This document shows positions 1 through 61,223 of a stretch of DNA of 61,223 nucleotides, piece after piece (position 1 is the first letter of the stretch; every line of letters begins with the position of its first letter). Position numbers and translations under genes: made by a program. The stretch is from the NCBI GenBank assembly GCA_017539165.1, contig JAFYHN010000033.1, positions 1 to 61,223 on the forward strand, in the 5' to 3' direction. Under the pieces are notes generated by a model. That model saw only the letters and a program-made list of their open reading frames with translations. It did not search any database and was not told the DNA's origin. The stretch is from Eubacterium sp. GTDB lineage: Bacteria > Bacillota > Clostridia > Lachnospirales > Lachnospiraceae.

Positions 1-116
1 AATTGAAGATTTACGCAAACAATTTGGCATAGCAATGAGCGAGGCTTTTGAAGGGACAAAACCTGGGCTTGCCGAGGAAAATATTCAGGCCCGTCTTCGC
101 GGAAGCATTCTGATGT
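1..116. other. Non-rRNA sequence joined to the 23S 3' end
   Basis: These bases do not match any part of 23S rRNA that should precede GGACCGGG. The forward frame starting at base 2 stays open through the segment and across the join, with codons that look protein-like (IEDLRKQFGIAMSEAF...), but I do not recognise the product. It could be the end of an inserted or rearranged coding sequence, or an assembly artefact at a collapsed rRNA repeat. The composition is richer in G and C than the flanking intergenic DNA. Confidence 0.5.
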
Positions 117-338
117 GGACCGGGATGGACGGACCGCTGGTGTACCAGTTGTATTACCAAGTGCATAGCTGGGTAGCCAAGTCTGGAACGGATAAACGCT
201 GAAGGCATCTAAGCGTGAAGCCAACCTCAAGATGAGATATCTCTTAAGACCCCTCGAAGACTACGAGGTTGATAGGCACTGGGTGTAAGCATGGCAACAT
301 GTTTAGCTGAGGTGTACTAATAGGTCGTGAGCTTTTCC
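117..338 (+). rRNA. 23S ribosomal RNA, 3' end (partial)
   Basis: The stretch from GGACCGGGATGGAC onward, through GGTGTACCAG, the AAGCATCTAAGC-like segment, GTTGATAGGC and GTACTAATAGGTCGTGAGC, is the standard 3' end of bacterial 23S rRNA (domain VI), read by eye against remembered 23S sequence. The 3' boundary near 338 is approximate. Upstream of about base 116 the expected sarcin-ricin loop (AGTACGAGAGGACC) is absent: only GGACC remains and the bases before it are not rRNA. The copy is therefore either a disrupted rRNA gene or a chimeric assembly end. No 5S gene follows within the available space. Confidence 0.88.
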
Positions 339-413
339 AATAAATGGAAATAGATTGTAAGATACGCTAATCTGTGTGAAGTTTTGAATGAATAATCAAT
401 TTAAAATAATTAT

Positions 414-443
414 CTCGATTTGCTAAATGCAAATCGAGTTTTT
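414..443 (+). terminator. Terminator after the rRNA gene
   Basis: A 10-bp stem CTCGATTTGC / GCAAATCGAG with loop TAAAT is followed by TTTTTA. It closes the rRNA transcription unit before the tRNA. Only about 75 nt separate the 23S end from this stem, too little for a 5S gene. Confidence 0.9.
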
Positions 444-448
444 ATAGT

Positions 449-519
449 AGGGGGTTGGTCTACCGGTATGATAGGGGTCTCCAAAACCTTTGGAAGGGGT
501 TCGATTCCCTTACCCCCTG
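449..519 (+). tRNA. tRNA-Trp (anticodon CCA)
   Basis: A 71-nt cloverleaf folds by hand: acceptor AGGGGGT / ACCCCCT with discriminator G, a short D arm whose loop contains GG, anticodon stem GGGGT / ACCTT with loop CTCCAAA (CCA anticodon), a four-base variable loop, and T arm AGGGG / CCCTT with loop TTCGATT. The 3' CCA is not encoded. It sits between two rho-independent terminators. Confidence 0.95.
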
Positions 520-528
520 ATAAAACTG

Positions 529-561
529 AGCTCTGTAAACTAAATGTTTACAGAGCTTTTA
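529..561 (+). terminator. Terminator after tRNA-Trp
   Basis: A 12-bp stem AGCTCTGTAAAC / GTTTACAGAGCT with loop TAAAT is followed by TTTT. It separates the tRNA from the DUF624 gene. Confidence 0.9.
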
Positions 562-583
562 TTATAAGAAAGGAATAAAGATT

Positions 584-1366
584 ATGCTTAAATATGATAG
601 TCCTATAATGCAGACAATCGGTGAATTTACCGACTTTATGGTTTTGAATCTGCTTTTTGCATTATGTTGTATTCCTGTATTTACAATAGGCGCAGCATAT
701 TCTGCCAGATTTTATGTTGGTATGAAGCTTGTGTCAAATACAGATGAAGGTATAGTTAAGCCTTTTTTTAAATCATTTGTAAGTAATCTTAAACAGACTA
801 TTCCAATCAATATTGTTGCGGTTTTATTAATTGTATTTTTCGGTTTGGATTTTCATTATATATATGTGCTTCAGATGTCGACATCGTTTTATTACATAAT
901 AGGAGCTATTTTCGTAATCATACTTATGATATTATGGTTTGCTTTTGCTCTAATATCCAGATATGTTATGGGTACTAAGGCTGTATTAAAAAGCGCGATG
1001 CTTTTGACGATATCGCATCTTATCAGAGTATTTATAGCTGTTGCTATGGCGCTTGTACCTTTTATTCTCAGTTATTGGTTTTTTACTTGGTTCTGGCTTA
1101 TCTGGCTTATTCTTGAAACGGTTATGCTTATGCCTAACTGCCGTTTTCTTGTAAAGACTTTTGATAAGATTGAAATTGCTCAAGGACTTAAGCCGGATCC
1201 TGACAAAGAAAAGGATGATGAAACTGATTCAATTGAAACTCAAGATGACACAGAGAAAGTTCTGAATAATAACAATAATCAGAATATGAATAAATCTAAG
1301 AATAAATCTACGAATAAAACAAAGAATATAAACAAAGAAAAAAACAAAGAAAAAAATAAAGAATAA
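584..1366 (+). CDS. DUF624 (YesL-like) membrane protein
   Basis: The 260-residue product has about five hydrophobic segments in residues 15-185 and the pattern of the DUF624/YesL family, small integral membrane proteins often encoded beside oligosaccharide importers and AraC regulators, as here. Their biochemical role is not established. After residue 200 the chain turns into a low-complexity tail rich in Lys, Asn, Glu and Asp, ending in runs of NK and EK, which probably lies in the cytoplasm. The start at 584 follows GAAAGGAA. The gene runs convergently toward the AraC regulator and shares its terminator. Family assignment is fairly firm; a link to the importer beyond the regulator is inference. 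Confidence 0.75.
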   Translation: MLKYDSPIMQTIGEFTDFMVLNLLFALCCIPVFTIGAAYSARFYVGMKLVSNTDEGIVKPFFKSFVSNLKQTIPINIVAVLLIVFFGLDFHYIYVLQMSTSFYYIIGAIFVIILMILWFAFALISRYVMGTKAVLKSAMLLTISHLIRVFIAVAMALVPFILSYWFFTWFWLIWLILETVMLMPNCRFLVKTFDKIEIAQGLKPDPDKEKDDETDSIETQDDTEKVLNNNNNQNMNKSKNKSTNKTKNINKEKNKEKNKE

Positions 1367-1385
1367 AACTAAAAATTGGACTAAG

Positions 1386-1417
1386 AAAAAACTGAGTGTG
1401 CCTCACTCAGTTTTTTT
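1386..1417. terminator. Bidirectional terminator between DUF624 gene and araC-type gene
   Basis: The stem ACTGAGTG / CACTCAGT (1391-1398 with 1404-1411) is flanked by AAAAA on the left and TTTTTTT on the right, so it can terminate both converging genes. It overlaps the stop codon of the minus-strand regulator. It is the only convergent junction in the window that lacks the repeated TATGACAGTTGAAATC palindrome. Confidence 0.85.
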
Positions 1418-2293
1418 AGTTGGTTTATGTCTTAGTAGTTCTATCTTGTATTCGTTAGGAGATATTCCATATTCATTTTTGAAGGCTCTGTAAAATGATG
1501 AATAATCATTAAAACCACAGTGAAGGTATGTAGGTGTTATCTCTCCATTTTCTATAAGGGCTTCTCTGAATAGAGCCAGCCTTTTTTTAGTTATATACTG
1601 ATGTACGGATATTCCTGAATTTTTTTTGAATGTGTGCGATATATGAGCTTTACTTATATAGAATTCTCTGGCTAGATCGTCAATTAATATTGGTTCTGTC
1701 AGGTGAGTGTTTATGTATGTAAGGATGCTGCTGTATATATCGTTGTTTCGTACTGACTTTAATTGATTATCTCTTTCATATATGATTCGATTTATTGATA
1801 GGATCAGATCATCTATTACAATCTTTATTCTCGATGCACTTCCGTATCTTTCTCCTGTGTTCTCCTGAACAAGATCGAACAGTTTTTCTTCGATTGAACT
1901 GAAATTATGATAAATATATATATTATCTTTTGCAGCTTTCTTGAATGCATATTCATAATCAGTTGATTCGCTGACGAGTCTTTCGTAAAAACTTTCCTGA
2001 ACCCAGAAAACTATCCTTTGATATCTATTGGAATTCTCACGTGCAACTGCGTGATGTTTGATTCCGGGAGGAATGATAACCATATCTCCTGGTATGAGAT
2101 GATAAGAATTATTGCCTATAAGGAAGTCAATATCTCCATTGATAAAAAAATATAATTCATAATATGTATGTGAATGATTGTTTGATGGAGTAAAGGATTC
2201 GTCGCTATAATAATATATTTCGAATTCATCAGCAATCATATATTGGCGTGAAGTGAAATTCGTCCTAAGCCTTTCATGTAACTCGTTTTTCAT
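1403..2293 (-). CDS. AraC-family transcriptional regulator (cupin + HTH)
   Basis: The 296-residue protein has an N-terminal cupin sensor, with LIPGDMVIIPPGIKHH around residues 65-80, and a C-terminal AraC double helix-turn-helix (about residues 190-290) ending in the usual GFNDYSSFYRAFKNEYGISPNEYK pattern (second HTH). Such proteins bind a sugar in the cupin and activate neighbouring transporter or hydrolase genes. It is divergent from the LplB/C/A-type importer, and the 242-bp gap between them holds a 21-bp-spaced direct repeat near a TATAAT box, so it is the likely regulator of that importer. The ligand is unknown. Confidence 0.9.
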   Translation of the reverse strand: MKNELHERLRTNFTSRQYMIADEFEIYYYSDESFTPSNNHSHTYYELYFFINGDIDFLIGNNSYHLIPGDMVIIPPGIKHHAVARENSNRYQRIVFWVQESFYERLVSESTDYEYAFKKAAKDNIYIYHNFSSIEEKLFDLVQENTGERYGSASRIKIVIDDLILSINRIIYERDNQLKSVRNNDIYSSILTYINTHLTEPILIDDLAREFYISKAHISHTFKKNSGISVHQYITKKRLALFREALIENGEITPTYLHCGFNDYSSFYRAFKNEYGISPNEYKIELLRHKPTKKTE

Positions 2294-2344
2294 TTTGTAA
2301 CCCCTCCTGTAACGTTTATTAATATATCACATGAGTACATCTTT

Positions 2345-2399
2345 TGCAATGTAGTCTACAAGTTAAACAATGTTATTCCACATTTTTATAGTCTATAAT
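2345..2399 (+). promoter_or_regulatory. Candidate AraC-type operator and promoter for the LplB/C/A importer
   Basis: TGCAATGTAGT at 2345 and AACAATGTTAT at 2366 are direct repeats exactly 21 bp apart, typical spacing for AraC-family half-sites. TATAAT lies at 2394-2399 and the second repeat covers the place of the -35 box, whose own sequence (TGTTAT) is poor, as expected for an activated promoter. The transcription start is inferred only. Confidence 0.5.
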
Positions 2400-2535
2400 G
2401 CATAATAGATTTGCGACAAAAAAACACATGTATATATATTGTAAAATATACAAAGTGCACTAAATATCGCAGAAAGAGTAAAGGGATGCTTTAAAAAGCA
2501 GTCTGAAACCTAAGGTAATTAAAGGAGTAGTTGAA

Positions 2536-3468
2536 ATGGGTGGTACAAAGAAGAAGGCGGATTTTAAGGTTTATATGAAGAGGTATTGGCAGTTATATGC
2601 AATGTTGCTTTTACCAATGCTATATCTCCTTATTTTTAAGTATATTCCTATGCAGTATATTCAGATAGCATGGAAGGATTACAAGTTAAACATGAGTGTC
2701 TGGAAGATGCCTGTGGCTTCAGATAATGGTCTAAAGTATTTCAAACAGGCATTTAGTAACAGAGATTTCTGGTTATCAGTCAGGAATACACTTACTCTTA
2801 ATCTGCTGGATCTCGTTTTAGGATTTCCGGCTCCTATCATTTTCGCTCTTATTCTAAATGAACTTAGATTAAAAAAGTTTAAGCGAGTTGTTCAGACTGT
2901 GGCATATATGCCTCATTTCCTTTCCTGGGTTATCATTTCCAGTCTTGCGCTTCAGCTTCTTGCACCAAGTACAGGTCTTGTAAATATGGTATTCAATAAG
3001 ATGGGATTTGCTTCAGTGCCATTTCTGAATGATCCCAATCATTGGGTTCTCTCTTACATTTTCATAGGTATCTGGCAAAGCTTTGGATGGAATTCCATAG
3101 TTTATCTCGCCGCTATTACAGGTATTAATCCCGAACTTTATGAAGCAGCTTCTGTCGATGGAGCAGGAAGATTCAAGAAAATGTGGCATATCACACTTCC
3201 GGGTATCAGACCGACTATAATCGTTCTGCTTATCATGAATCTTGGTAACATTCTAGGATCAAGCTTTGATAGACCGTTTGCTTTACAGAATAAGACGGTT
3301 ATGGATGTGGCAAATGTTATCTCAACCTTTGTTTATACAAATGGTATCAAGGGACTTAAATTTTCGATGACTACAGCTGTGGGATTATTTCAGTCAGTAA
3401 TAGGCGTCATATTCCTTCTTATTGCTAACAGCTTAGCTAAGAAATTCGGCGAAAGAGGAATATGGTAG
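2536..3468 (+). CDS. CUT1 sugar ABC transporter permease (LplB/YteP type)
   Basis: The 310-residue protein has six predicted membrane helices and the permease EAA loop YEAASVDGAGRFKKMWHITL around residues 200-220, which contacts the cytoplasmic ATPase. The N-terminal stretch with YLLIFKYIPMQ is typical of LplB/YteP permeases that import oligosaccharides or uronate-containing sugars. AAAGGAG precedes the ATG at 2536. It is the first gene of a three-gene importer (permease, permease, binding protein), which lacks an ATPase gene. The substrate cannot be read from the sequence. Confidence 0.92.
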   Translation: MGGTKKKADFKVYMKRYWQLYAMLLLPMLYLLIFKYIPMQYIQIAWKDYKLNMSVWKMPVASDNGLKYFKQAFSNRDFWLSVRNTLTLNLLDLVLGFPAPIIFALILNELRLKKFKRVVQTVAYMPHFLSWVIISSLALQLLAPSTGLVNMVFNKMGFASVPFLNDPNHWVLSYIFIGIWQSFGWNSIVYLAAITGINPELYEAASVDGAGRFKKMWHITLPGIRPTIIVLLIMNLGNILGSSFDRPFALQNKTVMDVANVISTFVYTNGIKGLKFSMTTAVGLFQSVIGVIFLLIANSLAKKFGERGIW

Positions 3469-3481
3469 GAGGTGTAATGAA

Positions 3482-4396
3482 ATGAGTAAGGACGTAATGG
3501 CGACAGCGAATGCGGTTGGTATCAGCCTTAATAAGAATAAAAAGACAAAACCTAGTGATATGGTTTTCATTGCTTTATGTGTTTTGGTTATCATCATATG
3601 TTTGCTTCCGATGGTGAATCTTTTATCAAAATCACTTTCAGGTGCTGACTATCTTGTAAAGAAACAAGTTTATCTGCTTCCCAAGGGACTGACATTTAAC
3701 GCATATAAAACTGTCCTTTCGGATATGAAGTATGTAAGAGCATTTATATGGACTGCATTTCTTACATTGATATGTACACTTTTATCACTGACTATGACAA
3801 CACTTTGTGCGTATCCGCTTATATTCGATAAGTTAAGGGGCAGAAGTGTGTTCAATATTATCATAACGATCACAATGTTTTTCAATGCCGGAACTATACC
3901 GAATTATCTTCTTATGAAGAGTATTGGTTTTCTTGATAGTCCTCTATCACTTATTGTTCCTTCATGTCTTTCAGTGTTCAATATGATCATAATGAGAAGT
4001 TTCTTTTATGGTATTCCTGAGTCACTTGCTGAATCAGCAATACTTGATGGAGCATCATACTTCCAGATACTCAGACATATTTATATTCCGCTATCAAAGC
4101 CGGTTATTGCGACACTGGCGCTGTTCTATGCGGTTGGAAGATGGAATGGATATTCAGATGCACTTATGTATGTAAAGGATTCAAAATTCTATCCGTTACA
4201 GCTGCTTCTCTACAATATCATCAACAACGTAAGCAATGTTGAAGTAGCTACTCAGGAAGGATTTACGACTCCGGGTCTTTCTGAATCACTTAAGGCTGCA
4301 GTCGTTATGTTTGCGACAATTCCTATTCTGTGTATCTATCCATGGCTCCAGAGATATTTTATTCACGGTGTTAGTGTTGGTGCTGTAAAGGGATAA
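3482..4396 (+). CDS. CUT1 sugar ABC transporter permease (LplC/YtcP type)
   Basis: The 304-residue second permease has six predicted helices and the EAA loop AESAILDGASYFQILRHIYI near residues 185-205. It ends in HGVSVGAVKG, a C-terminus common to the MalG/LplC side of CUT1 importers. It starts 13 nt after the first permease behind AGGAGG, so the two are translated together and should form the heterodimeric channel. The N-terminal 30 residues are polar and Lys-rich before the first helix. Confidence 0.92.
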   Translation: MSKDVMATANAVGISLNKNKKTKPSDMVFIALCVLVIIICLLPMVNLLSKSLSGADYLVKKQVYLLPKGLTFNAYKTVLSDMKYVRAFIWTAFLTLICTLLSLTMTTLCAYPLIFDKLRGRSVFNIIITITMFFNAGTIPNYLLMKSIGFLDSPLSLIVPSCLSVFNMIIMRSFFYGIPESLAESAILDGASYFQILRHIYIPLSKPVIATLALFYAVGRWNGYSDALMYVKDSKFYPLQLLLYNIINNVSNVEVATQEGFTTPGLSESLKAAVVMFATIPILCIYPWLQRYFIHGVSVGAVKG

Positions 4397-4491
4397 TAAA
4401 ATCTGATAGAGAACTAATCCAGAACTTAATAAGCACAGAAGTGCTGAATTAATAAACAAACTATATAATAACAAGAAAGGGATTTTAAGAA

Positions 4492-6210
4492 ATGAGAAAG
4501 AAGGTTTTATCTGTTGCTCTAGTGGGACTTATGTGCCTTCAGCTTGTAGCATGTGGTTCATCAGGAAAAGGCGGAAATGACACCGCTACTCAGAATGATA
4601 CTCCAGCTGCAACAGCTGATACGGAGGGAACAGGGAGCGATGCTGCGGTATCAGGTGACAATGGGGAGCTTGTTGATGGAAAGTTCGCTGAGACAAAGCA
4701 TATAACTGTTGAGGTATATGACAGAGGAAATGACGGCGGATCAGATCCTACCAACAACATGTATACAAAGTATATTCATGATGGAATGCTGGATGCTTAC
4801 AATGTAGAAGTAGAGTTTAAGGCTGTTCCAAGATGGACAGAGGTTGATGAACTTAACAACCTCCTTGCGGCAGGAGATGCTCCTGATATTTGTGTAACTT
4901 ATGATTATGCAACAATCCAGACATATGCGAATATGGGTGGTGTCATGGATCTTGCTCAGATAGTTGAAGACAACAAGTCAGTAACTCCGAATCTTTGGAA
5001 CTGGCTTGGCGAAACAAACATGTACTGGGACAAGGATCCGTTTGATGGAACTCTCTGGGCTATAGAAGGAAAGAGAGCGACAACAAACAGAATAAATACA
5101 TTTATCCGTCAGGACTGGCTTGACAAGCTTGAGCTTAAAGCTCCTACAACAAGAGAAGAATTCGAGAAAGTCCTGATTGCATTTAGAGATAATGCAGATA
5201 CACTTCTTGGGGAAGATGCAGACAAGATGGTTCCTTATTCAGTGTCTTACGATGTAGGTTGGAGAGCAGGAACTCTTATTGAGTCATTTATAGATCCGGA
5301 TATCTCAGAAAGAGAATTCTATGTAAATGGATTTGATGATAGAAAGCTTACACAAGAAGGAACAAAGGAAGCTTGCAGACTTCTTAACAAGTGGTATAAC
5401 GATGGTCTTATGTGGAAGGATTTTGCACTTTATAAGAGTGGAGATACCACAGAAGATGATATGATGAAGGCGGGTTATGTAGGTGCATTTACACACAACT
5501 GGGATTATCCTTTCAGAAATGGTGATGATTCAATAAATGCAAACCTTAAGAGATTAGTTGGAGATGATGCTAAGTTTGTAGCTATCGATCCATTTGAAGA
5601 CAGCAAGGGAACACATACAAAATACGTAACATCAACAGCAGGTGACAGAAAGATATTCTTCCCAGTAACAAATGATGAACCTCTTGCATCACTGCTTTAC
5701 CTTGACTGGATTTCTGATCCTGAGCATATTCAGTATCTTCAGCTTGGTGATGAAGGAGTTACTCACGAGGTACTTGAAGACGGAGCTTATTCAGTTATTG
5801 CAGCAACAGGTGATCCTATCATGAACTCCGGTTTCAATATTGATTACACTATCACATGTAATGGTCTTAACCTTAAAGACGAAAACCTTACAAAGCTTTC
5901 AATATCACACAGTTATGCAGGTATAGAACCTGAGGTTGTAGCAGAGGCAGATAGAATTGCTAATGTTGATGCTGTTCAGGAGAGAAATGTAAATGTAGGT
6001 GTTATTGAAGCTGAAGAAGGAATGGGTACAACTCTTGGCGAAAAGAGAGATATAATGTACGACCAGTTACTTCTTGCTACACCAGATCAGTTTGATGCGG
6101 TATGGGATCAGTATATGTCTGATTATATGTCATCTGGTGGAGAGGCTATCAAGACAGAGAGAGATAGCAAGTGGGTTGCGCTCTTCGGAGATGTTCCAAA
6201 TATGCCATAA
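4492..6210 (+). CDS. Extracellular sugar-binding lipoprotein (LplA type)
   Basis: The 572-residue protein begins with a Lys-rich signal and the lipobox LVAC (Cys21), followed by a Gly/Thr/Asp-rich linker to about residue 60, so it should be a membrane-anchored lipoprotein. The rest has the size and Trp/Tyr-rich character of the large solute-binding proteins that partner LplB/LplC permeases and capture oligosaccharides outside the cell. It follows the permeases by 95 nt with its own ribosome site (AAGAAAGGG) and is closed by a terminator. The ligand is unknown. Confidence 0.9.
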   Translation: MRKKVLSVALVGLMCLQLVACGSSGKGGNDTATQNDTPAATADTEGTGSDAAVSGDNGELVDGKFAETKHITVEVYDRGNDGGSDPTNNMYTKYIHDGMLDAYNVEVEFKAVPRWTEVDELNNLLAAGDAPDICVTYDYATIQTYANMGGVMDLAQIVEDNKSVTPNLWNWLGETNMYWDKDPFDGTLWAIEGKRATTNRINTFIRQDWLDKLELKAPTTREEFEKVLIAFRDNADTLLGEDADKMVPYSVSYDVGWRAGTLIESFIDPDISEREFYVNGFDDRKLTQEGTKEACRLLNKWYNDGLMWKDFALYKSGDTTEDDMMKAGYVGAFTHNWDYPFRNGDDSINANLKRLVGDDAKFVAIDPFEDSKGTHTKYVTSTAGDRKIFFPVTNDEPLASLLYLDWISDPEHIQYLQLGDEGVTHEVLEDGAYSVIAATGDPIMNSGFNIDYTITCNGLNLKDENLTKLSISHSYAGIEPEVVAEADRIANVDAVQERNVNVGVIEAEEGMGTTLGEKRDIMYDQLLLATPDQFDAVWDQYMSDYMSSGGEAIKTERDSKWVALFGDVPNMP

Positions 6211-6232
6211 GCTTCTTAAATATTTTTTCAGC

Positions 6233-6270
6233 TGCGGGGTTTCGGATTTTGTCCGGACCCCGCAATTTTT
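6233..6270 (+). terminator. Terminator after the LplA-type gene
   Basis: The stem GCGGGGT / ACCCCGC, extended inward by CGGA / TCCG with a small bulge, is followed by AATTTTT. Confidence 0.85.
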
Positions 6271-6316
6271 ATGAATTGTAAATAGTAACAAAATTTCAAA
6301 AAATATAAAAAAAGAC

Positions 6317-6345
6317 TTTGTATTCAATGCAATATCTGTTATTAT
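6317..6345 (+). promoter_or_regulatory. Promoter of the NifU-like / GGGtGRT operon
   Basis: TTTGTA at 6317 and TATTAT at 6340 are separated by 17 bp, about 80 nt upstream of the NifU-like gene. Placement is by inspection only. Confidence 0.45.
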
Positions 6346-6423
6346 AGGGAAAGCTATGGGAACCAAATCAGATTCTCATAAATATAGATATTCCTATCAC
6401 AATAATTAAATAAGGAGGATCAT

Positions 6424-7116
6424 ATGACTTACTCAACAGAAGTTAAAAACATGTGCCCTGTAACACAGGGAGTACATCATGGTGCTGCTCCTATTCCGGA
6501 GGAAGCAAAGTGGGTACAGGCAAAGAAAGTTGAGGATATCTCAGGTTATACTCATGGTATAGGCTGGTGTGCACCTCAGCAGGGATGCTGCAAGCTTTCC
6601 CTCAACGTTAAAGACGGAATTATTCAGGAGGCTCTTGTAGAGACAGTTGGATGTTCAGGTATGACACATTCTGCAGCTATGGCAGCAGAAATTCTTCCTG
6701 GTCTTACTGTTATGGAAGCACTTAACACAGACCTTGTTTGTGATGCAATCAATACAGCAATGAGAGAGCTTTTCCTTCAGATCGTATATGGAAGAACTCA
6801 GAGTGCATTTTCTGAGGATGGACTTCAGATTGGTGCTGGTCTTGAGGACCTTGGTAAGGGAGCTCGTTCAATGGTTGGTACTACATATGGTACACTTGAG
6901 AAGGGACCTCGTTACCTTGAGCTTACTGATGGATATATTACAGAAGTTGCTCTTGATGAGAACGATGAGATCATCGGTTACAAGTACATCAACTTTGGTA
7001 AGATGATGGACTTCATCAAAGCAGGTGATGACACAGATACAGCATTTAAGAAGGCTTCAGGTCAGTATGGACGTGTTGCTGATGCTGTAAGATGTATCGA
7101 CCCTAGAAAGCAGTAA
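6424..7116 (+). CDS. NifU-like iron-sulfur scaffold-type protein
   Basis: The 230-residue protein resembles the IscU/NifU N-terminal scaffold fold. Cysteines that could hold a cluster occur at GWCAPQQGCCKL (about residues 42-53) and VGCSGMTHSAAMAAEIL (about 77-93), the latter much like the conserved Cys-loop-helix of IscU. Members of this family in Firmicutes are regularly found immediately upstream of a GGGtGRT protein, as here (18-nt gap). Scaffold function is inferred from the fold; no cysteine desulfurase gene is nearby. The start at 6424 follows AAGGAGG. Confidence 0.75.
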   Translation: MTYSTEVKNMCPVTQGVHHGAAPIPEEAKWVQAKKVEDISGYTHGIGWCAPQQGCCKLSLNVKDGIIQEALVETVGCSGMTHSAAMAAEILPGLTVMEALNTDLVCDAINTAMRELFLQIVYGRTQSAFSEDGLQIGAGLEDLGKGARSMVGTTYGTLEKGPRYLELTDGYITEVALDENDEIIGYKYINFGKMMDFIKAGDDTDTAFKKASGQYGRVADAVRCIDPRKQ

Positions 7117-7134
7117 GAAAAGGAGGAATAGAAA

Positions 7135-8154
7135 ATGGCATTATTTGAATCATATGAAAGAAGAGAGCCTCAGATCCTTGCTGCACTTAAGGAGTATGGT
7201 ATCTCATCTATTGAAGAGTGTAAAGAAATCACAGATGCAGCTGGTATCGATGTATATAACCTCATCGAAGGTATCCAGCCTATCTGCTTTGAAAATGCTA
7301 AGTGGGCTTACACAGTAGGTGCTGCTATAGCTATAAAGAAGGGCTGCAGAAAAGCAGCTGACGCTGCTGCAGCTATCGGAATCGGACTTCAGGCTTTCTG
7401 TATTCCTGGATCAGTTGCTGACAGACGTAAGGTTGGTCTTGGACATGGTAACCTTGGTAAGATGCTTCTTGAAGAGGATACAGAGTGTTTCGCATTCCTT
7501 GCAGGTCATGAGTCATTTGCTGCTGCTGAGGGTGCTATCGGTATCGCTGAGAAAGCTAACAAGGTTCGTCAGAAGCCACTTAGAGTTATCCTTAACGGAC
7601 TTGGAAAGGATGCTGCTCAGATCATTTCACGTATAAATGGATTCACATACGTAGAGACAAAGTACAACTACTACACAGGAGAAGTTGAGGAAGTATTCAG
7701 AAAGTGCTACTCAAAGGATCCTGAGTCACCTCGTGCAAAGGTTAACTGCTACGGCGCTAACGATGTACAGGAAGGTGTTGCAATCATGTGGAAAGAGAAC
7801 GTTGACGTATCTATCACAGGTAACTCAACAAACCCTACAAGATTCCAGCATCCAGTTGCAGGTACATACAAGAAGGAAAGAGTTGAAGCTGGTAAGAAGT
7901 ACTTCTCAGTAGCTTCAGGTGGTGGTACAGGACGTACACTTCACCCAGATAACATGGCAGCTGGTCCTGCTTCTTATGGTATGACAGATACTATGGGACG
8001 TATGCACAGTGATGCTCAGTTCGCTGGTTCTTCATCAGTTCCTGCTCACGTAGAAATGATGGGTCTTATTGGTGCCGGAAACAACCCTATGGTTGGTATG
8101 ACAGTTTCAACTGCAGTATCAATCGAAGAGGCTGCTAAGGCAGGTAAGTTCTAA
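7135..8154 (+). CDS. GGGtGRT family protein
   Basis: The 339-residue protein contains the signature SGGGTGRTLHPDNMAAG around residues 260-276 that names the family, followed by a Met/Gly-rich segment (GMTDTMGRMHSDAQFAG). It also has Ala-rich helices in residues 60-85 and 120-140. The family is found in anaerobic Firmicutes and has no assigned activity. The tight linkage to the NifU-like gene, with a strong AAAGGAGG ribosome site, suggests a shared job in metal or iron-sulfur handling. Optimal-looking codons in both genes suggest high expression. Confidence 0.85.
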   Translation: MALFESYERREPQILAALKEYGISSIEECKEITDAAGIDVYNLIEGIQPICFENAKWAYTVGAAIAIKKGCRKAADAAAAIGIGLQAFCIPGSVADRRKVGLGHGNLGKMLLEEDTECFAFLAGHESFAAAEGAIGIAEKANKVRQKPLRVILNGLGKDAAQIISRINGFTYVETKYNYYTGEVEEVFRKCYSKDPESPRAKVNCYGANDVQEGVAIMWKENVDVSITGNSTNPTRFQHPVAGTYKKERVEAGKKYFSVASGGGTGRTLHPDNMAAGPASYGMTDTMGRMHSDAQFAGSSSVPAHVEMMGLIGAGNNPMVGMTVSTAVSIEEAAKAGKF

Positions 8155-8171
8155 ATAAATATTTAACATTT

Positions 8172-8211
8172 AACAGCAGAAAAATCTTGTGTTTTTCTGC
8201 TGTTTTGTTTT
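8172..8211 (+). terminator. Terminator after the GGGtGRT gene
   Basis: A 13-bp stem AACAGCAGAAAAA / TTTTTCTGCTGTT (8172-8184 with 8192-8204) is followed by TTGTTTT. Confidence 0.9.
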
Positions 8212-8224
8212 CTGTTTTATAAGT

Positions 8225-8282
8225 CGCAATAATTGTTAATTATATCGCAATATTTGAAAAGAATTTTTAACATCACTATGAT
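8225..8282 (+). promoter_or_regulatory. Promoter with 21-bp direct-repeat operator upstream of the GH3 operon
   Basis: CGCAATAATTG at 8225 and CGCAATATTTG at 8246 are direct repeats 21 bp apart. The second merges into the -35 box TTGAAA (8254-8259), and TATGAT (8277-8282) follows after 17 bp. The same arrangement occurs before xylulokinase and before the second sugar-binding lipoprotein. This is how AraC-family activators usually contact DNA; the AraC gene at 21232-22161 is the natural candidate. Confidence 0.7.
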
Positions 8283-8336
8283 ATCATTGGAATTAAGTTT
8301 TTGAACAATTTTAACAATGTGAGGGCTTAAAAATTC

Positions 8337-10508
8337 ATGTATAACACATTTTTGAACAATGATTTCAGAGAAAAGGCCAAGGCTCTGGTAAGTCAGATGA
8401 CAATTGAAGAGGCTGCAAGTCAGCTTAGATATGATAGTCCTGCTATCGAAAGGCTTGGTATTCCGTCTTATAACTGGTGGAATGAAGGCCTTCACGGACT
8501 TGCAAGAGCGGGTACAGCTACAGTATTTCCACAGGCTATAGCACTTGCCGCTATGTTTGATGAAAAAATGTTAAAAGAGATTGCAGATACAGTTGCCACA
8601 GAGGCGAGAGCAAAGTATAATGAATCTACTAGGCTCGAAGATCGGGATCTGTACAAAGGTATCACAATGTGGTCTCCGAACATCAATATCTTCAGAGATT
8701 CCAGATGGGGTAGAGGACAGGAAACTTACGGTGAGGATCCATTCCTGACATCCAGACTGGGAGCGGCATTTATCGAAGGACTTCAGGGCGATGGCAGATA
8801 TATGAAGGTTGCTGCATGTGCAAAGCATTTTGCAGTTCATTCAGGACCTGAAGCAAGCAGACATGAATTTGACGCTAAGGCAACAGCGAAGGATCTGGAG
8901 GAAACATATCTTCCAGCATTCAAAACTGCAGTTACAGAGGCTGGTGTTGCCGGAGTGATGGGTGCATATAATAGAGTGAATGGTGAGCCTGCTTGTGCTC
9001 ATTCGGATCTTGTTGAAAAAAGACTCAGAGAAGAATGGGGATTCGAAGGATATTTCGTATCTGATTTCCTGGCTCTGCTGGATTTCCATCAAGGTCATAA
9101 GGTTACTAAGGATGCTGTTGAGACAGCTGCTATGGCTCTTAAAGCATCATGTGATGTTAATGCCGGTATCGTATACCAGGAAGTTATGAAGGCATACGAG
9201 AAGGGCATGGTTTCTGAGGATGACATTAGAAAAGCTGCAGTTAATGCTTACACAGTAAGAGCTGCGCTTGGAATGTTCTCAGACGATTGTGAATACGACA
9301 GTCTTGGACTGGATGATATAGATACTGATGAATCTGCAGAATTAGCGTACAGATCTGGTATCAATTCCATAGTAATGTTGAAGAATGATGGCATACTTCC
9401 GTTGGATAAGAATTCTGTGAAGAAGATTGGAGTCATCGGACCTACAGCTACTTCACTTGAAGTTCTGAATGGTAATTATAACGGAACATCTTCCAGATAC
9501 ATTCATTACCTTGACGGTATTCGAGACGCCGTGAATAAGGATACTAAGGTATATTATTCTGAAGGTGCTCATCTTTTTGAAAATAAGGTACAGAATCTTG
9601 CTTTAGATGATGACAGACTCAGTGAAGCAGAGATGGTGGCAAGAAATAGTGACGTTGTAATCCTTTGCGTCGGACTTGATGCTACGATCGAGGGCGAGCA
9701 GGGAGATACAGGAAATGCATTTGCAGCCGGAGACAAGACTTCACTTTTTCTTCCTGATTCTCAGAGGAGACTTATTGAGAGAGTTGTCAAAACAGGAGCT
9801 AAGATAATTCTGGTTTGTAATACAGGTAGTGCGATAGATCTCAGTTTTGAACATGAGAATGTAAATGCAATACTACAGTGCTGGTACAGTGGCCAGGCGG
9901 GTGGAAAAGCGCTTGCTGATATAGTATTTGGTGATGCTGTTCCAAGTGGAAAACTTCCGGTAACATTCTATAAGAATGGAACGGAACCTGACATAAATGA
10001 CTACAGTATGAAGGGCAGAACTTACAGATATCTTCCGGTCGAACCGGTTTATCCTTTTGGCTATGGTTTATCCTACAATAAATACAGCTATAAGGATTTA
10101 AGTGTTACTTCTTCCGGAGATAACTATGTATGTCATGTTACCGTACAGAACAATGGATCATATGCTGGTGATGAGATAGTGGAGGTTTATATTTCGAATG
10201 ATCCTCAGGAAAAACTATCAAACGGAAAGAACGATTCTGTAGAGAATCTTTCATATTCACTCGATGCAGACAATCAGCCAAGATACAGTTTATGTGGTTT
10301 TGGAAGAGTAAGTCTCGGAGCGGGAGAAAGCAGGAACGTTGATATCACTCTTGGGAAAACGGCATTTGATACGGTTCTGGAGGATGGCAGAAGAGTTAAA
10401 CTTGCGGGTGCCTACAGGATTTATGTGGGCGGACAGCAACCCGATGAAAGAAGTGCGACTCTGACAGGTCAGGGATGCCTTGAAACTGTTGTTAATATCG
10501 AAAGATAA
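8337..10508 (+). CDS. Glycoside hydrolase family 3 (beta-xylosidase / arabinofuranosidase type)
   Basis: The 723-residue enzyme has the GH3 (alpha/beta)8 N-domain, with the xylosidase-like signature NWWNEGLHG near residue 46. The nucleophile is Asp243 in YFVSDFLALLD. An alpha/beta sandwich follows, then a C-terminal fibronectin-III-like domain in about residues 590-720. No signal peptide is present, so it should act on imported oligosaccharides in the cytoplasm. It heads an operon with transaldolase, transketolase and a sugar isomerase, which points to pentosides such as xylo- or arabino-oligosaccharides rather than glucosides. The ribosome site (GTGAGGG) before ATG 8337 is rather weak and distant. 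Exact specificity is inferred from context and the WWNEGLHG motif. Confidence 0.88.
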   Translation: MYNTFLNNDFREKAKALVSQMTIEEAASQLRYDSPAIERLGIPSYNWWNEGLHGLARAGTATVFPQAIALAAMFDEKMLKEIADTVATEARAKYNESTRLEDRDLYKGITMWSPNINIFRDSRWGRGQETYGEDPFLTSRLGAAFIEGLQGDGRYMKVAACAKHFAVHSGPEASRHEFDAKATAKDLEETYLPAFKTAVTEAGVAGVMGAYNRVNGEPACAHSDLVEKRLREEWGFEGYFVSDFLALLDFHQGHKVTKDAVETAAMALKASCDVNAGIVYQEVMKAYEKGMVSEDDIRKAAVNAYTVRAALGMFSDDCEYDSLGLDDIDTDESAELAYRSGINSIVMLKNDGILPLDKNSVKKIGVIGPTATSLEVLNGNYNGTSSRYIHYLDGIRDAVNKDTKVYYSEGAHLFENKVQNLALDDDRLSEAEMVARNSDVVILCVGLDATIEGEQGDTGNAFAAGDKTSLFLPDSQRRLIERVVKTGAKIILVCNTGSAIDLSFEHENVNAILQCWYSGQAGGKALADIVFGDAVPSGKLPVTFYKNGTEPDINDYSMKGRTYRYLPVEPVYPFGYGLSYNKYSYKDLSVTSSGDNYVCHVTVQNNGSYAGDEIVEVYISNDPQEKLSNGKNDSVENLSYSLDADNQPRYSLCGFGRVSLGAGESRNVDITLGKTAFDTVLEDGRRVKLAGAYRIYVGGQQPDERSATLTGQGCLETVVNIER

Positions 10509-10538
10509 TAAATTATATAATGCGGAGGTAACTACAAA

Positions 10539-11192
10539 ATGAAATTCTTTATTGACACAGCAAATGTGGACGAGATCAGACGCGCAAATGATATGGGTGT
10601 TATTTGCGGTGTAACAACTAATCCTTCACTTATTGCAAAAGAAGGAAGAGACTTTAAAGAGGTTATCAAAGAGATAACATCTATAGTTGATGGTCCTATC
10701 AGTGGTGAGGTTAAAGCAACAACTACTGATGCAGAAGGAATGATAGCAGAAGGTCGTGAGATTGCAGCTATCCACCCTAATATGGTTGTAAAGATTCCTA
10801 TGACTGTTGAAGGACTTAAGGCTGTTAAGGTTCTCTCAAGCGAAGGAATAAAGACAAATGTAACACTTATCTTCTCAGCTAATCAGGCTCTGCTTGCTGC
10901 AAAAGCTGGTGCTACATATGTATCACCTTTCCTGGGAAGACTTGATGATATCAGCACTCCTGGAATAGATCTTATAGAGATGATTGTTCAGATATTCGAC
11001 AACTATGGTATCGAAACTGAGATCATTGCTGCATCTGTACGTAATCCAATTCATGTAACAGACTGTGCACTTGCCGGTGCAGACATAGCTACAGTTCCTT
11101 ACAAGGTTATAGAGCAGATGACAAAGCATCCTCTTACAGATCAGGGAATTGAGAAGTTTGTTCAGGATTACAAGGCAGTTTTCGGTGAGTAA
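10539..11192 (+). CDS. tal: Transaldolase (TalC / fructose-6-phosphate aldolase family)
   Basis: The 217-residue protein starts [16 protein letters not shown] and carries the Schiff-base lysine in MVVKIPMT (about residue 86), as in the short TalC/Fsa family. The segment [11 protein letters not shown] has Phe where fructose-6-phosphate aldolases usually have a catalytic Tyr, which favours true transaldolase activity over free aldolase activity. It would exchange three-carbon units between sedoheptulose-7-phosphate and glyceraldehyde-3-phosphate in the cytoplasm. It lies between the GH3 gene and the transketolase pair, completing the non-oxidative pentose phosphate set. Many databases would label it fsa. 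Confidence 0.9.
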
Positions 11193-11246
11193 TTAACAGC
11201 TCACTTTTGGTAACCATAAATCCAGTAAATAGAAAAGGTGCTGAAT

Positions 11247-12065
11247 ATGAATACAGATAAGAAAACAATGCTTGAAGAAAAAGCAAAAGAAGTACGTCGT
11301 GGAATAGTTACAGCAGTTCACAGTGCGAAGTCCGGACATCCGGGTGGATCACTCTCTGCTGCTGACATTTTAACTTATTTATATTTTGAAGAGATGAACA
11401 TTGATCCTCAGGATCCTAAGAAGGCTGACAGAGACAGGTTTGTTCTCTCTAAGGGACATATAGCTCCCGGACTTTATTCAGTTTTAGCGTCAAGAGGATA
11501 TTTCCCAACCTCTGACCTGGAAACCCTCCGTCATACAGGATCTTACCTCCAGGGCCATCCAGACATGAAACACATTCCAGGTGTTGATATGTCATCAGGT
11601 TCCCTTGGTCAGGGTCTGTCAGCTGCAGTTGGTATGGCTCTTGCAGCAAAGCTTGACGGAAAGAGTTACAGAGTATTTGCAATGTGCGGTGATGGTGAGA
11701 TCGAAGAAGGGCAGATCTGGGAAGCTGCTATGTTCGCCGGATTCAGAAAGCTTGACAATCTGACAGTTATCGTTGACAACAACAATCTTCAGATTGACGG
11801 TGCTATAGATGAGGTTTGTTCACCATATCCTATCGATGAGAAGTTCAAGGCTTTCGGATTTAACGTAATCAATATCGATGGTCACAACTTCGATGAGATA
11901 GAGAATGCATTCAATGAGGCAAAGGCTTCAAATGGAAAGCCTACAGCTATTGTTGCACATACTACAAAAGGTAAGGGCGTGTCCTTCATGGAGAATAACT
12001 GCGGATGGCATGGAAAAGCTCCAAATGATGACGAATATGCTCAGGCACTTGAGGACTTGAAGTAA
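11247..12065 (+). CDS. Transketolase, N-terminal subunit
   Basis: The 272-residue protein corresponds to the thiamine-diphosphate-binding half of transketolase, with SAKSGHPGGSLSAADIL near the N-terminus and the TPP/metal motif GDGEIEEGQIWEA...NNNNLQIDG around residues 150-190. The ATG at 11247 is preferred: AAAAGGTG lies six bases before it, while the in-frame GTG at 11238 would sit inside that site. The C-terminal half is encoded by the next gene, a split arrangement common in Clostridia. Together they transfer two-carbon units between pentose and hexose phosphates. Confidence 0.93.
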   Translation: MNTDKKTMLEEKAKEVRRGIVTAVHSAKSGHPGGSLSAADILTYLYFEEMNIDPQDPKKADRDRFVLSKGHIAPGLYSVLASRGYFPTSDLETLRHTGSYLQGHPDMKHIPGVDMSSGSLGQGLSAAVGMALAAKLDGKSYRVFAMCGDGEIEEGQIWEAAMFAGFRKLDNLTVIVDNNNLQIDGAIDEVCSPYPIDEKFKAFGFNVINIDGHNFDEIENAFNEAKASNGKPTAIVAHTTKGKGVSFMENNCGWHGKAPNDDEYAQALEDLK

Positions 12066-12128
12066 GGTTTGAGTAAACTGCAAATAAATGATCGGTTTAC
12101 CATATTATAATAGTATAGGAGTTTGGAA

Positions 12129-13067
12129 ATGTCAGAGATAAAGAAAATCGCAACCAGAGACAGCTATGGTAATGCCTTAGTAGAACTGGGTAAAGAAAAA
12201 GATAATGTGGTTGTTCTTGATGCAGATCTTGCTGCAGCTACAAAGACAGCCGTTTTCAAAAAAGAATTTCCAGAGCGTCATATTGACTGTGGTATCGCAG
12301 AGGCAAATATGACAGGAATTGCAGCCGGACTTTCTACATGTGGTAAAGTTCCATATATAAGTACATTTGCAATGTTCGCAGCAGGACGTGCATTTGAGCA
12401 GGTTAGAAATTCAATAGGATATCCACACCTGAACGTAAAGATTGGTGCAACACATGCAGGTATCTCTGTAGGAGAGGATGGAGCTTCACATCAGTGTAAC
12501 GAGGATATAGCTCTTATGAGAACTATCCCTGGAATGACAATCATCAATCCATCTGATGATATCGAAGCTAAGGCTGCTGTAAGAGCTGCATATGATATAG
12601 ACGGAGCAGTATATATGAGATTCGGACGTCTTGCTGTTCCTGTAATAAATGACAATGCAGATTACAAGTTTGAGATTGGAAAGGGTGTTCTTCTTAAAGA
12701 TGGAACTGACCTTACAATCTTTGCTACAGGACTTGAAGTTGCTGAGTCACTTAAGGCAGCAGAGATGCTTGCTGATAAGGGAATCAATGCAAGAGTTGTA
12801 AATATCCATACGATCAAACCTATTGATGAGGATATCATCGTAAAGGCTGCTCAGGAGACAGGAAGAATATTTACTGTTGAAGAGCACTCTATCATAGGTG
12901 GTCTTGGTGGAGCTGTTGCTGAGGTTCTTTCAGAGAAATGTCCTACAAAGCTTACAAGAATCGGAGTTAGGGATACATTTGGAGAATCCGGTCCTGCTGT
13001 TGAGCTTCTGCACAAGTATAAGCTTGATGCTGAAGGCATCTTTGAACAGATTACAGCCGCTCTGTAA
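12129..13067 (+). CDS. Transketolase, C-terminal subunit
   Basis: The 312-residue protein carries the pyrimidine-binding domain and the transketolase C-domain, with DADLAAATKTAVF, PERHIDCGIAEANMTGIAAG (proton-relay Glu region, about residues 50-70) and GIRARVVNIHTIKP-like sequence near residue 220. TAGGAG precedes ATG 12129, which is chosen over the in-frame TTG six bases upstream. It pairs with the upstream TPP-binding subunit, separated by 63 nt. Confidence 0.93.
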   Translation: MSEIKKIATRDSYGNALVELGKEKDNVVVLDADLAAATKTAVFKKEFPERHIDCGIAEANMTGIAAGLSTCGKVPYISTFAMFAAGRAFEQVRNSIGYPHLNVKIGATHAGISVGEDGASHQCNEDIALMRTIPGMTIINPSDDIEAKAAVRAAYDIDGAVYMRFGRLAVPVINDNADYKFEIGKGVLLKDGTDLTIFATGLEVAESLKAAEMLADKGINARVVNIHTIKPIDEDIIVKAAQETGRIFTVEEHSIIGGLGGAVAEVLSEKCPTKLTRIGVRDTFGESGPAVELLHKYKLDAEGIFEQITAAL

Positions 13068-13080
13068 AATAGTTTTAAAA

Positions 13081-13137
13081 CAACTTGTAAAAAGGTATGT
13101 ACAAGTTGGATAATTAATAATGCATGTTAAACATGCA
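13081..13137 (+). other. Two intercistronic hairpins before the isomerase gene
   Basis: CAACTTGTA / TACAAGTTG (13081-13089 with 13100-13108) and TGCATGT / ACATGCA (13121-13127 with 13131-13137) form two stems without a T-tract. They may protect or process the mRNA between tktB and the isomerase gene, whose codon use suggests high expression. Function is inferred only. Confidence 0.45.
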
Positions 13138-13169
13138 AAATAAAAGAATCAAAGGAGGATATATTTATC

Positions 13170-14651
13170 ATGAAGAATTTTCCACAGGTTAAACTTGGAA
13201 TAGTTGCTGTTTCTAGAGACTGTTTCCCAATGAGTCTTTCAGAGAACAGAAGAAAGGCTGTTGTTGCAGCTTATACAAAGAAATATGGTGAGATTTACGA
13301 GAGCCCAGTAACAGTTGAGAATGAAGTAGATATGAGAAAGGCTCTTGATGATGTAAATAAAGCAGGAGTTAACGCTCTTGTTGTATATCTTGGTAACTTC
13401 GGACCAGAAACACCTGAGACACTTCTTGTTAAAGAGTTCCAGGGACCATCAGCTATCATCGCTGCAGCAGAGGAAGCTGGAGACAGACTTCTTGATGACA
13501 GAGGAGATGCTTACTGTGGTATGCTTAATGCAAGCTATAACCTTAAGCTTCGTAACCTTCGTGCATACATTCCAGAGTATCCTGTAGGCGATGCTGAAGA
13601 GTGTGCAGACATGATCAATGATTTCAAAGCTGTTGCAAGAGTAAGAGTTGCACTTAGCGACCTTAAGATCATCAGCTTTGGTCCAAGACCTCAGGACTTC
13701 CTTGCTTGTAACGCTCCTATCAAGCAGCTTTACAATCTTGGTGTTGAGATCGAAGAGAACTCAGAGCTTGACCTTTTCGAAGCTTTCAAGAAGCATGAAG
13801 GTGATGAGAGAATCCCTGCAGTAGTAGAAGATATGGCTGCAGAGCTTGGAGCAGGTAACAAGAAGCCTGAGATCCTTGCTACACTTGCTCAGTATGAGCT
13901 TACACTTCGTGACTGGATCGAAGCTCATAAGGGAAGCAGAGGAAATGTTATCGTAGCTGGTAAGTGCTGGCCTGCATTCCAGACGCAGTTCAAGTGCGTT
14001 CCTTGCTATGTAAACAGCCGTCTTGCAAAAGATGGAATTCCTGTTTCTTGTGAGGTTGATATCTACGGAGCTCTTTCAGAGTACATCGGTGAGCTTGTAA
14101 GTGAAGATACAGTAACACTTCTTGATATCAACAATACAGTTCCTAAGGATATGTATGAAGAAGAAATCAAGGGCAAGTTCTCATATGATTATAAGATTAC
14201 TGATACATTCATGGGATTCCACTGCGGAAATACAGCTACAAACAAGCTTTCATTCTGCGAGATGAGAAACCAGAAGATCATGGCTCGTTCACTTCCTGTT
14301 GAAGTTACTAACGGAACACTTGAGGGAGATCTTATCCCAGGTGAAGCTACAATCTTCAGACTTCAGTCAACATCTGATGGAAAGCTTCGTGCTTACGTTG
14401 CAGAAGGTGAGATCCTTCCAGTAGCTACAAGATCATTCGGAGCTATCGGAATCTTCGCTATTCCAGAGATGGGACGTTTCTATCGTCACGTACTTGTTCA
14501 GAAGAACTATCCACATCATGCAGCTATCACATTCCATCACAATGGAAAGCTTCTCTATGATGTATTCAAGTTCCTCGGAGTTAAGTTCGACGAAATAGAT
14601 TACAACCACCCAGCTGGAACACTTTACAAGTCAGAGAATCCATTTGCATAA
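13170..14651 (+). CDS. L-fucose isomerase-family sugar isomerase
   Basis: The 493-residue protein belongs to the L-fucose/L-arabinose isomerase superfamily (COG2407-like). It shows the metal-site regions SCEVDIYGALSEYI (Glu and Asp near residues 295-300) and FMGFHCGNTATNK (about 350-362), and a His-rich C-terminal segment (RHVLVQKNYPHHAAITFHH). The operon holds pentose-pathway genes, and xylulokinase follows 185 nt later; there is no xylA-type isomerase, fuculokinase or aldolase in the window. The simplest reading is that it makes the xylulokinase substrate or a related ketopentose. Substrate is inferred from context only. AAAGGAGG precedes the ATG. Confidence 0.82.
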   Translation: MKNFPQVKLGIVAVSRDCFPMSLSENRRKAVVAAYTKKYGEIYESPVTVENEVDMRKALDDVNKAGVNALVVYLGNFGPETPETLLVKEFQGPSAIIAAAEEAGDRLLDDRGDAYCGMLNASYNLKLRNLRAYIPEYPVGDAEECADMINDFKAVARVRVALSDLKIISFGPRPQDFLACNAPIKQLYNLGVEIEENSELDLFEAFKKHEGDERIPAVVEDMAAELGAGNKKPEILATLAQYELTLRDWIEAHKGSRGNVIVAGKCWPAFQTQFKCVPCYVNSRLAKDGIPVSCEVDIYGALSEYIGELVSEDTVTLLDINNTVPKDMYEEEIKGKFSYDYKITDTFMGFHCGNTATNKLSFCEMRNQKIMARSLPVEVTNGTLEGDLIPGEATIFRLQSTSDGKLRAYVAEGEILPVATRSFGAIGIFAIPEMGRFYRHVLVQKNYPHHAAITFHHNGKLLYDVFKFLGVKFDEIDYNHPAGTLYKSENPFA

Positions 14652-14671
14652 TTTGATTTGTGCTTGAAATT

Positions 14672-14708
14672 AGACGCCGGAGGAATAATCTTCCGGCGTT
14701 TATTTATG
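14672..14708 (+). terminator. Terminator after the isomerase gene
   Basis: The stem GACGCCGGA / TTCCGGCGTT (about 14673-14681 with 14691-14700) with loop GGAATAATC is followed by TATTTATG. The T-tract is short, so read-through to xylB is possible. Confidence 0.75.
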
Positions 14709-14728
14709 TAAACTAATGAGATTTTATT

Positions 14729-14786
14729 AGCAATATTTGTCAAATAATGCGCAAGATTTGAAAAGCATTTGTAGATTTTGTATGTT
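14729..14786 (+). promoter_or_regulatory. Promoter with 21-bp direct-repeat operator upstream of xylB
   Basis: AGCAATATTTG at 14729 and CGCAAGATTTG at 14750 are 21 bp apart; the second runs into TTGAAA (14758-14763), then 17 bp, then TATGTT (14781-14786). Repeat, -35 and -10 have the same relative positions as at 8225-8282, and the distance to the start codon is nearly equal. Confidence 0.7.
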
Positions 14787-14836
14787 ACTCTAAAGGAGCA
14801 TATTGCAAAAATTTTAAGAAAAGGAGACGGTAAAGT

Positions 14837-16294
14837 ATGTATTTAGGAGTAGATCTTGGTACATCAGCAGTTAAGCTTCTTGCTATGGACGCTGATGGAA
14901 ATATCAAAAAGACTGTATCTGTTGAGTATCCTATTAGTTTTCCGAAGTCTGGTTGGTCAGAGCAGAATCCTGAGGACTGGTACAAGGGAACAATGGAAGG
15001 TATCAAACAGCTTTTAGCCGATGAGGCAGACAAAACTGTTGAAGGAATTGGAGTAGGAGGACAGATGCACGGTCTTGTTATACTTGATGAACAGGACAAT
15101 GTAATCAGACCTGCTATACTTTGGAATGATGGTCGTACAACAAAGGAAACAGAGTACCTGAACACCGTGATCGGACAGGACAAGCTTTCTGAGTATACTG
15201 GAAATATTGCATTTGCAGGATTTACAGCTCCAAAGATTCTTTGGGTTCGTGATAATGAGCCAGAGAACTTTAAGAAGATTAAGAAGCTTATGCTTCCTAA
15301 GGATTATATCGTATACAGACTTACCGGTGCATATACATCTGATTATTCTGATGCATCCGGAATGCTCCTTCTTGATGTTAAGAACAAGAAGTGGTCATCT
15401 GAAATGCTCGAGATCTGTGGTATCTCTGATGTTGAGATGCCTGAGCTTCATGAGAGCTTTGATGTTGTTGGTGAACTTAAAGCCGAGATATCAGCTGAGC
15501 TTGGTATATCAGGAACAACTAAGGTTGTTGCAGGTGCAGGAGATAACGCTGCTGCAGCTATTGGAACAGGAACAGTAGGTGCCGGAAGATGTAATCTTTC
15601 ACTCGGTACATCAGGAACTATCTTTATCTCAAATGATAAGTTCTCAGTTGATGATTATAACAGTCTTCATTCATTTGCTCATGCTGACGGTGGATTCCAT
15701 CTTATGGGATGTATGCTTTCAGCTGCTTCATGTAATAAGTGGTGGATGGATGAAATCCTTCGTGATCAGGATTATGCAGGAAATCAGAAGGGTATCGATA
15801 ATCTTGGAGAAAACAATGTATTCTTCATGCCTTATCTTATGGGTGAGAGATCACCTCATAACAATCCACTTGTAAGAGCTGGATTCCTCGGAATGAGCAT
15901 GGATACTACAAGAGAAGATATGGTACTTGCAGTACTTGAAGGTGTTGCATTCGGCCTTAGAGATTCTCTTGAAGTAGCAAGAAGCCTTGGAGTAAAGATT
16001 GACACATCTAACATCTGTGGTGGTGGTGCTAAGAGTCCTCTTTGGAGAAGAATCATTGCAAATGTCATGAACCTCAATCTTGAGATCCAGGAAAATGATG
16101 AAGGACCAGCACTCGGTGGTGCTATACTTGCAGCTGTAGGATGTGGACAGTATAAGGATGTTGAAGAAGCTGCTCAGAAGCTTGTTAAGGTTAAAGAGGT
16201 TGTTAAGCCTGAGCCTGAACTTGTTGCAAAATATGAGGAGAAGTATCAGCATTTCAGAAAGCTGTATCCACTTATAAAAGATCTTTACAACTAA
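14837..16294 (+). CDS. xylB: Xylulokinase
   Basis: The 485-residue FGGY-family kinase opens with the phosphate-binding motif YLGVDLGTSAVK and has the xylulokinase sugar-site pattern GVGGQMHGLVILD (about residues 73-85) with RPAILWNDGRT (95-105). The second nucleotide motif NLSLGTSGTIFIS lies near 255 and GGGAKSPLWRRI near 395. It phosphorylates D-xylulose to xylulose-5-phosphate, the substrate of the transketolase encoded upstream. AAAAGGAG precedes the ATG. It forms an operon with galM, 19 nt downstream. Confidence 0.94.
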   Translation: MYLGVDLGTSAVKLLAMDADGNIKKTVSVEYPISFPKSGWSEQNPEDWYKGTMEGIKQLLADEADKTVEGIGVGGQMHGLVILDEQDNVIRPAILWNDGRTTKETEYLNTVIGQDKLSEYTGNIAFAGFTAPKILWVRDNEPENFKKIKKLMLPKDYIVYRLTGAYTSDYSDASGMLLLDVKNKKWSSEMLEICGISDVEMPELHESFDVVGELKAEISAELGISGTTKVVAGAGDNAAAAIGTGTVGAGRCNLSLGTSGTIFISNDKFSVDDYNSLHSFAHADGGFHLMGCMLSAASCNKWWMDEILRDQDYAGNQKGIDNLGENNVFFMPYLMGERSPHNNPLVRAGFLGMSMDTTREDMVLAVLEGVAFGLRDSLEVARSLGVKIDTSNICGGGAKSPLWRRIIANVMNLNLEIQENDEGPALGGAILAAVGCGQYKDVEEAAQKLVKVKEVVKPEPELVAKYEEKYQHFRKLYPLIKDLYN

Positions 16295-16313
16295 AGAGAG
16301 AAAAGGTGGGACT

Positions 16314-17366
16314 ATGAAAGAGACATTTGGCGTAAATAAAAAAGGTCAGACAGTATCTTCATTTACTATAAAAAACAATAATGGAATGACAGCCAGTATT
16401 ATTGATTTTGGGGCTACACTGACTAAACTTATCGTTCCGGATAAAACAGGAGCAATGCGAGATGTTGTTCTCGGATATGATGATGTAGAATCTTATGAAA
16501 ACGGAGCTTGCTACTTCGGTACTATAATAGGAAGAAATGCTAACCGTATATGTGGAGGAAAGGTTACTCTGGATGGTAAAACATACCAGATGGACCAGAA
16601 TGACAATGATAATAACCTTCACAGTGGTAATAACGGAGTAGATAAGAAGATGTGGACAGCACTTTCAGATTCTGATCCTTCGCAGGTTTCATTTATCTGC
16701 AAGTCAAATCATCTTGAACAGGGACTTCCTGGAAGCGTTACTATGACTGTTACATATAAGATTACTGATGATAATGAACTCATTGTTTCATATGATGCTG
16801 TTTCAGATATGAAGACTATCATCAATATGACAAATCATTCTTACTTTAATCTGAACGGTCATAACAGCGGAAGTGTTGAAAATCATCTGATCCAGATAGA
16901 GGCAGACTACTATAATCCGGTTATCGATTCAAAGGCAATCCCTACAGAGGAAAATGCTGATGTTACTGGAACAGTATTTGATTTCAGAAAACCTAAGGCA
17001 ATCGGTAAGGACATCAATGCAGATGATATTCAGCTTAAATATGTAGGTGGTTATGATCATAACTATGTTATAAAAGGAAAGAGCGGAGAACTTAGACGTT
17101 TTGCTACAGTTGTATCTGAGGAGAGCGGAATAGTACTTGAACTTTCTTCTGACCTTACAGGAACTCAGTTCTACAGCGGAAACTTTGTTGGGGATCAGAA
17201 AGGTAAGGGTGGATATGACTATCATAACAGATCAGGATTCTGCCTTGAACCACAGTATATTCCAAATGCGATGAACTTCATTCCGGAGGGAAGTGTTGAT
17301 TCTCCGGTATTTGATGCAGATGAACAATATCATACGCAGACAATATACAAATTTTCGACAAAATAA
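16314..17366 (+). CDS. galM: Aldose 1-epimerase (mutarotase)
   Basis: The 350-residue protein has the GalM beta-sandwich pattern: IIGRNANRI near residue 65, NLHSG near 100, the catalytic His in NMTNHSYFNLNG (about 175), DHNYV near 245 and the catalytic Glu region GFCLEPQYIPNAMN near 305. It interconverts alpha and beta anomers of aldoses so that the isomerase and kinases receive the right form. It follows xylB closely behind AAAAGGTGGG. Confidence 0.93.
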   Translation: MKETFGVNKKGQTVSSFTIKNNNGMTASIIDFGATLTKLIVPDKTGAMRDVVLGYDDVESYENGACYFGTIIGRNANRICGGKVTLDGKTYQMDQNDNDNNLHSGNNGVDKKMWTALSDSDPSQVSFICKSNHLEQGLPGSVTMTVTYKITDDNELIVSYDAVSDMKTIINMTNHSYFNLNGHNSGSVENHLIQIEADYYNPVIDSKAIPTEENADVTGTVFDFRKPKAIGKDINADDIQLKYVGGYDHNYVIKGKSGELRRFATVVSEESGIVLELSSDLTGTQFYSGNFVGDQKGKGGYDYHNRSGFCLEPQYIPNAMNFIPEGSVDSPVFDADEQYHTQTIYKFSTK

Positions 17367-17457
17367 ACATAATATATACAATTTCAACAATTTGTACATT
17401 ATTGAGCTTGATATTACGTAGTTTATGTGCTTTTTGTACAAAATGCTGTAAAAAATT

Positions 17458-17486
17458 GAGGGCGTTGTTTCAAACGTCCTCTTTTC
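17458..17486 (+). terminator. Terminator after galM
   Basis: The stem GAGGGCGTT / AACGTCCTC (one G-U pair) with loop GTTTCA is followed by TTTT. It lies about 90 nt after the galM stop. Confidence 0.75.
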
Positions 17487-17529
17487 TTGCTCAACTTGCA
17501 CAAAAAATTGCGCAAAATCAAGGAACCAT

Positions 17530-17592
17530 AGCAATATATGTTAAATACATAGCAATTTTTGCAAAGTATTAAAGTTGTATATTTTGTATAAT
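17530..17592 (+). promoter_or_regulatory. Promoter with 21-bp direct-repeat operator upstream of the second importer
   Basis: AGCAATATATG at 17530 and AGCAATTTTTG at 17551 are 21 bp apart and match the repeats before the GH3 and xylB units. TATAAT lies at 17587-17592. There is no good -35 box at the right distance, consistent with a promoter that depends on an activator bound to the repeats. Confidence 0.6.
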
Positions 17593-17644
17593 AGCCCATA
17601 GTTATTTAATAACTTTTTTTAGTATTTTAAGGAGGAAAAGTAAC

Positions 17645-19111
17645 ATGAGAAAAATCAAGCGAGTTGCTGCTCTTGCACTTAGTGCATGTATGGTAGCATC
17701 TATCGTATCTGGTTGTGGCTCAGCTAATACAGGTTCTGCTAACGATACAGAAGCTACAACAGCTGCTACAGCTGACGGAACAACAGGAGCTGACACAGCT
17801 ACTGCAACAAACGCTGATGCATCAACAACAGCAGCTGCTGAAGGTAATGGGGAGACAATCAATCTTTGGACATTCACAGAGGAAGTTAAGAACATGGTTG
17901 AGAAGTTCAAAGAAACACACCCTGACTTCAAGTATGAGATTAACCCTACAATTATTGCAACAACAGAAGGTGCTTACCAGCCAGCACTTGATCAGGCACT
18001 TGCTGCAGGTGGTGCAGATGCTCCTGACATTTACTGTGCAGAGTCAGCATTCGTTCTTAAATATACACAGGGCGATATGTCATCATTTGCTTGCCCATAT
18101 GATGATCTTGGAATCGATACTCAGGCTGAGATTGACAAGGCTAAGATTGCTCAGTACTCAGTAGATATCGGAACAAACCCAGAATCAGGTAAGGTTGTAG
18201 GTCTTGGATATCAGGCAACTGGTGGTGCATTCATCTACAGACGTTCAATCGCTAAAGAAGTATTCGGAACAGATGATCCAAAAGAAATCGCTGCAACTAT
18301 CGGTGCAGGTTCACAGAACTGGGATAAGTTCTGGGAGGCAGCTGAAACTCTTAAGTCTAAGGGTTATGGAATCGTTTCTGGTGATGGTGATGTATGGCAT
18401 GCTATCGAGAACAGCTCTGATCAGGGTTGGGTTGTAGACGGAAAGCTTACAATCGATCCTAAGAGAGAAGAGTTCCTTGATATATCTAAGAAACTTAAAG
18501 ACAACGGATATCACAATGATACACAGGATTGGCAGGATGCTTGGTTCGCTGACATGAAGGGTGAAGGCGAGAAGGGAATCTTCGGATTCTTTGGACCAGC
18601 TTGGCTTATCAACTACACACTTGCTGATAACTGCGGTGGTAAAGCAGTAGGCGAAGGTACATACGGTGACTGGGCAGTTTGTGCTCCTCCAGTTGGTTTC
18701 TTCTGGGGTGGTACATGGCTTCTTGCAAACAAGGATTCAGAGAAGAAGGAAGCTATCGGACAGATCATCGAGTGGATCACACTTGATTGTACAGAGAACG
18801 GTCTTCAGTATATGTGGGCTAATGGTACAATGAACGGTGAAGGTGGTACAAAGGACTGCGTAGCTTCATCTACAGTTATGGATATGTCAGATGGAACACT
18901 TGACTTCCTTGGCGGACAGAATATGTTCGAAGTATTCGGTGAGGCAAACTCATACGCAAATGGTAAGAACCTTACACAGTATGATGAGACAATCAACTCT
19001 TACTGGAGAGATCAGGCTCGTCAGTACTCAGCTGGTGAGAAAGATAGAGATCAGGCAATCGCTGACTTCAAGCAGCAGGTACAGGATAACCTTGCTGTAA
19101 CAGTTGAGTAA
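17645..19111 (+). CDS. Sugar-binding lipoprotein of a CUT1 ABC importer
   Basis: The 488-residue protein has a Lys/Arg-rich signal with lipobox VSGC (Cys24), then a Thr/Ala/Asp-rich linker to about residue 75, then a family 1 type solute-binding domain with many aromatic residues (GFFWGGTWLLA near 355). It would capture a mono- or oligosaccharide outside the cell for the two permeases that follow. Codons are of the preferred type and AAGGAGG precedes the ATG, fitting an abundant binding protein. The surrounding genes suggest a xylo-oligosaccharide or pentoside ligand; this is inference. Confidence 0.9.
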   Translation: MRKIKRVAALALSACMVASIVSGCGSANTGSANDTEATTAATADGTTGADTATATNADASTTAAAEGNGETINLWTFTEEVKNMVEKFKETHPDFKYEINPTIIATTEGAYQPALDQALAAGGADAPDIYCAESAFVLKYTQGDMSSFACPYDDLGIDTQAEIDKAKIAQYSVDIGTNPESGKVVGLGYQATGGAFIYRRSIAKEVFGTDDPKEIAATIGAGSQNWDKFWEAAETLKSKGYGIVSGDGDVWHAIENSSDQGWVVDGKLTIDPKREEFLDISKKLKDNGYHNDTQDWQDAWFADMKGEGEKGIFGFFGPAWLINYTLADNCGGKAVGEGTYGDWAVCAPPVGFFWGGTWLLANKDSEKKEAIGQIIEWITLDCTENGLQYMWANGTMNGEGGTKDCVASSTVMDMSDGTLDFLGGQNMFEVFGEANSYANGKNLTQYDETINSYWRDQARQYSAGEKDRDQAIADFKQQVQDNLAVTVE

Positions 19112-19148
19112 TATTTCTGAACCGAGATTAATTTAACATTAAACTTAG

Positions 19149-19210
19149 ATTGTCATGCCGACGAGCGAAGCAGTAGAGTAGTAATACTTCGCTTCGCTCG
19201 GGATGACAAT
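19149..19210 (+). repeat. REP-like hairpin between binding protein and permease genes
   Basis: ATTGTCAT ... CGAGCGAAGC on the left pairs with GCTTCGCTCG ... ATGACAAT on the right (19149-19171 with 19191-19210), a long imperfect stem with a 19-base loop and no T-tract. It lies in the spot where binding-protein mRNA usually needs to exceed permease mRNA. The core GAGCGAAGC also occurs in the hairpin array at 25339-25516. Confidence 0.7.
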
Positions 19211-19294
19211 TCTTTGTGAATAGGATTATATGCCTATATATTGAAAATTATGATAATATTTTTTGATTGAAATCATCATTCAATGGAGGTTGTG

Positions 19295-20266
19295 ATGAAG
19301 AATAAGAAAAAAGGAGTGGTGAGATACGGTAAGTTCGGATACATCTTCAGTCTTCCTTTCGTAATTGCCTTCTGTATCTTCTCCCTGTATCCGATTATTT
19401 ATACTCTTGTAATCGGATTTACAAACATGCAGGGTGTTGTTACACCAGATGTGCATATTTTGGATAAACCATTGGCAAACTTTCAGCAGGTGCTTTCCAG
19501 TCCTTCATTTAAGACTGCACTTAAGAACACATTCATTATCTGGATGTTAAACTTTCTTCCCCAGATTGCACTTGCGCTTCTTCTTACAGCATGGTTTACA
19601 GATAGAAGATGGAAGATTAAGGGAATGGGACTTTACAAAGTTCTCATATATATGCCGAATATTATAACAGCAGCAACTATAGCTATTCTTTTCAGAGCGC
19701 TTTTTGCATATCCTACAAGTCCTGCTAATGACATACTTATGAAGTTACATCTCGTATCAGCACCGATTAACTTCCCGATATCAAAAACATTTGCAAAGAA
19801 TGCAGTTGCATTTATTCAGTTCTGGATGTGGTATGGATATACAATGCTCATCCTTATTGCTGGTGTACTCGGAATTAGTCCTGACATTTTTGATGCTGCA
19901 GAAGTTGATGGAGCAAACAGATGGGAGATATTCTGGAAGATCACTATTCCGAATATTAAAACAATCATGCTCTTTACTCTTGTAACGAGTCTTATCGGTG
20001 GTCTTAACATGTTCGATATTCCTAAGCTTTTCCTTCTTGGAGGACCGGACAATGCTACAACCACTACAAGTGTATTTATATACAATCAGGCTTTCAGTGG
20101 AAGTTATATGTATAACAGAGCTGCCGCTGCAAGTATGATCATGTTTATTATCATTATGTTCTTCTCTTCGATACTGTTCCTGCTTCTGAGAGAGAAGGAT
20201 GCTGATGGCTATGGTTCAGCATCGGCTAAGAAACAGAAGAAGTTAAGTCGAAAAGGAGGTATGTGA
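19295..20266 (+). CDS. CUT1 sugar ABC transporter permease (MalF type)
   Basis: The 323-residue permease has six predicted helices and the EAA loop DAAEVDGANRWEIFWKITI around residues 208-226. ATG 19295 is preferred because GGAGG (19285-19289) lies five bases before it; the in-frame ATG at 19283 overlaps that site. It is the first membrane subunit of the importer whose binding protein lies upstream. No nucleotide-binding subunit is encoded nearby. Confidence 0.92.
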   Translation: MKNKKKGVVRYGKFGYIFSLPFVIAFCIFSLYPIIYTLVIGFTNMQGVVTPDVHILDKPLANFQQVLSSPSFKTALKNTFIIWMLNFLPQIALALLLTAWFTDRRWKIKGMGLYKVLIYMPNIITAATIAILFRALFAYPTSPANDILMKLHLVSAPINFPISKTFAKNAVAFIQFWMWYGYTMLILIAGVLGISPDIFDAAEVDGANRWEIFWKITIPNIKTIMLFTLVTSLIGGLNMFDIPKLFLLGGPDNATTTTSVFIYNQAFSGSYMYNRAAAASMIMFIIIMFFSSILFLLLREKDADGYGSASAKKQKKLSRKGGM

Positions 20267-20268
20267 TA

Positions 20269-21156
20269 ATGGCAGAAGAAGTAAAAACATTATCTTATGA
20301 TGATGTTCCAAAGGAAAACAGAGGCAAGTCATTTGTTGGAACACAGGCTACTATACATATCGTATGTATTATCCTTTCGATAGTAAGTATACTGCCTTTC
20401 TGGGTAATGATCGTAAATGCTACAAGATCTACAACGGAGATCCAGCAGCATGCACTTTCACTTATCCCATCATCGCATATAGTTGATAACTTTAAGATAC
20501 TGACAGGTAAATCATTCAACCCTATGGTTGGTCTTAAGAACTCAGTGATCATCGCTGCGTTCGCGACTATACTTAATATCTATTTCTCTTCACTTACAGC
20601 ATATGCACTTGTGGCATATCAGTGGAAACTCAGAGATGGATTTTTCAAGTTCATAGTTGGTATTATGATGATACCTGCACAGGTAACAATGATCGGATTC
20701 TATCAGATGGTTTATAAGGTACATCTTACAAATAATCTGATCATGCTTATCCTGCCATCTATCGCAGCACCAGCTACTGTATTCTTCATGAGACAGTATC
20801 TGTATCCAACACTTTCTATGGAAATGGTAGAGGCAGCAAGAATAGATGGTGCCGGAGAGTTCAGAATCTTCAACACCATAGTGCTTCCTATTATGAAGCC
20901 AGCACTTGCTACACAGGCTATATTTGGTTTTGTTAGTAAATGGAATGATCTCTTTACACCACTTGTTCTTCTTACAAAACAGGACAAGTACACAATGCCT
21001 ATAATGGTCAGCCTGCTTAATGGTGATATATATAAGACAGAGTACGGTTCAGTATATATGGGACTTACACTTACAGTCCTTCCACTGATCATCGTATATC
21101 TCGTTCTTTCGAAATACATTATTGCCGGAGTGGCACTCGGAGGAGTTAAGGGTTAA
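20269..21156 (+). CDS. CUT1 sugar ABC transporter permease (MalG type)
   Basis: The 295-residue permease has six predicted helices and the EAA loop EAARIDGAGEFRIFNTIVL around residues 186-204, and ends IIAGVALGGVKG as MalG-type permeases do. ATG 20269, nine bases after GGAGG, is preferred to the in-frame GTG 20263, which overlaps the previous stop codon. It completes the importer with the MalF-type partner. Confidence 0.92.
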   Translation: MAEEVKTLSYDDVPKENRGKSFVGTQATIHIVCIILSIVSILPFWVMIVNATRSTTEIQQHALSLIPSSHIVDNFKILTGKSFNPMVGLKNSVIIAAFATILNIYFSSLTAYALVAYQWKLRDGFFKFIVGIMMIPAQVTMIGFYQMVYKVHLTNNLIMLILPSIAAPATVFFMRQYLYPTLSMEMVEAARIDGAGEFRIFNTIVLPIMKPALATQAIFGFVSKWNDLFTPLVLLTKQDKYTMPIMVSLLNGDIYKTEYGSVYMGLTLTVLPLIIVYLVLSKYIIAGVALGGVKG

Positions 21157-21186
21157 ATAATCATTATATATATGTATTGAGGGTAC

Positions 21187-21228
21187 AAAATATGACAGTT
21201 GAAATCAGATTTCAACTGTCATATTTTT
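21187..21228. terminator. Dispersed palindromic terminator, copy 1
   Basis: AAAATATGACAGTTGAAATC and its reverse complement meet around a central A, giving a near-perfect palindrome of about 41 bp. It lies between the converging MalG-type permease and AraC genes and can terminate both strands. Four more copies lie at 34580, 45424, 49170 and 57269. Confidence 0.9.
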
Positions 21229-21231
21229 GTA

Positions 21232-22161
21232 TTATATGTTCTTGTGATCGTCGTTCTTATTAGAAAGGCGTATTTTTTTATACTCACTTGGTGTGTGGCT
21301 TGTATATTTTTTGAATGCCCTGCAGAAGGATGGAAGTGTGTTGAATCCTGTCTGGAAAGCTATATCTGTGATAGGTATATCCTTTATAAGCATTTCTTCG
21401 GCTACGCTGATCCTCTTTAGTGTCAGGTAATCGTGGAATGTATACCCTGTCTGAGCTTTGAAAACTCTTAAGAAGTGATACTTTGAAAAGCCGGTATATT
21501 CAGCGGCCTGTTCAGTGGAAATATCCTCTGCGTAGTTTATATTAACATACTTAAGAAGGGCATTTATCCTGCTTATAGTCTGAGATGAATTAATGGTTTC
21601 AGATTTGACTGCATTTTCAGAATGCTTTGCTATATCTATAAAAACCTGATACATCTTGTCGTATATGATCGTTTCCCAGAAATTTATATGCTTGAAGTAA
21701 GCAGCATTCATGTCCATGAATAGATTGTATACATTCTCATATATGTCAGGACATGTTTCCTGGTTACACAGAAATGCATCGAAGAACAGTGGTTCGATGG
21801 TTTTATAATCATGTGTATTAAAAAACTGATTCATCTCTATAAGGTAGATAAATCTGACTCCGTATTGATTATTTATATATTCATGAAGCATATGAGGAGG
21901 GATGATAAGTATATCCCCTTCATTTAGAAGATACTTCTTGTTGTTAGCATGAATCTCGTAGTTATTCTGGATACACAAAAAAACTTCAAGTGCATCGTGT
22001 GAATGAAGTTCATATCCTATAGGCTGGTTGTTATACCATATTCTAACGTGAGAAGAAGAGGTATAGGTTACCAGCTCTCTGTTATTACGTACTATTCGTC
22101 CCTCATATCCGTCCGGCTGTTTGTATTTATCCGGTACCACTCTTGACTCTTTAGCGGCCAA
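21232..22161 (-). CDS. AraC-family transcriptional regulator (cupin + HTH)
   Basis: The 309-residue protein has an N-terminal cupin-like sensor (LNEGDILIIPPHMLHEY near residues 80-94) and a C-terminal AraC HTH domain (about 195-300) with AAEYTGFSKYHFLRVFKAQTG as the first helix-turn-helix and ITDIAFQTGFNTLPSFCRAF as the second. It is convergent with the pentoside importer and is the best candidate for the factor that binds the 21-bp-spaced repeats upstream of the GH3, xylB and binding-protein genes. The inducer is probably a pentose or pentoside, by inference. Confidence 0.9.
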   Translation of the reverse strand: MAAKESRVVPDKYKQPDGYEGRIVRNNRELVTYTSSSHVRIWYNNQPIGYELHSHDALEVFLCIQNNYEIHANNKKYLLNEGDILIIPPHMLHEYINNQYGVRFIYLIEMNQFFNTHDYKTIEPLFFDAFLCNQETCPDIYENVYNLFMDMNAAYFKHINFWETIIYDKMYQVFIDIAKHSENAVKSETINSSQTISRINALLKYVNINYAEDISTEQAAEYTGFSKYHFLRVFKAQTGYTFHDYLTLKRISVAEEMLIKDIPITDIAFQTGFNTLPSFCRAFKKYTSHTPSEYKKIRLSNKNDDHKNI

Positions 22162-22291
22162 TTTATTATCCTCCCGGTTTTCTGAAATGGACTGTATTGC
22201 CTATAATAACAAAAATTGTTACTTTTTTCTAGTATGTACTACATTTTTATAAAAAAGTGTAAATTATAAACAAATTTTTATAAATGTCTGG

Positions 22292-22320
22292 TTGCTTTAA
22301 ATCGTTAAAATTAGTATAAT
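22292..22320 (+). promoter_or_regulatory. Promoter of the V-ATPase operon
   Basis: TTGCTT (22292-22297), 17 bp, TATAAT (22315-22320), about 60 nt before the first gene of the operon. Confidence 0.65.
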
Positions 22321-22382
22321 TGAATCTGTTGTTTTTATTAGAGATAAAAAAGAAACTATTGTTTTAGAAAGGAAATATTGCA

Positions 22383-22691
22383 GTGATAGAAGATGCTATG
22401 AAGGCTGTTGAATCTGCCGAAGCTGCTGCTTCTGAGTTGATACAGAAGGCTAAGACTGAGGCTGACGAGATTCGCAGATCCTCTGATAAAGAATGTGAGG
22501 ATATAAATGCCAAAGCAGTTCAGGATATGAAGTCAGCTGAAACGGCTCTCATTAAGGAACTTGAAGATAAGAGAGAGTCTTCTGCTGCAGATGCTGAAAA
22601 GTCAGCACAAGCTAAAGCTGAGGAACTTAAGAGTAGCCTCAGTTCAAAGCAGGCTGATGCTGTTAAGGCTGTATTGGAAAGACTAGTCTAA
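22383..22691 (+). CDS. V-type ATPase subunit H (peripheral stalk)
   Basis: The 102-residue product is almost entirely charged heptad-like coiled coil rich in Ala, Glu, Lys and Ser, as in the small G/H stalk subunits of prokaryotic V/A-ATPases that pair with subunit E. It starts with GTG 22383 behind AGAAAGGAAA. It is the first gene of the operon, 50 nt before subunit I, the usual place for ahaH/ntpF-like genes. Sequence similarity in such coiled coils is weak, so the name rests on size, composition and position. Confidence 0.8.
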   Translation: MIEDAMKAVESAEAAASELIQKAKTEADEIRRSSDKECEDINAKAVQDMKSAETALIKELEDKRESSAADAEKSAQAKAEELKSSLSSKQADAVKAVLERLV

Positions 22692-22741
22692 AACAAGGTC
22701 AGTGTAACTGACATAATAATAAAGAAAGGCGGGATTTCACA

Positions 22742-25221
<2,480 letters not shown>

Positions 25222-25222
25222 C

Positions 25223-25516
25223 ATCGTCGAAAGTAAGTAAGCAGACAAGCTTGCTTGTGCTGATTACTTACTTTATGACGATCAAAACAGCATGAGTGCG
25301 TAGTAGGTTTCTTGAAGAGAAACCTACGGAGTACGAATAGCTGTAGGAATTGTGAGAGCGAAGCGGAACAATTCCGTGCTATTTCAATAAATAAAGGTTG
25401 AAATTGCAGGAATTGATGGAGCGAAGCGGAACAATTCCGTGCTATTTCAATAAATAAAGGTTGAAATTGCAGGAATTGATGGGGCGAAGCGGAACAATTC
25501 CGTGCTATTTCAATAT
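25223..25516 (+). repeat. Hairpin array between ntpK and ntpE, with three 63-bp tandem repeats
   Basis: This 316-bp intercistronic region holds five stem-loops. The first is ATCGTC plus AAAGTAAGTAA pairing with TTACTTACTTT plus GACGAT (25223-25282). The second is GTAGGTTTCT / AGAAACCTAC (25303-25327). Then come three copies of a 63-bp unit (GGAATTG at 25346, 25409 and 25472), each a hairpin GGAATTG ... GAGCGAAGC ... CAATTCC flanked in the later copies by TTGAAAT / ATTTCAA. None has a terminator T-tract. The array is suited to stabilising ntpK mRNA or reducing downstream expression. No gene is seen here. Confidence 0.85.
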
Positions 25517-25537
25517 ATATCATAGAAAGGAGCCAAT

Positions 25538-26131
25538 ATGGCAGGCATTGAAAAGATTACAAATGAGATTCAGCTCGATGCTGAAAAAGAAGCTGCCGGA
25601 ATAATAGAAGCTGCTGAAAATGCAGCAAAAAAGGCTCGTGAAGATGCTATCCGTGAAAGTGAAGCATATATTAGTTCAGCTAATGAAAAGCTGGATAAGA
25701 AAAGAGCGGCAGAAGAAAAGAAAATCCTGTCACAGTGTGAACATATAGAGAAGCTTAAAATGCTTGAGACCAGACAGGAGATAATAGAAGATACACTTCT
25801 TAAGGCAAAGAATCAGATTCTTGATATGGATGCAAAGGAATACTTTGATCTAATCCTGTCTCTTCTGGAGAAGAGAGTACTGCCTGAGAAAGGTTTATTC
25901 GCAATGAACAGTGCTGATCTGAAACGTGTACCTGCGGATTTTGCTTCCAAGATCAATGCTATTGCTTCAAAAGATGGAGGAGAGCTTAGAATCTCAGATT
26001 CAGCAGCAAATATAAATGGTGGATTCATACTGAAGTATGGAAATATCGAGATCAATTCATCTGTTGATGCGCTCTTTGATGAGCATAGAGATGAATTCGT
26101 TGATATAGTTAATAAAGTATTATTTTTATAG
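25538..26131 (+). CDS. ntpE: V-type ATPase subunit E (peripheral stalk)
   Basis: The 197-residue protein begins with a long charged coiled coil (residues 5-90, many Ala, Glu, Lys) and ends in a small globular domain with GGFILKYGNIEINSSVDALFDEHRDE, which is typical of subunit E and its contact with the A3B3 head. AAAGGAG precedes ATG 25538. It would pair with subunit H to form the stator stalk. Confidence 0.9.
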   Translation: MAGIEKITNEIQLDAEKEAAGIIEAAENAAKKAREDAIRESEAYISSANEKLDKKRAAEEKKILSQCEHIEKLKMLETRQEIIEDTLLKAKNQILDMDAKEYFDLILSLLEKRVLPEKGLFAMNSADLKRVPADFASKINAIASKDGGELRISDSAANINGGFILKYGNIEINSSVDALFDEHRDEFVDIVNKVLFL

Positions 26132-26156
26132 ATAAAGCGATGATAGGAGACAGAAA

Positions 26157-27128
26157 ATGAGAGATGTAGATTACATCTACGCAGTTGCATGTATACGTGC
26201 AAAGGAAAAAACTCTGTTATCTGATTCAGACATTCAGACTATGGTCGGAATGAAGAGCGAAAAGGAAGTGCTGTCATATCTGAAGGAACGTGGCTGGGGC
26301 GATGGCTCAAGCAGTGAAGATATGGAAACTATCCTTAGCATTGAAGAAGAGGTTCAGATGAAACTTCTCACAACTCTCGGAGTAAGTGAAGATATTATCG
26401 ATGTTCTCTTCCTTCAGGAGCTTTATCACAATCTTAAGGCGGCAATCAAAGAAATATGTACCGGAAGAGATGATGTTGAAGCTTTCTACGAGAATGAAAA
26501 GTATGGAAAGGATTCTATGCTTAGAATTATCAGAGAGAAAGAATTCGATAAGCTTCCAGAGCATATGCAGGAGATAGCTCCAAAAGCACTTGAAGTCATG
26601 CTTTCTACCCGTGACGGACAAAAGCTTGATATCATGCTTGACCGAGCTTGTCTTGATGCAACTGAGAAGGCTGCGGTTTCAACAAAAGACAGATTCCTGT
26701 CTGAATATGCAGAGACCAAGGTTGTTATAGCTGATATAAAGATAGCGGTAAGAGCTGCAAATACGAAAAAACCGCTTAAGGTTATAGAGGAAGCACTGGC
26801 ACCAAATCGTGAATTCGATGTAAAGGGGCTTGCCAAGGCTGCTTCAGAGGGAACCAAAAGCGTATACGAATATCTGGAAAAGACAAAATACAAAGAAGCA
26901 GTGGATGCGCTTAGAGATTCATTCTCCGCTTTTGAAAAGTGGTGTGATGACTATGTTATGGGTAAGCTTATGAACCAGAAGACGAATATTCAGTCAAGCG
27001 GACCTATAGTTGCATTCTATCTTGCTAAGCAAAATGAGATAAGAACCGCAAGAATCATAATGACTGCAAAGGCTAATGGATTTGATGAGGAATCTATCTC
27101 GGAAAGGGTAAGGAAGATGTATGGATGA
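26157..27128 (+). CDS. ntpC: V-type ATPase subunit C/d (rotor socket)
   Basis: The 323-residue, mostly helical protein matches the d/C subunit that sits on the K ring and receives the central shaft: it begins RDVDYIYAVACIRAKEK, has EVLSYLKERGWGD-like sequence near residue 40, and ends ARIIMTAKANGFDEESISERVRKMYG. It overlaps the following F gene by eight bases (ATGGATGA), a sign of coupled translation. Confidence 0.9.
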   Translation: MRDVDYIYAVACIRAKEKTLLSDSDIQTMVGMKSEKEVLSYLKERGWGDGSSSEDMETILSIEEEVQMKLLTTLGVSEDIIDVLFLQELYHNLKAAIKEICTGRDDVEAFYENEKYGKDSMLRIIREKEFDKLPEHMQEIAPKALEVMLSTRDGQKLDIMLDRACLDATEKAAVSTKDRFLSEYAETKVVIADIKIAVRAANTKKPLKVIEEALAPNREFDVKGLAKAASEGTKSVYEYLEKTKYKEAVDALRDSFSAFEKWCDDYVMGKLMNQKTNIQSSGPIVAFYLAKQNEIRTARIIMTAKANGFDEESISERVRKMYG

Positions 27129-27450
27129 CGATAACAAGATAGCAGTTATCGGTGATTATGACAGTATCTATGGATTTGCCGCCCTGGGACTTAGCACATT
27201 TCCGGTGGAAGGTGAAGAAGATGCTGCAAGGATTCTTCGTAATCTGACAAGCAGTGGATATGGAATAATATATATCACCGAAGAACTGGCTGCGATATTA
27301 AAGAAACAGATTGAAAAATATAAGGAATCGATGACTCCAGCAATCATTCAGATTCCGGGCGTTAAGGGGAATACAGGCGACGGAATCATGGCTGTACGCC
27401 GTTCAGTAGAACAGGCTGTTGGATCTGATATCCTCTTCAGTGGAAACTAG
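27121..27450 (+). CDS. ntpG: V-type ATPase subunit F (central shaft)
   Basis: The 109-residue protein has the Rossmann-like fold pattern of subunit F: KIAVIGDYDSIYGFAALG at the N-terminus, GYGIIYITEELA near residue 55 and IIQIPGVKGNTGDGIMAVRRSVEQAVG at the end (in two conserved parts). It binds subunit D in the rotor shaft. The gene name varies (atpF, ntpG); placement between C and A is usual. Confidence 0.9.
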   Translation: MDDDNKIAVIGDYDSIYGFAALGLSTFPVEGEEDAARILRNLTSSGYGIIYITEELAAILKKQIEKYKESMTPAIIQIPGVKGNTGDGIMAVRRSVEQAVGSDILFSGN

Positions 27451-27475
27451 AAGTTAGAAAGGAGATACAGGCTCC

Positions 27476-29248
27476 ATGGGAGTAGTAGGTAAGATTAAGA
27501 AAGTTGCCGGACCTCTTGTTATAGCTACAGGAATGCGAGATGCAGATATGTTCGACGTTGTTCGTGTTAGTGATGAGAGACTTATCGGTGAGATTATAGA
27601 GATGCATGGAGACGAGGCATCTATACAGGTTTATGAGGAGACTGCAGGACTTGGACCAGGAGAACCGGTTGAGTCAACAGAGGTACCTCTTTCTGTAGAA
27701 CTCGGACCTGGACTTATGGGTTCCATCTATGACGGAATCCAGAGACCTCTTACAAAGATTATGGAGATTACAGGTGGTAATCTTCTTGCGAGAGGTGTAG
27801 AAGTTCCATCACTTGACAGAGAGAAAAAATGGGACTTTGTAGCAACTGCCAAGGTCGGTGATAAGGTTGTTGCCGGAGATATCATCGGAACTGTTCAGGA
27901 AACAGAAGTTGTTACACAGAGAATAATGATTCCTTACGGAATAGAAGGAACAATAAAGTCAATCAATAGTGGTTCATTTACAGTTACAGAAACAGTAGCA
28001 GTGGTTGAAACTTCAACTGGTGATAAGGAGATCTGCATGATGCAGAAATGGCCAGTTCGTAAAGGCCGTCCTTACAGCAAGAAGCTTCCACCTCGTCAGC
28101 CACTTATCACAGGACAGAGAGTTGTAGATACATTCTTCCCTATAGCAAAGGGTGGTGTTGCTGCAGTTCCGGGACCATTCGGTTCAGGTAAGACAGTTAT
28201 ACAGCATCAGCTTGCTAAATGGGCAGATGCTGAGATAGTTGTATATATCGGATGTGGAGAGCGTGGAAATGAGATGACAGACGTTCTGAATGAGTTCCCT
28301 GAACTTAAGGATCCTCGTACAGGCGAGTCACTTATGAAGAGAACTATCCTTATCGCTAATACATCAGACATGCCTGTTGCTGCCCGTGAGGCATCTATCT
28401 ATACAGGTATTACTCTTGCTGAATACTTCAGAGATATGGGATACTCAGTTGCTCTTATGGCTGATTCAACATCACGTTGGGCAGAGGCTCTTCGAGAGAT
28501 GTCTGGACGTCTCGAGGAAATGCCTGGTGAGGAAGGTTATCCTGCTTACCTTGCATCTCGTCTTGCGCAGTTCTACGAGAGAGCAGGACATGTTGTATGT
28601 CTTGGTAGTGATGAGAGACAGGGTGCTCTTTCTGCTATCGGTGCTGTATCACCTCCTGGTGGAGATATTTCAGAACCTGTATCACAGGCAACACTTCGTA
28701 TTGTTAAGGTATTCTGGTCGCTGGATGCACAGCTGGCATATCAGAGACATTTCCCAGCTATCAACTGGCTTAACAGTTACAGTAACTACCTTGATGAGAT
28801 GAAGGGCTGGTTTGATGAAAATGTAAATGAAGAATGGATGATTCTGAGACAGGAACTTATGAGTCTGCTTCAGGAAGAGGCATCACTTAATGAAATCGTT
28901 AAGATGGTAGGTATGGATGCTCTTTCTCCTCAGGACAGACTTAAGATGGAGGCCGCTCGTTCAATCAGAGAGGACTTCCTGCACCAGAATTCATTTGACG
29001 AGATAGATACTTACACTTCAATGCAGAAGCAGTTCTATATGCAGAAGCTCGTTTATCTGTTCTATTCAGAGAGTGTAAAGGCTCTCAAAGATGGCGCAAA
29101 TATCAATGACATCGTTGCAATGAAGTCACGTGAGGATATTGGTAGATATAAGTATACATTAGAAGATAATATAGAGGATCAGTATAACAAGGTACATGAT
29201 GCGTTGATCCGTGAGATATCAAGTCTTATCGGAAAGGAGGAAGAGTAA
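27476..29248 (+). CDS. ntpA: V-type ATPase catalytic subunit A
   Basis: The 590-residue catalytic subunit carries the P-loop GPFGSGKTV (Lys239) and the Walker B region [19 protein letters not shown] (about residue 325), plus the long non-homologous insert (about 110-200) that separates A subunits from F-type beta. It hydrolyses or makes ATP at the A/B interfaces of the A3B3 head. Its stop overlaps the start of subunit B by one base, so the two are translated in equal amounts. Confidence 0.96.
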
Positions 29249-30612
29249 TGGCTAAGGAATATCGTACTATACAGGAAGTGGCTGGACCACTTATGCTTGT
29301 AAAGGATGTAGAGAATGTAAAGTATGATGAACTTGGAGAAATCGAGCTTAGCTCCGGCGAGAAGCGTCGTTGCAAAGTTCTCGAGATAGATGGTTCTAAT
29401 GCCCTGGTACAGCTCTTCGAAAATGCAACAGGTATCAACCTTGAAAGCAGTAAAGTAAAGTTCCTGGGACGTTCCCTCGAGCTTGGTGTTTCAGGTGATA
29501 TGCTTGGACGTGTCTTCGACGGACTTGGACGTACAATAGATGGAGGCCCTGAGATTATCCCTGATGCTAGAATGGATATAAATGGTCTTCCTATGAACCC
29601 TGCTGCCAGAGCTTATCCGGAAGAGTTCATCGAGACAGGAGTTTCAGCAATCGATGGACTGAATACACTTGTTCGTGGACAGAAGCTTCCTATATTCTCA
29701 GCTTCAGGTCTTCCACATGCAAGACTTGCTGCTCAGATAGCTCGTCAGGCAAAGGTTAAAGGAACAAATGATGATTTCGCCGTTGTATTTGCTGCAATGG
29801 GTATCACATTCGAGGAGGCAAACTTCTTCGAGGAGTCATTCCGTGAGAGTGGAGCTATCGATAGAACAGTCCTCTTTATAAATCTTGCAAATGACCCTGC
29901 CGTTGAGCGTATATTAACACCTCGTATGGCACTTACAGCTGCTGAGTACCTTGCATTTGAAAAGGGTATGCATGTACTCGTTATCATGACAGATATTACA
30001 AACTACGCAGATGCTCTTCGTGAGATTTCTGCTGCTCGTAAAGAGGTTCCTGGACGTCGTGGATATCCAGGATACATGTACACTGACCTTGCTACAATGT
30101 ATGAGAGAGCAGGACGTCAGCGTGGAAAGAACGGATCTATAACTATGATTCCTATCCTTACCATGCCTGAGGATGATAAGACTCATCCTATCCCTGACCT
30201 TACAGGTTACATCACTGAGGGACAGATCATCCTTTCTCGTGAGCTTTACAGAAAGGGCATCACACCTCCAATCGATGTTCTTCCTTCACTTTCACGTCTG
30301 AAAGATAAGGGTATCGGTGAAGGAAAGACTAGAGCAGATCATGCTGCTACTATGAATCAGCTGTTCTCAGCTTATGCTCGTGGTAAGGAAGCTAAGGAGC
30401 TTATGGTTATCCTTGGTGAGGCAGCTCTTACAGAGATTGACCTTCAGTATGCTAAGTTTGCTGAGGAGTTTGAGAAGAAGTATGTATCTCAGGGATATGA
30501 GGCTGACAGAGATATTCAGGAGACACTGGATATTGGATGGGAGCTGCTGAGGATACTTCCTCGATCAGAGCTTAAGAGAATTAGTGATAAGTTCCTTGAT
30601 CAGTATTATTAA
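29248..30612 (+). CDS. ntpB: V-type ATPase subunit B
   Basis: The 454-residue non-catalytic subunit lacks a working P-loop ([19 protein letters not shown] near residue 150 in its place) and has the B-subunit signature [18 protein letters not shown] (about 270-287) and PSLSRL near 340. AAAGGAGG lies within the end of ntpA, 11 bases before the ATG. Downstream comes a 360-bp gap that contains a fold-back element rather than the next gene. Confidence 0.96.
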
Positions 30613-30623
30613 AATCTTTTAGA

Positions 30624-30950
30624 AGTATACTTTAATGAACAACCTTATCCGCGGCAAATATGACGGGCACGTATAAAATATGATTGCTCAACTCTACTCG
30701 CGTACGATGCGGGCCTCCCCTAGCGGACGCCAGATTGATTTCTTCGAAAACAATCTTTGGCTTGCTAAGCTCTTACTTCGCCTAAAGGCTCGTAAATCGC
30801 TAAGCACCGAGACCCGCAACGGTCTCGCAATCATATTTTATTCGTTTGCCTGCGTCATTTTGCTCGCGAGCAAGTTGGCACAAGCGAGATCACATACTAT
30901 CGTGTGAGCGTGTCAAACTTGCCGTGGAATTACATCCGATAAAGTATACT
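30624..30950. repeat. Fold-back element between ntpB and ntpD (MITE-like)
   Basis: A 327-bp block is bounded by AGTATACTTTA (30624) and its exact inverted copy TAAAGTATACT (ending 30950). Inside, TCCGCGGCAA and TTGCCGTGGA are further inverted partners, as are TATAAAATATGATTGC (about 30673) and GCAATCATATTTTATT (about 30827). It also holds the hairpin GAGACC / GGTCTC and the palindrome GCTCGCGAGC. It is richer in G and C than the operon around it. The 75-codon open frame at 30680-30907 has no ribosome site and looks accidental. No gene is supported here; a small non-autonomous mobile element is the best guess. Confidence 0.6.
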
Positions 30951-30972
30951 ATGTGGAATATGGAGATTGGAT

Positions 30973-31629
30973 ATGGCAACACAAAACATAATTCCTACAC
31001 GAATGGAATTAACTCGTTTGAAAAAGAAATTGAATACTGCCGTAAAAGGTCATAGACTCCTCAAGGATAAGAGAGATGAGCTGATGCGTGAGTTCCTCGA
31101 GCTTGTTAAGGTCAATATGGAACTTCGTGAGAAGGTTGAAAAGGGTATCGATGCTGCAAACAAGAATTTTGTTCTTGCTAAGGCGGGAATGTCTGAACAG
31201 ACTCTCAGAACTGCGCTTATGGCGCCTAAGCAGGAGGTTTCTCTTGTTCAGGATAAGAAGAATGTCATGAGTGTTGATATACCTGTATTTGATTTTAAGA
31301 CACGTACGGCTGATGAGAATGATATTTATTCGTATGGTTTTGCATTTACTTCAGGAGATCTTGATGGAGCGGTATCATCACTTTCAAATGTTTTTCCTGA
31401 TATGCTTAAGCTTGCTGAGGTTGAGAAGTCCTGTCAGCTTATGGCTGCAGAGATTGAGAAAACCAGAAGAAGAGTTAATGCCCTTGAGCATGTAATCATT
31501 CCTGAGACACAGGAAAGTATAAAGTATATTACTATGAAGTTGGATGAAAATGAACGTTCAACTCAGGTAAGGCTTATGAAAGTCAAATCAATGATGCTTG
31601 AAGAGGCCCATCACTATAAAGAAAAATAA
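30973..31629 (+). CDS. ntpD: V-type ATPase subunit D (central shaft)
   Basis: The 218-residue protein is mostly two long helices that form the rotor shaft: NIIPTRMELTRLKKKLNTA at the N-terminus and RVNALEHVIIPETQESIKYI near residues 170-190, both family hallmarks. ATG 30973 is chosen, seven bases after GGAG; the in-frame TTG at 30967 has no spacing for it. It is separated from ntpB by the fold-back element, and a terminator follows, making it the last gene of the operon. Confidence 0.93.
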   Translation: MATQNIIPTRMELTRLKKKLNTAVKGHRLLKDKRDELMREFLELVKVNMELREKVEKGIDAANKNFVLAKAGMSEQTLRTALMAPKQEVSLVQDKKNVMSVDIPVFDFKTRTADENDIYSYGFAFTSGDLDGAVSSLSNVFPDMLKLAEVEKSCQLMAAEIEKTRRRVNALEHVIIPETQESIKYITMKLDENERSTQVRLMKVKSMMLEEAHHYKEK

Positions 31630-31645
31630 TGATTTAGTCTTTCAG

Positions 31646-31674
31646 AGAGGTAGTTTTCTTAGGCTGCCTCTTTT
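31646..31674 (+). terminator. Terminator after the V-ATPase operon
   Basis: AGAGGTAG / CTGCCTCT (one G-U pair) with loop TTTTCTTAGG is followed by TTTT. Confidence 0.8.
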
Positions 31675-31765
31675 ATATGCTGATATGATGGCACATATGA
31701 GTATATTTGTCTAAGTAAAAATTGAAAGAGATGTTAGGTACAGTGACATCTAAGGGAAGGAAACA

Positions 31766-32839
31766 ATGTACAAGATACTTGATTTAAAAGATGAAAAACA
31801 AACAAAGGATTTTAAAGAATTTTTAGAAGGGCATCCAAGATGTAATTTCCAGCAGTCTTTGGAATGGGGGAACGTAAAAACTTTTTGGATTAAAGAAGTT
31901 GTTGTTTCTTGTTCGGATGACGGTAAAATCCGTGGAAGTTTAACTATCTGGGTTCGTAAGATGCCTATATTCGGATATATGATGTATGTTGCGCGTGGAC
32001 CAGTTTGCGATATACATGATAAAGCAGTATTAAAAGATCTGAAAGACGGTAGTGATGAAATAGCTAAAAAGTATAAGGCTTTTGTTCTGAGAATGGAGCC
32101 TGATGTAGAAAAAGAAGACAAAGAGTATCGTAAGATTGTAGAAGAATTAGGCTATAAAGTTAAAGACGACAGTAAGGATTTTAAGGATGAGATTCAGCCA
32201 AGATTTGTATTCCAGCTTGATCTGAGAGGTAAAGATAAGGATACTATCTTCAGTGAGTTTCATCAAAAAACAAGATATAACACAAGATTGGCTACTAAAA
32301 AGGGTGTTGAGGTTAAGGAAGGAACCAGAGATGACCTGAAGATCTTCCATAACATTATGATTGAAACAGGAAAGAGAGATGATTTCCTGGCTCGTCCTTT
32401 AAGTTATTTTGAGAAAATGTATGATGAACTCGTTCCGGGTGGACATATGAAGCTTCTTATGGCTTATCATGAAGGACAGCCTATCAGTGGAATCATTCCA
32501 ATCATGTATGGAAATAAAACCTGGTATCTTTATGGAGCCAGCAGTAACTCGAAAAGAAATGTGATGCCTAACTATTTATTACAGTGGACATCAATTCAGG
32601 AAGCAATAGATGCCGGTCATGAGATGTATGACTTCAGAGGTGTAAGTGGTGTCGTTGATGAAAACCACCCTCAGTATGGTCTGTATCGTTTCAAGAAAGG
32701 TTTCAATGCTCGTTTTGTAGAGTTCATAGGAGAGGTATATCTTCCATACAAACCTTTTGTATATAAGATGTATAAGTTTGCAGAAAAAACCTTCAGAACA
32801 ATACGCGGAATTAAGAGCAGACTGAATCAGAAGGTGTAA
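31766..32839 (+). CDS. FemAB-family peptidoglycan bridge aminoacyltransferase
   Basis: The 357-residue protein has the double GNAT-like fold of the Fem/FmhB family: NFQQSLEWGNVK near residue 30, KTRYNTRLATKKGVEV near 180-195 and WYLYGASSNSKRNVMPNYLLQW near 255-276. The next block, MYDFRGVSG, is also characteristic. Such enzymes add amino acids from aminoacyl-tRNA to the peptide of lipid II. A long insertion with a coiled-coil arm is not obvious, so it resembles the shorter FemX type. It is a single-gene unit between two similar terminators. The added amino acid cannot be told. Confidence 0.88.
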   Translation: MYKILDLKDEKQTKDFKEFLEGHPRCNFQQSLEWGNVKTFWIKEVVVSCSDDGKIRGSLTIWVRKMPIFGYMMYVARGPVCDIHDKAVLKDLKDGSDEIAKKYKAFVLRMEPDVEKEDKEYRKIVEELGYKVKDDSKDFKDEIQPRFVFQLDLRGKDKDTIFSEFHQKTRYNTRLATKKGVEVKEGTRDDLKIFHNIMIETGKRDDFLARPLSYFEKMYDELVPGGHMKLLMAYHEGQPISGIIPIMYGNKTWYLYGASSNSKRNVMPNYLLQWTSIQEAIDAGHEMYDFRGVSGVVDENHPQYGLYRFKKGFNARFVEFIGEVYLPYKPFVYKMYKFAEKTFRTIRGIKSRLNQKV

Positions 32840-32861
32840 ATTCAATAATTGATGATCATGG

Positions 32862-32887
32862 AGAGGCAGCGGTTGCTGCCTCTTTTT
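32862..32887 (+). terminator. Terminator after the FemAB-type gene
   Basis: AGAGGCAGC / GCTGCCTCT with a GGTT loop is followed by TTTTT. The rest of the gap to 33085 holds no recognisable feature. Confidence 0.9.
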
Positions 32888-33085
32888 ACATCGGGGGATA
32901 TGGAAACTCTTGAATTATCGGTTACATCATGTTATCCTTTTGAATGCTTGATTTTTACGCATAAGAAGAAGGGTTTTGGTATTTAGGTGCTGAAGTTTTT
33001 TGTGTTACTTATAATTAATTTAGCTCTTACATGTTTGATGGTAAGCCGACTTCGTATAGGTACTTTTCTTGGACTCTTGTCAATC

Positions 33086-33155
33086 TTGACATCACACTCA
33101 TTTATGCTAAAATATAACTTACTAAAACATATTTTAGTAAATTGTAATTTAGTAA
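33086..33155 (+). promoter_or_regulatory. Promoter and inverted-repeat operator of the AAA ATPase gene
   Basis: TTGACA (33086-33091), 16 bp, TAAAAT (33108-33113) form a good promoter. Just downstream TTACTAAAA and TTTTAGTAA (33119-33127 with 33132-33140) form a 9-bp inverted repeat around CATA, and a third half-site ATTTAGTAA follows at 33147-33155. Their place over the transcription start suggests repression. Confidence 0.65.
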
Positions 33156-33167
33156 AGGGGTGATATC

Positions 33168-34574
33168 GTGTTTGTCGGAAGGGAAAATGAATTAAATATT
33201 CTCGAAGAAACATATAAAAAAACGGGCTTTAAGATGACTGTAATTTATGGGCGTAGAAGAATAGGAAAATCAAGACTTATAACGAAGTTTTTAGAAGGTA
33301 AGAAAGCTTCATATTATGTGGCAAGTCAGAGCAGTTTAGATGATAATGTAAGAAAATGGTCTGCTCAGGTCATAAGTGATCTTGTGCCGGATATGGAAGG
33401 CGTTACCTTTGATAATCTGGAAAGTTTTTTTACATTTGTAGGTAATCTCAGTAATAAAGAGAAGATAATAATCGCTCTTGATGAGATTCCCTATATGGCA
33501 GAAGCAGATGATTCATTCTTATCCAGATTCCAAGTGGCTGTAGATACAATATTTGAAAAAAAGGATATATATTTAATCATCTGTGGTTCTGCAATCAGTT
33601 TTATGGAAAAGGAAATACTTAGTGAAAAGAGTCCTTTGTTCGGAAGGAGAACCAATCAGATATTTTTAAAGCCTTTTGATTATTTGGATTCTGCAGAGTT
33701 TGTTCCTAAATACTCATATGAAGATAAAGCGATAGTTTATGGTGTGACGGGAGGGGTAGCAAAGTATCTTACTTTGTTTGATGATGATTTATCGATTGAT
33801 GAAAACATAATAAACAATTTCTTTAAGACATCCGGATATCTCTATGAAGAACCAGTTAATCTTTTGACTCAGGAATTTAGAACAATAAATACATATAATA
33901 CGGTTATTGAGGTATGTGCCGGTGGTGCAAATAAAGTAAATGAAATAGCTGATAAAGCTCATATTTCTACATCTACGCTTTCATACATCTTAAAGGGTCT
34001 CAGTACTATAGGGGTTATATCAAAAGTGATTCCGATGACAGAGATGGAAAATAAACGTAAAATGGCATATGTGATTTCAGACGGAATGTATCGTTTCTGG
34101 TACAACTTTATTCCAAGAGCTAAGGCTGCAATCGAAATGAATAAGGGAGAAGTTTTTTACTACAGTTATGTAAAGGATAAGCTTCATCTATTTATGGGAA
34201 GCGTTTTTGAAGAAATGTGCAGATATTATACATTATCAAGAGGACTGGAGGGCGGACTTAATTGTCTTGTCACCAATGTTGGAAACTGGTGGGGACCTGG
34301 ACATGATCATACGCCGACAGATATAGGTGTTGTTGGGATTGATGATGCAGATAAGAAAGCTGTAATTGGAGAATGTAAATTCAAAAATGAATTGCTTGAT
34401 AAAGACGTTTATGAAGCCCTTATGGATAGAAGAGGACTGATAGATAAAAAGTATGAAGAAGTAGAGTTTCTATTCTTTTCGCTTTCAGGATATTCTAAAT
34501 GGGTTAAAGAAAACGCTGACTCTAATAGGGTAAAATTGTTGAAAATAGATGATATATATGCTGTTGCTAAATAA
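33168..34574 (+). CDS. AAA+ ATPase with winged helix and DUF234-type nuclease-like tail
   Basis: The 468-residue protein begins FVGRENELNILEE and carries the Walker A YGRRRIGKSRL (about residues 26-36) and Walker B IIALDEIPYMAEAD (about 103-116), the pattern of the prokaryotic ATPase_2 (COG1672) family. A winged helix follows near 260-300 (VNEIADKAHISTSTLSYIL). The C-terminal DUF234-like domain has DIGVVGIDDADKKAVIGECK near 385-405, which looks like a PD-(D/E)xK nuclease core. It starts with GTG behind AAAGGGG. It stands alone with its own operator-bearing promoter. Function is unknown; stress response, defence or autoregulated DNA binding are possibilities. Confidence 0.85.
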   Translation: MFVGRENELNILEETYKKTGFKMTVIYGRRRIGKSRLITKFLEGKKASYYVASQSSLDDNVRKWSAQVISDLVPDMEGVTFDNLESFFTFVGNLSNKEKIIIALDEIPYMAEADDSFLSRFQVAVDTIFEKKDIYLIICGSAISFMEKEILSEKSPLFGRRTNQIFLKPFDYLDSAEFVPKYSYEDKAIVYGVTGGVAKYLTLFDDDLSIDENIINNFFKTSGYLYEEPVNLLTQEFRTINTYNTVIEVCAGGANKVNEIADKAHISTSTLSYILKGLSTIGVISKVIPMTEMENKRKMAYVISDGMYRFWYNFIPRAKAAIEMNKGEVFYYSYVKDKLHLFMGSVFEEMCRYYTLSRGLEGGLNCLVTNVGNWWGPGHDHTPTDIGVVGIDDADKKAVIGECKFKNELLDKDVYEALMDRRGLIDKKYEEVEFLFFSLSGYSKWVKENADSNRVKLLKIDDIYAVAK

Positions 34575-34579
34575 TTTGT

Positions 34580-34617
34580 TATGACAGTTGAAATCTGATT
34601 TCAACTGTCATATTTTT
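34580..34617. terminator. Dispersed palindromic terminator, copy 2
   Basis: TATGACAGTTGAAATC and its reverse complement meet around a central T, followed by TTTTT. It lies just after the AAA ATPase stop codon, between converging genes. Confidence 0.9.
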
Positions 34618-34674
34618 CTTGTACTGGTACATAAACTCAATTGAAATTTTGTAAGCGTCAAATCACTCGCCTTG

Positions 34675-34720
34675 TTTAATTTAAACAAGAGCTTCAGTCC
34701 TACACAGGGCTGAAGCTCTT
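34675..34720 (-). terminator. Terminator of the pyruvyl transferase gene
   Basis: On the minus strand AAGAGCTTCAG / CTGAAGCTCTT (34720-34710 with 34697-34687) is followed by GTTTAAATT. The gene thus has its own terminator in addition to the shared palindrome. Confidence 0.75.
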
Positions 34721-34726
34721 AACATT

Positions 34727-35932
34727 CTACCAACCTAATTCATCTAATATCTCGAAGCAGCTGTTACTCTGGATTTCTTCCAGGCGATTCTGAATAACAG
34801 CTCTTTCCTGGTCGCGATTCTTAACCAGATAGTCTATAGCATCCATCCAAGGTTTATCATTAAAACTCTCTGATAGGATATCTATGAAATAGTTTTCCTG
34901 ATTCATTAGTTTTGCTAATTCTCTGTATCTTACTGTTGATCCGAGGACCAATCCTGGAATCAGATTCTTATATGCATGAACACATCCGTGATAACGTGAG
35001 CATACAACAAAATCAAAATATCTGATGATAAAATCATATTCAATACTATCGAATTCCTGTTCTATCAGATGTACATGATCATTATACGGGAACATAGCAG
35101 CTATCTTCTTGCATATTTCCAGATCTGAAGAAGAAAAACAGAATAGATATACTTCTTTTTTAGATTCGATCAGTTTTTCTATCAATCTGAAATAAAATGC
35201 ATAACTGTGGTTCAAAAGTTTTTTTGTAAAATAATGATTATTTGGAATTACAGCTACGTTATTGCCTTCTTTTATATCTGGAATGTTTGGTGTATATAAA
35301 GGCGAACATACATTTGTTATATTTAGGTCTTTAGTCTGTAATACAAGGTCTGCTGAACGTCTCAGGTTATCAAGACCAAAATATCCCATCAATTCATCGT
35401 AGCCATCTTCCTCACGTGCATAAACGGCTTTTGGATAGAATAGAAGATCCATCATTTCTTTTACGATATCCATGTTATCCAAGGAGTAATCCTTGAACGG
35501 ACCAAATGACTGTGGCATAAGTATCATAGGTATATTGAACTTTTTCGCTATTCTGATAGTATCCAGATAAGATTTGTGTTCTGCTAAGGTGCTTCTGTCT
35601 GTCAGGATCAGATCACTTATATCTATTATCAGATCTAACAGCGAGAATAGCTTTCGAATATCAATAGTTGAACCATCATCCTTCTTGCGGATCATCTGGG
35701 ATATGTTAGTAAGAATACTAGTACCTTTTCCCAGTATCAGATCCTGATATTGTCTTGTATATGGCACTTTAATGAATCTGTAATCTGATTCATTGTACTG
35801 TTCGCCATTACAAGCAAAATAAACCTGACAATCATTGAATCGTTTCTTTAACATATCGGTCACAACAAAAAGCTTTGATTGAGATCCTTTATCTTTGAAA
35901 CTGCCCCCTACTACAAGTATTTTCTTTCCCAT
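34727..35932 (-). CDS. Polysaccharide pyruvyl transferase family protein
   Basis: The 401-residue protein has the two-domain GT-B-like pattern of the family, with a Gly-rich N-terminus (ILVVGGSFKDKGSQ), ILMPQSFGPFKDYS near residue 135, YAREEDGYDEL near 175 and the hallmark VCSRYHGCVHAYK near 315-327. Members add ketal pyruvate to cell-wall or exopolysaccharide sugars, and some act as glycosyltransferase-like enzymes. It is not in a polysaccharide gene cluster here, so the acceptor is unknown. It is transcribed alone, divergent from the TetR gene. Confidence 0.85.
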   Translation of the reverse strand: MGKKILVVGGSFKDKGSQSKLFVVTDMLKKRFNDCQVYFACNGEQYNESDYRFIKVPYTRQYQDLILGKGTSILTNISQMIRKKDDGSTIDIRKLFSLLDLIIDISDLILTDRSTLAEHKSYLDTIRIAKKFNIPMILMPQSFGPFKDYSLDNMDIVKEMMDLLFYPKAVYAREEDGYDELMGYFGLDNLRRSADLVLQTKDLNITNVCSPLYTPNIPDIKEGNNVAVIPNNHYFTKKLLNHSYAFYFRLIEKLIESKKEVYLFCFSSSDLEICKKIAAMFPYNDHVHLIEQEFDSIEYDFIIRYFDFVVCSRYHGCVHAYKNLIPGLVLGSTVRYRELAKLMNQENYFIDILSESFNDKPWMDAIDYLVKNRDQERAVIQNRLEEIQSNSCFEILDELGW

Positions 35933-36159
35933 AAGTCGTACCTCGTAATAAAATATGTAACATTGTGAAATTATTTTTCGGTGTTAGGTATTATGTCAAA
36001 TTCATTATACCATAAAAAAATAGATTATGCCTTGTTTTTATTAGATAACGTTATATATAAACACAACACTAAAAGTTTGCAATATCATGAGAAAAAATGC
36101 AATAGTTAAAATTGCAAAAAAGTGGGTCGAAATTTGGTGGAAATAACCCTGCCAGTTTC
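35933..36159. other. Divergent intergenic region, left part
   Basis: The gap of 323 bp up to the TetR gene holds, on this side, a minus-strand TATAAT about 70-80 nt upstream of the pyruvyl transferase gene, the short palindrome ATAACGTTAT near 36045, and two TGCAATA motifs 20 bp apart (36078 and 36098) of unknown meaning. No gene is seen. Confidence 0.4.
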
Positions 36160-36220
36160 TTGCATTGACTATGCGAATATGTTAAAATCAAGGAAACTAA
36201 TACTAATGTATTAGTTTCCT
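36160..36220 (+). promoter_or_regulatory. Promoter and TetR-type operator of the galactoside operon
   Basis: TTGCAT (36160-36165), 17 bp, TAAAAT (36183-36188) is a good promoter. Immediately downstream AGGAAACTAATAC and GTATTAGTTTCCT (36191-36203 with 36208-36220) form a perfect 13-bp inverted repeat around TAAT, covering the start of transcription. Position and form fit autorepression by the TetR protein encoded next. Confidence 0.8.
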
Positions 36221-36255
36221 TTAAGTTTGTGCGAAAATAGAAAGGAAGTACGAAA

Positions 36256-36813
36256 TTGGAACTAAGAAATCGAATTCTTGAAGGAACTCTTCAGGTATTT
36301 AACAATAAGGGTATGAAATTCACGATGGATGATATAGCTCGTACCCTTGGTATTAGTAAGAAAACTATTTATACAGTCTTTCATGATAAGAACGAGATGC
36401 TTCTTGCTCTTGTGGATTATCTGTTTGATCAGATAAAGGAAGAAGAGATTAAAATTTATAATGATGATAATCTTACAACAGTTGAAAAGATTAGATCAGT
36501 ACTTGGCGTTCTTCCAACAGGATATAAGGAGATCGACTTCAGGCAGCTTTACATTTTGAAGGAAAAGTTTCCAGATATCTATGCTAAGGTTGAAGAGAGA
36601 CTTGAGAATGGATGGGAGATAACAATTGAACTTATAGAGAAAGGAATCAAAGAAGGTGTTATAAGACCGATTAAGATTCCAATCCTGAAGTTGATGATGG
36701 AGTCATCCCTGGAGCAGTTTTTCCGCAGAGACATTCTTGTCAAAAACAAGATAACTTATCAGGAAGGATTAGATGAAGTAGTAGCGATACTTATTGATGG
36801 CATTACAATTTAA
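36256..36813 (+). CDS. TetR/AcrR-family transcriptional regulator
   Basis: The 185-residue protein has the TetR helix-turn-helix MDDIARTLGISKKTIYTVF (about residues 25-43) and a helical ligand domain. It starts with TTG 36256, eight bases after AAAGGAAG; no ATG gives the full domain. It is the first gene of the operon and its promoter carries a perfect 13-bp inverted repeat, so it probably represses itself and the GH2-GPH-GH36 genes until a galactoside-derived inducer binds. TetR control of a glycosidase operon is less usual than LacI or AraC control. Confidence 0.9.
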   Translation: MELRNRILEGTLQVFNNKGMKFTMDDIARTLGISKKTIYTVFHDKNEMLLALVDYLFDQIKEEEIKIYNDDNLTTVEKIRSVLGVLPTGYKEIDFRQLYILKEKFPDIYAKVEERLENGWEITIELIEKGIKEGVIRPIKIPILKLMMESSLEQFFRRDILVKNKITYQEGLDEVVAILIDGITI

Positions 36814-36832
36814 GCGAGTCGGAGGTTATGCG

Positions 36833-39328
36833 ATGGGTAGAGTTTATCTGGACAATGACTGGAAATTTACTGAGAATTTTACAGAAGAGATAACAAAGGA
36901 AACATATAACGATGATGGGATGGCGAGCGTTCGTATTCCTCATACAGTAAAGGAACTTCCGTTCCACTATTTTGATGAATCTGAATATCAGATGGTCAGC
37001 GGCTACAGAAGGATTCTTGATGCACCTAAGTCATGGAAGGGTAAGACAATACTCCTTACATTTGAAGCTGTAGCTCACGAAGCAGTTGTGTATGTAAATG
37101 GCGCGAAAGTCGGAGAACATCACAGTGGTTATACTGCATTTACAATAGACATCTCAGGTAATCTGAAGTATGGTGAGCAGAATGTTATAGCAGTCAGATG
37201 TGACAGCAGGGAATCTCTGAATATCCCTCCGTTTGGTTTTGTTATAGACTATATGACCTATGGTGGAATCTACAGAGATGTGTATATAGAAGTAAAGGAT
37301 AAGACATATATCAAGGATATATTTGTCACAACAAAGCTTGCTGACAGATACGAAGAAGAAGGAATACTGAAAGTTAAGTCTTCTCAGACTAAGTCAATGA
37401 TAGAGCTGGCAAAGCGTGAAGGTGATGATAAGTCGTATTCTATCCGTCAGTCCATAAGAAAAGTTGGTGATAAAGACTATAAAGTTGTTACTACAACAGA
37501 TCTTAAAAATGGAGCTGAAAATGAAGCAGGAACAGATTCTAATACCTACGAGGTAAATGCATTTACAGGAAATGTAGAACTCTGGGATGTCGACAATCCT
37601 GCAAGATATGAGATAAAGACCGAACTTCTTAAGGTTACAGCTGATAAAGCAGATACTGCTAAGACGAAAGATATCGCTGATGTTGTTGTGACTACGATCG
37701 GTTTCAGACGTGCTCAGTTTAAGGTCAGCGGATTCTTCCTGAACGGACGTAAGGTTAAGATAAGAGGACTCAACCGTCATCAGAGTTATGCATATGTCGG
37801 CTATGCTATGCCGGAAAGTATGCAGAAACTTGATGCTGATATCCTCAAGAACGAGCTTGGGCTCAATGCGGTTCGTACGTCGCATTATCCTCAGTCACAG
37901 AGTTTTATCGATAGATGTGACGAGCTTGGACTTATGGTATTTACCGAGATTCCGGGCTGGCAGCATATAGGTAACGCTGAGTGGAAGGATCAGGCGGTTG
38001 AAAATGTCAGAGAGATGGTAACTCAGTACAGAAATCATCCTTCAATCATTCTCTGGGGAGTTCGTATCAATGAGTCTGTTGATGATGATGAATTCTATAA
38101 GAGGACAAATGCCCTCTGCCATGAACTCGATCCAAGTCGTCAGACGGGTGGTGTAAGATGCTACAAGAAGAGCAACCTCCTCGAAGATGTTTATACATAT
38201 AATGATTTTGTACATTGCGGAGAGAACAAGGGCTGCGACAAGAAGTCTGATGTTACTTCGAATGTAGATAAACCATATCTTGTTACAGAATATGGCGGAC
38301 ATATGTATCCTACGAAGTCATTTGACTGGGAAGAGCACAGAATGGAGCATATGAAACGTCATGCAAATGTTCTGGATGAAGTTTCAAAGCATTCAGATAT
38401 CTCCGGTTCATTTGGCTGGTGTATGTTTGATTACAATACTCACAGGGATTTCGGAAGCGGAGACCGTATATGTTATCACGGAGTTATGGATATGTTCCGT
38501 AATCCGAAGTTTGCTGCGGCGCTGTATGCTATCCAGCAGGAAAAAACTCCGATACTTGAGATCAGTTCAACTATGGACATAGGTGAACATCCGGGAAGTA
38601 ACAGAGGAGAGGTTTATATCCTTACAAATGCTGACAGCGTTAAGATGTATAAAAATGACAGATTCCTAAAGGAATATAGGGATAACGATTCGCAGTATGG
38701 ATACCTTCCTCATGGACCTATTCAGGTTGATGATTATATAGGAGATGCCCTTCTTGAAGGTGAACCTGAGATGGGCAAAAAGCAGGCAGATGATCTGAAA
38801 GAGCTCCTGAATGAAGTTGCAAAAGTTGGACTCTTCGGTATGTCGAAGAAGATGATGGCCAAGGCAGGATATATAAGTGTTAAGTATCGTATGTCCATGA
38901 CAGAGGCTGTTGAGAAGTTTAACAAGTACATAGGTGACTGGGGCGGTAAGTCAACTGAATATAGATTTGAAGCGATCAAGGATGGAGAAGTTGTCAAGGT
39001 TGTAACTATTTCGCCTATGACAAAACATGAACTTCATATAGACGCAGATCATACTACACTTAAAGATGGTCATACATATGATGTCGCATCTATCAGGATT
39101 ACTGACAGAGATGAGAATGGAAATGTACTTCATTTCTCAAATGACCCGATCAGCTTTTCAACTGTTGGACCTATCGAGGTGATAGGACCATCCATAGTAT
39201 CACTCCAGGGTGGAATGGGTGGAACATATATCAGAACAACTGGCAAGGCGGGGGATGCCAAGCTGATAATAACACCTTCAGTAGGACCATCAAAGACTAT
39301 AGAATTCAAAGTAGAAGTAGAAAAATAA
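36833..39328 (+). CDS. Glycoside hydrolase family 2 (beta-galactosidase-like)
   Basis: The 831-residue protein shows the GH2 order: sugar-binding jelly roll (about 1-180), immunoglobulin-like domain with an insert, and (alpha/beta)8 barrel from about 290. The acid/base is Glu414 in WGVRINESVDD and the nucleophile is Glu486 in VTEYGGHMY. NAVRTSHYPQS near 345 is the family's substrate loop. C-terminal domains follow to the end. ATG 36833 is chosen, after GGAGG; the longer open frame overlaps the TetR gene without a ribosome site. No signal peptide is present. Context with GH36 and a GPH symporter suggests beta-galactosides, but glucuronides or mannosides are not excluded. Confidence 0.87.
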   Translation: MGRVYLDNDWKFTENFTEEITKETYNDDGMASVRIPHTVKELPFHYFDESEYQMVSGYRRILDAPKSWKGKTILLTFEAVAHEAVVYVNGAKVGEHHSGYTAFTIDISGNLKYGEQNVIAVRCDSRESLNIPPFGFVIDYMTYGGIYRDVYIEVKDKTYIKDIFVTTKLADRYEEEGILKVKSSQTKSMIELAKREGDDKSYSIRQSIRKVGDKDYKVVTTTDLKNGAENEAGTDSNTYEVNAFTGNVELWDVDNPARYEIKTELLKVTADKADTAKTKDIADVVVTTIGFRRAQFKVSGFFLNGRKVKIRGLNRHQSYAYVGYAMPESMQKLDADILKNELGLNAVRTSHYPQSQSFIDRCDELGLMVFTEIPGWQHIGNAEWKDQAVENVREMVTQYRNHPSIILWGVRINESVDDDEFYKRTNALCHELDPSRQTGGVRCYKKSNLLEDVYTYNDFVHCGENKGCDKKSDVTSNVDKPYLVTEYGGHMYPTKSFDWEEHRMEHMKRHANVLDEVSKHSDISGSFGWCMFDYNTHRDFGSGDRICYHGVMDMFRNPKFAAALYAIQQEKTPILEISSTMDIGEHPGSNRGEVYILTNADSVKMYKNDRFLKEYRDNDSQYGYLPHGPIQVDDYIGDALLEGEPEMGKKQADDLKELLNEVAKVGLFGMSKKMMAKAGYISVKYRMSMTEAVEKFNKYIGDWGGKSTEYRFEAIKDGEVVKVVTISPMTKHELHIDADHTTLKDGHTYDVASIRITDRDENGNVLHFSNDPISFSTVGPIEVIGPSIVSLQGGMGGTYIRTTGKAGDAKLIITPSVGPSKTIEFKVEVEK

Positions 39329-39350
39329 TCTTATAAATGGGGTGACAAAC

Positions 39351-40769
39351 ATGAAACTTGGATTTAAAGAAAAGCTTTCATACGGACTCGGAGCTATCGG
39401 TAAAGATATGGTCTATATGCTCAGTGCAAGTTACGTTCTGTATTATTTTCAGGATGTACTCGGGGTAAATGCCATAGCTATGGGAATCATTCTTATGGCA
39501 GCGAGAGTTTTTGATGCATTTAATGATCCGATCATGGGAATAGTAGTTGCAAAGACTAAGACGAGATGGGGTAAGTTCAGACCCTGGCTTATGATAGGAA
39601 CGCTTACGAATGCGGTTATCCTGTTTCTGATGTTTGCCTGCCCGCCATCTCTTACACCGAGTGGGCTTGTCGCTTATGCAGCGATAACATACATCCTGTG
39701 GGGCGTTACATACACAATGATGGATATACCATACTGGTCAATGATCCCTGCATTTACAAGCACTGGAAAAGAACGTGAAGGTCTTACGACACTCGCACGT
39801 TCGTGTGCAGGTGTCGGAGCGGCATTGGTTACAATATTTACTGTAATGATAGTAAATGCCATCGGAACCGCTATAGCCGGTGTAGAAGCTACGGCTACAC
39901 AGGTAGAGATAGCAGGTTTCAAATGGTTTGCGGCTATTGTGGCGATACTGTTTGTTGTCTTCATTGTGATAACTTGTGTGAATATCAAGGAACAGGCAAC
40001 GGTCGATATGGAGACTCCGTCTGTTGGACAGATGTTCAAAGCACTTATATCAAATGATCAGGCCATGATCATAGTTATCGCAATAGTGCTTATCAACTCG
40101 TCAATCTATATAACATCGAACCTTGTAATCTACTTCTTCAAATATGATTTTGGAGGAGAGGGCTGGAAGAACAGCTATACATTATTCAACATGTTTGGTG
40201 GAGCGGTTCAGATCATTTCAATGATGCTGTTTTATCCGGTGCTCCGTAAGTTTGTCAGCAACATAAGGGTATTCTATATATGCCTCTTAAGTGCGATAAT
40301 AGGATACGGAGTGCTTTTGGGAATTACATTTACCAGTATGACAAATGTATTCATACTTTTCGTTCCTGGATTCTTTATCTTCGCAGCAAATGGAGTACTT
40401 TCAGTTCTGACCACTGTATTTCTTGCGAATACAGTTGATTACGGAGATCTTAAAAATGGACGAAGAGATGAATCGGTCATATTCTCGATGCAGACATTTG
40501 TTGTAAAACTAGCATCCGGTGTGGCAGCGCTTATCGCTTCGATATGTCTTTCACTCAATAATCTCAAATCAGAGACGGGCGATGAGGTTGATCAGGCGTA
40601 TGATTTTGCAAAAGATGTTGCTCAGTCTTCTAAGATTGGTCTGAGAATGACTATGACGATCATTCCGGTCGTTGGGCTTTTTGTAGCGATAGTCATATTC
40701 AAGAAGAAGTTTATCCTTACGGAAGAGAAGATGGAAGAGATTGCAGATGAACTTAAAGCCAGAAACTGA
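39351..40769 (+). CDS. GPH-family glycoside:cation symporter
   Basis: The 472-residue membrane protein has 12 predicted helices and the GPH (MelB/XynP) pattern: YGLGAIGKDMVYMLSASYVLYYFQDVL in the first helices, RVFDAFNDPIMG near residue 50 and TKTRWGKFRPWL near 70. The last carries the charged loop important for cation coupling. It imports oligosaccharides with sodium or protons. ATG 39351 follows ATGGGGTG by seven bases and is chosen over the in-frame GTG 39342. Its place between GH2 and GH36 points to a galactoside substrate. Confidence 0.92.
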   Translation: MKLGFKEKLSYGLGAIGKDMVYMLSASYVLYYFQDVLGVNAIAMGIILMAARVFDAFNDPIMGIVVAKTKTRWGKFRPWLMIGTLTNAVILFLMFACPPSLTPSGLVAYAAITYILWGVTYTMMDIPYWSMIPAFTSTGKEREGLTTLARSCAGVGAALVTIFTVMIVNAIGTAIAGVEATATQVEIAGFKWFAAIVAILFVVFIVITCVNIKEQATVDMETPSVGQMFKALISNDQAMIIVIAIVLINSSIYITSNLVIYFFKYDFGGEGWKNSYTLFNMFGGAVQIISMMLFYPVLRKFVSNIRVFYICLLSAIIGYGVLLGITFTSMTNVFILFVPGFFIFAANGVLSVLTTVFLANTVDYGDLKNGRRDESVIFSMQTFVVKLASGVAALIASICLSLNNLKSETGDEVDQAYDFAKDVAQSSKIGLRMTMTIIPVVGLFVAIVIFKKKFILTEEKMEEIADELKARN

Positions 40770-40805
40770 TTCAATGGGTAGGATGGAATCAAAGAGGGAA
40801 CATAT

Positions 40806-43253
40806 ATGATCATAGATGGAAAGAAGTATTTTATACTGAATACGGACGAAACCAGTTATGTAATAAGGATAAAAGATACAGGTCAACCGGAACATCTGTA
40901 TTATGGAAAACGTATCCGGGTAACGGATAGCCTGGGTGGACTTACAGAACAGCAGGCTTTTCCGATAGGAAATAACAACTCATATAACGGAGATAACTTC
41001 TGTCTCACTCTGAATAACCTTTGTCTGGAGACTTCATTTGAGGGAAAGACGGACAATAGGGAGGCGATGATCGTTACTGAGAATTCAGAGGGCATTCGTA
41101 CATCCGATTATGTATTTGAATCATATAGTATTGATAAGAAAAAGGAAACCCTGAAAGGGCTTCCTTCTTCCTATGTAGAGGGGGATGAAGTTGATCATCT
41201 TCAGCTCGTTCTGTTTGAGAGATATGATAAGCTGAGACTTTATCTTGATTACTATACATTCGATAAGGAAAATGTGATCACAAGAACTGCAAGACTCGTA
41301 AATGAAGGTGATGCACCTGTTAATATCGAACAGTTTTATTCTGCTCAGCTGGATCTTCCGGACTTCGGATATGTTATGAGTACATTTAACGGAGCATGGG
41401 CAAGGGAGATGTCGAGACGTGATATCCCGCTTCTTTCCGGAAAACATATTAACTCTAGCTTTACAGGTACTTCTTCAAGTAACGCTAATCCATTCTTTAT
41501 GTTATCGACTCCGAGTACTACAGAGGATAGCGGAATAGCGTACGGAATGAATCTTATATACAGCGGAAATCATGCTGAGTCTGCAGAGGTAAATGAATTC
41601 GGAAGGACCAGGATACTCTGGGGTATCAATCCGAGAGCGTTCAGATGGCGTCTTGATTCGGGAGAAGAGTTTGAAACACCAGAGGCGGTGATGACATTTA
41701 CCGATAAGGGATTCAATGCTATGAGTGCCCATATGCACAGCTTTGTCCGTAATCACGTCGTAAGAAAAGAGTGGGCTAAGAAGGATAGACCTGTACTTCT
41801 GAACAGCTGGGAGGCTGCGTACTTCGATATAAATGAGAAGAAGCTTCTGAGGCTTGCCAAGGCTGGAAGAGATCTTGGAATCGAGCTTTTCGTGATGGAT
41901 GACGGATGGTTTGGGAAACGCGATGATGACTCTTCTTCGCTTGGTGACTGGAATGCAAATAGGAAGAAGCTTCCTAATGGTGTAAAGGGAATCTGTGACA
42001 AGATAAATCAGCTCGGAATGTCATTTGGAATATGGGTTGAACCGGAAATGGTAAACTGTGATTCTGACCTCTACAGAGCACATCCTGACTGGGCTATACA
42101 GATACCGGGAAGGGCGCATTCAGAGGGACGTAATCAGAGGATTCTGGATCTTGGAAGGACAGAGGTTCAGGATTTTATCATAGAATCGATGACGAAAGTG
42201 TTCGAATCTGCTAATATAGAGTATGTTAAGTGGGACATGAACAGGACATTTACCGATATTTATTCGGAAGCTCTGGCTGCAGATGAGAGCGGAGCGGGGC
42301 ATAGACAGGGCGAACTGACTCATAGATATGTCCTTGGTCTTTATAGATGTATGAAGACTCTGACAGAGAAGTTCCCTGATATTCTTTTTGAAGGATGTTC
42401 GGCTGGTGGTAACAGGTTCGATCTTGGTATCCTAAGTTACTTCCCACAGATATGGGGAAGTGATGATACAGATGCTCTGGTAAGGGCTGAGGTTCAGACT
42501 GGATACAGTTACGGTTATCCTCAGAGCTGCTGGGGATCGCATGTTTCCGGAGTTCCAAATCATCAGACACTTAGAGTGACACCGCTTGAAACAAGATTCG
42601 ATATAGCTTCATTTGGAAGTCTTGGTTATGAGTGTAATCTCTGTGATATGAGCAGGGATGACCTTGCGAAGATTAAGGAACAGATTAAGATCTATAAGGA
42701 ATACAGAAGCGTATTTCAGCATGGAAGCATGAAGAGAGGTAGAAGCTTTACCGGTTCTACAATGTATGCCGGTATCAATTCTACGGCAGGATGCTTCGGA
42801 GGGGCTTCGGCAAGTGTGCTTACCAGAACTGATTCAAATGTAACCGAATGGACTATTGTTTCAGATGATAAGAAACTTGCTATCGGCTGTATCTTGCAGA
42901 AGAATGTTGTTCCGAATATGGCATACCAGTGTTACAGACCAGTGGGACTGGATGAAGACAAACTCTATCATCTCTATAGCAGAGAATTAAAAGTTAATAT
43001 AAAAGAATTCGGTGATCTCGTAAATACGGTATCACCGATTCATATAAAACATGGCTCGCTGACTCAGGATTTCATCTCGAGGTTTTATAAGTTGAACGGC
43101 GATAAGGAAGATATCGAAGCATACGGTAGTGCTATGATGTATGCTGGTGTAAAAATGAATCCGGCATATTCCGGTACAGGCTTTAATGATAGCACCAGGG
43201 TATTTTCTGATTTTGCTTCCAGACTTTACTTCATAGAGGAATCGGAGCGGTAG
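40806..43253 (+). CDS. Alpha-galactosidase, glycoside hydrolase family 36
   Basis: The 815-residue enzyme has the GH36 layout of an N-terminal beta-supersandwich, central barrel and C-terminal beta domain. Catalytic nucleophile Asp477 lies in YVKWDMNRT and acid/base Asp553 in IWGSDDTDA; FVMDDGWFGKRDDD near 360 and SFGIWVEPEMVN near 408 are substrate-site motifs. It is somewhat longer at the C-terminus than the usual 730 residues. It lacks a signal peptide and would cleave melibiose- or raffinose-type sugars brought in by the upstream symporter. Confidence 0.94.
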   Translation: MIIDGKKYFILNTDETSYVIRIKDTGQPEHLYYGKRIRVTDSLGGLTEQQAFPIGNNNSYNGDNFCLTLNNLCLETSFEGKTDNREAMIVTENSEGIRTSDYVFESYSIDKKKETLKGLPSSYVEGDEVDHLQLVLFERYDKLRLYLDYYTFDKENVITRTARLVNEGDAPVNIEQFYSAQLDLPDFGYVMSTFNGAWAREMSRRDIPLLSGKHINSSFTGTSSSNANPFFMLSTPSTTEDSGIAYGMNLIYSGNHAESAEVNEFGRTRILWGINPRAFRWRLDSGEEFETPEAVMTFTDKGFNAMSAHMHSFVRNHVVRKEWAKKDRPVLLNSWEAAYFDINEKKLLRLAKAGRDLGIELFVMDDGWFGKRDDDSSSLGDWNANRKKLPNGVKGICDKINQLGMSFGIWVEPEMVNCDSDLYRAHPDWAIQIPGRAHSEGRNQRILDLGRTEVQDFIIESMTKVFESANIEYVKWDMNRTFTDIYSEALAADESGAGHRQGELTHRYVLGLYRCMKTLTEKFPDILFEGCSAGGNRFDLGILSYFPQIWGSDDTDALVRAEVQTGYSYGYPQSCWGSHVSGVPNHQTLRVTPLETRFDIASFGSLGYECNLCDMSRDDLAKIKEQIKIYKEYRSVFQHGSMKRGRSFTGSTMYAGINSTAGCFGGASASVLTRTDSNVTEWTIVSDDKKLAIGCILQKNVVPNMAYQCYRPVGLDEDKLYHLYSRELKVNIKEFGDLVNTVSPIHIKHGSLTQDFISRFYKLNGDKEDIEAYGSAMMYAGVKMNPAYSGTGFNDSTRVFSDFASRLYFIEESER

Positions 43254-43280
43254 ACTAGAAAAAATGACAAAGAGAGGTTT

Positions 43281-44675
43281 ATGGTTTTGGAGGAAAAAAG
43301 AAATTCGTTTTCCAGTTCATTAGGATTTGTACTGGCGGCGGCAGGTAGTGCAGTAGGTCTGGGTAATATATGGAGATTTCCATATCTGGCAGCTAAGGAT
43401 GGAGGCGGACTCTTCCTTGTAGTATATCTGGTACTTGCGATAACATTTGGATTTACGCTTCTTATGACTGAGGTTTCCATCGGTAGAAAGACTAAGCAGA
43501 GTTCACTTACAGCATACGGAAAGCTTAGTAAGAGATGGGGATGGATAGGTGGATTTTCCGCGCTTGTTCCATTTATGATACTTCCATACTACTGTATCAT
43601 CGGTGGATGGGTTCTCAAGTATTGTACAGCTTATCTGACAGGACGTGGTAATCTTGCGGCAGAAGATGGATACTTTACAGGTTTCATAACAAGCCAGATA
43701 TCACCTATCGTATTTGATGCTATCTTCCTTGGAGTAACTGCCTTCGTAGTATTCAGAGGAGTTAACAAAGGTATCGAAACACTTTCAAGAATACTTATGC
43801 CTATACTGCTTATTATGGTTATAGGTATAGCAATCTTCTCAGTTACTATTAAGGGTGGAGATGCAGGTCGTACAGGTTTTGATGGACTTAAGGTTTATCT
43901 TATACCGAACTTTAAAGGAATCGGACTTAAGGATTATTTCGTAGTAGTAATGGATGCTATGGGACAGCTGTTCTACAGTATCAGTGTAGCTATGGGTATC
44001 ATGGTTACTTACGGATCATATTATAAGGACGATTCAAACCTTGTTAAGTCTGTAAATCAGATTGAAGTATTTGATACACTCGTTGCATTTCTTGCAGGAG
44101 TCATGATCATTCCTGCTGTATATGTCTTTATGGGAGCTGAAGGAATGACAGGCGGTCCGGGACTTATGTTTGTAGCGCTTCCGAAGGTATTTGCCGAGAT
44201 GGGAGTTGTTGGTAAGGTTGTAGGCCCACTGTTCTTCATCATGGTTCTCTTTGCAGCTCTTACAAGTTCTATATCAGTTCTTGAAGCAGTTGTAGCCGGA
44301 CTTATTGATAAGTTTGGAATGAAAAGAAAGACAGCTGTTATAGTTGAGACTGTAATAGCTCTTGTACTTGGAATCATCATCTGTCTTGGATACAATGTTC
44401 TCTACTTTGAGGCTAAACTTCCAAATACTGCACCTGGTGGTTCTGCACAGATACTTGATATATTCGATTATCTCTCGAACAATATCTTCATGCCGGTTGT
44501 TGCTATAGGTACATGTATACTCATCGGCTGGGTAGTTAAACCGCTTACGGTTATTGAAGAAGCTACAAAGAATGGAGAAAGATTCGGAAGAAGACTACTT
44601 TATATAGCTATGGTAAAGGTTATCGCACCTATACTGCTTTTCGTACTTCTTCTTGGTTCACTTGGTCTTATATAA
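43281..44675 (+). CDS. Sodium-dependent NSS-family transporter
   Basis: The 464-residue protein has 11-12 predicted helices and the neurotransmitter:sodium symporter signature FVLAAAGSAVGLGNIWRFPY in helix 1, including the unwound GSAVGLGN region that binds sodium and substrate, and EVSIGRKTK in helix 2. Bacterial members (LeuT, TnaT, MhsT types) import amino acids. The ATG at 43281 is only three bases from AGAGAGG; TTG 43287 would be better spaced and could be the true start. It follows the GH36 gene by 27 nt, so it may ride on the galactoside operon. Confidence 0.92.
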   Translation: MVLEEKRNSFSSSLGFVLAAAGSAVGLGNIWRFPYLAAKDGGGLFLVVYLVLAITFGFTLLMTEVSIGRKTKQSSLTAYGKLSKRWGWIGGFSALVPFMILPYYCIIGGWVLKYCTAYLTGRGNLAAEDGYFTGFITSQISPIVFDAIFLGVTAFVVFRGVNKGIETLSRILMPILLIMVIGIAIFSVTIKGGDAGRTGFDGLKVYLIPNFKGIGLKDYFVVVMDAMGQLFYSISVAMGIMVTYGSYYKDDSNLVKSVNQIEVFDTLVAFLAGVMIIPAVYVFMGAEGMTGGPGLMFVALPKVFAEMGVVGKVVGPLFFIMVLFAALTSSISVLEAVVAGLIDKFGMKRKTAVIVETVIALVLGIIICLGYNVLYFEAKLPNTAPGGSAQILDIFDYLSNNIFMPVVAIGTCILIGWVVKPLTVIEEATKNGERFGRRLLYIAMVKVIAPILLFVLLLGSLGLI

Positions 44676-44678
44676 GAC

Positions 44679-44706
44679 TTGACTCAGAGATTTAACAGAA
44701 TATAAT
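44679..44706 (+). promoter_or_regulatory. Promoter of upp
   Basis: TTGACT (44679-44684), 16 bp, TATAAT (44701-44706), about 65 nt upstream of the upp start and overlapping the end of the NSS transporter unit. Confidence 0.75.
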
Positions 44707-44772
44707 TATTACATGAGCGTGGCTTTTCGGTTGCGTTAAGATTGAGTGATAAGTAAAAGAAAGGGGAAAGCT

Positions 44773-45414
44773 ATGTACGAAAACTATAAGAACGTAGTAG
44801 TTATGGATCATCCGCTCATAAAACACAAGATTTCACTTCTCAGAGACAAGAATACAGGAACTAATGAGTTCAGAAGTCTCGTTGAAGAGATTGCAATGCT
44901 CGAAGCATTCGAGGCATTCAGAGACCTTCCACTTAAAGATGTGGAAGTAGAGACACCTATTGAAACATGTCATACACCAATGATAGATGGAAAGAAGCTT
45001 GCTATCGTTCCAATCCTCAGAGCAGGACTTGGTATGGTAAATGGAATCACAGCGCTGGTTCCTTCAGCTAAAGTAGGTCATGTGGGACTGTACCGTGATC
45101 CTGAAACTCATGAGCCTCATGAGTATTATTGTAAGCTTCCTGATCCAATAGATCAGAGATTGATAACTGTACTTGATCCTATGCTTGCAACAGGCGGTTC
45201 AGCCGTTGCCGCAGTTGATTTCATAAAGAAGAGTGGTGGTAAGAACATCAAGTTCATGTGCATCATCGCTGCTCCGGAAGGGTTAAAGAGACTAGCTGAA
45301 ACACATCCTGATATAGAAATATATGTTGGAAATGTAGACAGATGTCTTAATGAGAATGCATACATATGTCCGGGACTTGGAGATGCGGGAGACCGTATAT
45401 TCGGAACCAAATAA
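44773..45414 (+). CDS. upp: Uracil phosphoribosyltransferase
   Basis: The 213-residue protein has the UPRT pattern: [20 protein letters not shown] at the start, [14 protein letters not shown] near residue 78 and the PRPP-binding loop [12 protein letters not shown] near 130-141, ending [15 protein letters not shown]. It converts uracil and PRPP into UMP. The ATG at 44773 follows AAGGGGAAAG; the longer in-frame start at 44746 adds a basic tail not seen in the family. A uracil permease gene lies about 1.4 kb downstream. Confidence 0.96.
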
Positions 45415-45423
45415 TAAAAAAGG

Positions 45424-45460
45424 TGACAGTTGAAATCTGATTTCAACTGTCATATTTTTT
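45424..45460. terminator. Dispersed palindromic terminator, copy 3
   Basis: TGACAGTTGAAATC and its reverse complement meet around a central T and are followed by TATTTTTTA. It lies between converging upp and the DUF975 gene. The left flank reads AAGGTGACAG instead of ATATGACAG, so this copy is slightly shorter. Confidence 0.9.
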
Positions 45461-45483
45461 ATTATCAATTGTTTAATTGTGAT

Positions 45484-46623
45484 TTATTCTAAACCGAATG
45501 GCTTGTCATTTCCTGTATTTGGTTCCTGACCATAGAATGCATCAGGATTTGTATTCTGCTGAGGAGCAACCGGCTGACCGTATGGATCCTGAGGAGCAGT
45601 AGGCTGTCCGTATGGATCCTGAGGAGCAACTGGCTGACCGTATGGATCTTGCTGAGGAGCAACTGGCTGACCGTATGGATCTTGCTGAGGAGCAACTGGC
45701 TGACCATATGTATTCTGCTGAGGAGTATATGGCTGGCCGTATCCATTTGGCTGCTGATATCCGGCAGGCTGACCATATCCAGTAGCCTGAGGGTTGTAAC
45801 CGCCTGGCTGTGCATATCCGGTAGCCTGAGGATTATAACCACCTGGCTGACCGCCGAAGTTTCCATATCCACCTGCAAATCGTACCTGATGATATGGTGG
45901 AACTCCAGGTCCGAAATGCTTACCTCTAATATCGAGGAAAAGCTCAGCCTCTGTAGCATACATATATGGAGTGACATAGAGCAGAAGAAGAAGTCCACAT
46001 GTGAATAAACCAGCGATAATCCATCCGATGAATGAAAGCTCAAGAATAAATGTATCCATCTTGTAGCCATCCATCATCTGTTTGCTCTGATCAAGAGCCT
46101 CCTGCCAGGTAAGTGTTGGATCTTCAGAAAGTATATACTCAACCAAGTAGTACTGATACGCTTTTATGATACCCGGTATAATAAGTAAAAGACTCCAGAG
46201 GAATATAAAAAGGTTCTTCATGAACATAACCTTAACGATGTTAATGTAACGTCCTTCTTTAAATGCATATCCCAGTTCACCGAAGTCGGCCCTTTCAAAA
46301 GAATTGACTGAAAAAAATCTTTTACTGCCAACAATAAGAGGATTAACAACGAAAATACTAAAAATTATAACAAAAATTGAAGCTATCATTAATATCATAG
46401 CCATTGCAGCAGTCATCGGAGTATAATGTAGCCCATATCCATAATGGAATATACCTGAACCTCCACTATAGTCATAAGTTTCTTGTCCGCTTTGTGAGAT
46501 ACGGCTCGTAAAGCTGGATCCGCTGCTGACTAATCCGATGATAAAAGTAACAGCAACACATAGCCAGTAATTATTTTTAAAGGCGGCAAGTCCTCGAGCC
46601 TTTAATTCCGGTCTGTTAATCAT
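45484..46623 (-). CDS. DUF975 membrane protein with Pro/Gln/Tyr-rich repeat tail
   Basis: The 379-residue protein has a DUF975-type membrane part of about five helices in residues 15-235, then a cytoplasmic or surface tail of about 130 residues. The tail is built from repeats of the form YGQPVAPQQDP, preceded by GGYNPQATGY repeats. Such low-complexity Pro/Gln/Tyr tails are often disordered or sticky. DUF975 proteins have no known activity. AAAGGAGG precedes the ATG on the minus strand. An 18-bp perfect palindrome lies about 40 bp upstream. Confidence 0.82.
   Translation of the reverse strand: MINRPELKARGLAAFKNNYWLCVAVTFIIGLVSSGSSFTSRISQSGQETYDYSGGSGIFHYGYGLHYTPMTAAMAMILMIASIFVIIFSIFVVNPLIVGSKRFFSVNSFERADFGELGYAFKEGRYINIVKVMFMKNLFIFLWSLLLIIPGIIKAYQYYLVEYILSEDPTLTWQEALDQSKQMMDGYKMDTFILELSFIGWIIAGLFTCGLLLLLYVTPYMYATEAELFLDIRGKHFGPGVPPYHQVRFAGGYGNFGGQPGGYNPQATGYAQPGGYNPQATGYGQPAGYQQPNGYGQPYTPQQNTYGQPVAPQQDPYGQPVAPQQDPYGQPVAPQDPYGQPTAPQDPYGQPVAPQQNTNPDAFYGQEPNTGNDKPFGLE
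45545..45735 (-). repeat. In-frame tandem repeats in the DUF975 gene
   Basis: About five to six copies of a 27-33 bp unit (coding for YGQPVAPQQDP and the shorter YGQPTAPQDP) are nearly identical at DNA level, so copy number may vary by slippage or recombination. All copies keep the reading frame. Confidence 0.85.
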
Positions 46624-46658
46624 ACTAATTAACCTCCTTTTAAATACATTAATAGTTT

Positions 46659-46676
46659 AACCATATGCATATGGTT
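46659..46676. promoter_or_regulatory. 18-bp perfect palindrome (candidate operator)
   Basis: AACCATATGCATATGGTT is a perfect palindrome in the gap between the divergent DUF975 and uracil permease genes, 36 bp upstream of the DUF975 start. It looks like a dimeric repressor site; the binding protein is unknown. Confidence 0.5.
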
Positions 46677-46732
46677 ACCGTTAAATATATTACTCTAATA
46701 ATGCATTTTTGTAAAGAAGAGTTAAAACTCTA

Positions 46733-46782
46733 TTGACAATTACTTCCTTATGGTTGACAATCATAATTGGTGAGATTAAATC
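46733..46782 (+). promoter_or_regulatory. Promoter region of the uracil permease gene
   Basis: Two overlapping candidates are visible: TTGACA 46733 with GACAAT after 17 bp, and TTGACA 46754 with TAAATC after 17 bp. Only the -35 boxes are strong, so the choice is open. Confidence 0.4.
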
Positions 46783-46810
46783 ATAAAAAATCATTGGTGG
46801 AGGGATACAG

Positions 46811-48220
46811 ATGAAAGAGAAAAAAGCAACAAATGCTCAACCAATTTATGATGCAAAAAAACTGGGAAAAGGAAGACTTCTGGTTCTGGGGGCGCAACAC
46901 ATGTTTGCGATGTTTGGTGCAACGGTTCTTGTACCTGCACTTACCGGACTGGATGTATCTACGACACTTCTTTTTGCAGGTCTCGGAACACTATTGTTCC
47001 ACTTTATATCTAAGAGAAAAGTACCTGCATTCTTAGGTTCATCATTTGCATTTCTTGCGGGATACGCAGCAATAGCTCCAAACGGTGAAAAGGAACTTCT
47101 TCCATATGCTTGTTTCGGAGTAGCGTGTGCCGGACTTGTCTATCTGTTACTGGCAATCCTTATAAAAGCTTTCGGAGTTGCCAAGGTCATGCAATTCTTC
47201 CCACCGATAGTTACGGGACCGATAATCATAGCAATAGGTCTTACATTGTCACAATCAGCGGTTGATAACTGTGCTGTTAACTGGCTGCTGGCAATTATTG
47301 CCATTTTGATAATAATTCTGTGTAATGTATATGGAAGAGGAATGATTCAGATCATCCCCATAATTCTTGGAATCATCGGAGCTACTCTTGTAGCGATATT
47401 CCTTGCGGCGGTAGCAGGCAATACATTCATGGATGAAAGTGGTGCAGAGTTTATAGTTCTGGAACATGACAGAGCACTTGTGCTTTTCAACTCACAGAGC
47501 ATTCAGAATATTAAAGATGCTGCATGGATAGGCTTACCTATTCATTATAAAGAAACAGTATTTTCTATATTTGAGAATCTGGATAAAAAGCTTCTTGTCA
47601 CAGCTGTTATAACGATCATGCCGATAGCATTTGCTACAATAGTAGAGCATATCGGTGACATTTCCGCTATATCATCAACAGTTGGCAGAAACTATATCAA
47701 AGATCCGGGACTTCACAGAACACTTACAGGTGATGGACTTGCGACAGTATTTGCATCTCTCTTCGGTGCACCTGCCAACACAACTTATGGCGAGAACACA
47801 GGAGTTCTCTCACTTTCAAAGGTTTATGATCCGCTTGTTATAAGAATAGCAGCAGTATTTGCAATCCTGTTCTCATTTTCACCGAAGATAGCAGCTTGTA
47901 TATCTGCCATTCCTACTGCAGTTGTCGGAGGAATATCATTGGTGCTTTATGGAATGATATCGGCTGTCGGAGTTAGAAATATCGTTGAGAACAAGGTTGA
48001 TTTCAGCAAGACGAGAAATGTCATCATAGCCGCTCTTATTCTCGTTCTTTCTATCGGAATCAAGTACAGCTCGGCCGGAGCAATCATCGTTCCTCTGGGC
48101 GGTATGAATATATCTCTTACAGGACTTGCAGTTGGTTCTCTTGTGGGAATTATCATGAATGCCATACTTCCGGGCAAAGATTATAAGATCGAAGATGTCT
48201 CGGAAGAAGAGAAAAAATAG
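46811..48220 (+). CDS. uraA: Uracil/xanthine permease (NCS2 family)
   Basis: The 469-residue protein has about 14 predicted helices and UraA-type sequence: VLGAQHMFAMFGATVLVPAL (first helix), LGSSFAFLAGYAA (about 80) and the substrate-site segment FATIVEHIGDISAISS (about 275-290), with APANTTYGENTGVLSLSKV near 320. It imports uracil with protons, matching upp nearby. A lipid kinase gene follows after 14 nt and is probably co-transcribed. Confidence 0.93.
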   Translation: MKEKKATNAQPIYDAKKLGKGRLLVLGAQHMFAMFGATVLVPALTGLDVSTTLLFAGLGTLLFHFISKRKVPAFLGSSFAFLAGYAAIAPNGEKELLPYACFGVACAGLVYLLLAILIKAFGVAKVMQFFPPIVTGPIIIAIGLTLSQSAVDNCAVNWLLAIIAILIIILCNVYGRGMIQIIPIILGIIGATLVAIFLAAVAGNTFMDESGAEFIVLEHDRALVLFNSQSIQNIKDAAWIGLPIHYKETVFSIFENLDKKLLVTAVITIMPIAFATIVEHIGDISAISSTVGRNYIKDPGLHRTLTGDGLATVFASLFGAPANTTYGENTGVLSLSKVYDPLVIRIAAVFAILFSFSPKIAACISAIPTAVVGGISLVLYGMISAVGVRNIVENKVDFSKTRNVIIAALILVLSIGIKYSSAGAIIVPLGGMNISLTGLAVGSLVGIIMNAILPGKDYKIEDVSEEEKK

Positions 48221-48234
48221 GAGAAAGAAACCGT

Positions 48235-49170
48235 ATGTATTATTTTATTGTTAACTATATGGGTGGCGGCGGAAAAGCCAGAAAAACATGGAATAGAGTT
48301 CACCATCTACTGAAGGAAAAACAGATTGAATATAAGGCCTACGTGACAAAGTATCCGGGACATGCAGGAGAGCTTGCCGCTAAGATATCTAGTCTTGAAG
48401 AAGATGATATAAGACTTATCGTAGTAGGTGGAGATGGCAGTATCAATGAGGTACTCAACGGAATAGTAGATTTTGAAAAGATAAGATTCGGAGTAATCCC
48501 AACTGGTTCGGGAAATGATTTCGCCAGAGGACTTGGTATAACTAAGGATCCTGATAAGGCACTAGATAACATACTTTCTTCTGTCGAGGGAAGAACTATA
48601 GATCTTGGAGTTGTTACTACAGGTTCTGGAATAAGAAGAATATTCGGAATCAGTTCAGGAATCGGCCTGGATGCGATTGTATGTAAGAAGGCTCTGACAT
48701 CAAAGCTTAAGAAGGCTATGAATAAACTCGGAATGGGAAGCCTTACTTATATACTTCTTACTGTAGCTACTTTATTCTCTATGGAAACATATGATGTAAG
48801 AGTTAGAATGAGTGCAGATGAGGGAAGTCTTGGTGATATCAATTATTTTGATAAGCTCATATTCTTTGCGGCTATGAATACATTTGCAGAGGGTGGCGGA
48901 GTTCCAATGAATCCTAAGGCCAGACCGGATGACGGACGTCTTTCAACCTGTGCAGTTTCAGGAATACCGAAATGGAGAACATTCTTTATGCTTCCTGTCC
49001 TTGTGAAAGCTAAGCATGAGGGAAAGAAAGGATTCTATCTGGGAGAGGTCAGCAGCGTGACCTTCGATGCAGACAGACCGATGGTACTGCATGCGGATGG
49101 AGAGTACATCGATGATACAACTCATATTGATGTAGATATTCTTAAAGGTGTTTTGAATGTTATGATATAA
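48235..49170 (+). CDS. Diacylglycerol kinase-family lipid kinase (YegS/DgkB type)
   Basis: The 311-residue protein opens YYFIVNYMGGGGKARKTW and has the kinase signature VVGGDGSINEVLNGI (about residues 62-76) and VIPTGSGNDFARGL (about 86-99), hallmarks of the DAGK_cat fold. The C-terminal half has the DGKB-type beta sandwich. It phosphorylates a lipid such as diacylglycerol at the membrane. It lies 14 nt behind uraA, and its stop codon touches palindrome copy 4. Confidence 0.92.
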   Translation: MYYFIVNYMGGGGKARKTWNRVHHLLKEKQIEYKAYVTKYPGHAGELAAKISSLEEDDIRLIVVGGDGSINEVLNGIVDFEKIRFGVIPTGSGNDFARGLGITKDPDKALDNILSSVEGRTIDLGVVTTGSGIRRIFGISSGIGLDAIVCKKALTSKLKKAMNKLGMGSLTYILLTVATLFSMETYDVRVRMSADEGSLGDINYFDKLIFFAAMNTFAEGGGVPMNPKARPDDGRLSTCAVSGIPKWRTFFMLPVLVKAKHEGKKGFYLGEVSSVTFDADRPMVLHADGEYIDDTTHIDVDILKGVLNVMI

Positions 49171-49212
49171 AAAATATGACAGTTGAAATCTGATTTCAAC
49201 TGTCATATTTTT
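49170..49212. terminator. Dispersed palindromic terminator, copy 4
   Basis: The longest perfect copy: AAAAATATGACAGTTG... pairs base for base with ...CAACTGTCATATTTTT around a central T, 43 bp in all. It lies between the converging lipid kinase and DUF4173 genes. Confidence 0.92.
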
Positions 49213-49225
49213 CTTATCGAGCAAA

Positions 49226-50785
49226 TTACTTTGCATTAGAGAGTACCTGAGCCGTATAAGCAGAGGTATTGAACTGTCTCCAGCTTCTATTCTTGTAGAA
49301 TGATTTGCAGTTTTTGAAGTATTCATCTGCCCACTCTTCATTATGCTTTGCGATGATCGGAGCAGCATCTGTTGAAAGACGTGTCAGATAATCGTAATCC
49401 TGTACAGCTACAGATGATTCTATGGTATTCATATATTTCAGATTATAATCAGCGATTATATAATCAGGGCGAATGAATCCGATCAATACATATAGCAGAC
49501 TGACAACTATGATGCTGTACTTGAAAAGCGGGAAGTTGTGCTTGTATATGGAAATGATCACAGCTGCGAATAGTAGTGAAAGCACAGTAAGTCCCCAGAG
49601 AACCCATATTCTTAAGTTAGTAAGAAGACAGGCATCAATGTAAAGCTTAATTCTAAAGTAACTTGATGCAATCATTATATATGTGCAAAGAGAGATTACA
49701 GTCATAAGTATCTTCAGTACAAGGTTTTCCTTAAAGTGGTTATTGATAAAGAGAACCATAAAGAAGTTTATTATGCTGACGGCGAGAAGCTGGAAGAATC
49801 CTTCTCTTGCATACTGAGAATATGTGTATCCTCCCGGTACGACGCCATTTCCCATAAAAAGATATACAATCTGAATTACTGAGAACAAAAGATAGATTAC
49901 TGATACGATTGAAAGTACAGTAATAGCGATCACTGGTTCCATATTTCGTTTTTCAGTTACTTCTTCTTTGATTGATTTCTTTGAAAAGAATCTCATGATG
50001 CAGTAAGCAGAGAAGAATATGATTGTAAATGTAATAGTTATACCTATAATATTTTCGATATCAAATAAATCGTTCGAAAAAACTGCTTTAAATATTTGAT
50101 CAGCCAGATTACTGAATACAAGATCTGCTGCCGAAAGAAGGGAAAGCAGAATTATAACTAAAGGAATAGCTATAAGAATACCTATCAGAACATATTTAAT
50201 AGTTCTTTTTTTCTCGTTATCTGAAGATATGGACCTTCTCTGATTTAAAACATGCATATCTTTACTGAAATCATCCATTGAACTTATTGAGCAGAATAGA
50301 GATTCACAGATAGCTAACGTTGTTTTAGAGAAGTTCCAGCGGCTGTCATCATATACATTATGAAGTAGAAATACAAACAGCATTAAGACGATTCCTATGT
50401 TATTAAAGAAAAGAATAGTAATATTTCCGGTCAGAAAGTTTGATATTGTAAGTGCTAAAAGCACAGTACCGTAAAACCAGCTTGTTTTCTTCATTTTCAC
50501 ATCATACTGTTTAAAACCGTAGATCATATATATCAAGGTGGCAATGCCGAAGAACGGCATTGTTACACCTGTCAGGTTTTTATAGAGACAGAATGTGGAG
50601 AAGATTGCGTATATAAGAGATGCAAGGCCCAGCTTTCTGCCCATTTTCTCTCTGAAATCTAATTCTTCTTCTGTTTCAAGAATTAGTGGGACAGCAGGTG
50701 TCTCATTGTTGTATGTAGGAACACTTGTTGAAGTGTTTCTATATATAGAGTTAATTGGATAGTTTGGATAGTTTGAATTATACAT
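49226..50785 (-). CDS. DUF4173-type polytopic membrane protein
   Basis: The 519-residue protein has a polar, Asn/Pro/Tyr-rich N-terminus (about 45 residues), then about 11 hydrophobic segments and a soluble C-terminal end of about 60 residues. The segment VVPGGYTYSQYAREGFFQL (about residues 310-330) is the characteristic block of DUF4173 proteins. Their role is unknown; they often neighbour DUF2975 proteins and small XRE regulators, as here. The gene lies 47 nt downstream of the XRE gene on the same strand and is probably in one operon with it. Confidence 0.78.
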   Translation of the reverse strand: MYNSNYPNYPINSIYRNTSTSVPTYNNETPAVPLILETEEELDFREKMGRKLGLASLIYAIFSTFCLYKNLTGVTMPFFGIATLIYMIYGFKQYDVKMKKTSWFYGTVLLALTISNFLTGNITILFFNNIGIVLMLFVFLLHNVYDDSRWNFSKTTLAICESLFCSISSMDDFSKDMHVLNQRRSISSDNEKKRTIKYVLIGILIAIPLVIILLSLLSAADLVFSNLADQIFKAVFSNDLFDIENIIGITITFTIIFFSAYCIMRFFSKKSIKEEVTEKRNMEPVIAITVLSIVSVIYLLFSVIQIVYLFMGNGVVPGGYTYSQYAREGFFQLLAVSIINFFMVLFINNHFKENLVLKILMTVISLCTYIMIASSYFRIKLYIDACLLTNLRIWVLWGLTVLSLLFAAVIISIYKHNFPLFKYSIIVVSLLYVLIGFIRPDYIIADYNLKYMNTIESSVAVQDYDYLTRLSTDAAPIIAKHNEEWADEYFKNCKSFYKNRSWRQFNTSAYTAQVLSNAK

Positions 50786-50832
50786 TGTTTCCTCCTGTTA
50801 AATGATTTTTCCCTCCACTAAAGTTTTATGTG

Positions 50833-51030
50833 TTATCTATGTTCCAGAATGTCTCCAGGTTGACATTCGAGAATTTCGCATATTTTATCAAGTGTTTCAA
50901 ATCGTACTGCTTTAGCTTTACCATTTTTTAGAATTGAAATGTTAGCCAGCGTGATTCCAACCTGTTCTGCCAGATCAGAAACTTTCATCTTACGCTTTGC
51001 CAGCATAACATCGAGATTAACTATTATCAT
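50833..51030 (-). CDS. Small XRE-family transcriptional regulator (YozG type)
   Basis: The 65-residue protein is a bare Cro/CI-type helix-turn-helix: KVSDLAEQVGITLANISILK (about residues 16-35) then FETLDKICEILECQPGDIL. AGGAGG precedes the ATG. It is separated by 11 nt from the DUF2975 gene; this pairing is conserved in Firmicutes (YoaS/YozG in Bacillus) and the HTH protein probably controls its own operon. Confidence 0.93.
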   Translation of the reverse strand: MIIVNLDVMLAKRKMKVSDLAEQVGITLANISILKNGKAKAVRFETLDKICEILECQPGDILEHR

Positions 51031-51041
51031 GCCGACACCTC

Positions 51042-51521
51042 CTAGATTGTAAGTTCATTTTCTTGCTTGATTTCGTAAGCGTTTTGTACCAGCCTAGACA
51101 TCGCATAGCAAAGAATGACAAATATAATAAAAACAACAATTTTAAGTAAAGTATATGAAAGTTGGATAAATCCCATTTCGTTTTTAAATAACCATACAAA
51201 GATTGATATGATATTCTCGATAATGATGAGAACTCCGCATATACCAATGTTTTTAAAGTTCTTTGCATTTTCCATGGAAAATGAATTCTCGTTGCCAATC
51301 TCTTTTACTATTCTCCAGAAGAAGTAGAGAATTACGTAACAGATGATTGCGGTTATCCAGAGGCCTATAATGTTCTGCCTTAGATAAACTGGAAGCGGGT
51401 CATTATAGTCTGGCTTGAAATAGAAGCCATAGGCGGTTGCGCCGCCGAAGAATGCCAGGCCAAGCAGTCCGATAGAAACAACTACTGCCTTAAGCCAGTA
51501 AGTAATTGAGTTTTCTTTCAT
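51042..51521 (-). CDS. DUF2975 membrane protein
   Basis: The 159-residue protein has four predicted membrane helices and ends with the motif NAYEIKQENELTI typical of DUF2975 proteins that are encoded just upstream of a small XRE regulator. The function is not known. It starts at ATG 51521 behind GAGGGAAATG-type sequence and is the first gene of the DUF2975-XRE-DUF4173 unit. Confidence 0.85.
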   Translation of the reverse strand: MKENSITYWLKAVVVSIGLLGLAFFGGATAYGFYFKPDYNDPLPVYLRQNIIGLWITAIICYVILYFFWRIVKEIGNENSFSMENAKNFKNIGICGVLIIIENIISIFVWLFKNEMGFIQLSYTLLKIVVFIIFVILCYAMSRLVQNAYEIKQENELTI

Positions 51522-51652
51522 GACATTTCCCTCGTTTCTTTGTTTGATGAGGTGATTATATTACACCTAAAATTGAATGTCAAGAAAAATATATCGCAAA
51601 ACGATAAAAAATATTTGAAAAGCAGAAAAAGATTATTGTTTTTATCTTGGTT

Positions 51653-51681
51653 TTGACTTTTAGCATGGCGTAGTTTATACT
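51653..51681 (+). promoter_or_regulatory. Promoter of the copper ATPase gene
   Basis: TTGACT (51653-51658), 17 bp, TATACT (51676-51681). I found no CopY-type TACAnnTGTA box and no clear CsoR site next to it, so how copper controls this gene is not visible. Confidence 0.75.
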
Positions 51682-51746
51682 TGTTAGAGATGTTTAACGC
51701 ATAGGCGCTAATGCTGCTGATCACAGGCTTTATGAGATAAGAATAA

Positions 51747-54401
51747 ATGAAAAAATATGAGATAACAGGTATGAGCTGTGCTGCTTGTCAGGCCAGAGTA
51801 GAGAAGGCTGTTTCCAAAGTCGAAGGCGTAGAAAGCTGTTCGGTAAGTCTTCTTACGAACTCGATGGGCGTGAATGGCACGGCTGATGATAAAGATATAA
51901 TAGAAGCAGTTGAAAAGGCGGGCTACGGCGCGTCTGTTTTTGGTGGTGCTGAAAGATCAAAGAATGGTTTGAATGGAATAGAAGACATGGAAGAAGCTCT
52001 TAGGGATAAGGATTCGCCTGTCATTGTTAAACGTCTTATCAGTTCCGTTGTTGTTCTTGTGATTCTTATGTACTATTCAATGGGACATATGATGCTGGGA
52101 TGGCCGGTTATATTTCCTGTCTTCGAAAATCATGTTGCTTTGGCGACACTTGAGATGCTTCTGGCCATAATAGTAATGGTCATAAATAAAAAGTTTTTTA
52201 ACAGTGGATTTACTTCGCTGATTCACGGATTTCCTAATATGGATACACTTGTGGCTTTAGGAAGTACAGCTTCTTTTGGTTATAGTCTTGTAGTTCTATT
52301 TCTCATGATAGAAGCTATGGGACGACATGACATGGATATGGTCATGCGATACTCTATGAATCTATATTTTGAATCTGCTGCAATGATTCCTACTCTTATT
52401 ACAGTAGGAAAACTTCTTGAAGCTAAATCAAAAGGCAGGACTACAGATGCTCTTAAGAGTCTTATGAAACTTGCGCCTAAAGAGGCTGTTCTTGAAAGTG
52501 AAGATTTTGAAACACTTGTTCCGATTGAGGATGTAAAGCCCGGGGATATCTATATCCTGAAGGCGGGAGATATAGTTCCAGTAGATGGTGTGATCATAAG
52601 TGGAAGTTCTGCTCTCAATGAGGCGGCGCTTACGGGAGAGAGTATCCCCGTTGATAAGACAGAGGGAGATACAGTTTCTGCCGGTACCATAAATACAAAT
52701 GGATATCTCAGATGCAGGGCTACGAGAGTAGGAGAAGATACAACACTTTCGCAGATTATTCAGATGGTCGGTGATGCAGCGGCAACAAAAGCACCGCTTG
52801 CAAGGATAGCAGATAAGGTTTCTGCAGTATTTGTTCCGGCTGTAATCGCTCTGGCTGTTATTACATTTGCCGTGTGGATGGTGATAGGGAAGGATGTCAG
52901 TTTCTCAATCGCGAGGGCCATCTCGGTTCTGGTGATCAGCTGTCCTTGTGCGCTTGGACTTGCGACTCCTGTAGCAATAATGGTTGGAAATGGAATGGGA
53001 GCGAAGCATGGTATCCTATATAAGACGGCAGAAGTTTTGGAAGAAGCCGGAAGAGTTGGCGTGGTTGTTCTGGATAAAACGGGAACTATTACTAAAGGAA
53101 CCCCGGGAGTTACAGATATAGAAAAGGCGGAAGGTATCTCGCAGGATGATTTTCTGCAAATGGCTTATAGTCTGGAGAAAAGATCGGAACATCCATTGGC
53201 AAAGGCGATAGTGGAGTATTCTGAAGATGGTATTGCTGGTTTACATAATACCAAGCTGGAGGCGGGCGAACTGGTTGATTTTGAAACATTACCCGGGGCT
53301 GGTGTTAGAGGCAAAGACTCATCCGGAAGATTTTTGGAGGCCGGAAGCTTTTCATATATGATGAGTGTATTAAATATTGAAGATGATCAGGAAAGCTATA
53401 TCCAGGAAAAGTGTGAAGAGCTTGCATCTGAAGGAAAGACGCCGCTTGTATTTGCATCTGATAAGAAGTTTATGGGGATTATTGCTGTAGCTGATCTGAT
53501 TAAAGAGGACAGCGCAGATTCGATAGAAGAACTCAGGGGAATGGGCATCAGAACAGTTATGCTGACCGGAGATAATGAGATAACAGCCAAAGCGGTGGCT
53601 CAGAAAGCTGGAGTTGACGATGTGATAGCCGGAGTTATGCCGGAAGATAAGGAAAATGTCATCTCAAAACTCCAGGAAGTGACATTTGGTAAAAAGAAAC
53701 TTAAGGTGGCTATGGTAGGTGATGGTATCAATGATGCACCTGCATTGACAAGAGCTGATATCGGAATTGCAATCGGAGCAGGGACCGATGTCGCTATTGA
53801 TGCAGCGGGTGTGGTTCTGATGAAGAGCAGTCTGAAGGATGTGGCCGGTGCGATAAGAATGAGTCGGGCAACTATCAGGAATATTCATGAGAATCTGTTC
53901 TGGGCATTTTTCTATAATGCTCTATGTATACCCCTTGCTATGGGAGTATATGGTATAGCGATGAAACCTATGTATGGAGCTGCAGCGATGGCCTTATCGA
54001 GCTTCTTTGTATGTATGAATGCACTGAGGTTGAATCTGGTAAATATTCATGATTCAGGAAGAGATAGAGCTCCGTCAGAACTCAGAACAAGTGAATTAAA
54101 AGAAAGTATTGATAACGTAATCGAAACAATAAAACTGAAAAAACAGGAAAAGCTGGAAAAACAAGAACAAAACGAAAAAGGAGACAAAATGATGACAAAG
54201 ACACTTAAGATTGAAGGTATGATGTGTGGACACTGTGAGGCTACTGTTAAGAAGGCTCTTGAGAAGATAGATGGAGTAACTGAAGCGGTGGTAAGCCATG
54301 AACAGGGAACAGCAGTGGTTACATTTGATAGTGAAGTAGCTGATGAAGTTTTAAAAACAGCTGTAGAGGATAAAGATTACACAGTTCTCTCTATTGAATA
54401 A
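51747..54401 (+). CDS. copA: Copper-translocating P-type ATPase with C-terminal CopZ-like domain
   Basis: The 884-residue P1B-ATPase has an N-terminal HMA domain with GMSCAACQARVEKAV, eight predicted helices, the intramembrane metal motif SCPCALGLATP (about residue 395), phosphorylation Asp443 in VLDKTGTITKGTPG and hinge GDGINDAPALTRADIG (about 655). It exports Cu(I). Unusually, after a charged Lys/Glu/Gln linker (about 790-814) a second HMA domain with EGMMCGHCEATVKKAL follows at the extreme C-terminus. AAAGGAG just before in-frame ATGs at 54189/54192 could start that domain separately. The gene start has only a weak ribosome site. Confidence 0.95.
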   Translation: MKKYEITGMSCAACQARVEKAVSKVEGVESCSVSLLTNSMGVNGTADDKDIIEAVEKAGYGASVFGGAERSKNGLNGIEDMEEALRDKDSPVIVKRLISSVVVLVILMYYSMGHMMLGWPVIFPVFENHVALATLEMLLAIIVMVINKKFFNSGFTSLIHGFPNMDTLVALGSTASFGYSLVVLFLMIEAMGRHDMDMVMRYSMNLYFESAAMIPTLITVGKLLEAKSKGRTTDALKSLMKLAPKEAVLESEDFETLVPIEDVKPGDIYILKAGDIVPVDGVIISGSSALNEAALTGESIPVDKTEGDTVSAGTINTNGYLRCRATRVGEDTTLSQIIQMVGDAAATKAPLARIADKVSAVFVPAVIALAVITFAVWMVIGKDVSFSIARAISVLVISCPCALGLATPVAIMVGNGMGAKHGILYKTAEVLEEAGRVGVVVLDKTGTITKGTPGVTDIEKAEGISQDDFLQMAYSLEKRSEHPLAKAIVEYSEDGIAGLHNTKLEAGELVDFETLPGAGVRGKDSSGRFLEAGSFSYMMSVLNIEDDQESYIQEKCEELASEGKTPLVFASDKKFMGIIAVADLIKEDSADSIEELRGMGIRTVMLTGDNEITAKAVAQKAGVDDVIAGVMPEDKENVISKLQEVTFGKKKLKVAMVGDGINDAPALTRADIGIAIGAGTDVAIDAAGVVLMKSSLKDVAGAIRMSRATIRNIHENLFWAFFYNALCIPLAMGVYGIAMKPMYGAAAMALSSFFVCMNALRLNLVNIHDSGRDRAPSELRTSELKESIDNVIETIKLKKQEKLEKQEQNEKGDKMMTKTLKIEGMMCGHCEATVKKALEKIDGVTEAVVSHEQGTAVVTFDSEVADEVLKTAVEDKDYTVLSIE
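54189..54401 (+). CDS. copZ: Possible separately translated CopZ-like copper chaperone within copA
   Basis: The last 70 codons of copA encode a complete HMA domain with the metal site MMCGHCEATVKKAL and the usual ferredoxin-like fold length. GGAG at 54180-54183, within AAAAAGGAG, lies five and eight bases before ATG 54189 and ATG 54192, in frame with copA. That is a fully formed start signal inside a coding region. A free CopZ-sized chaperone is therefore likely in addition to the fused form; only the sequence signal is seen. Confidence 0.6.
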   Translation: MMTKTLKIEGMMCGHCEATVKKALEKIDGVTEAVVSHEQGTAVVTFDSEVADEVLKTAVEDKDYTVLSIE

Positions 54402-54465
54402 ACTCAGCGAAACAAGTATAATAAACCCGTTGTGATCAACAAATAAATCTAGAAGGAGAATGCAC

Positions 54466-55647
54466 ATGGTAAATAAGATAACAGATAGCATAGTATATGT
54501 CGGAGTTGATGACAGAGATATCGATCTCTTTGAAAGTCAGTATATAGTACCAGAAGGTGTTTCATACAATTCATATGTTGTTCTTGATGAGAAGACAGCA
54601 GTATTTGATACAGTTGACGCTCATAAGACAGATGAATGGCTTGCAAATGTCAAGGAAGCTCTTGGAGGAAGAGAACTTGACTATATTATCGTACAGCATA
54701 TCGAGCCTGATCATTCTGGATCTTTTGAAGCGGCTGTAAATGAATTTCCTAATGCCAAGATCGTTGGAAATGCCAAGACATTTTCACTGCTTCCACAGTT
54801 CTTTGATGTAGATATCGAAGATAGAAAGGTTGTTGTAAAAGAAGGAGATGAACTGTCTCTTGGTTCTCATACATTTCAGTTCATACTTGCTCCAATGGTT
54901 CATTGGCCAGAAGTAATGGTAACATATGAGAAGAGTGAGAAGATTCTTTTCTCAGCTGATGGATTCGGTAAGTTTGGAGCACTCGACTTTGATGATCCGG
55001 AAGGATGGGCATGTGAGGCAAGAAGATATTACTTCGGAATCGTTGGAAAGTACGGAATGCCTGTACAGACACTACTTAAGAAAGCAGCTACTCTTGATAT
55101 AGAGAAGATACTTCCACTTCACGGACCAGTACTTCCTATGCCAGGAGATGATCTCTCATATTATATTGAGACATACAATACATGGAGCAGCTATGAGCCT
55201 GAGACACATGGAGTTTTTGTAGCATATGCTTCAATCCATGGCAATACTGGTGTAGCGGCTAAGAAGCTTGCTGAGATGCTCGAGGCAAAGGGTGAGAAAG
55301 TTGCTATAGCGGATCTCTGTCGTGAGGACATCGCTGAATGTGTAGAGGATGCTTTCAGATATGACAGAATGGTACTTTGTGCATCAAGTTATGACGGTGG
55401 AGTATTCCTTCCGATGCATGACTTCCTCACACATCTTACATACAAGACATATCAGAACAGAAAGGTTGCACTTCTCGAGAATGGAACTTGGGGACCTACT
55501 GCAGCCAGAACTATGAAAGGTATCATCGAGAACTGGAAGAACGTTGAGATTCTTGATCCTGTTGTGACTATAAAATCCAAGATGAAAGACAGCGATATAC
55601 CTAATATCGCAGCTTTAGCAGATGCAGTAGTAGCAGCAGGAAAGTAA
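54466..55647 (+). CDS. Flavodiiron protein (FprA-type oxygen/nitric oxide reductase)
   Basis: The 393-residue protein has an N-terminal metallo-beta-lactamase-like domain with the diiron ligand motif HIEPDHSG (His78, Glu80, Asp82, His83), ADGFGKFG near 165 and HGPVLP near 222, followed by a flavodoxin domain from about 252 (VFVAYASIHGNTGVAAKK). Such proteins reduce oxygen or nitric oxide to protect anaerobes. ATG 54466 is preferred because AAGGAG (54453-54458) leaves seven bases; ATG 54460 is too close. A terminator follows. Confidence 0.95.
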   Translation: MVNKITDSIVYVGVDDRDIDLFESQYIVPEGVSYNSYVVLDEKTAVFDTVDAHKTDEWLANVKEALGGRELDYIIVQHIEPDHSGSFEAAVNEFPNAKIVGNAKTFSLLPQFFDVDIEDRKVVVKEGDELSLGSHTFQFILAPMVHWPEVMVTYEKSEKILFSADGFGKFGALDFDDPEGWACEARRYYFGIVGKYGMPVQTLLKKAATLDIEKILPLHGPVLPMPGDDLSYYIETYNTWSSYEPETHGVFVAYASIHGNTGVAAKKLAEMLEAKGEKVAIADLCREDIAECVEDAFRYDRMVLCASSYDGGVFLPMHDFLTHLTYKTYQNRKVALLENGTWGPTAARTMKGIIENWKNVEILDPVVTIKSKMKDSDIPNIAALADAVVAAGK

Positions 55648-55663
55648 GATTTATAAGGCTTTT

Positions 55664-55695
55664 AAGTACCAGGGGAAATGTCCCTGGTACTTTTA
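55664..55695 (+). terminator. Terminator after the flavodiiron gene
   Basis: AAGTACCAGGG / CCCTGGTACTT with loop GAAATGT is followed by TT and a T-rich region. Confidence 0.85.
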
Positions 55696-55851
55696 TGTTG
55701 TGCTATTTTCACAGTATTTTTTGGATTATTTTTTTTCTTTTTTACTTTTTTTAATCGGGTACTTGTGTTACTATGTTTTTCTGGAATGAATTTTCCTATA
55801 GATAGTTATAACTGACGTTTATACGTAAAATAAATAATTAGGAGTATAACA

Positions 55852-57270
55852 ATGGGCGGATTTTTTGCTACGGCACTTAAAGGAGATGCAGTCTTTGATC
55901 TCTTCTACGGAACTGATTATCATTCACACCTTGGTACAAGAAGAGCAGGTATGGTAGTGCACGGAAGAGAAGGTTTCAATCGTGCGATACACAATATCGA
56001 AAATGCTCCATTTAGAAGCAAGTTTGGCGCTGATGTACATGAGATGGAAGGAAACCTTGGAATCGGATGTATATCGGATTATGATCCACAGCCGCTCCTT
56101 GTTCGATCACATCATGGTACATATGCCATAACATGTGTAGGTAAGATTAACAATACTGATGAACTGATTGCTGAAGTATTTAAAAATGGCGGATCACATT
56201 TTCAGATGATGAGCTCAGGTGAAGTGAATAAGACTGAGCTTACAGCAGCACTCATTAATCAGGAAGACAATCTCATCGAAGGTATCAAGCATGCGCAGGA
56301 TAGAATCGATGGTTCTATGACGATAATTCTTCTCACACAGGATGCTATATATCTTGCACGTGATAAGTATGGTCGTACTCCTATCATTATCGGAAAGAAA
56401 GATGGAGAGGGATATTGTGCGGCATTTGAATCTTTCTCTTATCTGAATCTTGGATATAAAGATTATAAAGAACTTGGTCCCGGGGAGATAGACGTTATGA
56501 CTCCGGAAGCTGTAACAGTTATGGAAAAACCGGGAGAGAAGATGCGTATATGTACATTTCTCTGGGTGTACTATGGTTATCCTTCAGCAAGATACGAGGG
56601 TGTTTCAGTTGAGGAAATGCGTTACAGATGCGGTGAGGCTCTTGCTAGAAGAGATGGTTTCGGACGTAATGATATCGATGCAGTTGCAGGTGTTCCTGAT
56701 TCAGGTACAGCACATGCTATGGGATATGCAAATGAATCCGGAGTTCCGTTCTCCAGACCATTTATTAAGTATACACCAACATGGCCTAGATCATTCATGC
56801 CAACACATCAGGATAAGAGAAATCTCATCGCAAAGATGAAGCTTATCCCGGTTCATGAATTGATCGACGGAAAGAAGCTCCTTCTTATTGATGATTCAAT
56901 CGTCAGAGGTACACAGCTTCGTGAAACAACAGAATTCTTATACGAAAGTGGTGCAAAAGAGGTACATATCAGACCGGCATGTCCTCCATTACTTTTTGGA
57001 TGTAAGTATATTAACTTCTCCAGATCTAATTCTGATATGGAACTTATAGCAAGACGTGTGATAGCTGAGGAAGAGGGAGAGCAGGTTGAGAGAACAGTTC
57101 TTGATGACTATGCAAATCCAGATTCTGACAGATACCATCTCATGCTTGAGAAGATCAGACAGAAGCTGAACTTCACTTCGCTTGCATTCAATAGACTTGA
57201 TGATATGATAGAAGCTACAGGAATAGACAGAGATAAGCTCTGTACATATTGCTGGGACGGAAGAGAATAA
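55852..57270 (+). CDS. PurF-like phosphoribosyltransferase lacking the glutaminase cysteine
   Basis: The 472-residue protein aligns by eye with amidophosphoribosyltransferase along its length. The PRPP loop LLLIDDSIVRGTQLR (about residues 345-360) is intact. Cysteines in the places of the Bacillus PurF iron-sulfur ligands remain (MRICTFLW, LFGCKYI, CTYCWDG). But the start is MGGFF instead of MCGVF, so the catalytic N-terminal Cys is Gly, and the Arg-Tyr-Ser/Thr and Asn-Gly motifs of the glutamine site are also missing. It may use free ammonia, another amine, or act in another pathway. A purF paralogue elsewhere is expected. The start at 55852 follows TTAGGAG; no upstream in-frame alternative restores the Cys. 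Confidence 0.85.
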   Translation: MGGFFATALKGDAVFDLFYGTDYHSHLGTRRAGMVVHGREGFNRAIHNIENAPFRSKFGADVHEMEGNLGIGCISDYDPQPLLVRSHHGTYAITCVGKINNTDELIAEVFKNGGSHFQMMSSGEVNKTELTAALINQEDNLIEGIKHAQDRIDGSMTIILLTQDAIYLARDKYGRTPIIIGKKDGEGYCAAFESFSYLNLGYKDYKELGPGEIDVMTPEAVTVMEKPGEKMRICTFLWVYYGYPSARYEGVSVEEMRYRCGEALARRDGFGRNDIDAVAGVPDSGTAHAMGYANESGVPFSRPFIKYTPTWPRSFMPTHQDKRNLIAKMKLIPVHELIDGKKLLLIDDSIVRGTQLRETTEFLYESGAKEVHIRPACPPLLFGCKYINFSRSNSDMELIARRVIAEEEGEQVERTVLDDYANPDSDRYHLMLEKIRQKLNFTSLAFNRLDDMIEATGIDRDKLCTYCWDGRE

Positions 57271-57313
57271 AAAAGATGACAGTTGAAATCTGATTTCAAC
57301 TGTCATCTTTTTT
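57269..57313. terminator. Dispersed palindromic terminator, copy 5
   Basis: AAAAAGATGACAGTTG... pairs with ...CAACTGTCATCTTTTT around a central T. Compared with the other copies a T-A pair next to ATGACAG is replaced by G-C on both arms, a compensating change. It overlaps the ends of the converging PurF-like and deaminase genes. Confidence 0.92.
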
Positions 57314-58343
57314 ATAGGTGACTTTCTGATGCTGTTTTCATGAGGTTTTGTATCTCGCCATCGGACAGCATCAGCTCGCGTTTTAACATTTCGAATTCAT
57401 TTGCAACATCAGTATTCAGTGCGATCATATAGTCTGAGTTGATAGTTGCCTTGATACCGTACTGCATCAGTAGTCTGAGTGGGTATCTGTCTATTGATTC
57501 GACGGCACCGGACATAAGTTCGGCTGTAGGGCAAAGTTCCAGAATAGTGCCTCTATCAACCAGTTCATTCATGAGACGACTGTCCTTGACAGCACTGATT
57601 CCGTGTCCTATTCGTGAGGCGCCTACGCGGATTGCATCCCATATGCCTTTAGGATTACCGTTTTCTCCTGCATGAATAGTGAAAGGTATATGATACTTTC
57701 TGGCAGCTCCGAAGAAATCCATATAGTCATCTATCGGATAAACACCTTCGGAACCTTCCAGGTCAAGACCAGCGATCAGATAATTGTTTTCACTCATAAA
57801 GTGTCTTGCAATCTCCACTGTTTCCATATTCATTTCGTATAACTTTGGATCTCTCATATTCCCACGGATAAGAGAAAGGATAAAGCGGATATGTGGATAT
57901 TCAGGCCTTTTATTAAGACCTAGATCTATTCCAGTAGCATTTTCGTATTTCATGAGCTTCAACTTCAGGGAACTCGACATGTCCTCGCCGGTAAAGTCAA
58001 GTCTTTGAGTATAACCATCGAGAATAGATTCTACTACGGCCATCTGTGTCATACCTCGTTTGGTATGATACTGAGGCGTTATCCTTATTTCAGCATATGA
58101 TATGTTTCTGCTCTTTAATCTCTTCGCAAGAGCATCGATAGCATAGTTAAGATTCTCTTCAGTCTGAAGAAGAGATATAGGTAAGCTTAAATGATTGGAA
58201 TTCTTATAGTTGATCAGACGTTCAACTTCTTCGTCATCATAAGGAAGCTCTATCTCTGCCTCGCTGTCAAGCCAGGATAGAAGTTTTAAATCTTCCAGTG
58301 ATTGTGACCCTTCCAAGTGTAAATGTAAATCTGTGTATTCCAT
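57312..58343 (-). CDS. Adenosine deaminase-family amidohydrolase
   Basis: The 343-residue protein has the metal-dependent deaminase barrel motifs: DLHLHLEGS (His-x-His, about residues 4-12), FTIHAGENG near 200, SRIGHGISA near 225, LELCPTAE near 255 and TINSDYM near 290. The last reads T-D-D-P in true adenosine deaminases; here the second Asp is Tyr, so substrate or efficiency may differ. ATG 58343 is chosen because GGGGGA lies about seven bases before it; an in-frame TTG at 58358 would overlap that site. It lies next to the PurF-like gene, suggesting a purine-related theme. Confidence 0.85.
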   Translation of the reverse strand: MEYTDLHLHLEGSQSLEDLKLLSWLDSEAEIELPYDDEEVERLINYKNSNHLSLPISLLQTEENLNYAIDALAKRLKSRNISYAEIRITPQYHTKRGMTQMAVVESILDGYTQRLDFTGEDMSSSLKLKLMKYENATGIDLGLNKRPEYPHIRFILSLIRGNMRDPKLYEMNMETVEIARHFMSENNYLIAGLDLEGSEGVYPIDDYMDFFGAARKYHIPFTIHAGENGNPKGIWDAIRVGASRIGHGISAVKDSRLMNELVDRGTILELCPTAELMSGAVESIDRYPLRLLMQYGIKATINSDYMIALNTDVANEFEMLKRELMLSDGEIQNLMKTASESHL

Positions 58344-58451
58344 TTTGTTATCCCCCAATTAAAAAACACCCTCGTGCTTACTATTTACAGTAACCAACTA
58401 TTCTATTTTAACATTTATCTGGATTATTGCAAGTCTGGTTGCTATTTACAG

Positions 58452-58943
58452 CTACTTATGATAAGGCTCGTGGTTTATGATCCTGAACGAACGATATATC
58501 TGCTCCAAAAGTATTACACGCATAAGCTGGTGTGGAAATGTCATCGGAGAGAAACTTAAGTGATAGTCAGCTCTCTTTGTCACATCTGGATGAAGCCCCA
58601 GAGAACCGCCTATTACGAATATGATATGACTTACTCCGCTAACGTTTAGATCAGCAATCTTGTCAGCCAGTTTTTCACTTGATATCTCTTTGCCATTTAT
58701 TTCAAGAGTTATCACATAAGTATCATTCTGCCCCTTGTCAGGGATATACTTTTGAAGACGTGAGCCTTCTTTATCGAGAATATCCATGATGACATTTTCG
58801 CTCGCATTATCAGGAGTCTTTTCATCAGAAACTTCGATAATATTCATGCTCGCATATCTCCCCAGACGCTTCGTGTATTCAGCTATGGCATCTCTGAAGA
58901 ATTTTTCTTTTATCTTTCCAACACAGAGTATATCTATCTTCAT
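58452..58943 (-). CDS. rlmH: 23S rRNA pseudouridine-1915 N3-methyltransferase
   Basis: The 163-residue SPOUT-family enzyme begins MKIDILCVGKIKEKFFRDAI and has the SAM-binding knot FVIGGSLGLHPDV (about residues 108-120) and the C-terminal block SFSPMTFPHQLMRVILLEQIYR followed by INHEPYHK (in two parts). It methylates pseudouridine 1915 in helix 69 of 23S rRNA. Length and ends match the family closely. It may be co-transcribed with the deaminase gene 108 nt downstream. Confidence 0.97.
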   Translation of the reverse strand: MKIDILCVGKIKEKFFRDAIAEYTKRLGRYASMNIIEVSDEKTPDNASENVIMDILDKEGSRLQKYIPDKGQNDTYVITLEINGKEISSEKLADKIADLNVSGVSHIIFVIGGSLGLHPDVTKRADYHLSFSPMTFPHQLMRVILLEQIYRSFRIINHEPYHK

Positions 58944-58979
58944 GTATTATTATCCTTTCATGTGTTAATGTTCATAAGG

Positions 58980-59008
58980 TTGATTTTCATATTATTTATC
59001 TGTAAAAT
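58980..59008 (+). promoter_or_regulatory. Promoter of the VanZ-family gene
   Basis: TTGATT (58980-58985), 17 bp, TAAAAT (59003-59008), about 48 nt before the start codon. Confidence 0.6.
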
Positions 59009-59055
59009 GTGATTCTTGTAGGATTACCTAATATCTTATAAAGGATAAGACATCT

Positions 59056-59550
59056 ATGAATGATACCACATCTAAAAAATTAAATAAACGTAAACTGTTT
59101 TTCTGGATCCTGTCAATCCTCTGTATGATCACGATTTTTTATTTTTCTTCCCAGGATTCGGATGAATCTACGCAGGAAAGCCATAAGATCGGCAGGGCGA
59201 TAGGTCATATTGTAAAAAAGGACTTTGATAGTTGGACATTTGAGGAACAGGAAGAGTTTGCTGCAAAGATTGATTTTCCTGTTCGAAAGGCGGCACATTT
59301 TCTGGAATATGCTACACTGGGAACACTCCTTGCTCTTGCATGGTTTGATGAACTGAGAAAGAAGAGGGGGAATATACTTGTTCCTTTTGCAGTAGGAGCA
59401 GCTTATTCTGTAACAGATGAACTACACCAGCTTATAGTGTCCGGAAGAGCGGGGCAGATAAGAGATGTCCTGATTGACAGTTCAGGGGTATTTACGGGAG
59501 TATTGATTACGACTGTGATTATAAGTTGCGTAAAAAAGATAAGCAAATAG
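59056..59550 (+). CDS. VanZ-family membrane protein
   Basis: The 164-residue protein has four predicted helices and the VanZ-like motifs FYFSSQDSDEST near residue 30, RKAAHFLEYATLG near 78-90 and DELHQLIVSGRAGQIRDVLID near 120-140. The family is named after the teicoplanin-resistance protein but most members have no tested role. The ribosome site is AAAGGATAAG at 59040. The D,D-carboxypeptidase gene follows after 114 nt with its own promoter. Confidence 0.9.
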   Translation: MNDTTSKKLNKRKLFFWILSILCMITIFYFSSQDSDESTQESHKIGRAIGHIVKKDFDSWTFEEQEEFAAKIDFPVRKAAHFLEYATLGTLLALAWFDELRKKRGNILVPFAVGAAYSVTDELHQLIVSGRAGQIRDVLIDSSGVFTGVLITTVIISCVKKISK

Positions 59551-59579
59551 TAACTGTTATTTTAGAATGTTACAAAAAG

Positions 59580-59608
59580 TTTACAAAAGTATTAAAAAAT
59601 GCTATACT
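59580..59608 (+). promoter_or_regulatory. Promoter of the D,D-carboxypeptidase gene
   Basis: TTTACA (59580-59585), 17 bp, TATACT (59603-59608), about 57 nt upstream of the start codon. Confidence 0.75.
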
Positions 59609-59664
59609 ACAAAAGTTGTTGCTTTTTAGGGCAAAAATGTATAGAAAGGTTATTGGGTATTTAA

Positions 59665-61005
59665 ATGGATAATGATTCTCGCAAAGGTTTGGCTATATTT
59701 CTAAGGGTTATAATAGTATTGCTTATATTGGCAGTACTCGGTGTTGCCGGATTCATATATGTTCAGATAATGGATCAAAAAAAGGAAAGAGATCAGCGCA
59801 GAGCTGCTGCGCAGGAGATAGAAGTTGATAAAGCTACTGCTACGGATTCTGATCGAGGAAAGATTATCGCAGAAGTTGCGACACCAACAGTTGCGACGCC
59901 GACAGTTGCTACTCCTGTAGAACCTGACAGAGAACCTAAGAGCTGGTTTGATGAAGTGGTGATACATAAACCGCATATGACTAAAAACACTATATCTTTA
60001 CAGAAAGCTGATATGAGTGTTTTCTCTGAGCCGGCTTCTGGAGAAGGCTCAGAAGAAGGAAAGACAAATGATCCATGGGCTAGTGTTACACTTAGACTTA
60101 ATTCAGTTGAAGGTTCCATCAATCTTCATACGCCTGATGAACCATCCAGGTCACAGGAACTTATGAGTACATATATGATCCTCGTGGATCTGGATACTGA
60201 TGAGATTATAGCAGAGAGAGACTGTGAAAAGCCTGTAAGTCCGGCCTCTATGACTAAGATTCTCACGGTTCTCACAGCCAGAGATTTTATATCCAAAGAT
60301 AAACTGGATGATAAGTTTGAGATCACTTCAGATATAATAGAGTACGCTGATGCGACGGATTGTTCATGTGTTGGATTCAGACCGGGAGATAAGGTTACGG
60401 TACGAGATCTTCTATATGGTACTATACTTCGTTCAGGTGCGGATGCAGCTATTGGTCTTGCAAGATACTGCTGTGGAGATGAGCAGAAGTTTGTTGACCT
60501 GATGAATGAAAAAGCAAAGAAGATGGGACTTGCTGAGACAACACATTTCACTAATGTTGTCGGACTTTATGACGATGAGCTTCGTTGTTCCATGAAGGAT
60601 ATGGCAGTCATTCTTGCGACTGCAGTTCAGGATGATCTGCTTCGCGATGCGCTATCCAGGAGAGTATATACGACTGATACTAAGTATGTATTTGATGAAA
60701 ATGGATATATCGTAGATGATGAAGATAAAAAAGATGATGAAAAAGGAACAGAGGGTGACGCTGAAGAGGTAGAGCCTACTGGAATAGAGATAGTAAATCT
60801 TTTCCTTTATAGAATAGACGATAGAGAATTTGATGGAAAAGTAGTAGCTGCAAAGACAGGATATGTAAGTCAGGCAGGATGCTGCTGTGCAAGTTACTAT
60901 GAAGCAAATGATGGAAAAAAATATGTCTGTGTTACAGGAAATTCGATAAGTACGTGGAAATCGATATTTGATCATGCGTCTGTATACAGATCATATACTC
61001 CATAA
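59665..61005 (+). CDS. D-alanyl-D-alanine carboxypeptidase (peptidase S11, PBP5 type)
   Basis: The 446-residue protein has one N-terminal membrane anchor (about residues 10-32), a variable linker with VATPT repeats (about 70-88), then the penicillin-binding domain. The active-site serine is Ser195 in SMTK (Lys198), the second motif reads SGA at 257-259 instead of the usual SGN, and the KTG box is at 397-399. Ala at the third position of motif two is noteworthy because that Asn normally helps catalysis. It trims the terminal D-Ala of peptidoglycan stem peptides outside the membrane. The C-terminal PBP5 beta domain is absent. Confidence 0.92.
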   Translation: MDNDSRKGLAIFLRVIIVLLILAVLGVAGFIYVQIMDQKKERDQRRAAAQEIEVDKATATDSDRGKIIAEVATPTVATPTVATPVEPDREPKSWFDEVVIHKPHMTKNTISLQKADMSVFSEPASGEGSEEGKTNDPWASVTLRLNSVEGSINLHTPDEPSRSQELMSTYMILVDLDTDEIIAERDCEKPVSPASMTKILTVLTARDFISKDKLDDKFEITSDIIEYADATDCSCVGFRPGDKVTVRDLLYGTILRSGADAAIGLARYCCGDEQKFVDLMNEKAKKMGLAETTHFTNVVGLYDDELRCSMKDMAVILATAVQDDLLRDALSRRVYTTDTKYVFDENGYIVDDEDKKDDEKGTEGDAEEVEPTGIEIVNLFLYRIDDREFDGKVVAAKTGYVSQAGCCCASYYEANDGKKYVCVTGNSISTWKSIFDHASVYRSYTP

Positions 61006-61051
61006 TTATTTGATCATAATTGAATTGATCATAAACATGATTATATACATG

Positions 61052-61088
61052 AAAGGGTAAATTTCGATAATGAAGTTTACCCTTTTTA
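61052..61088 (+). terminator. Terminator after the D,D-carboxypeptidase gene
   Basis: GGGTAAATTT / AAGTTTACCC (one G-U pair, 61055-61064 with 61073-61082) with loop CGATAATG is followed by TTTTT. The group II intron begins five bases after the T-tract. Confidence 0.9.
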
Positions 61089-61092
61089 GTTT

Positions 61093-61223
61093 GCGCGCCA
61101 TGGGCGCGCTCTAATGGGTGTAAGTCCCGAACACGCCCAGATAGTGGGAAGTGTATAGCCGAACAGCAAGGGTGTCCATCGTGAGGTGGAATCTGAAGGA
61201 AGCTGTAAGCAAATCTCTGGTCC
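61093..61223 (+). mobile_element. Group II intron, bacterial class C, 5' end (runs off the window)
   Basis: From GCGCGCCATGGGCGCGC the sequence follows the domain I start of class IIC introns: it has AGTCCCGAAC, then CAGCAAGGGTGTCC, GTGGAATCTGAAGGAAGC and GCAAA.CTCTGGTCC, closely like the Oceanobacillus iheyensis intron. The 5' end is placed at GCGCGCC, corresponding to GTGTGCC there. Class IIC introns insert just behind rho-independent terminators, and one lies immediately upstream. The reverse transcriptase gene and 3' end would lie beyond the window. Confidence 0.85.

Follow-up and report, generated by a model that had tools for sequence, protein, structure and literature searches.

A repeated palindrome with terminator features at gene 3' ends of a Eubacterium genome and its species-specific versions in relatives

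Results

A near-identical palindrome at convergent gene junctions

The window, that is, the whole 61,223-nucleotide stretch analysed here, holds 6 convergent, 36 tandem and 6 divergent gene junctions as called with a simple in-house open reading frame caller, and a short palindromic element was found at 5, 0 and 0 of these, respectively. Scanning the window for GACAGTTGAAATC with 2 mismatches allowed returned 10 matches, all of them exact, which pair into five inverted pairs with one central base, while 100 dinucleotide shuffles used as the control gave a mean of 2.3 single matches and 7 at the most. The five copies and two ordinary hairpins that do not belong to the set are as follows:

21187..21228, copy 1, inverted pair 21194-21220, AAAATAT GACAGTTGAAATC A GATTTCAACTGTC ATATTTTT, at the convergent junction 21156/21232
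34580..34617, copy 2, inverted pair 34583-34609, TAT GACAGTTGAAATC T GATTTCAACTGTC ATATTTTT, at the convergent junction 34574/34727, with a T-tract on the right side only
45416..45460, copy 3, inverted pair 45425-45451, AAAAAAGGT GACAGTTGAAATC T GATTTCAACTGTC ATATTTTTT, at the convergent junction 45414/45484, 3' of the UPRTase gene
49169..49212, copy 4, inverted pair 49178-49204, AAAAAATAT GACAGTTGAAATC T GATTTCAACTGTC ATATTTTT, at the convergent junction 49170/49226, its A-tract overlapping the stop codon
57269..57313, copy 5, inverted pair 57278-57304, AAAAAAGAT GACAGTTGAAATC T GATTTCAACTGTC ATCTTTTTT, at the convergent junction 57270/57312
34687..34720, minus strand, ordinary hairpin adjoining copy 2, for the minus-strand gene with its end at 34727
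1385..1417, no strand, ordinary two-way hairpin at the sixth convergent junction (1366/1403)

An earlier, sequence-only reading had placed a near-identical palindrome at five of the six convergent junctions and a different terminator only at the sixth. Both points were borne out, by the five exact 13-nt inverted pairs and by the unrelated ACTGAGTG hairpin at the remaining junction. The central base is A or T as described (A in copy 1, T in copies 2-5), and copy 5 carries the compensating pair, GAT...ATC replacing TAT...ATA. The 16-mer that had been given for the repeat is inexact in copy 3, because copy 3 starts GGT. A search of the whole window against Rfam at the gathering threshold gave four matches, none at the palindromes. 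In addition, TTATGTAAAC was considered as a part of the element and rejected, since TATGTAAAC occurs 29 times and only 2 of these sites are close to a copy.

Copies across the genome and their placement

In the genome of the window (G000), 67 copies were found at up to 3 mismatches and none in the reversed-sequence control. Within the 878 kb of G000 that were studied, all stretches beyond the window, C70 and C22 were chosen around copies, as were the stretches of the related genome G019 and most of those of G029; therefore, site sharing is overestimated unless a whole contig is named. The central spacer is one base in 65 copies and 3 nt in two more. Among the 65 classified copies, 37 lie at tandem, 26 at convergent and 2 at divergent junctions, and 63 follow a gene 3' end. 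The tandem copies lie at a median of 19 nt from the upstream stop and are closer to that stop than to the next start in 31 of 37 cases. The two divergent-junction copies are not terminators of the flanking gene as called, and one of them (C65:27605) carries no A/T tracts.

The proposal that the element marks convergent junctions thus holds in the window (5/6) but not genome-wide, where 37 of the 65 classified copies are tandem. When C70 and C22 were taken whole, 3 of their 13 convergent junctions and 6 of their 45 tandem ends with a hairpin carried the element, a difference that is not significant (p 0.4, computed with 6/46), whereas adding the window gave 8/19 against 6/54 (p 0.006). The convergent-only impression is a peculiarity of this window. 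Taken together, the earlier interpretation is partly supported: the copies sit at tandem as well as convergent sites, and under the refuting condition set with that reading the convergent idea falls while that of a special sequence stands.

Terminator features

The element looks like an intrinsic terminator, in most cases a two-way one, judging from its hairpin and tracts. The mean folding energy over 63 oriented copies was -14.0 kcal/mol for the core and -20.9 kcal/mol with 9-nt flanks, and 31 of the 37 tandem copies have T at 4 or more of 6 positions. In hairpin and T-tract the element resembles the 65 ordinary hairpin ends on the same three contigs, and it shares with ordinary Firmicutes bidirectional terminators the stem, the A/T tracts and the use of one hairpin by two convergent genes. 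Its position, too, is that of an ordinary terminator, which would favour a reading in which such terminators became alike by chance or through shared hairpin constraints. However, the stems of those 65 ends vary and differ from the element, which repeats one sequence: 45 of the 65 copies in the 878 kb are exact 27-mers, with 0 in the reversed control. The element stem is also less G+C-rich (0.38 vs 0.46), and a search for repeated hairpin 8-mers through G004 (400 kb) and G022 (140 kb) gave none that occurred in more than two perfect hairpins. We therefore regard this reading as hardly credible, and chance resemblance is refuted as an account of the sequence identity.

Further to this, 32 of 37 tandem copies retain the upstream A-tract, compared with 10 of the 48 ordinary terminators at tandem ends (p 1e-9). 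Sites in the relatives also lie beyond gene 3' ends (41/44 in G029 and 29/29 in G019, where A/T-rich flanks were required by the search). The centre base showed no clear sense-strand bias in the tandem copies (T 21 vs A 16).

Conserved and variable positions of the arms

Conservation beyond base pairing, as the sequence-only reading had proposed, was confirmed. GACA and the preceding T show no change in 65 copies, GAAATC is changed in 4 pair cells, and changes cluster at positions 5-6, where 23 of 130 pair cells are altered, compared with 4 of 780 at the other positions (p 7e-17); the invariance of position 7 in these copies is partly an effect of the choice of stretches. In three whole contigs that were taken unguided (15 copies), all four changed cells fall at positions 5-6. 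TGACA was the top 5-mer at the base of stems in unguided stretches of G000 (13) and in C21 of G029 (6), and perfect hairpins of G029 that were gathered without a motif also show it. In the relatives, the analyses of positions, placement and orientation required the base block and the centre type by pattern, and conservation there is by construction. Under this pattern, G021 and G019 likewise vary most at the position that directly follows the base block.

Pairing between the arms was better than chance in G000 and G029. In G021 it exceeded chance by pair counts only (reached in 3 of 200 re-deals; energy 47/200), and in G019 it was not clearly above chance, being reached in 19 (energy), 75 (pairs) and 133 (strict pairs) of 200 re-deals. 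These figures come from tests that took account of folding energy, orientation and single length classes, and they do not bear out the 0/60 that an energy test with mixed length classes had given for G019. An earlier test of strict pairing, in which halves were re-paired, showed no excess in G019, and its 28-nt G029 class, with halves of unequal length, was given no weight. Wobbles and mismatches in G029 and G019 showed no clear bias in orientation (12 to 6).

Species versions in related genomes

The same core as in G000 was found in G021 with other flanks. At the eight junctions shared by the two genomes, the G021 flanks are GTG at 4, GTT at 2, GAT at 1 and TAT at 1; the flanks of the two genomes differ at 6 of 8 rather than being switched throughout. 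G029 and G019 each carry a core of their own at some orthologous junctions that are also used in G000, and the end of the UPRTase gene bears its own version in each of these three genomes. The cores are species-pure (counts of 61/0/0/0 in G000, 0/41/1/2 in G029 and 0/3/14/1 in G019), and sharing of orthologous junctions is incomplete (3/7 in G029 C21). The versions have in common a (T/G)GACA base block, followed by positions that vary, and in most cases a YC-W-GR centre. Looser TGACA-based sets were found in further members of the genus. The near-identity of so many gene ends in G000, together with own versions at some of the same places in relatives, suggests that the letters themselves matter, beyond the hairpin.

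Wide spread of the exact version was rejected by two surveys. Of 397 genomes sampled from the family, just two of which belong to this genus, G000 alone carried it at up to 1 mismatch. In a collection of 84,980 species, whose scan may leave out the genome of the window itself, 15 stretches matched: 14 from Eubacterium sp. RGIG8178, at positions equal to those of G021, and a lone ACGACAAATGAAATC-type hairpin in an Opitutales MAG that was taken for chance. A viral source was likewise rejected, with 0 occurrences of the exact pattern in viral contigs.

Discussion

Relation to known repeats

Among the titles and abstracts listed in searches of the open-access literature, none dealt with this family. 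Among low-G+C Gram-positive bacteria, EFAR-type repeats of Enterococcus faecalis have been proposed as two-way terminators.

The element also recalls the DNA uptake sequences (DUS) of Neisseriaceae, for which passages of PMC1852404 and PMC3630211 describe inverted pairs of one short sequence acting as terminators, one version per species, related versions in relatives and some genomes with more than one. By this analogy, the element would be an uptake signal that doubles as terminator, as the earlier reading had also considered. In contrast to DUS, which according to passages of PMC3630211 number 2245-5918 per genome with intragenic ones common, the element belongs to a Firmicutes-type genome with 108 exact half-sites, and its pairs are fixed with one central base. 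None of the 135 half-sites in the 878 kb is solitary, and we consider an uptake role very improbable.

A repeat of the REPIN/REP type, copied by a Y1 (RAYT) transposase, would likewise be intergenic, palindromic and species-specific, with copy numbers that range from tens to over a hundred in a genome, and passages of PMC8049555 report tens to hundreds of copies and REP sequences able to terminate transcription. Y1 transposases are indeed present in 36 of 61 genus genomes. Nevertheless, PF01797 (Y1_Tnp) had 0 matches in G000 (99.5% complete), G019 (78%) and G021 (58%), and 4 in G029. Unlike REPINs, which the same source defines as a pair of inverted REPs that enclose a diverse spacer, singlets being their remnants, the element has neither variable spacer nor singlets and is strictly placed at gene 3' ends with A/T tracts. 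Such an origin therefore appears very unlikely, and the mobile cassette of the earlier reading gained no positive evidence, with no Y1 match in the genome, no exact pattern in viral contigs and relatives holding their own versions at some of the same junctions; copying in place may nevertheless have occurred.

A proposed two-way terminator with species-specific letters

Intrinsic terminators are usually assumed to be judged by stem strength and U-tract, with the sequence left free. Our favoured reading, to which we assign a probability of roughly 0.55, is that the element is a two-way terminator whose species-specific letters are under a second constraint at the level of the sequence, probably exerted by a putative reader. 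Here, a 13-nt inverted pair with one central base, set between an A-tract and a T-tract just after stop codons, would let either transcript end in a hairpin and U-tract. The second constraint would act on the letters, namely the (T/G)GACA base, the variable positions, the species-specific mid-arm and the usual YC-W-GR centre. The dyad may be read by a sequence-specific factor, either a DNA-binding protein or a partner of the terminating polymerase, and site set and reader may have changed together in different species. With regard to the protein-binding site of the earlier reading, conservation supports a recognised sequence, and its recognition is inferred.

The main rival is concerted copying without a reader, in which recombination, template switching or slow duplication keeps the set homogeneous within a genome. 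The species versions would then reflect drift of a self-copying set that either is tolerated or has its use in termination. Such copying would make the copies just as uniform and the versions just as species-specific, and it is consistent with the exact copies, the species-pure cores and the flank differences between G000 and G021. Several copies (C104:11883, C109:11519, C31:40155 and C31:41882) have a further half unit next to them in tandem, as slippage would leave it, and the whole symmetric unit including the A-tract is retained at tandem sites. Against it, changes sit at positions 5-6 instead of being spread over the unit, the position behind the base block is again the most variable in G021 and G019 (with the base block required by the pattern), and the listed G000 copies showed no homology outside the unit and its tracts. 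We thus hold concerted copying to be possible yet doubtful.

If a reader does act on these letters, the element would represent sequence-specific termination or 3'-end marking, as opposed to the shape recognition of textbook intrinsic terminators. Dozens of same-letter terminators per genome, with other letters in relatives, would then offer a natural experiment on how operon ends are read beyond the hairpin; under copying, their value would lie in how short sequences with no known transposase stay uniform in a chromosome. More tentatively, several species of this Firmicutes-type genus could share such a system: a (T/G)GACA-nn ... YC-W-GR ... nn-TGTC(A/C) dyad at operon ends would be recognised by a factor acting in trans, and whole site sets would change dialect along with it.

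Distribution of a repeated palindrome at gene ends

A symmetric, terminator-like palindrome with blocks conserved beyond base pairing is repeated at gene ends of the Eubacterium sp. genome (G000), and species-specific versions of it occupy some of the same sites in other genomes of the genus. In the window, ten exact occurrences of GACAGTTGAAATC form five inverted pairs with arms separated by one base, ordered from left to right as an A-tract, TAT, GAT or GGT, the arms, then ATA or ATC and a T-tract:

21194, palindrome, copy 1
34583, palindrome, copy 2, without a left A-tract
45425, palindrome, copy 3, after the UPRTase gene, flank GGT
49178, palindrome, copy 4
57278, palindrome, copy 5

The sequence-only reading had described these copies correctly in general, apart from the flank of copy 3 and the left side of copy 2. 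Among the window's junctions (6 convergent, 36 tandem and 6 divergent, called here and elsewhere by our own simple ORF caller), five of the six convergent ones carry the palindrome and the remaining one has a hairpin unrelated to it.

The palindrome had been proposed as a special element, to be judged by copy number, flanking gene orientation and arm conservation. In G000 (3,201,553 bases, 112 contigs, of which the window is C20; 99.54% complete) it was found at 67 places with ≤3 mismatches (reversed control, 0), together with 108 exact half-sites and 61 occurrences of the core TGAAATCTGATTTCA (control 0 for each). We examined 878 kb of G000, comprising most of contig C70 and all of C22, both taken whether or not they held copies, plus the window and stretches picked around other copies. 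This sequence holds 65 copies with ≤4 mismatches, 45 of them exact, while four places with 6-7 mismatches are overlaps within arrays. The copies are not confined to convergent junctions, since 37 of the 65 are tandem, 26 convergent and 2 divergent; 31 of the 37 tandem copies lie nearer the upstream stop (median distance 19 nt). Over the three contigs (C70, C22 and the window) it occupies 8/19 convergent, 6/304 tandem and 0/19 divergent junctions, and 6 of the 54 tandem ends possessing any hairpin; the convergent excess over these hairpin-bearing ends has a p of 0.006 with the window and 0.4 without it.

The 878 kb contain no solitary half-site TGACANNTGAAATC: of 135, 131 belong to the listed pairs, and the remaining four make up two pairs whose centre is 3 nt long (C44:143, C85:143). 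The uptake-signal reading fails on this defining feature; PMC3630211 and PMC1852404 describe dialects of an uptake sequence which can form terminators as well. Copies C104:11883, C109:11519, C31:40155, C31:41882 and C44:66886 have an additional tandem half-site, as from slippage at the palindrome. At the divergent-junction copy C65:27605 (L068/L036), the palindrome extends as CCT(T)AGGT...ACCTAGG in place of A/T tracts, and it is therefore not terminator-like.

Comparison with ordinary terminators

Of the 251 gene ends tested on the three contigs, 87 have a good hairpin with a T-tract, and 65 of these differ from the element (two-way hairpins were counted twice, once per side). By eye, ordinary stems are dissimilar apart from a few cases: two stems on C70 are alike, and the stem at C22:22504 has the outer ATGACAGT, not the centre, in common with the element. 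Arm G+C is 0.38 for the element versus 0.46 for ordinary terminators. An upstream A-tract, which at tandem sites is of use only to the reverse direction, accompanies 32/37 tandem copies versus 10/48 ordinary tandem terminators (p 1e-9).

Species versions at orthologous junctions

Complete copies of four core types (GAAATC-W-GATTTC, GAAYC-W-GRTTC, TTCAYC-W-GRTGAA and GAACAAAAGTTC, in this order) numbered 61/0/0/0 in G000, 15/0/0/0 in G021 (Eubacterium sp. RGIG8178, a water-buffalo rumen MAG), 0/41/1/2 in G029 and 0/3/14/1 in G019, with none in the stretches of G028, G022 and G004. In complete copies, the three bases outside GACA are TAT (83/122) or GAT (27/122) in G000, GTG (27/30) in G021, and GAT in G029 (62/88) and G019 (29/36); in our count of the full G021 listing of 25 copies, which takes in weaker ones, 17 have GTG before GACA (or GATA). 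When A/T-rich flanks were required, copies lay beyond 3' ends in 41/44 (G029), 29/29 (G019) and 16/19 (G021) cases, and tandem copies nearer the upstream stop in 21/22, 18/18 and 9/12.

Junctions of G000 copies compared with relatives
UPRTase end (window 45425): G000 TGACAGTTGAAATCTGATTTCAACTGTCA; G029 TGACAGATTGAACCTGATTCAATCTGTCA; G019 TGACACTTTTTCATCTGATGAAAAAGTGTCA; G028 TGACAAAGCCGTTTTGAACAGCTTTGTCA; G022 and G004, other hairpins
Own palindrome, G029: window 57278, C65:11510, C63:4489, C89:43201
Own palindrome, G019: window 49178, window 21194, C70:57730, C89:42899
Own palindrome, both G029 and G019: C6:5607
No match, G029: window 49178, window 21194, C7:20740, C64:46089, C70:3693
No match, G019: C73:14405
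No match, G028 and G022: window 57278
No match, G004: aligned junctions

On G029 contig C21, picked for its UPRTase gene, a match was found for 3 of the 7 G000 copies that have a flank alignable to within 150 nt. Ten junctions of G000 and G021 set side by side have the palindrome in both at eight (G021 flanks: GTG 4, GTT 2, GAT 1, TAT with GGCA 1) and in G021 only at two; on G000 contigs taken whole, 2/4 G021 junctions are common to G000. One G021 junction with two copies is the counterpart of the window gene end at 61005, where G000 has another hairpin. Shortly after this gene end, a group II intron match (RF02001) begins at 61175-61223 and is cut by the contig end.

Fixed and variable positions

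Across the 65 copies, T-GACA does not vary in either arm. Changes affect 23/130 pair cells at positions 5 and 6 (8 of the 23 symmetrically) and 4/780 at the remaining 12 positions. The invariance of position 7 is overstated because stretches were picked partly by the core containing it; two copies outside the set (C6:36195, C31:4856) change it with compensation. At flank position -2 the two arms both carry T in 47 copies and both carry G in 14, and they differ in 4. On the three contigs taken whole, 15/15 copies have ≤4 mismatches, and all four changed cells fall at positions 5-6.

We further exchanged right arms among copies within one species. The natural pairing energy was reached in 0/60 re-deals in G000 and in 0/200 for each of the 29-nt and 31-nt classes in G029; in G021 the natural value was reached in 47/200 by energy and 3/200 by pairs, and in G019 in 19 (energy), 75 (pairs) and 133 (strict pairs) of 200. 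The pairing in at least two species is thus a result of selection or of copying from one arm to the other, and in G019 it is accounted for by the common half-site sequence.

The element would end transcription, and something appears to keep its letters. A sequence-specific factor acting in trans accounts best for which positions are fixed and which are free. Concerted copying of palindromes within a genome accounts for the uniformity of copies and the half-unit duplications, and such a factor and copying may both act. A REPIN identity was rejected on the defining features tested here; REPINs and stem-loop repeat families across 40 genomes are described in PMC8049555 and PMC2267715, respectively. 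Our open-access literature search found no description of this palindrome family.

Occurrence among relatives

At ≤3 mismatches, the G000 version is present in G000 (67), G021 (28; 58% complete) and G044 (1), and in no others of 61 genus genomes. A motif-free listing of perfect hairpins in stretches of five relatives recovered a G029 family such as AAAAATATGACAGTTTGAACCTGATTCAAACTGTCATATTTTT. Counts of ATGACA-N9..35-TGTCATMTTTT, both strands summed, were 173 in G029, 130 in G019, 96 in G000, 7 in G021 and 0-11 in each of the other 57 genomes (reversed control, 4 across all 61); in a family sample of 397 genomes, only G000 exceeded 4. The looser TGACA-N9..30-TGTCANNTTTT, with a reversed control of ≤4 per genome that is no check on the required hairpin, gave G029 280, G019 241, G000 109, G046 106, G022 84, G028 76, G035 37, G012 29, G004 28, G021 20, G043 16, G006 15, G041 14, G007 11, G025 10 and 0-9 in the rest. 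A fairer control ranks the 5-mers found at the base of inverted pairs with A/T flanks: TGACA comes first in G000 (13), G029 C21 (6) and, narrowly, G028 (4), with one match in 140 kb of G022 and none over 400 kb of G004. The middles differ in the G012 and G006 sets (GGGGACAGGCACC and GAGGGACAGGTAC), which may represent a different type of repeat. In G012, some 370 nt separate the TGACA-based repeat with the GGGGACAGGCACC middle (C142:11790-11833) from a Y1_Tnp match (C142:12202-12531), so a REP-like link is possible there.

In a tree built on LigA from 22 genomes of the genus, G000 and G021 are joined (support 100) inside a seven-member clade (99) with G029, G043, G042, G026 and G047, and G028, G004 and G007 form a separate clade (99). 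Rich and poor genomes fall within the same clade, and copy number has therefore changed more than once. LigA was not found in G019, whose UPRTase is 92% identical to that of G000.

Other repeats and RNAs nearby

Other features of the window are:

25216-25384, Clostridiales-1 RNA (RF01699), overlapping three 63-nt tandem repeats at 25342-25530
45520-45758, minus strand, 30-33-nt in-frame repeats inside a DUF975 gene
14705, TTATGTAAAC, recurring between genes here and in other G000 stretches

A structured repeat of ~100 nt (GGATGCGTCTCGGCGC ... GACACTCTTT), with no Rfam match, directly adjoins three palindromes on C106, C109 and C58 (L048, L049, L064), and stretches resembling it are present in G029. 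Away from the copies, TTATGTAAAC, which resembles the XerD arm of Gram-positive dif, is intergenic in 11/27 occurrences.
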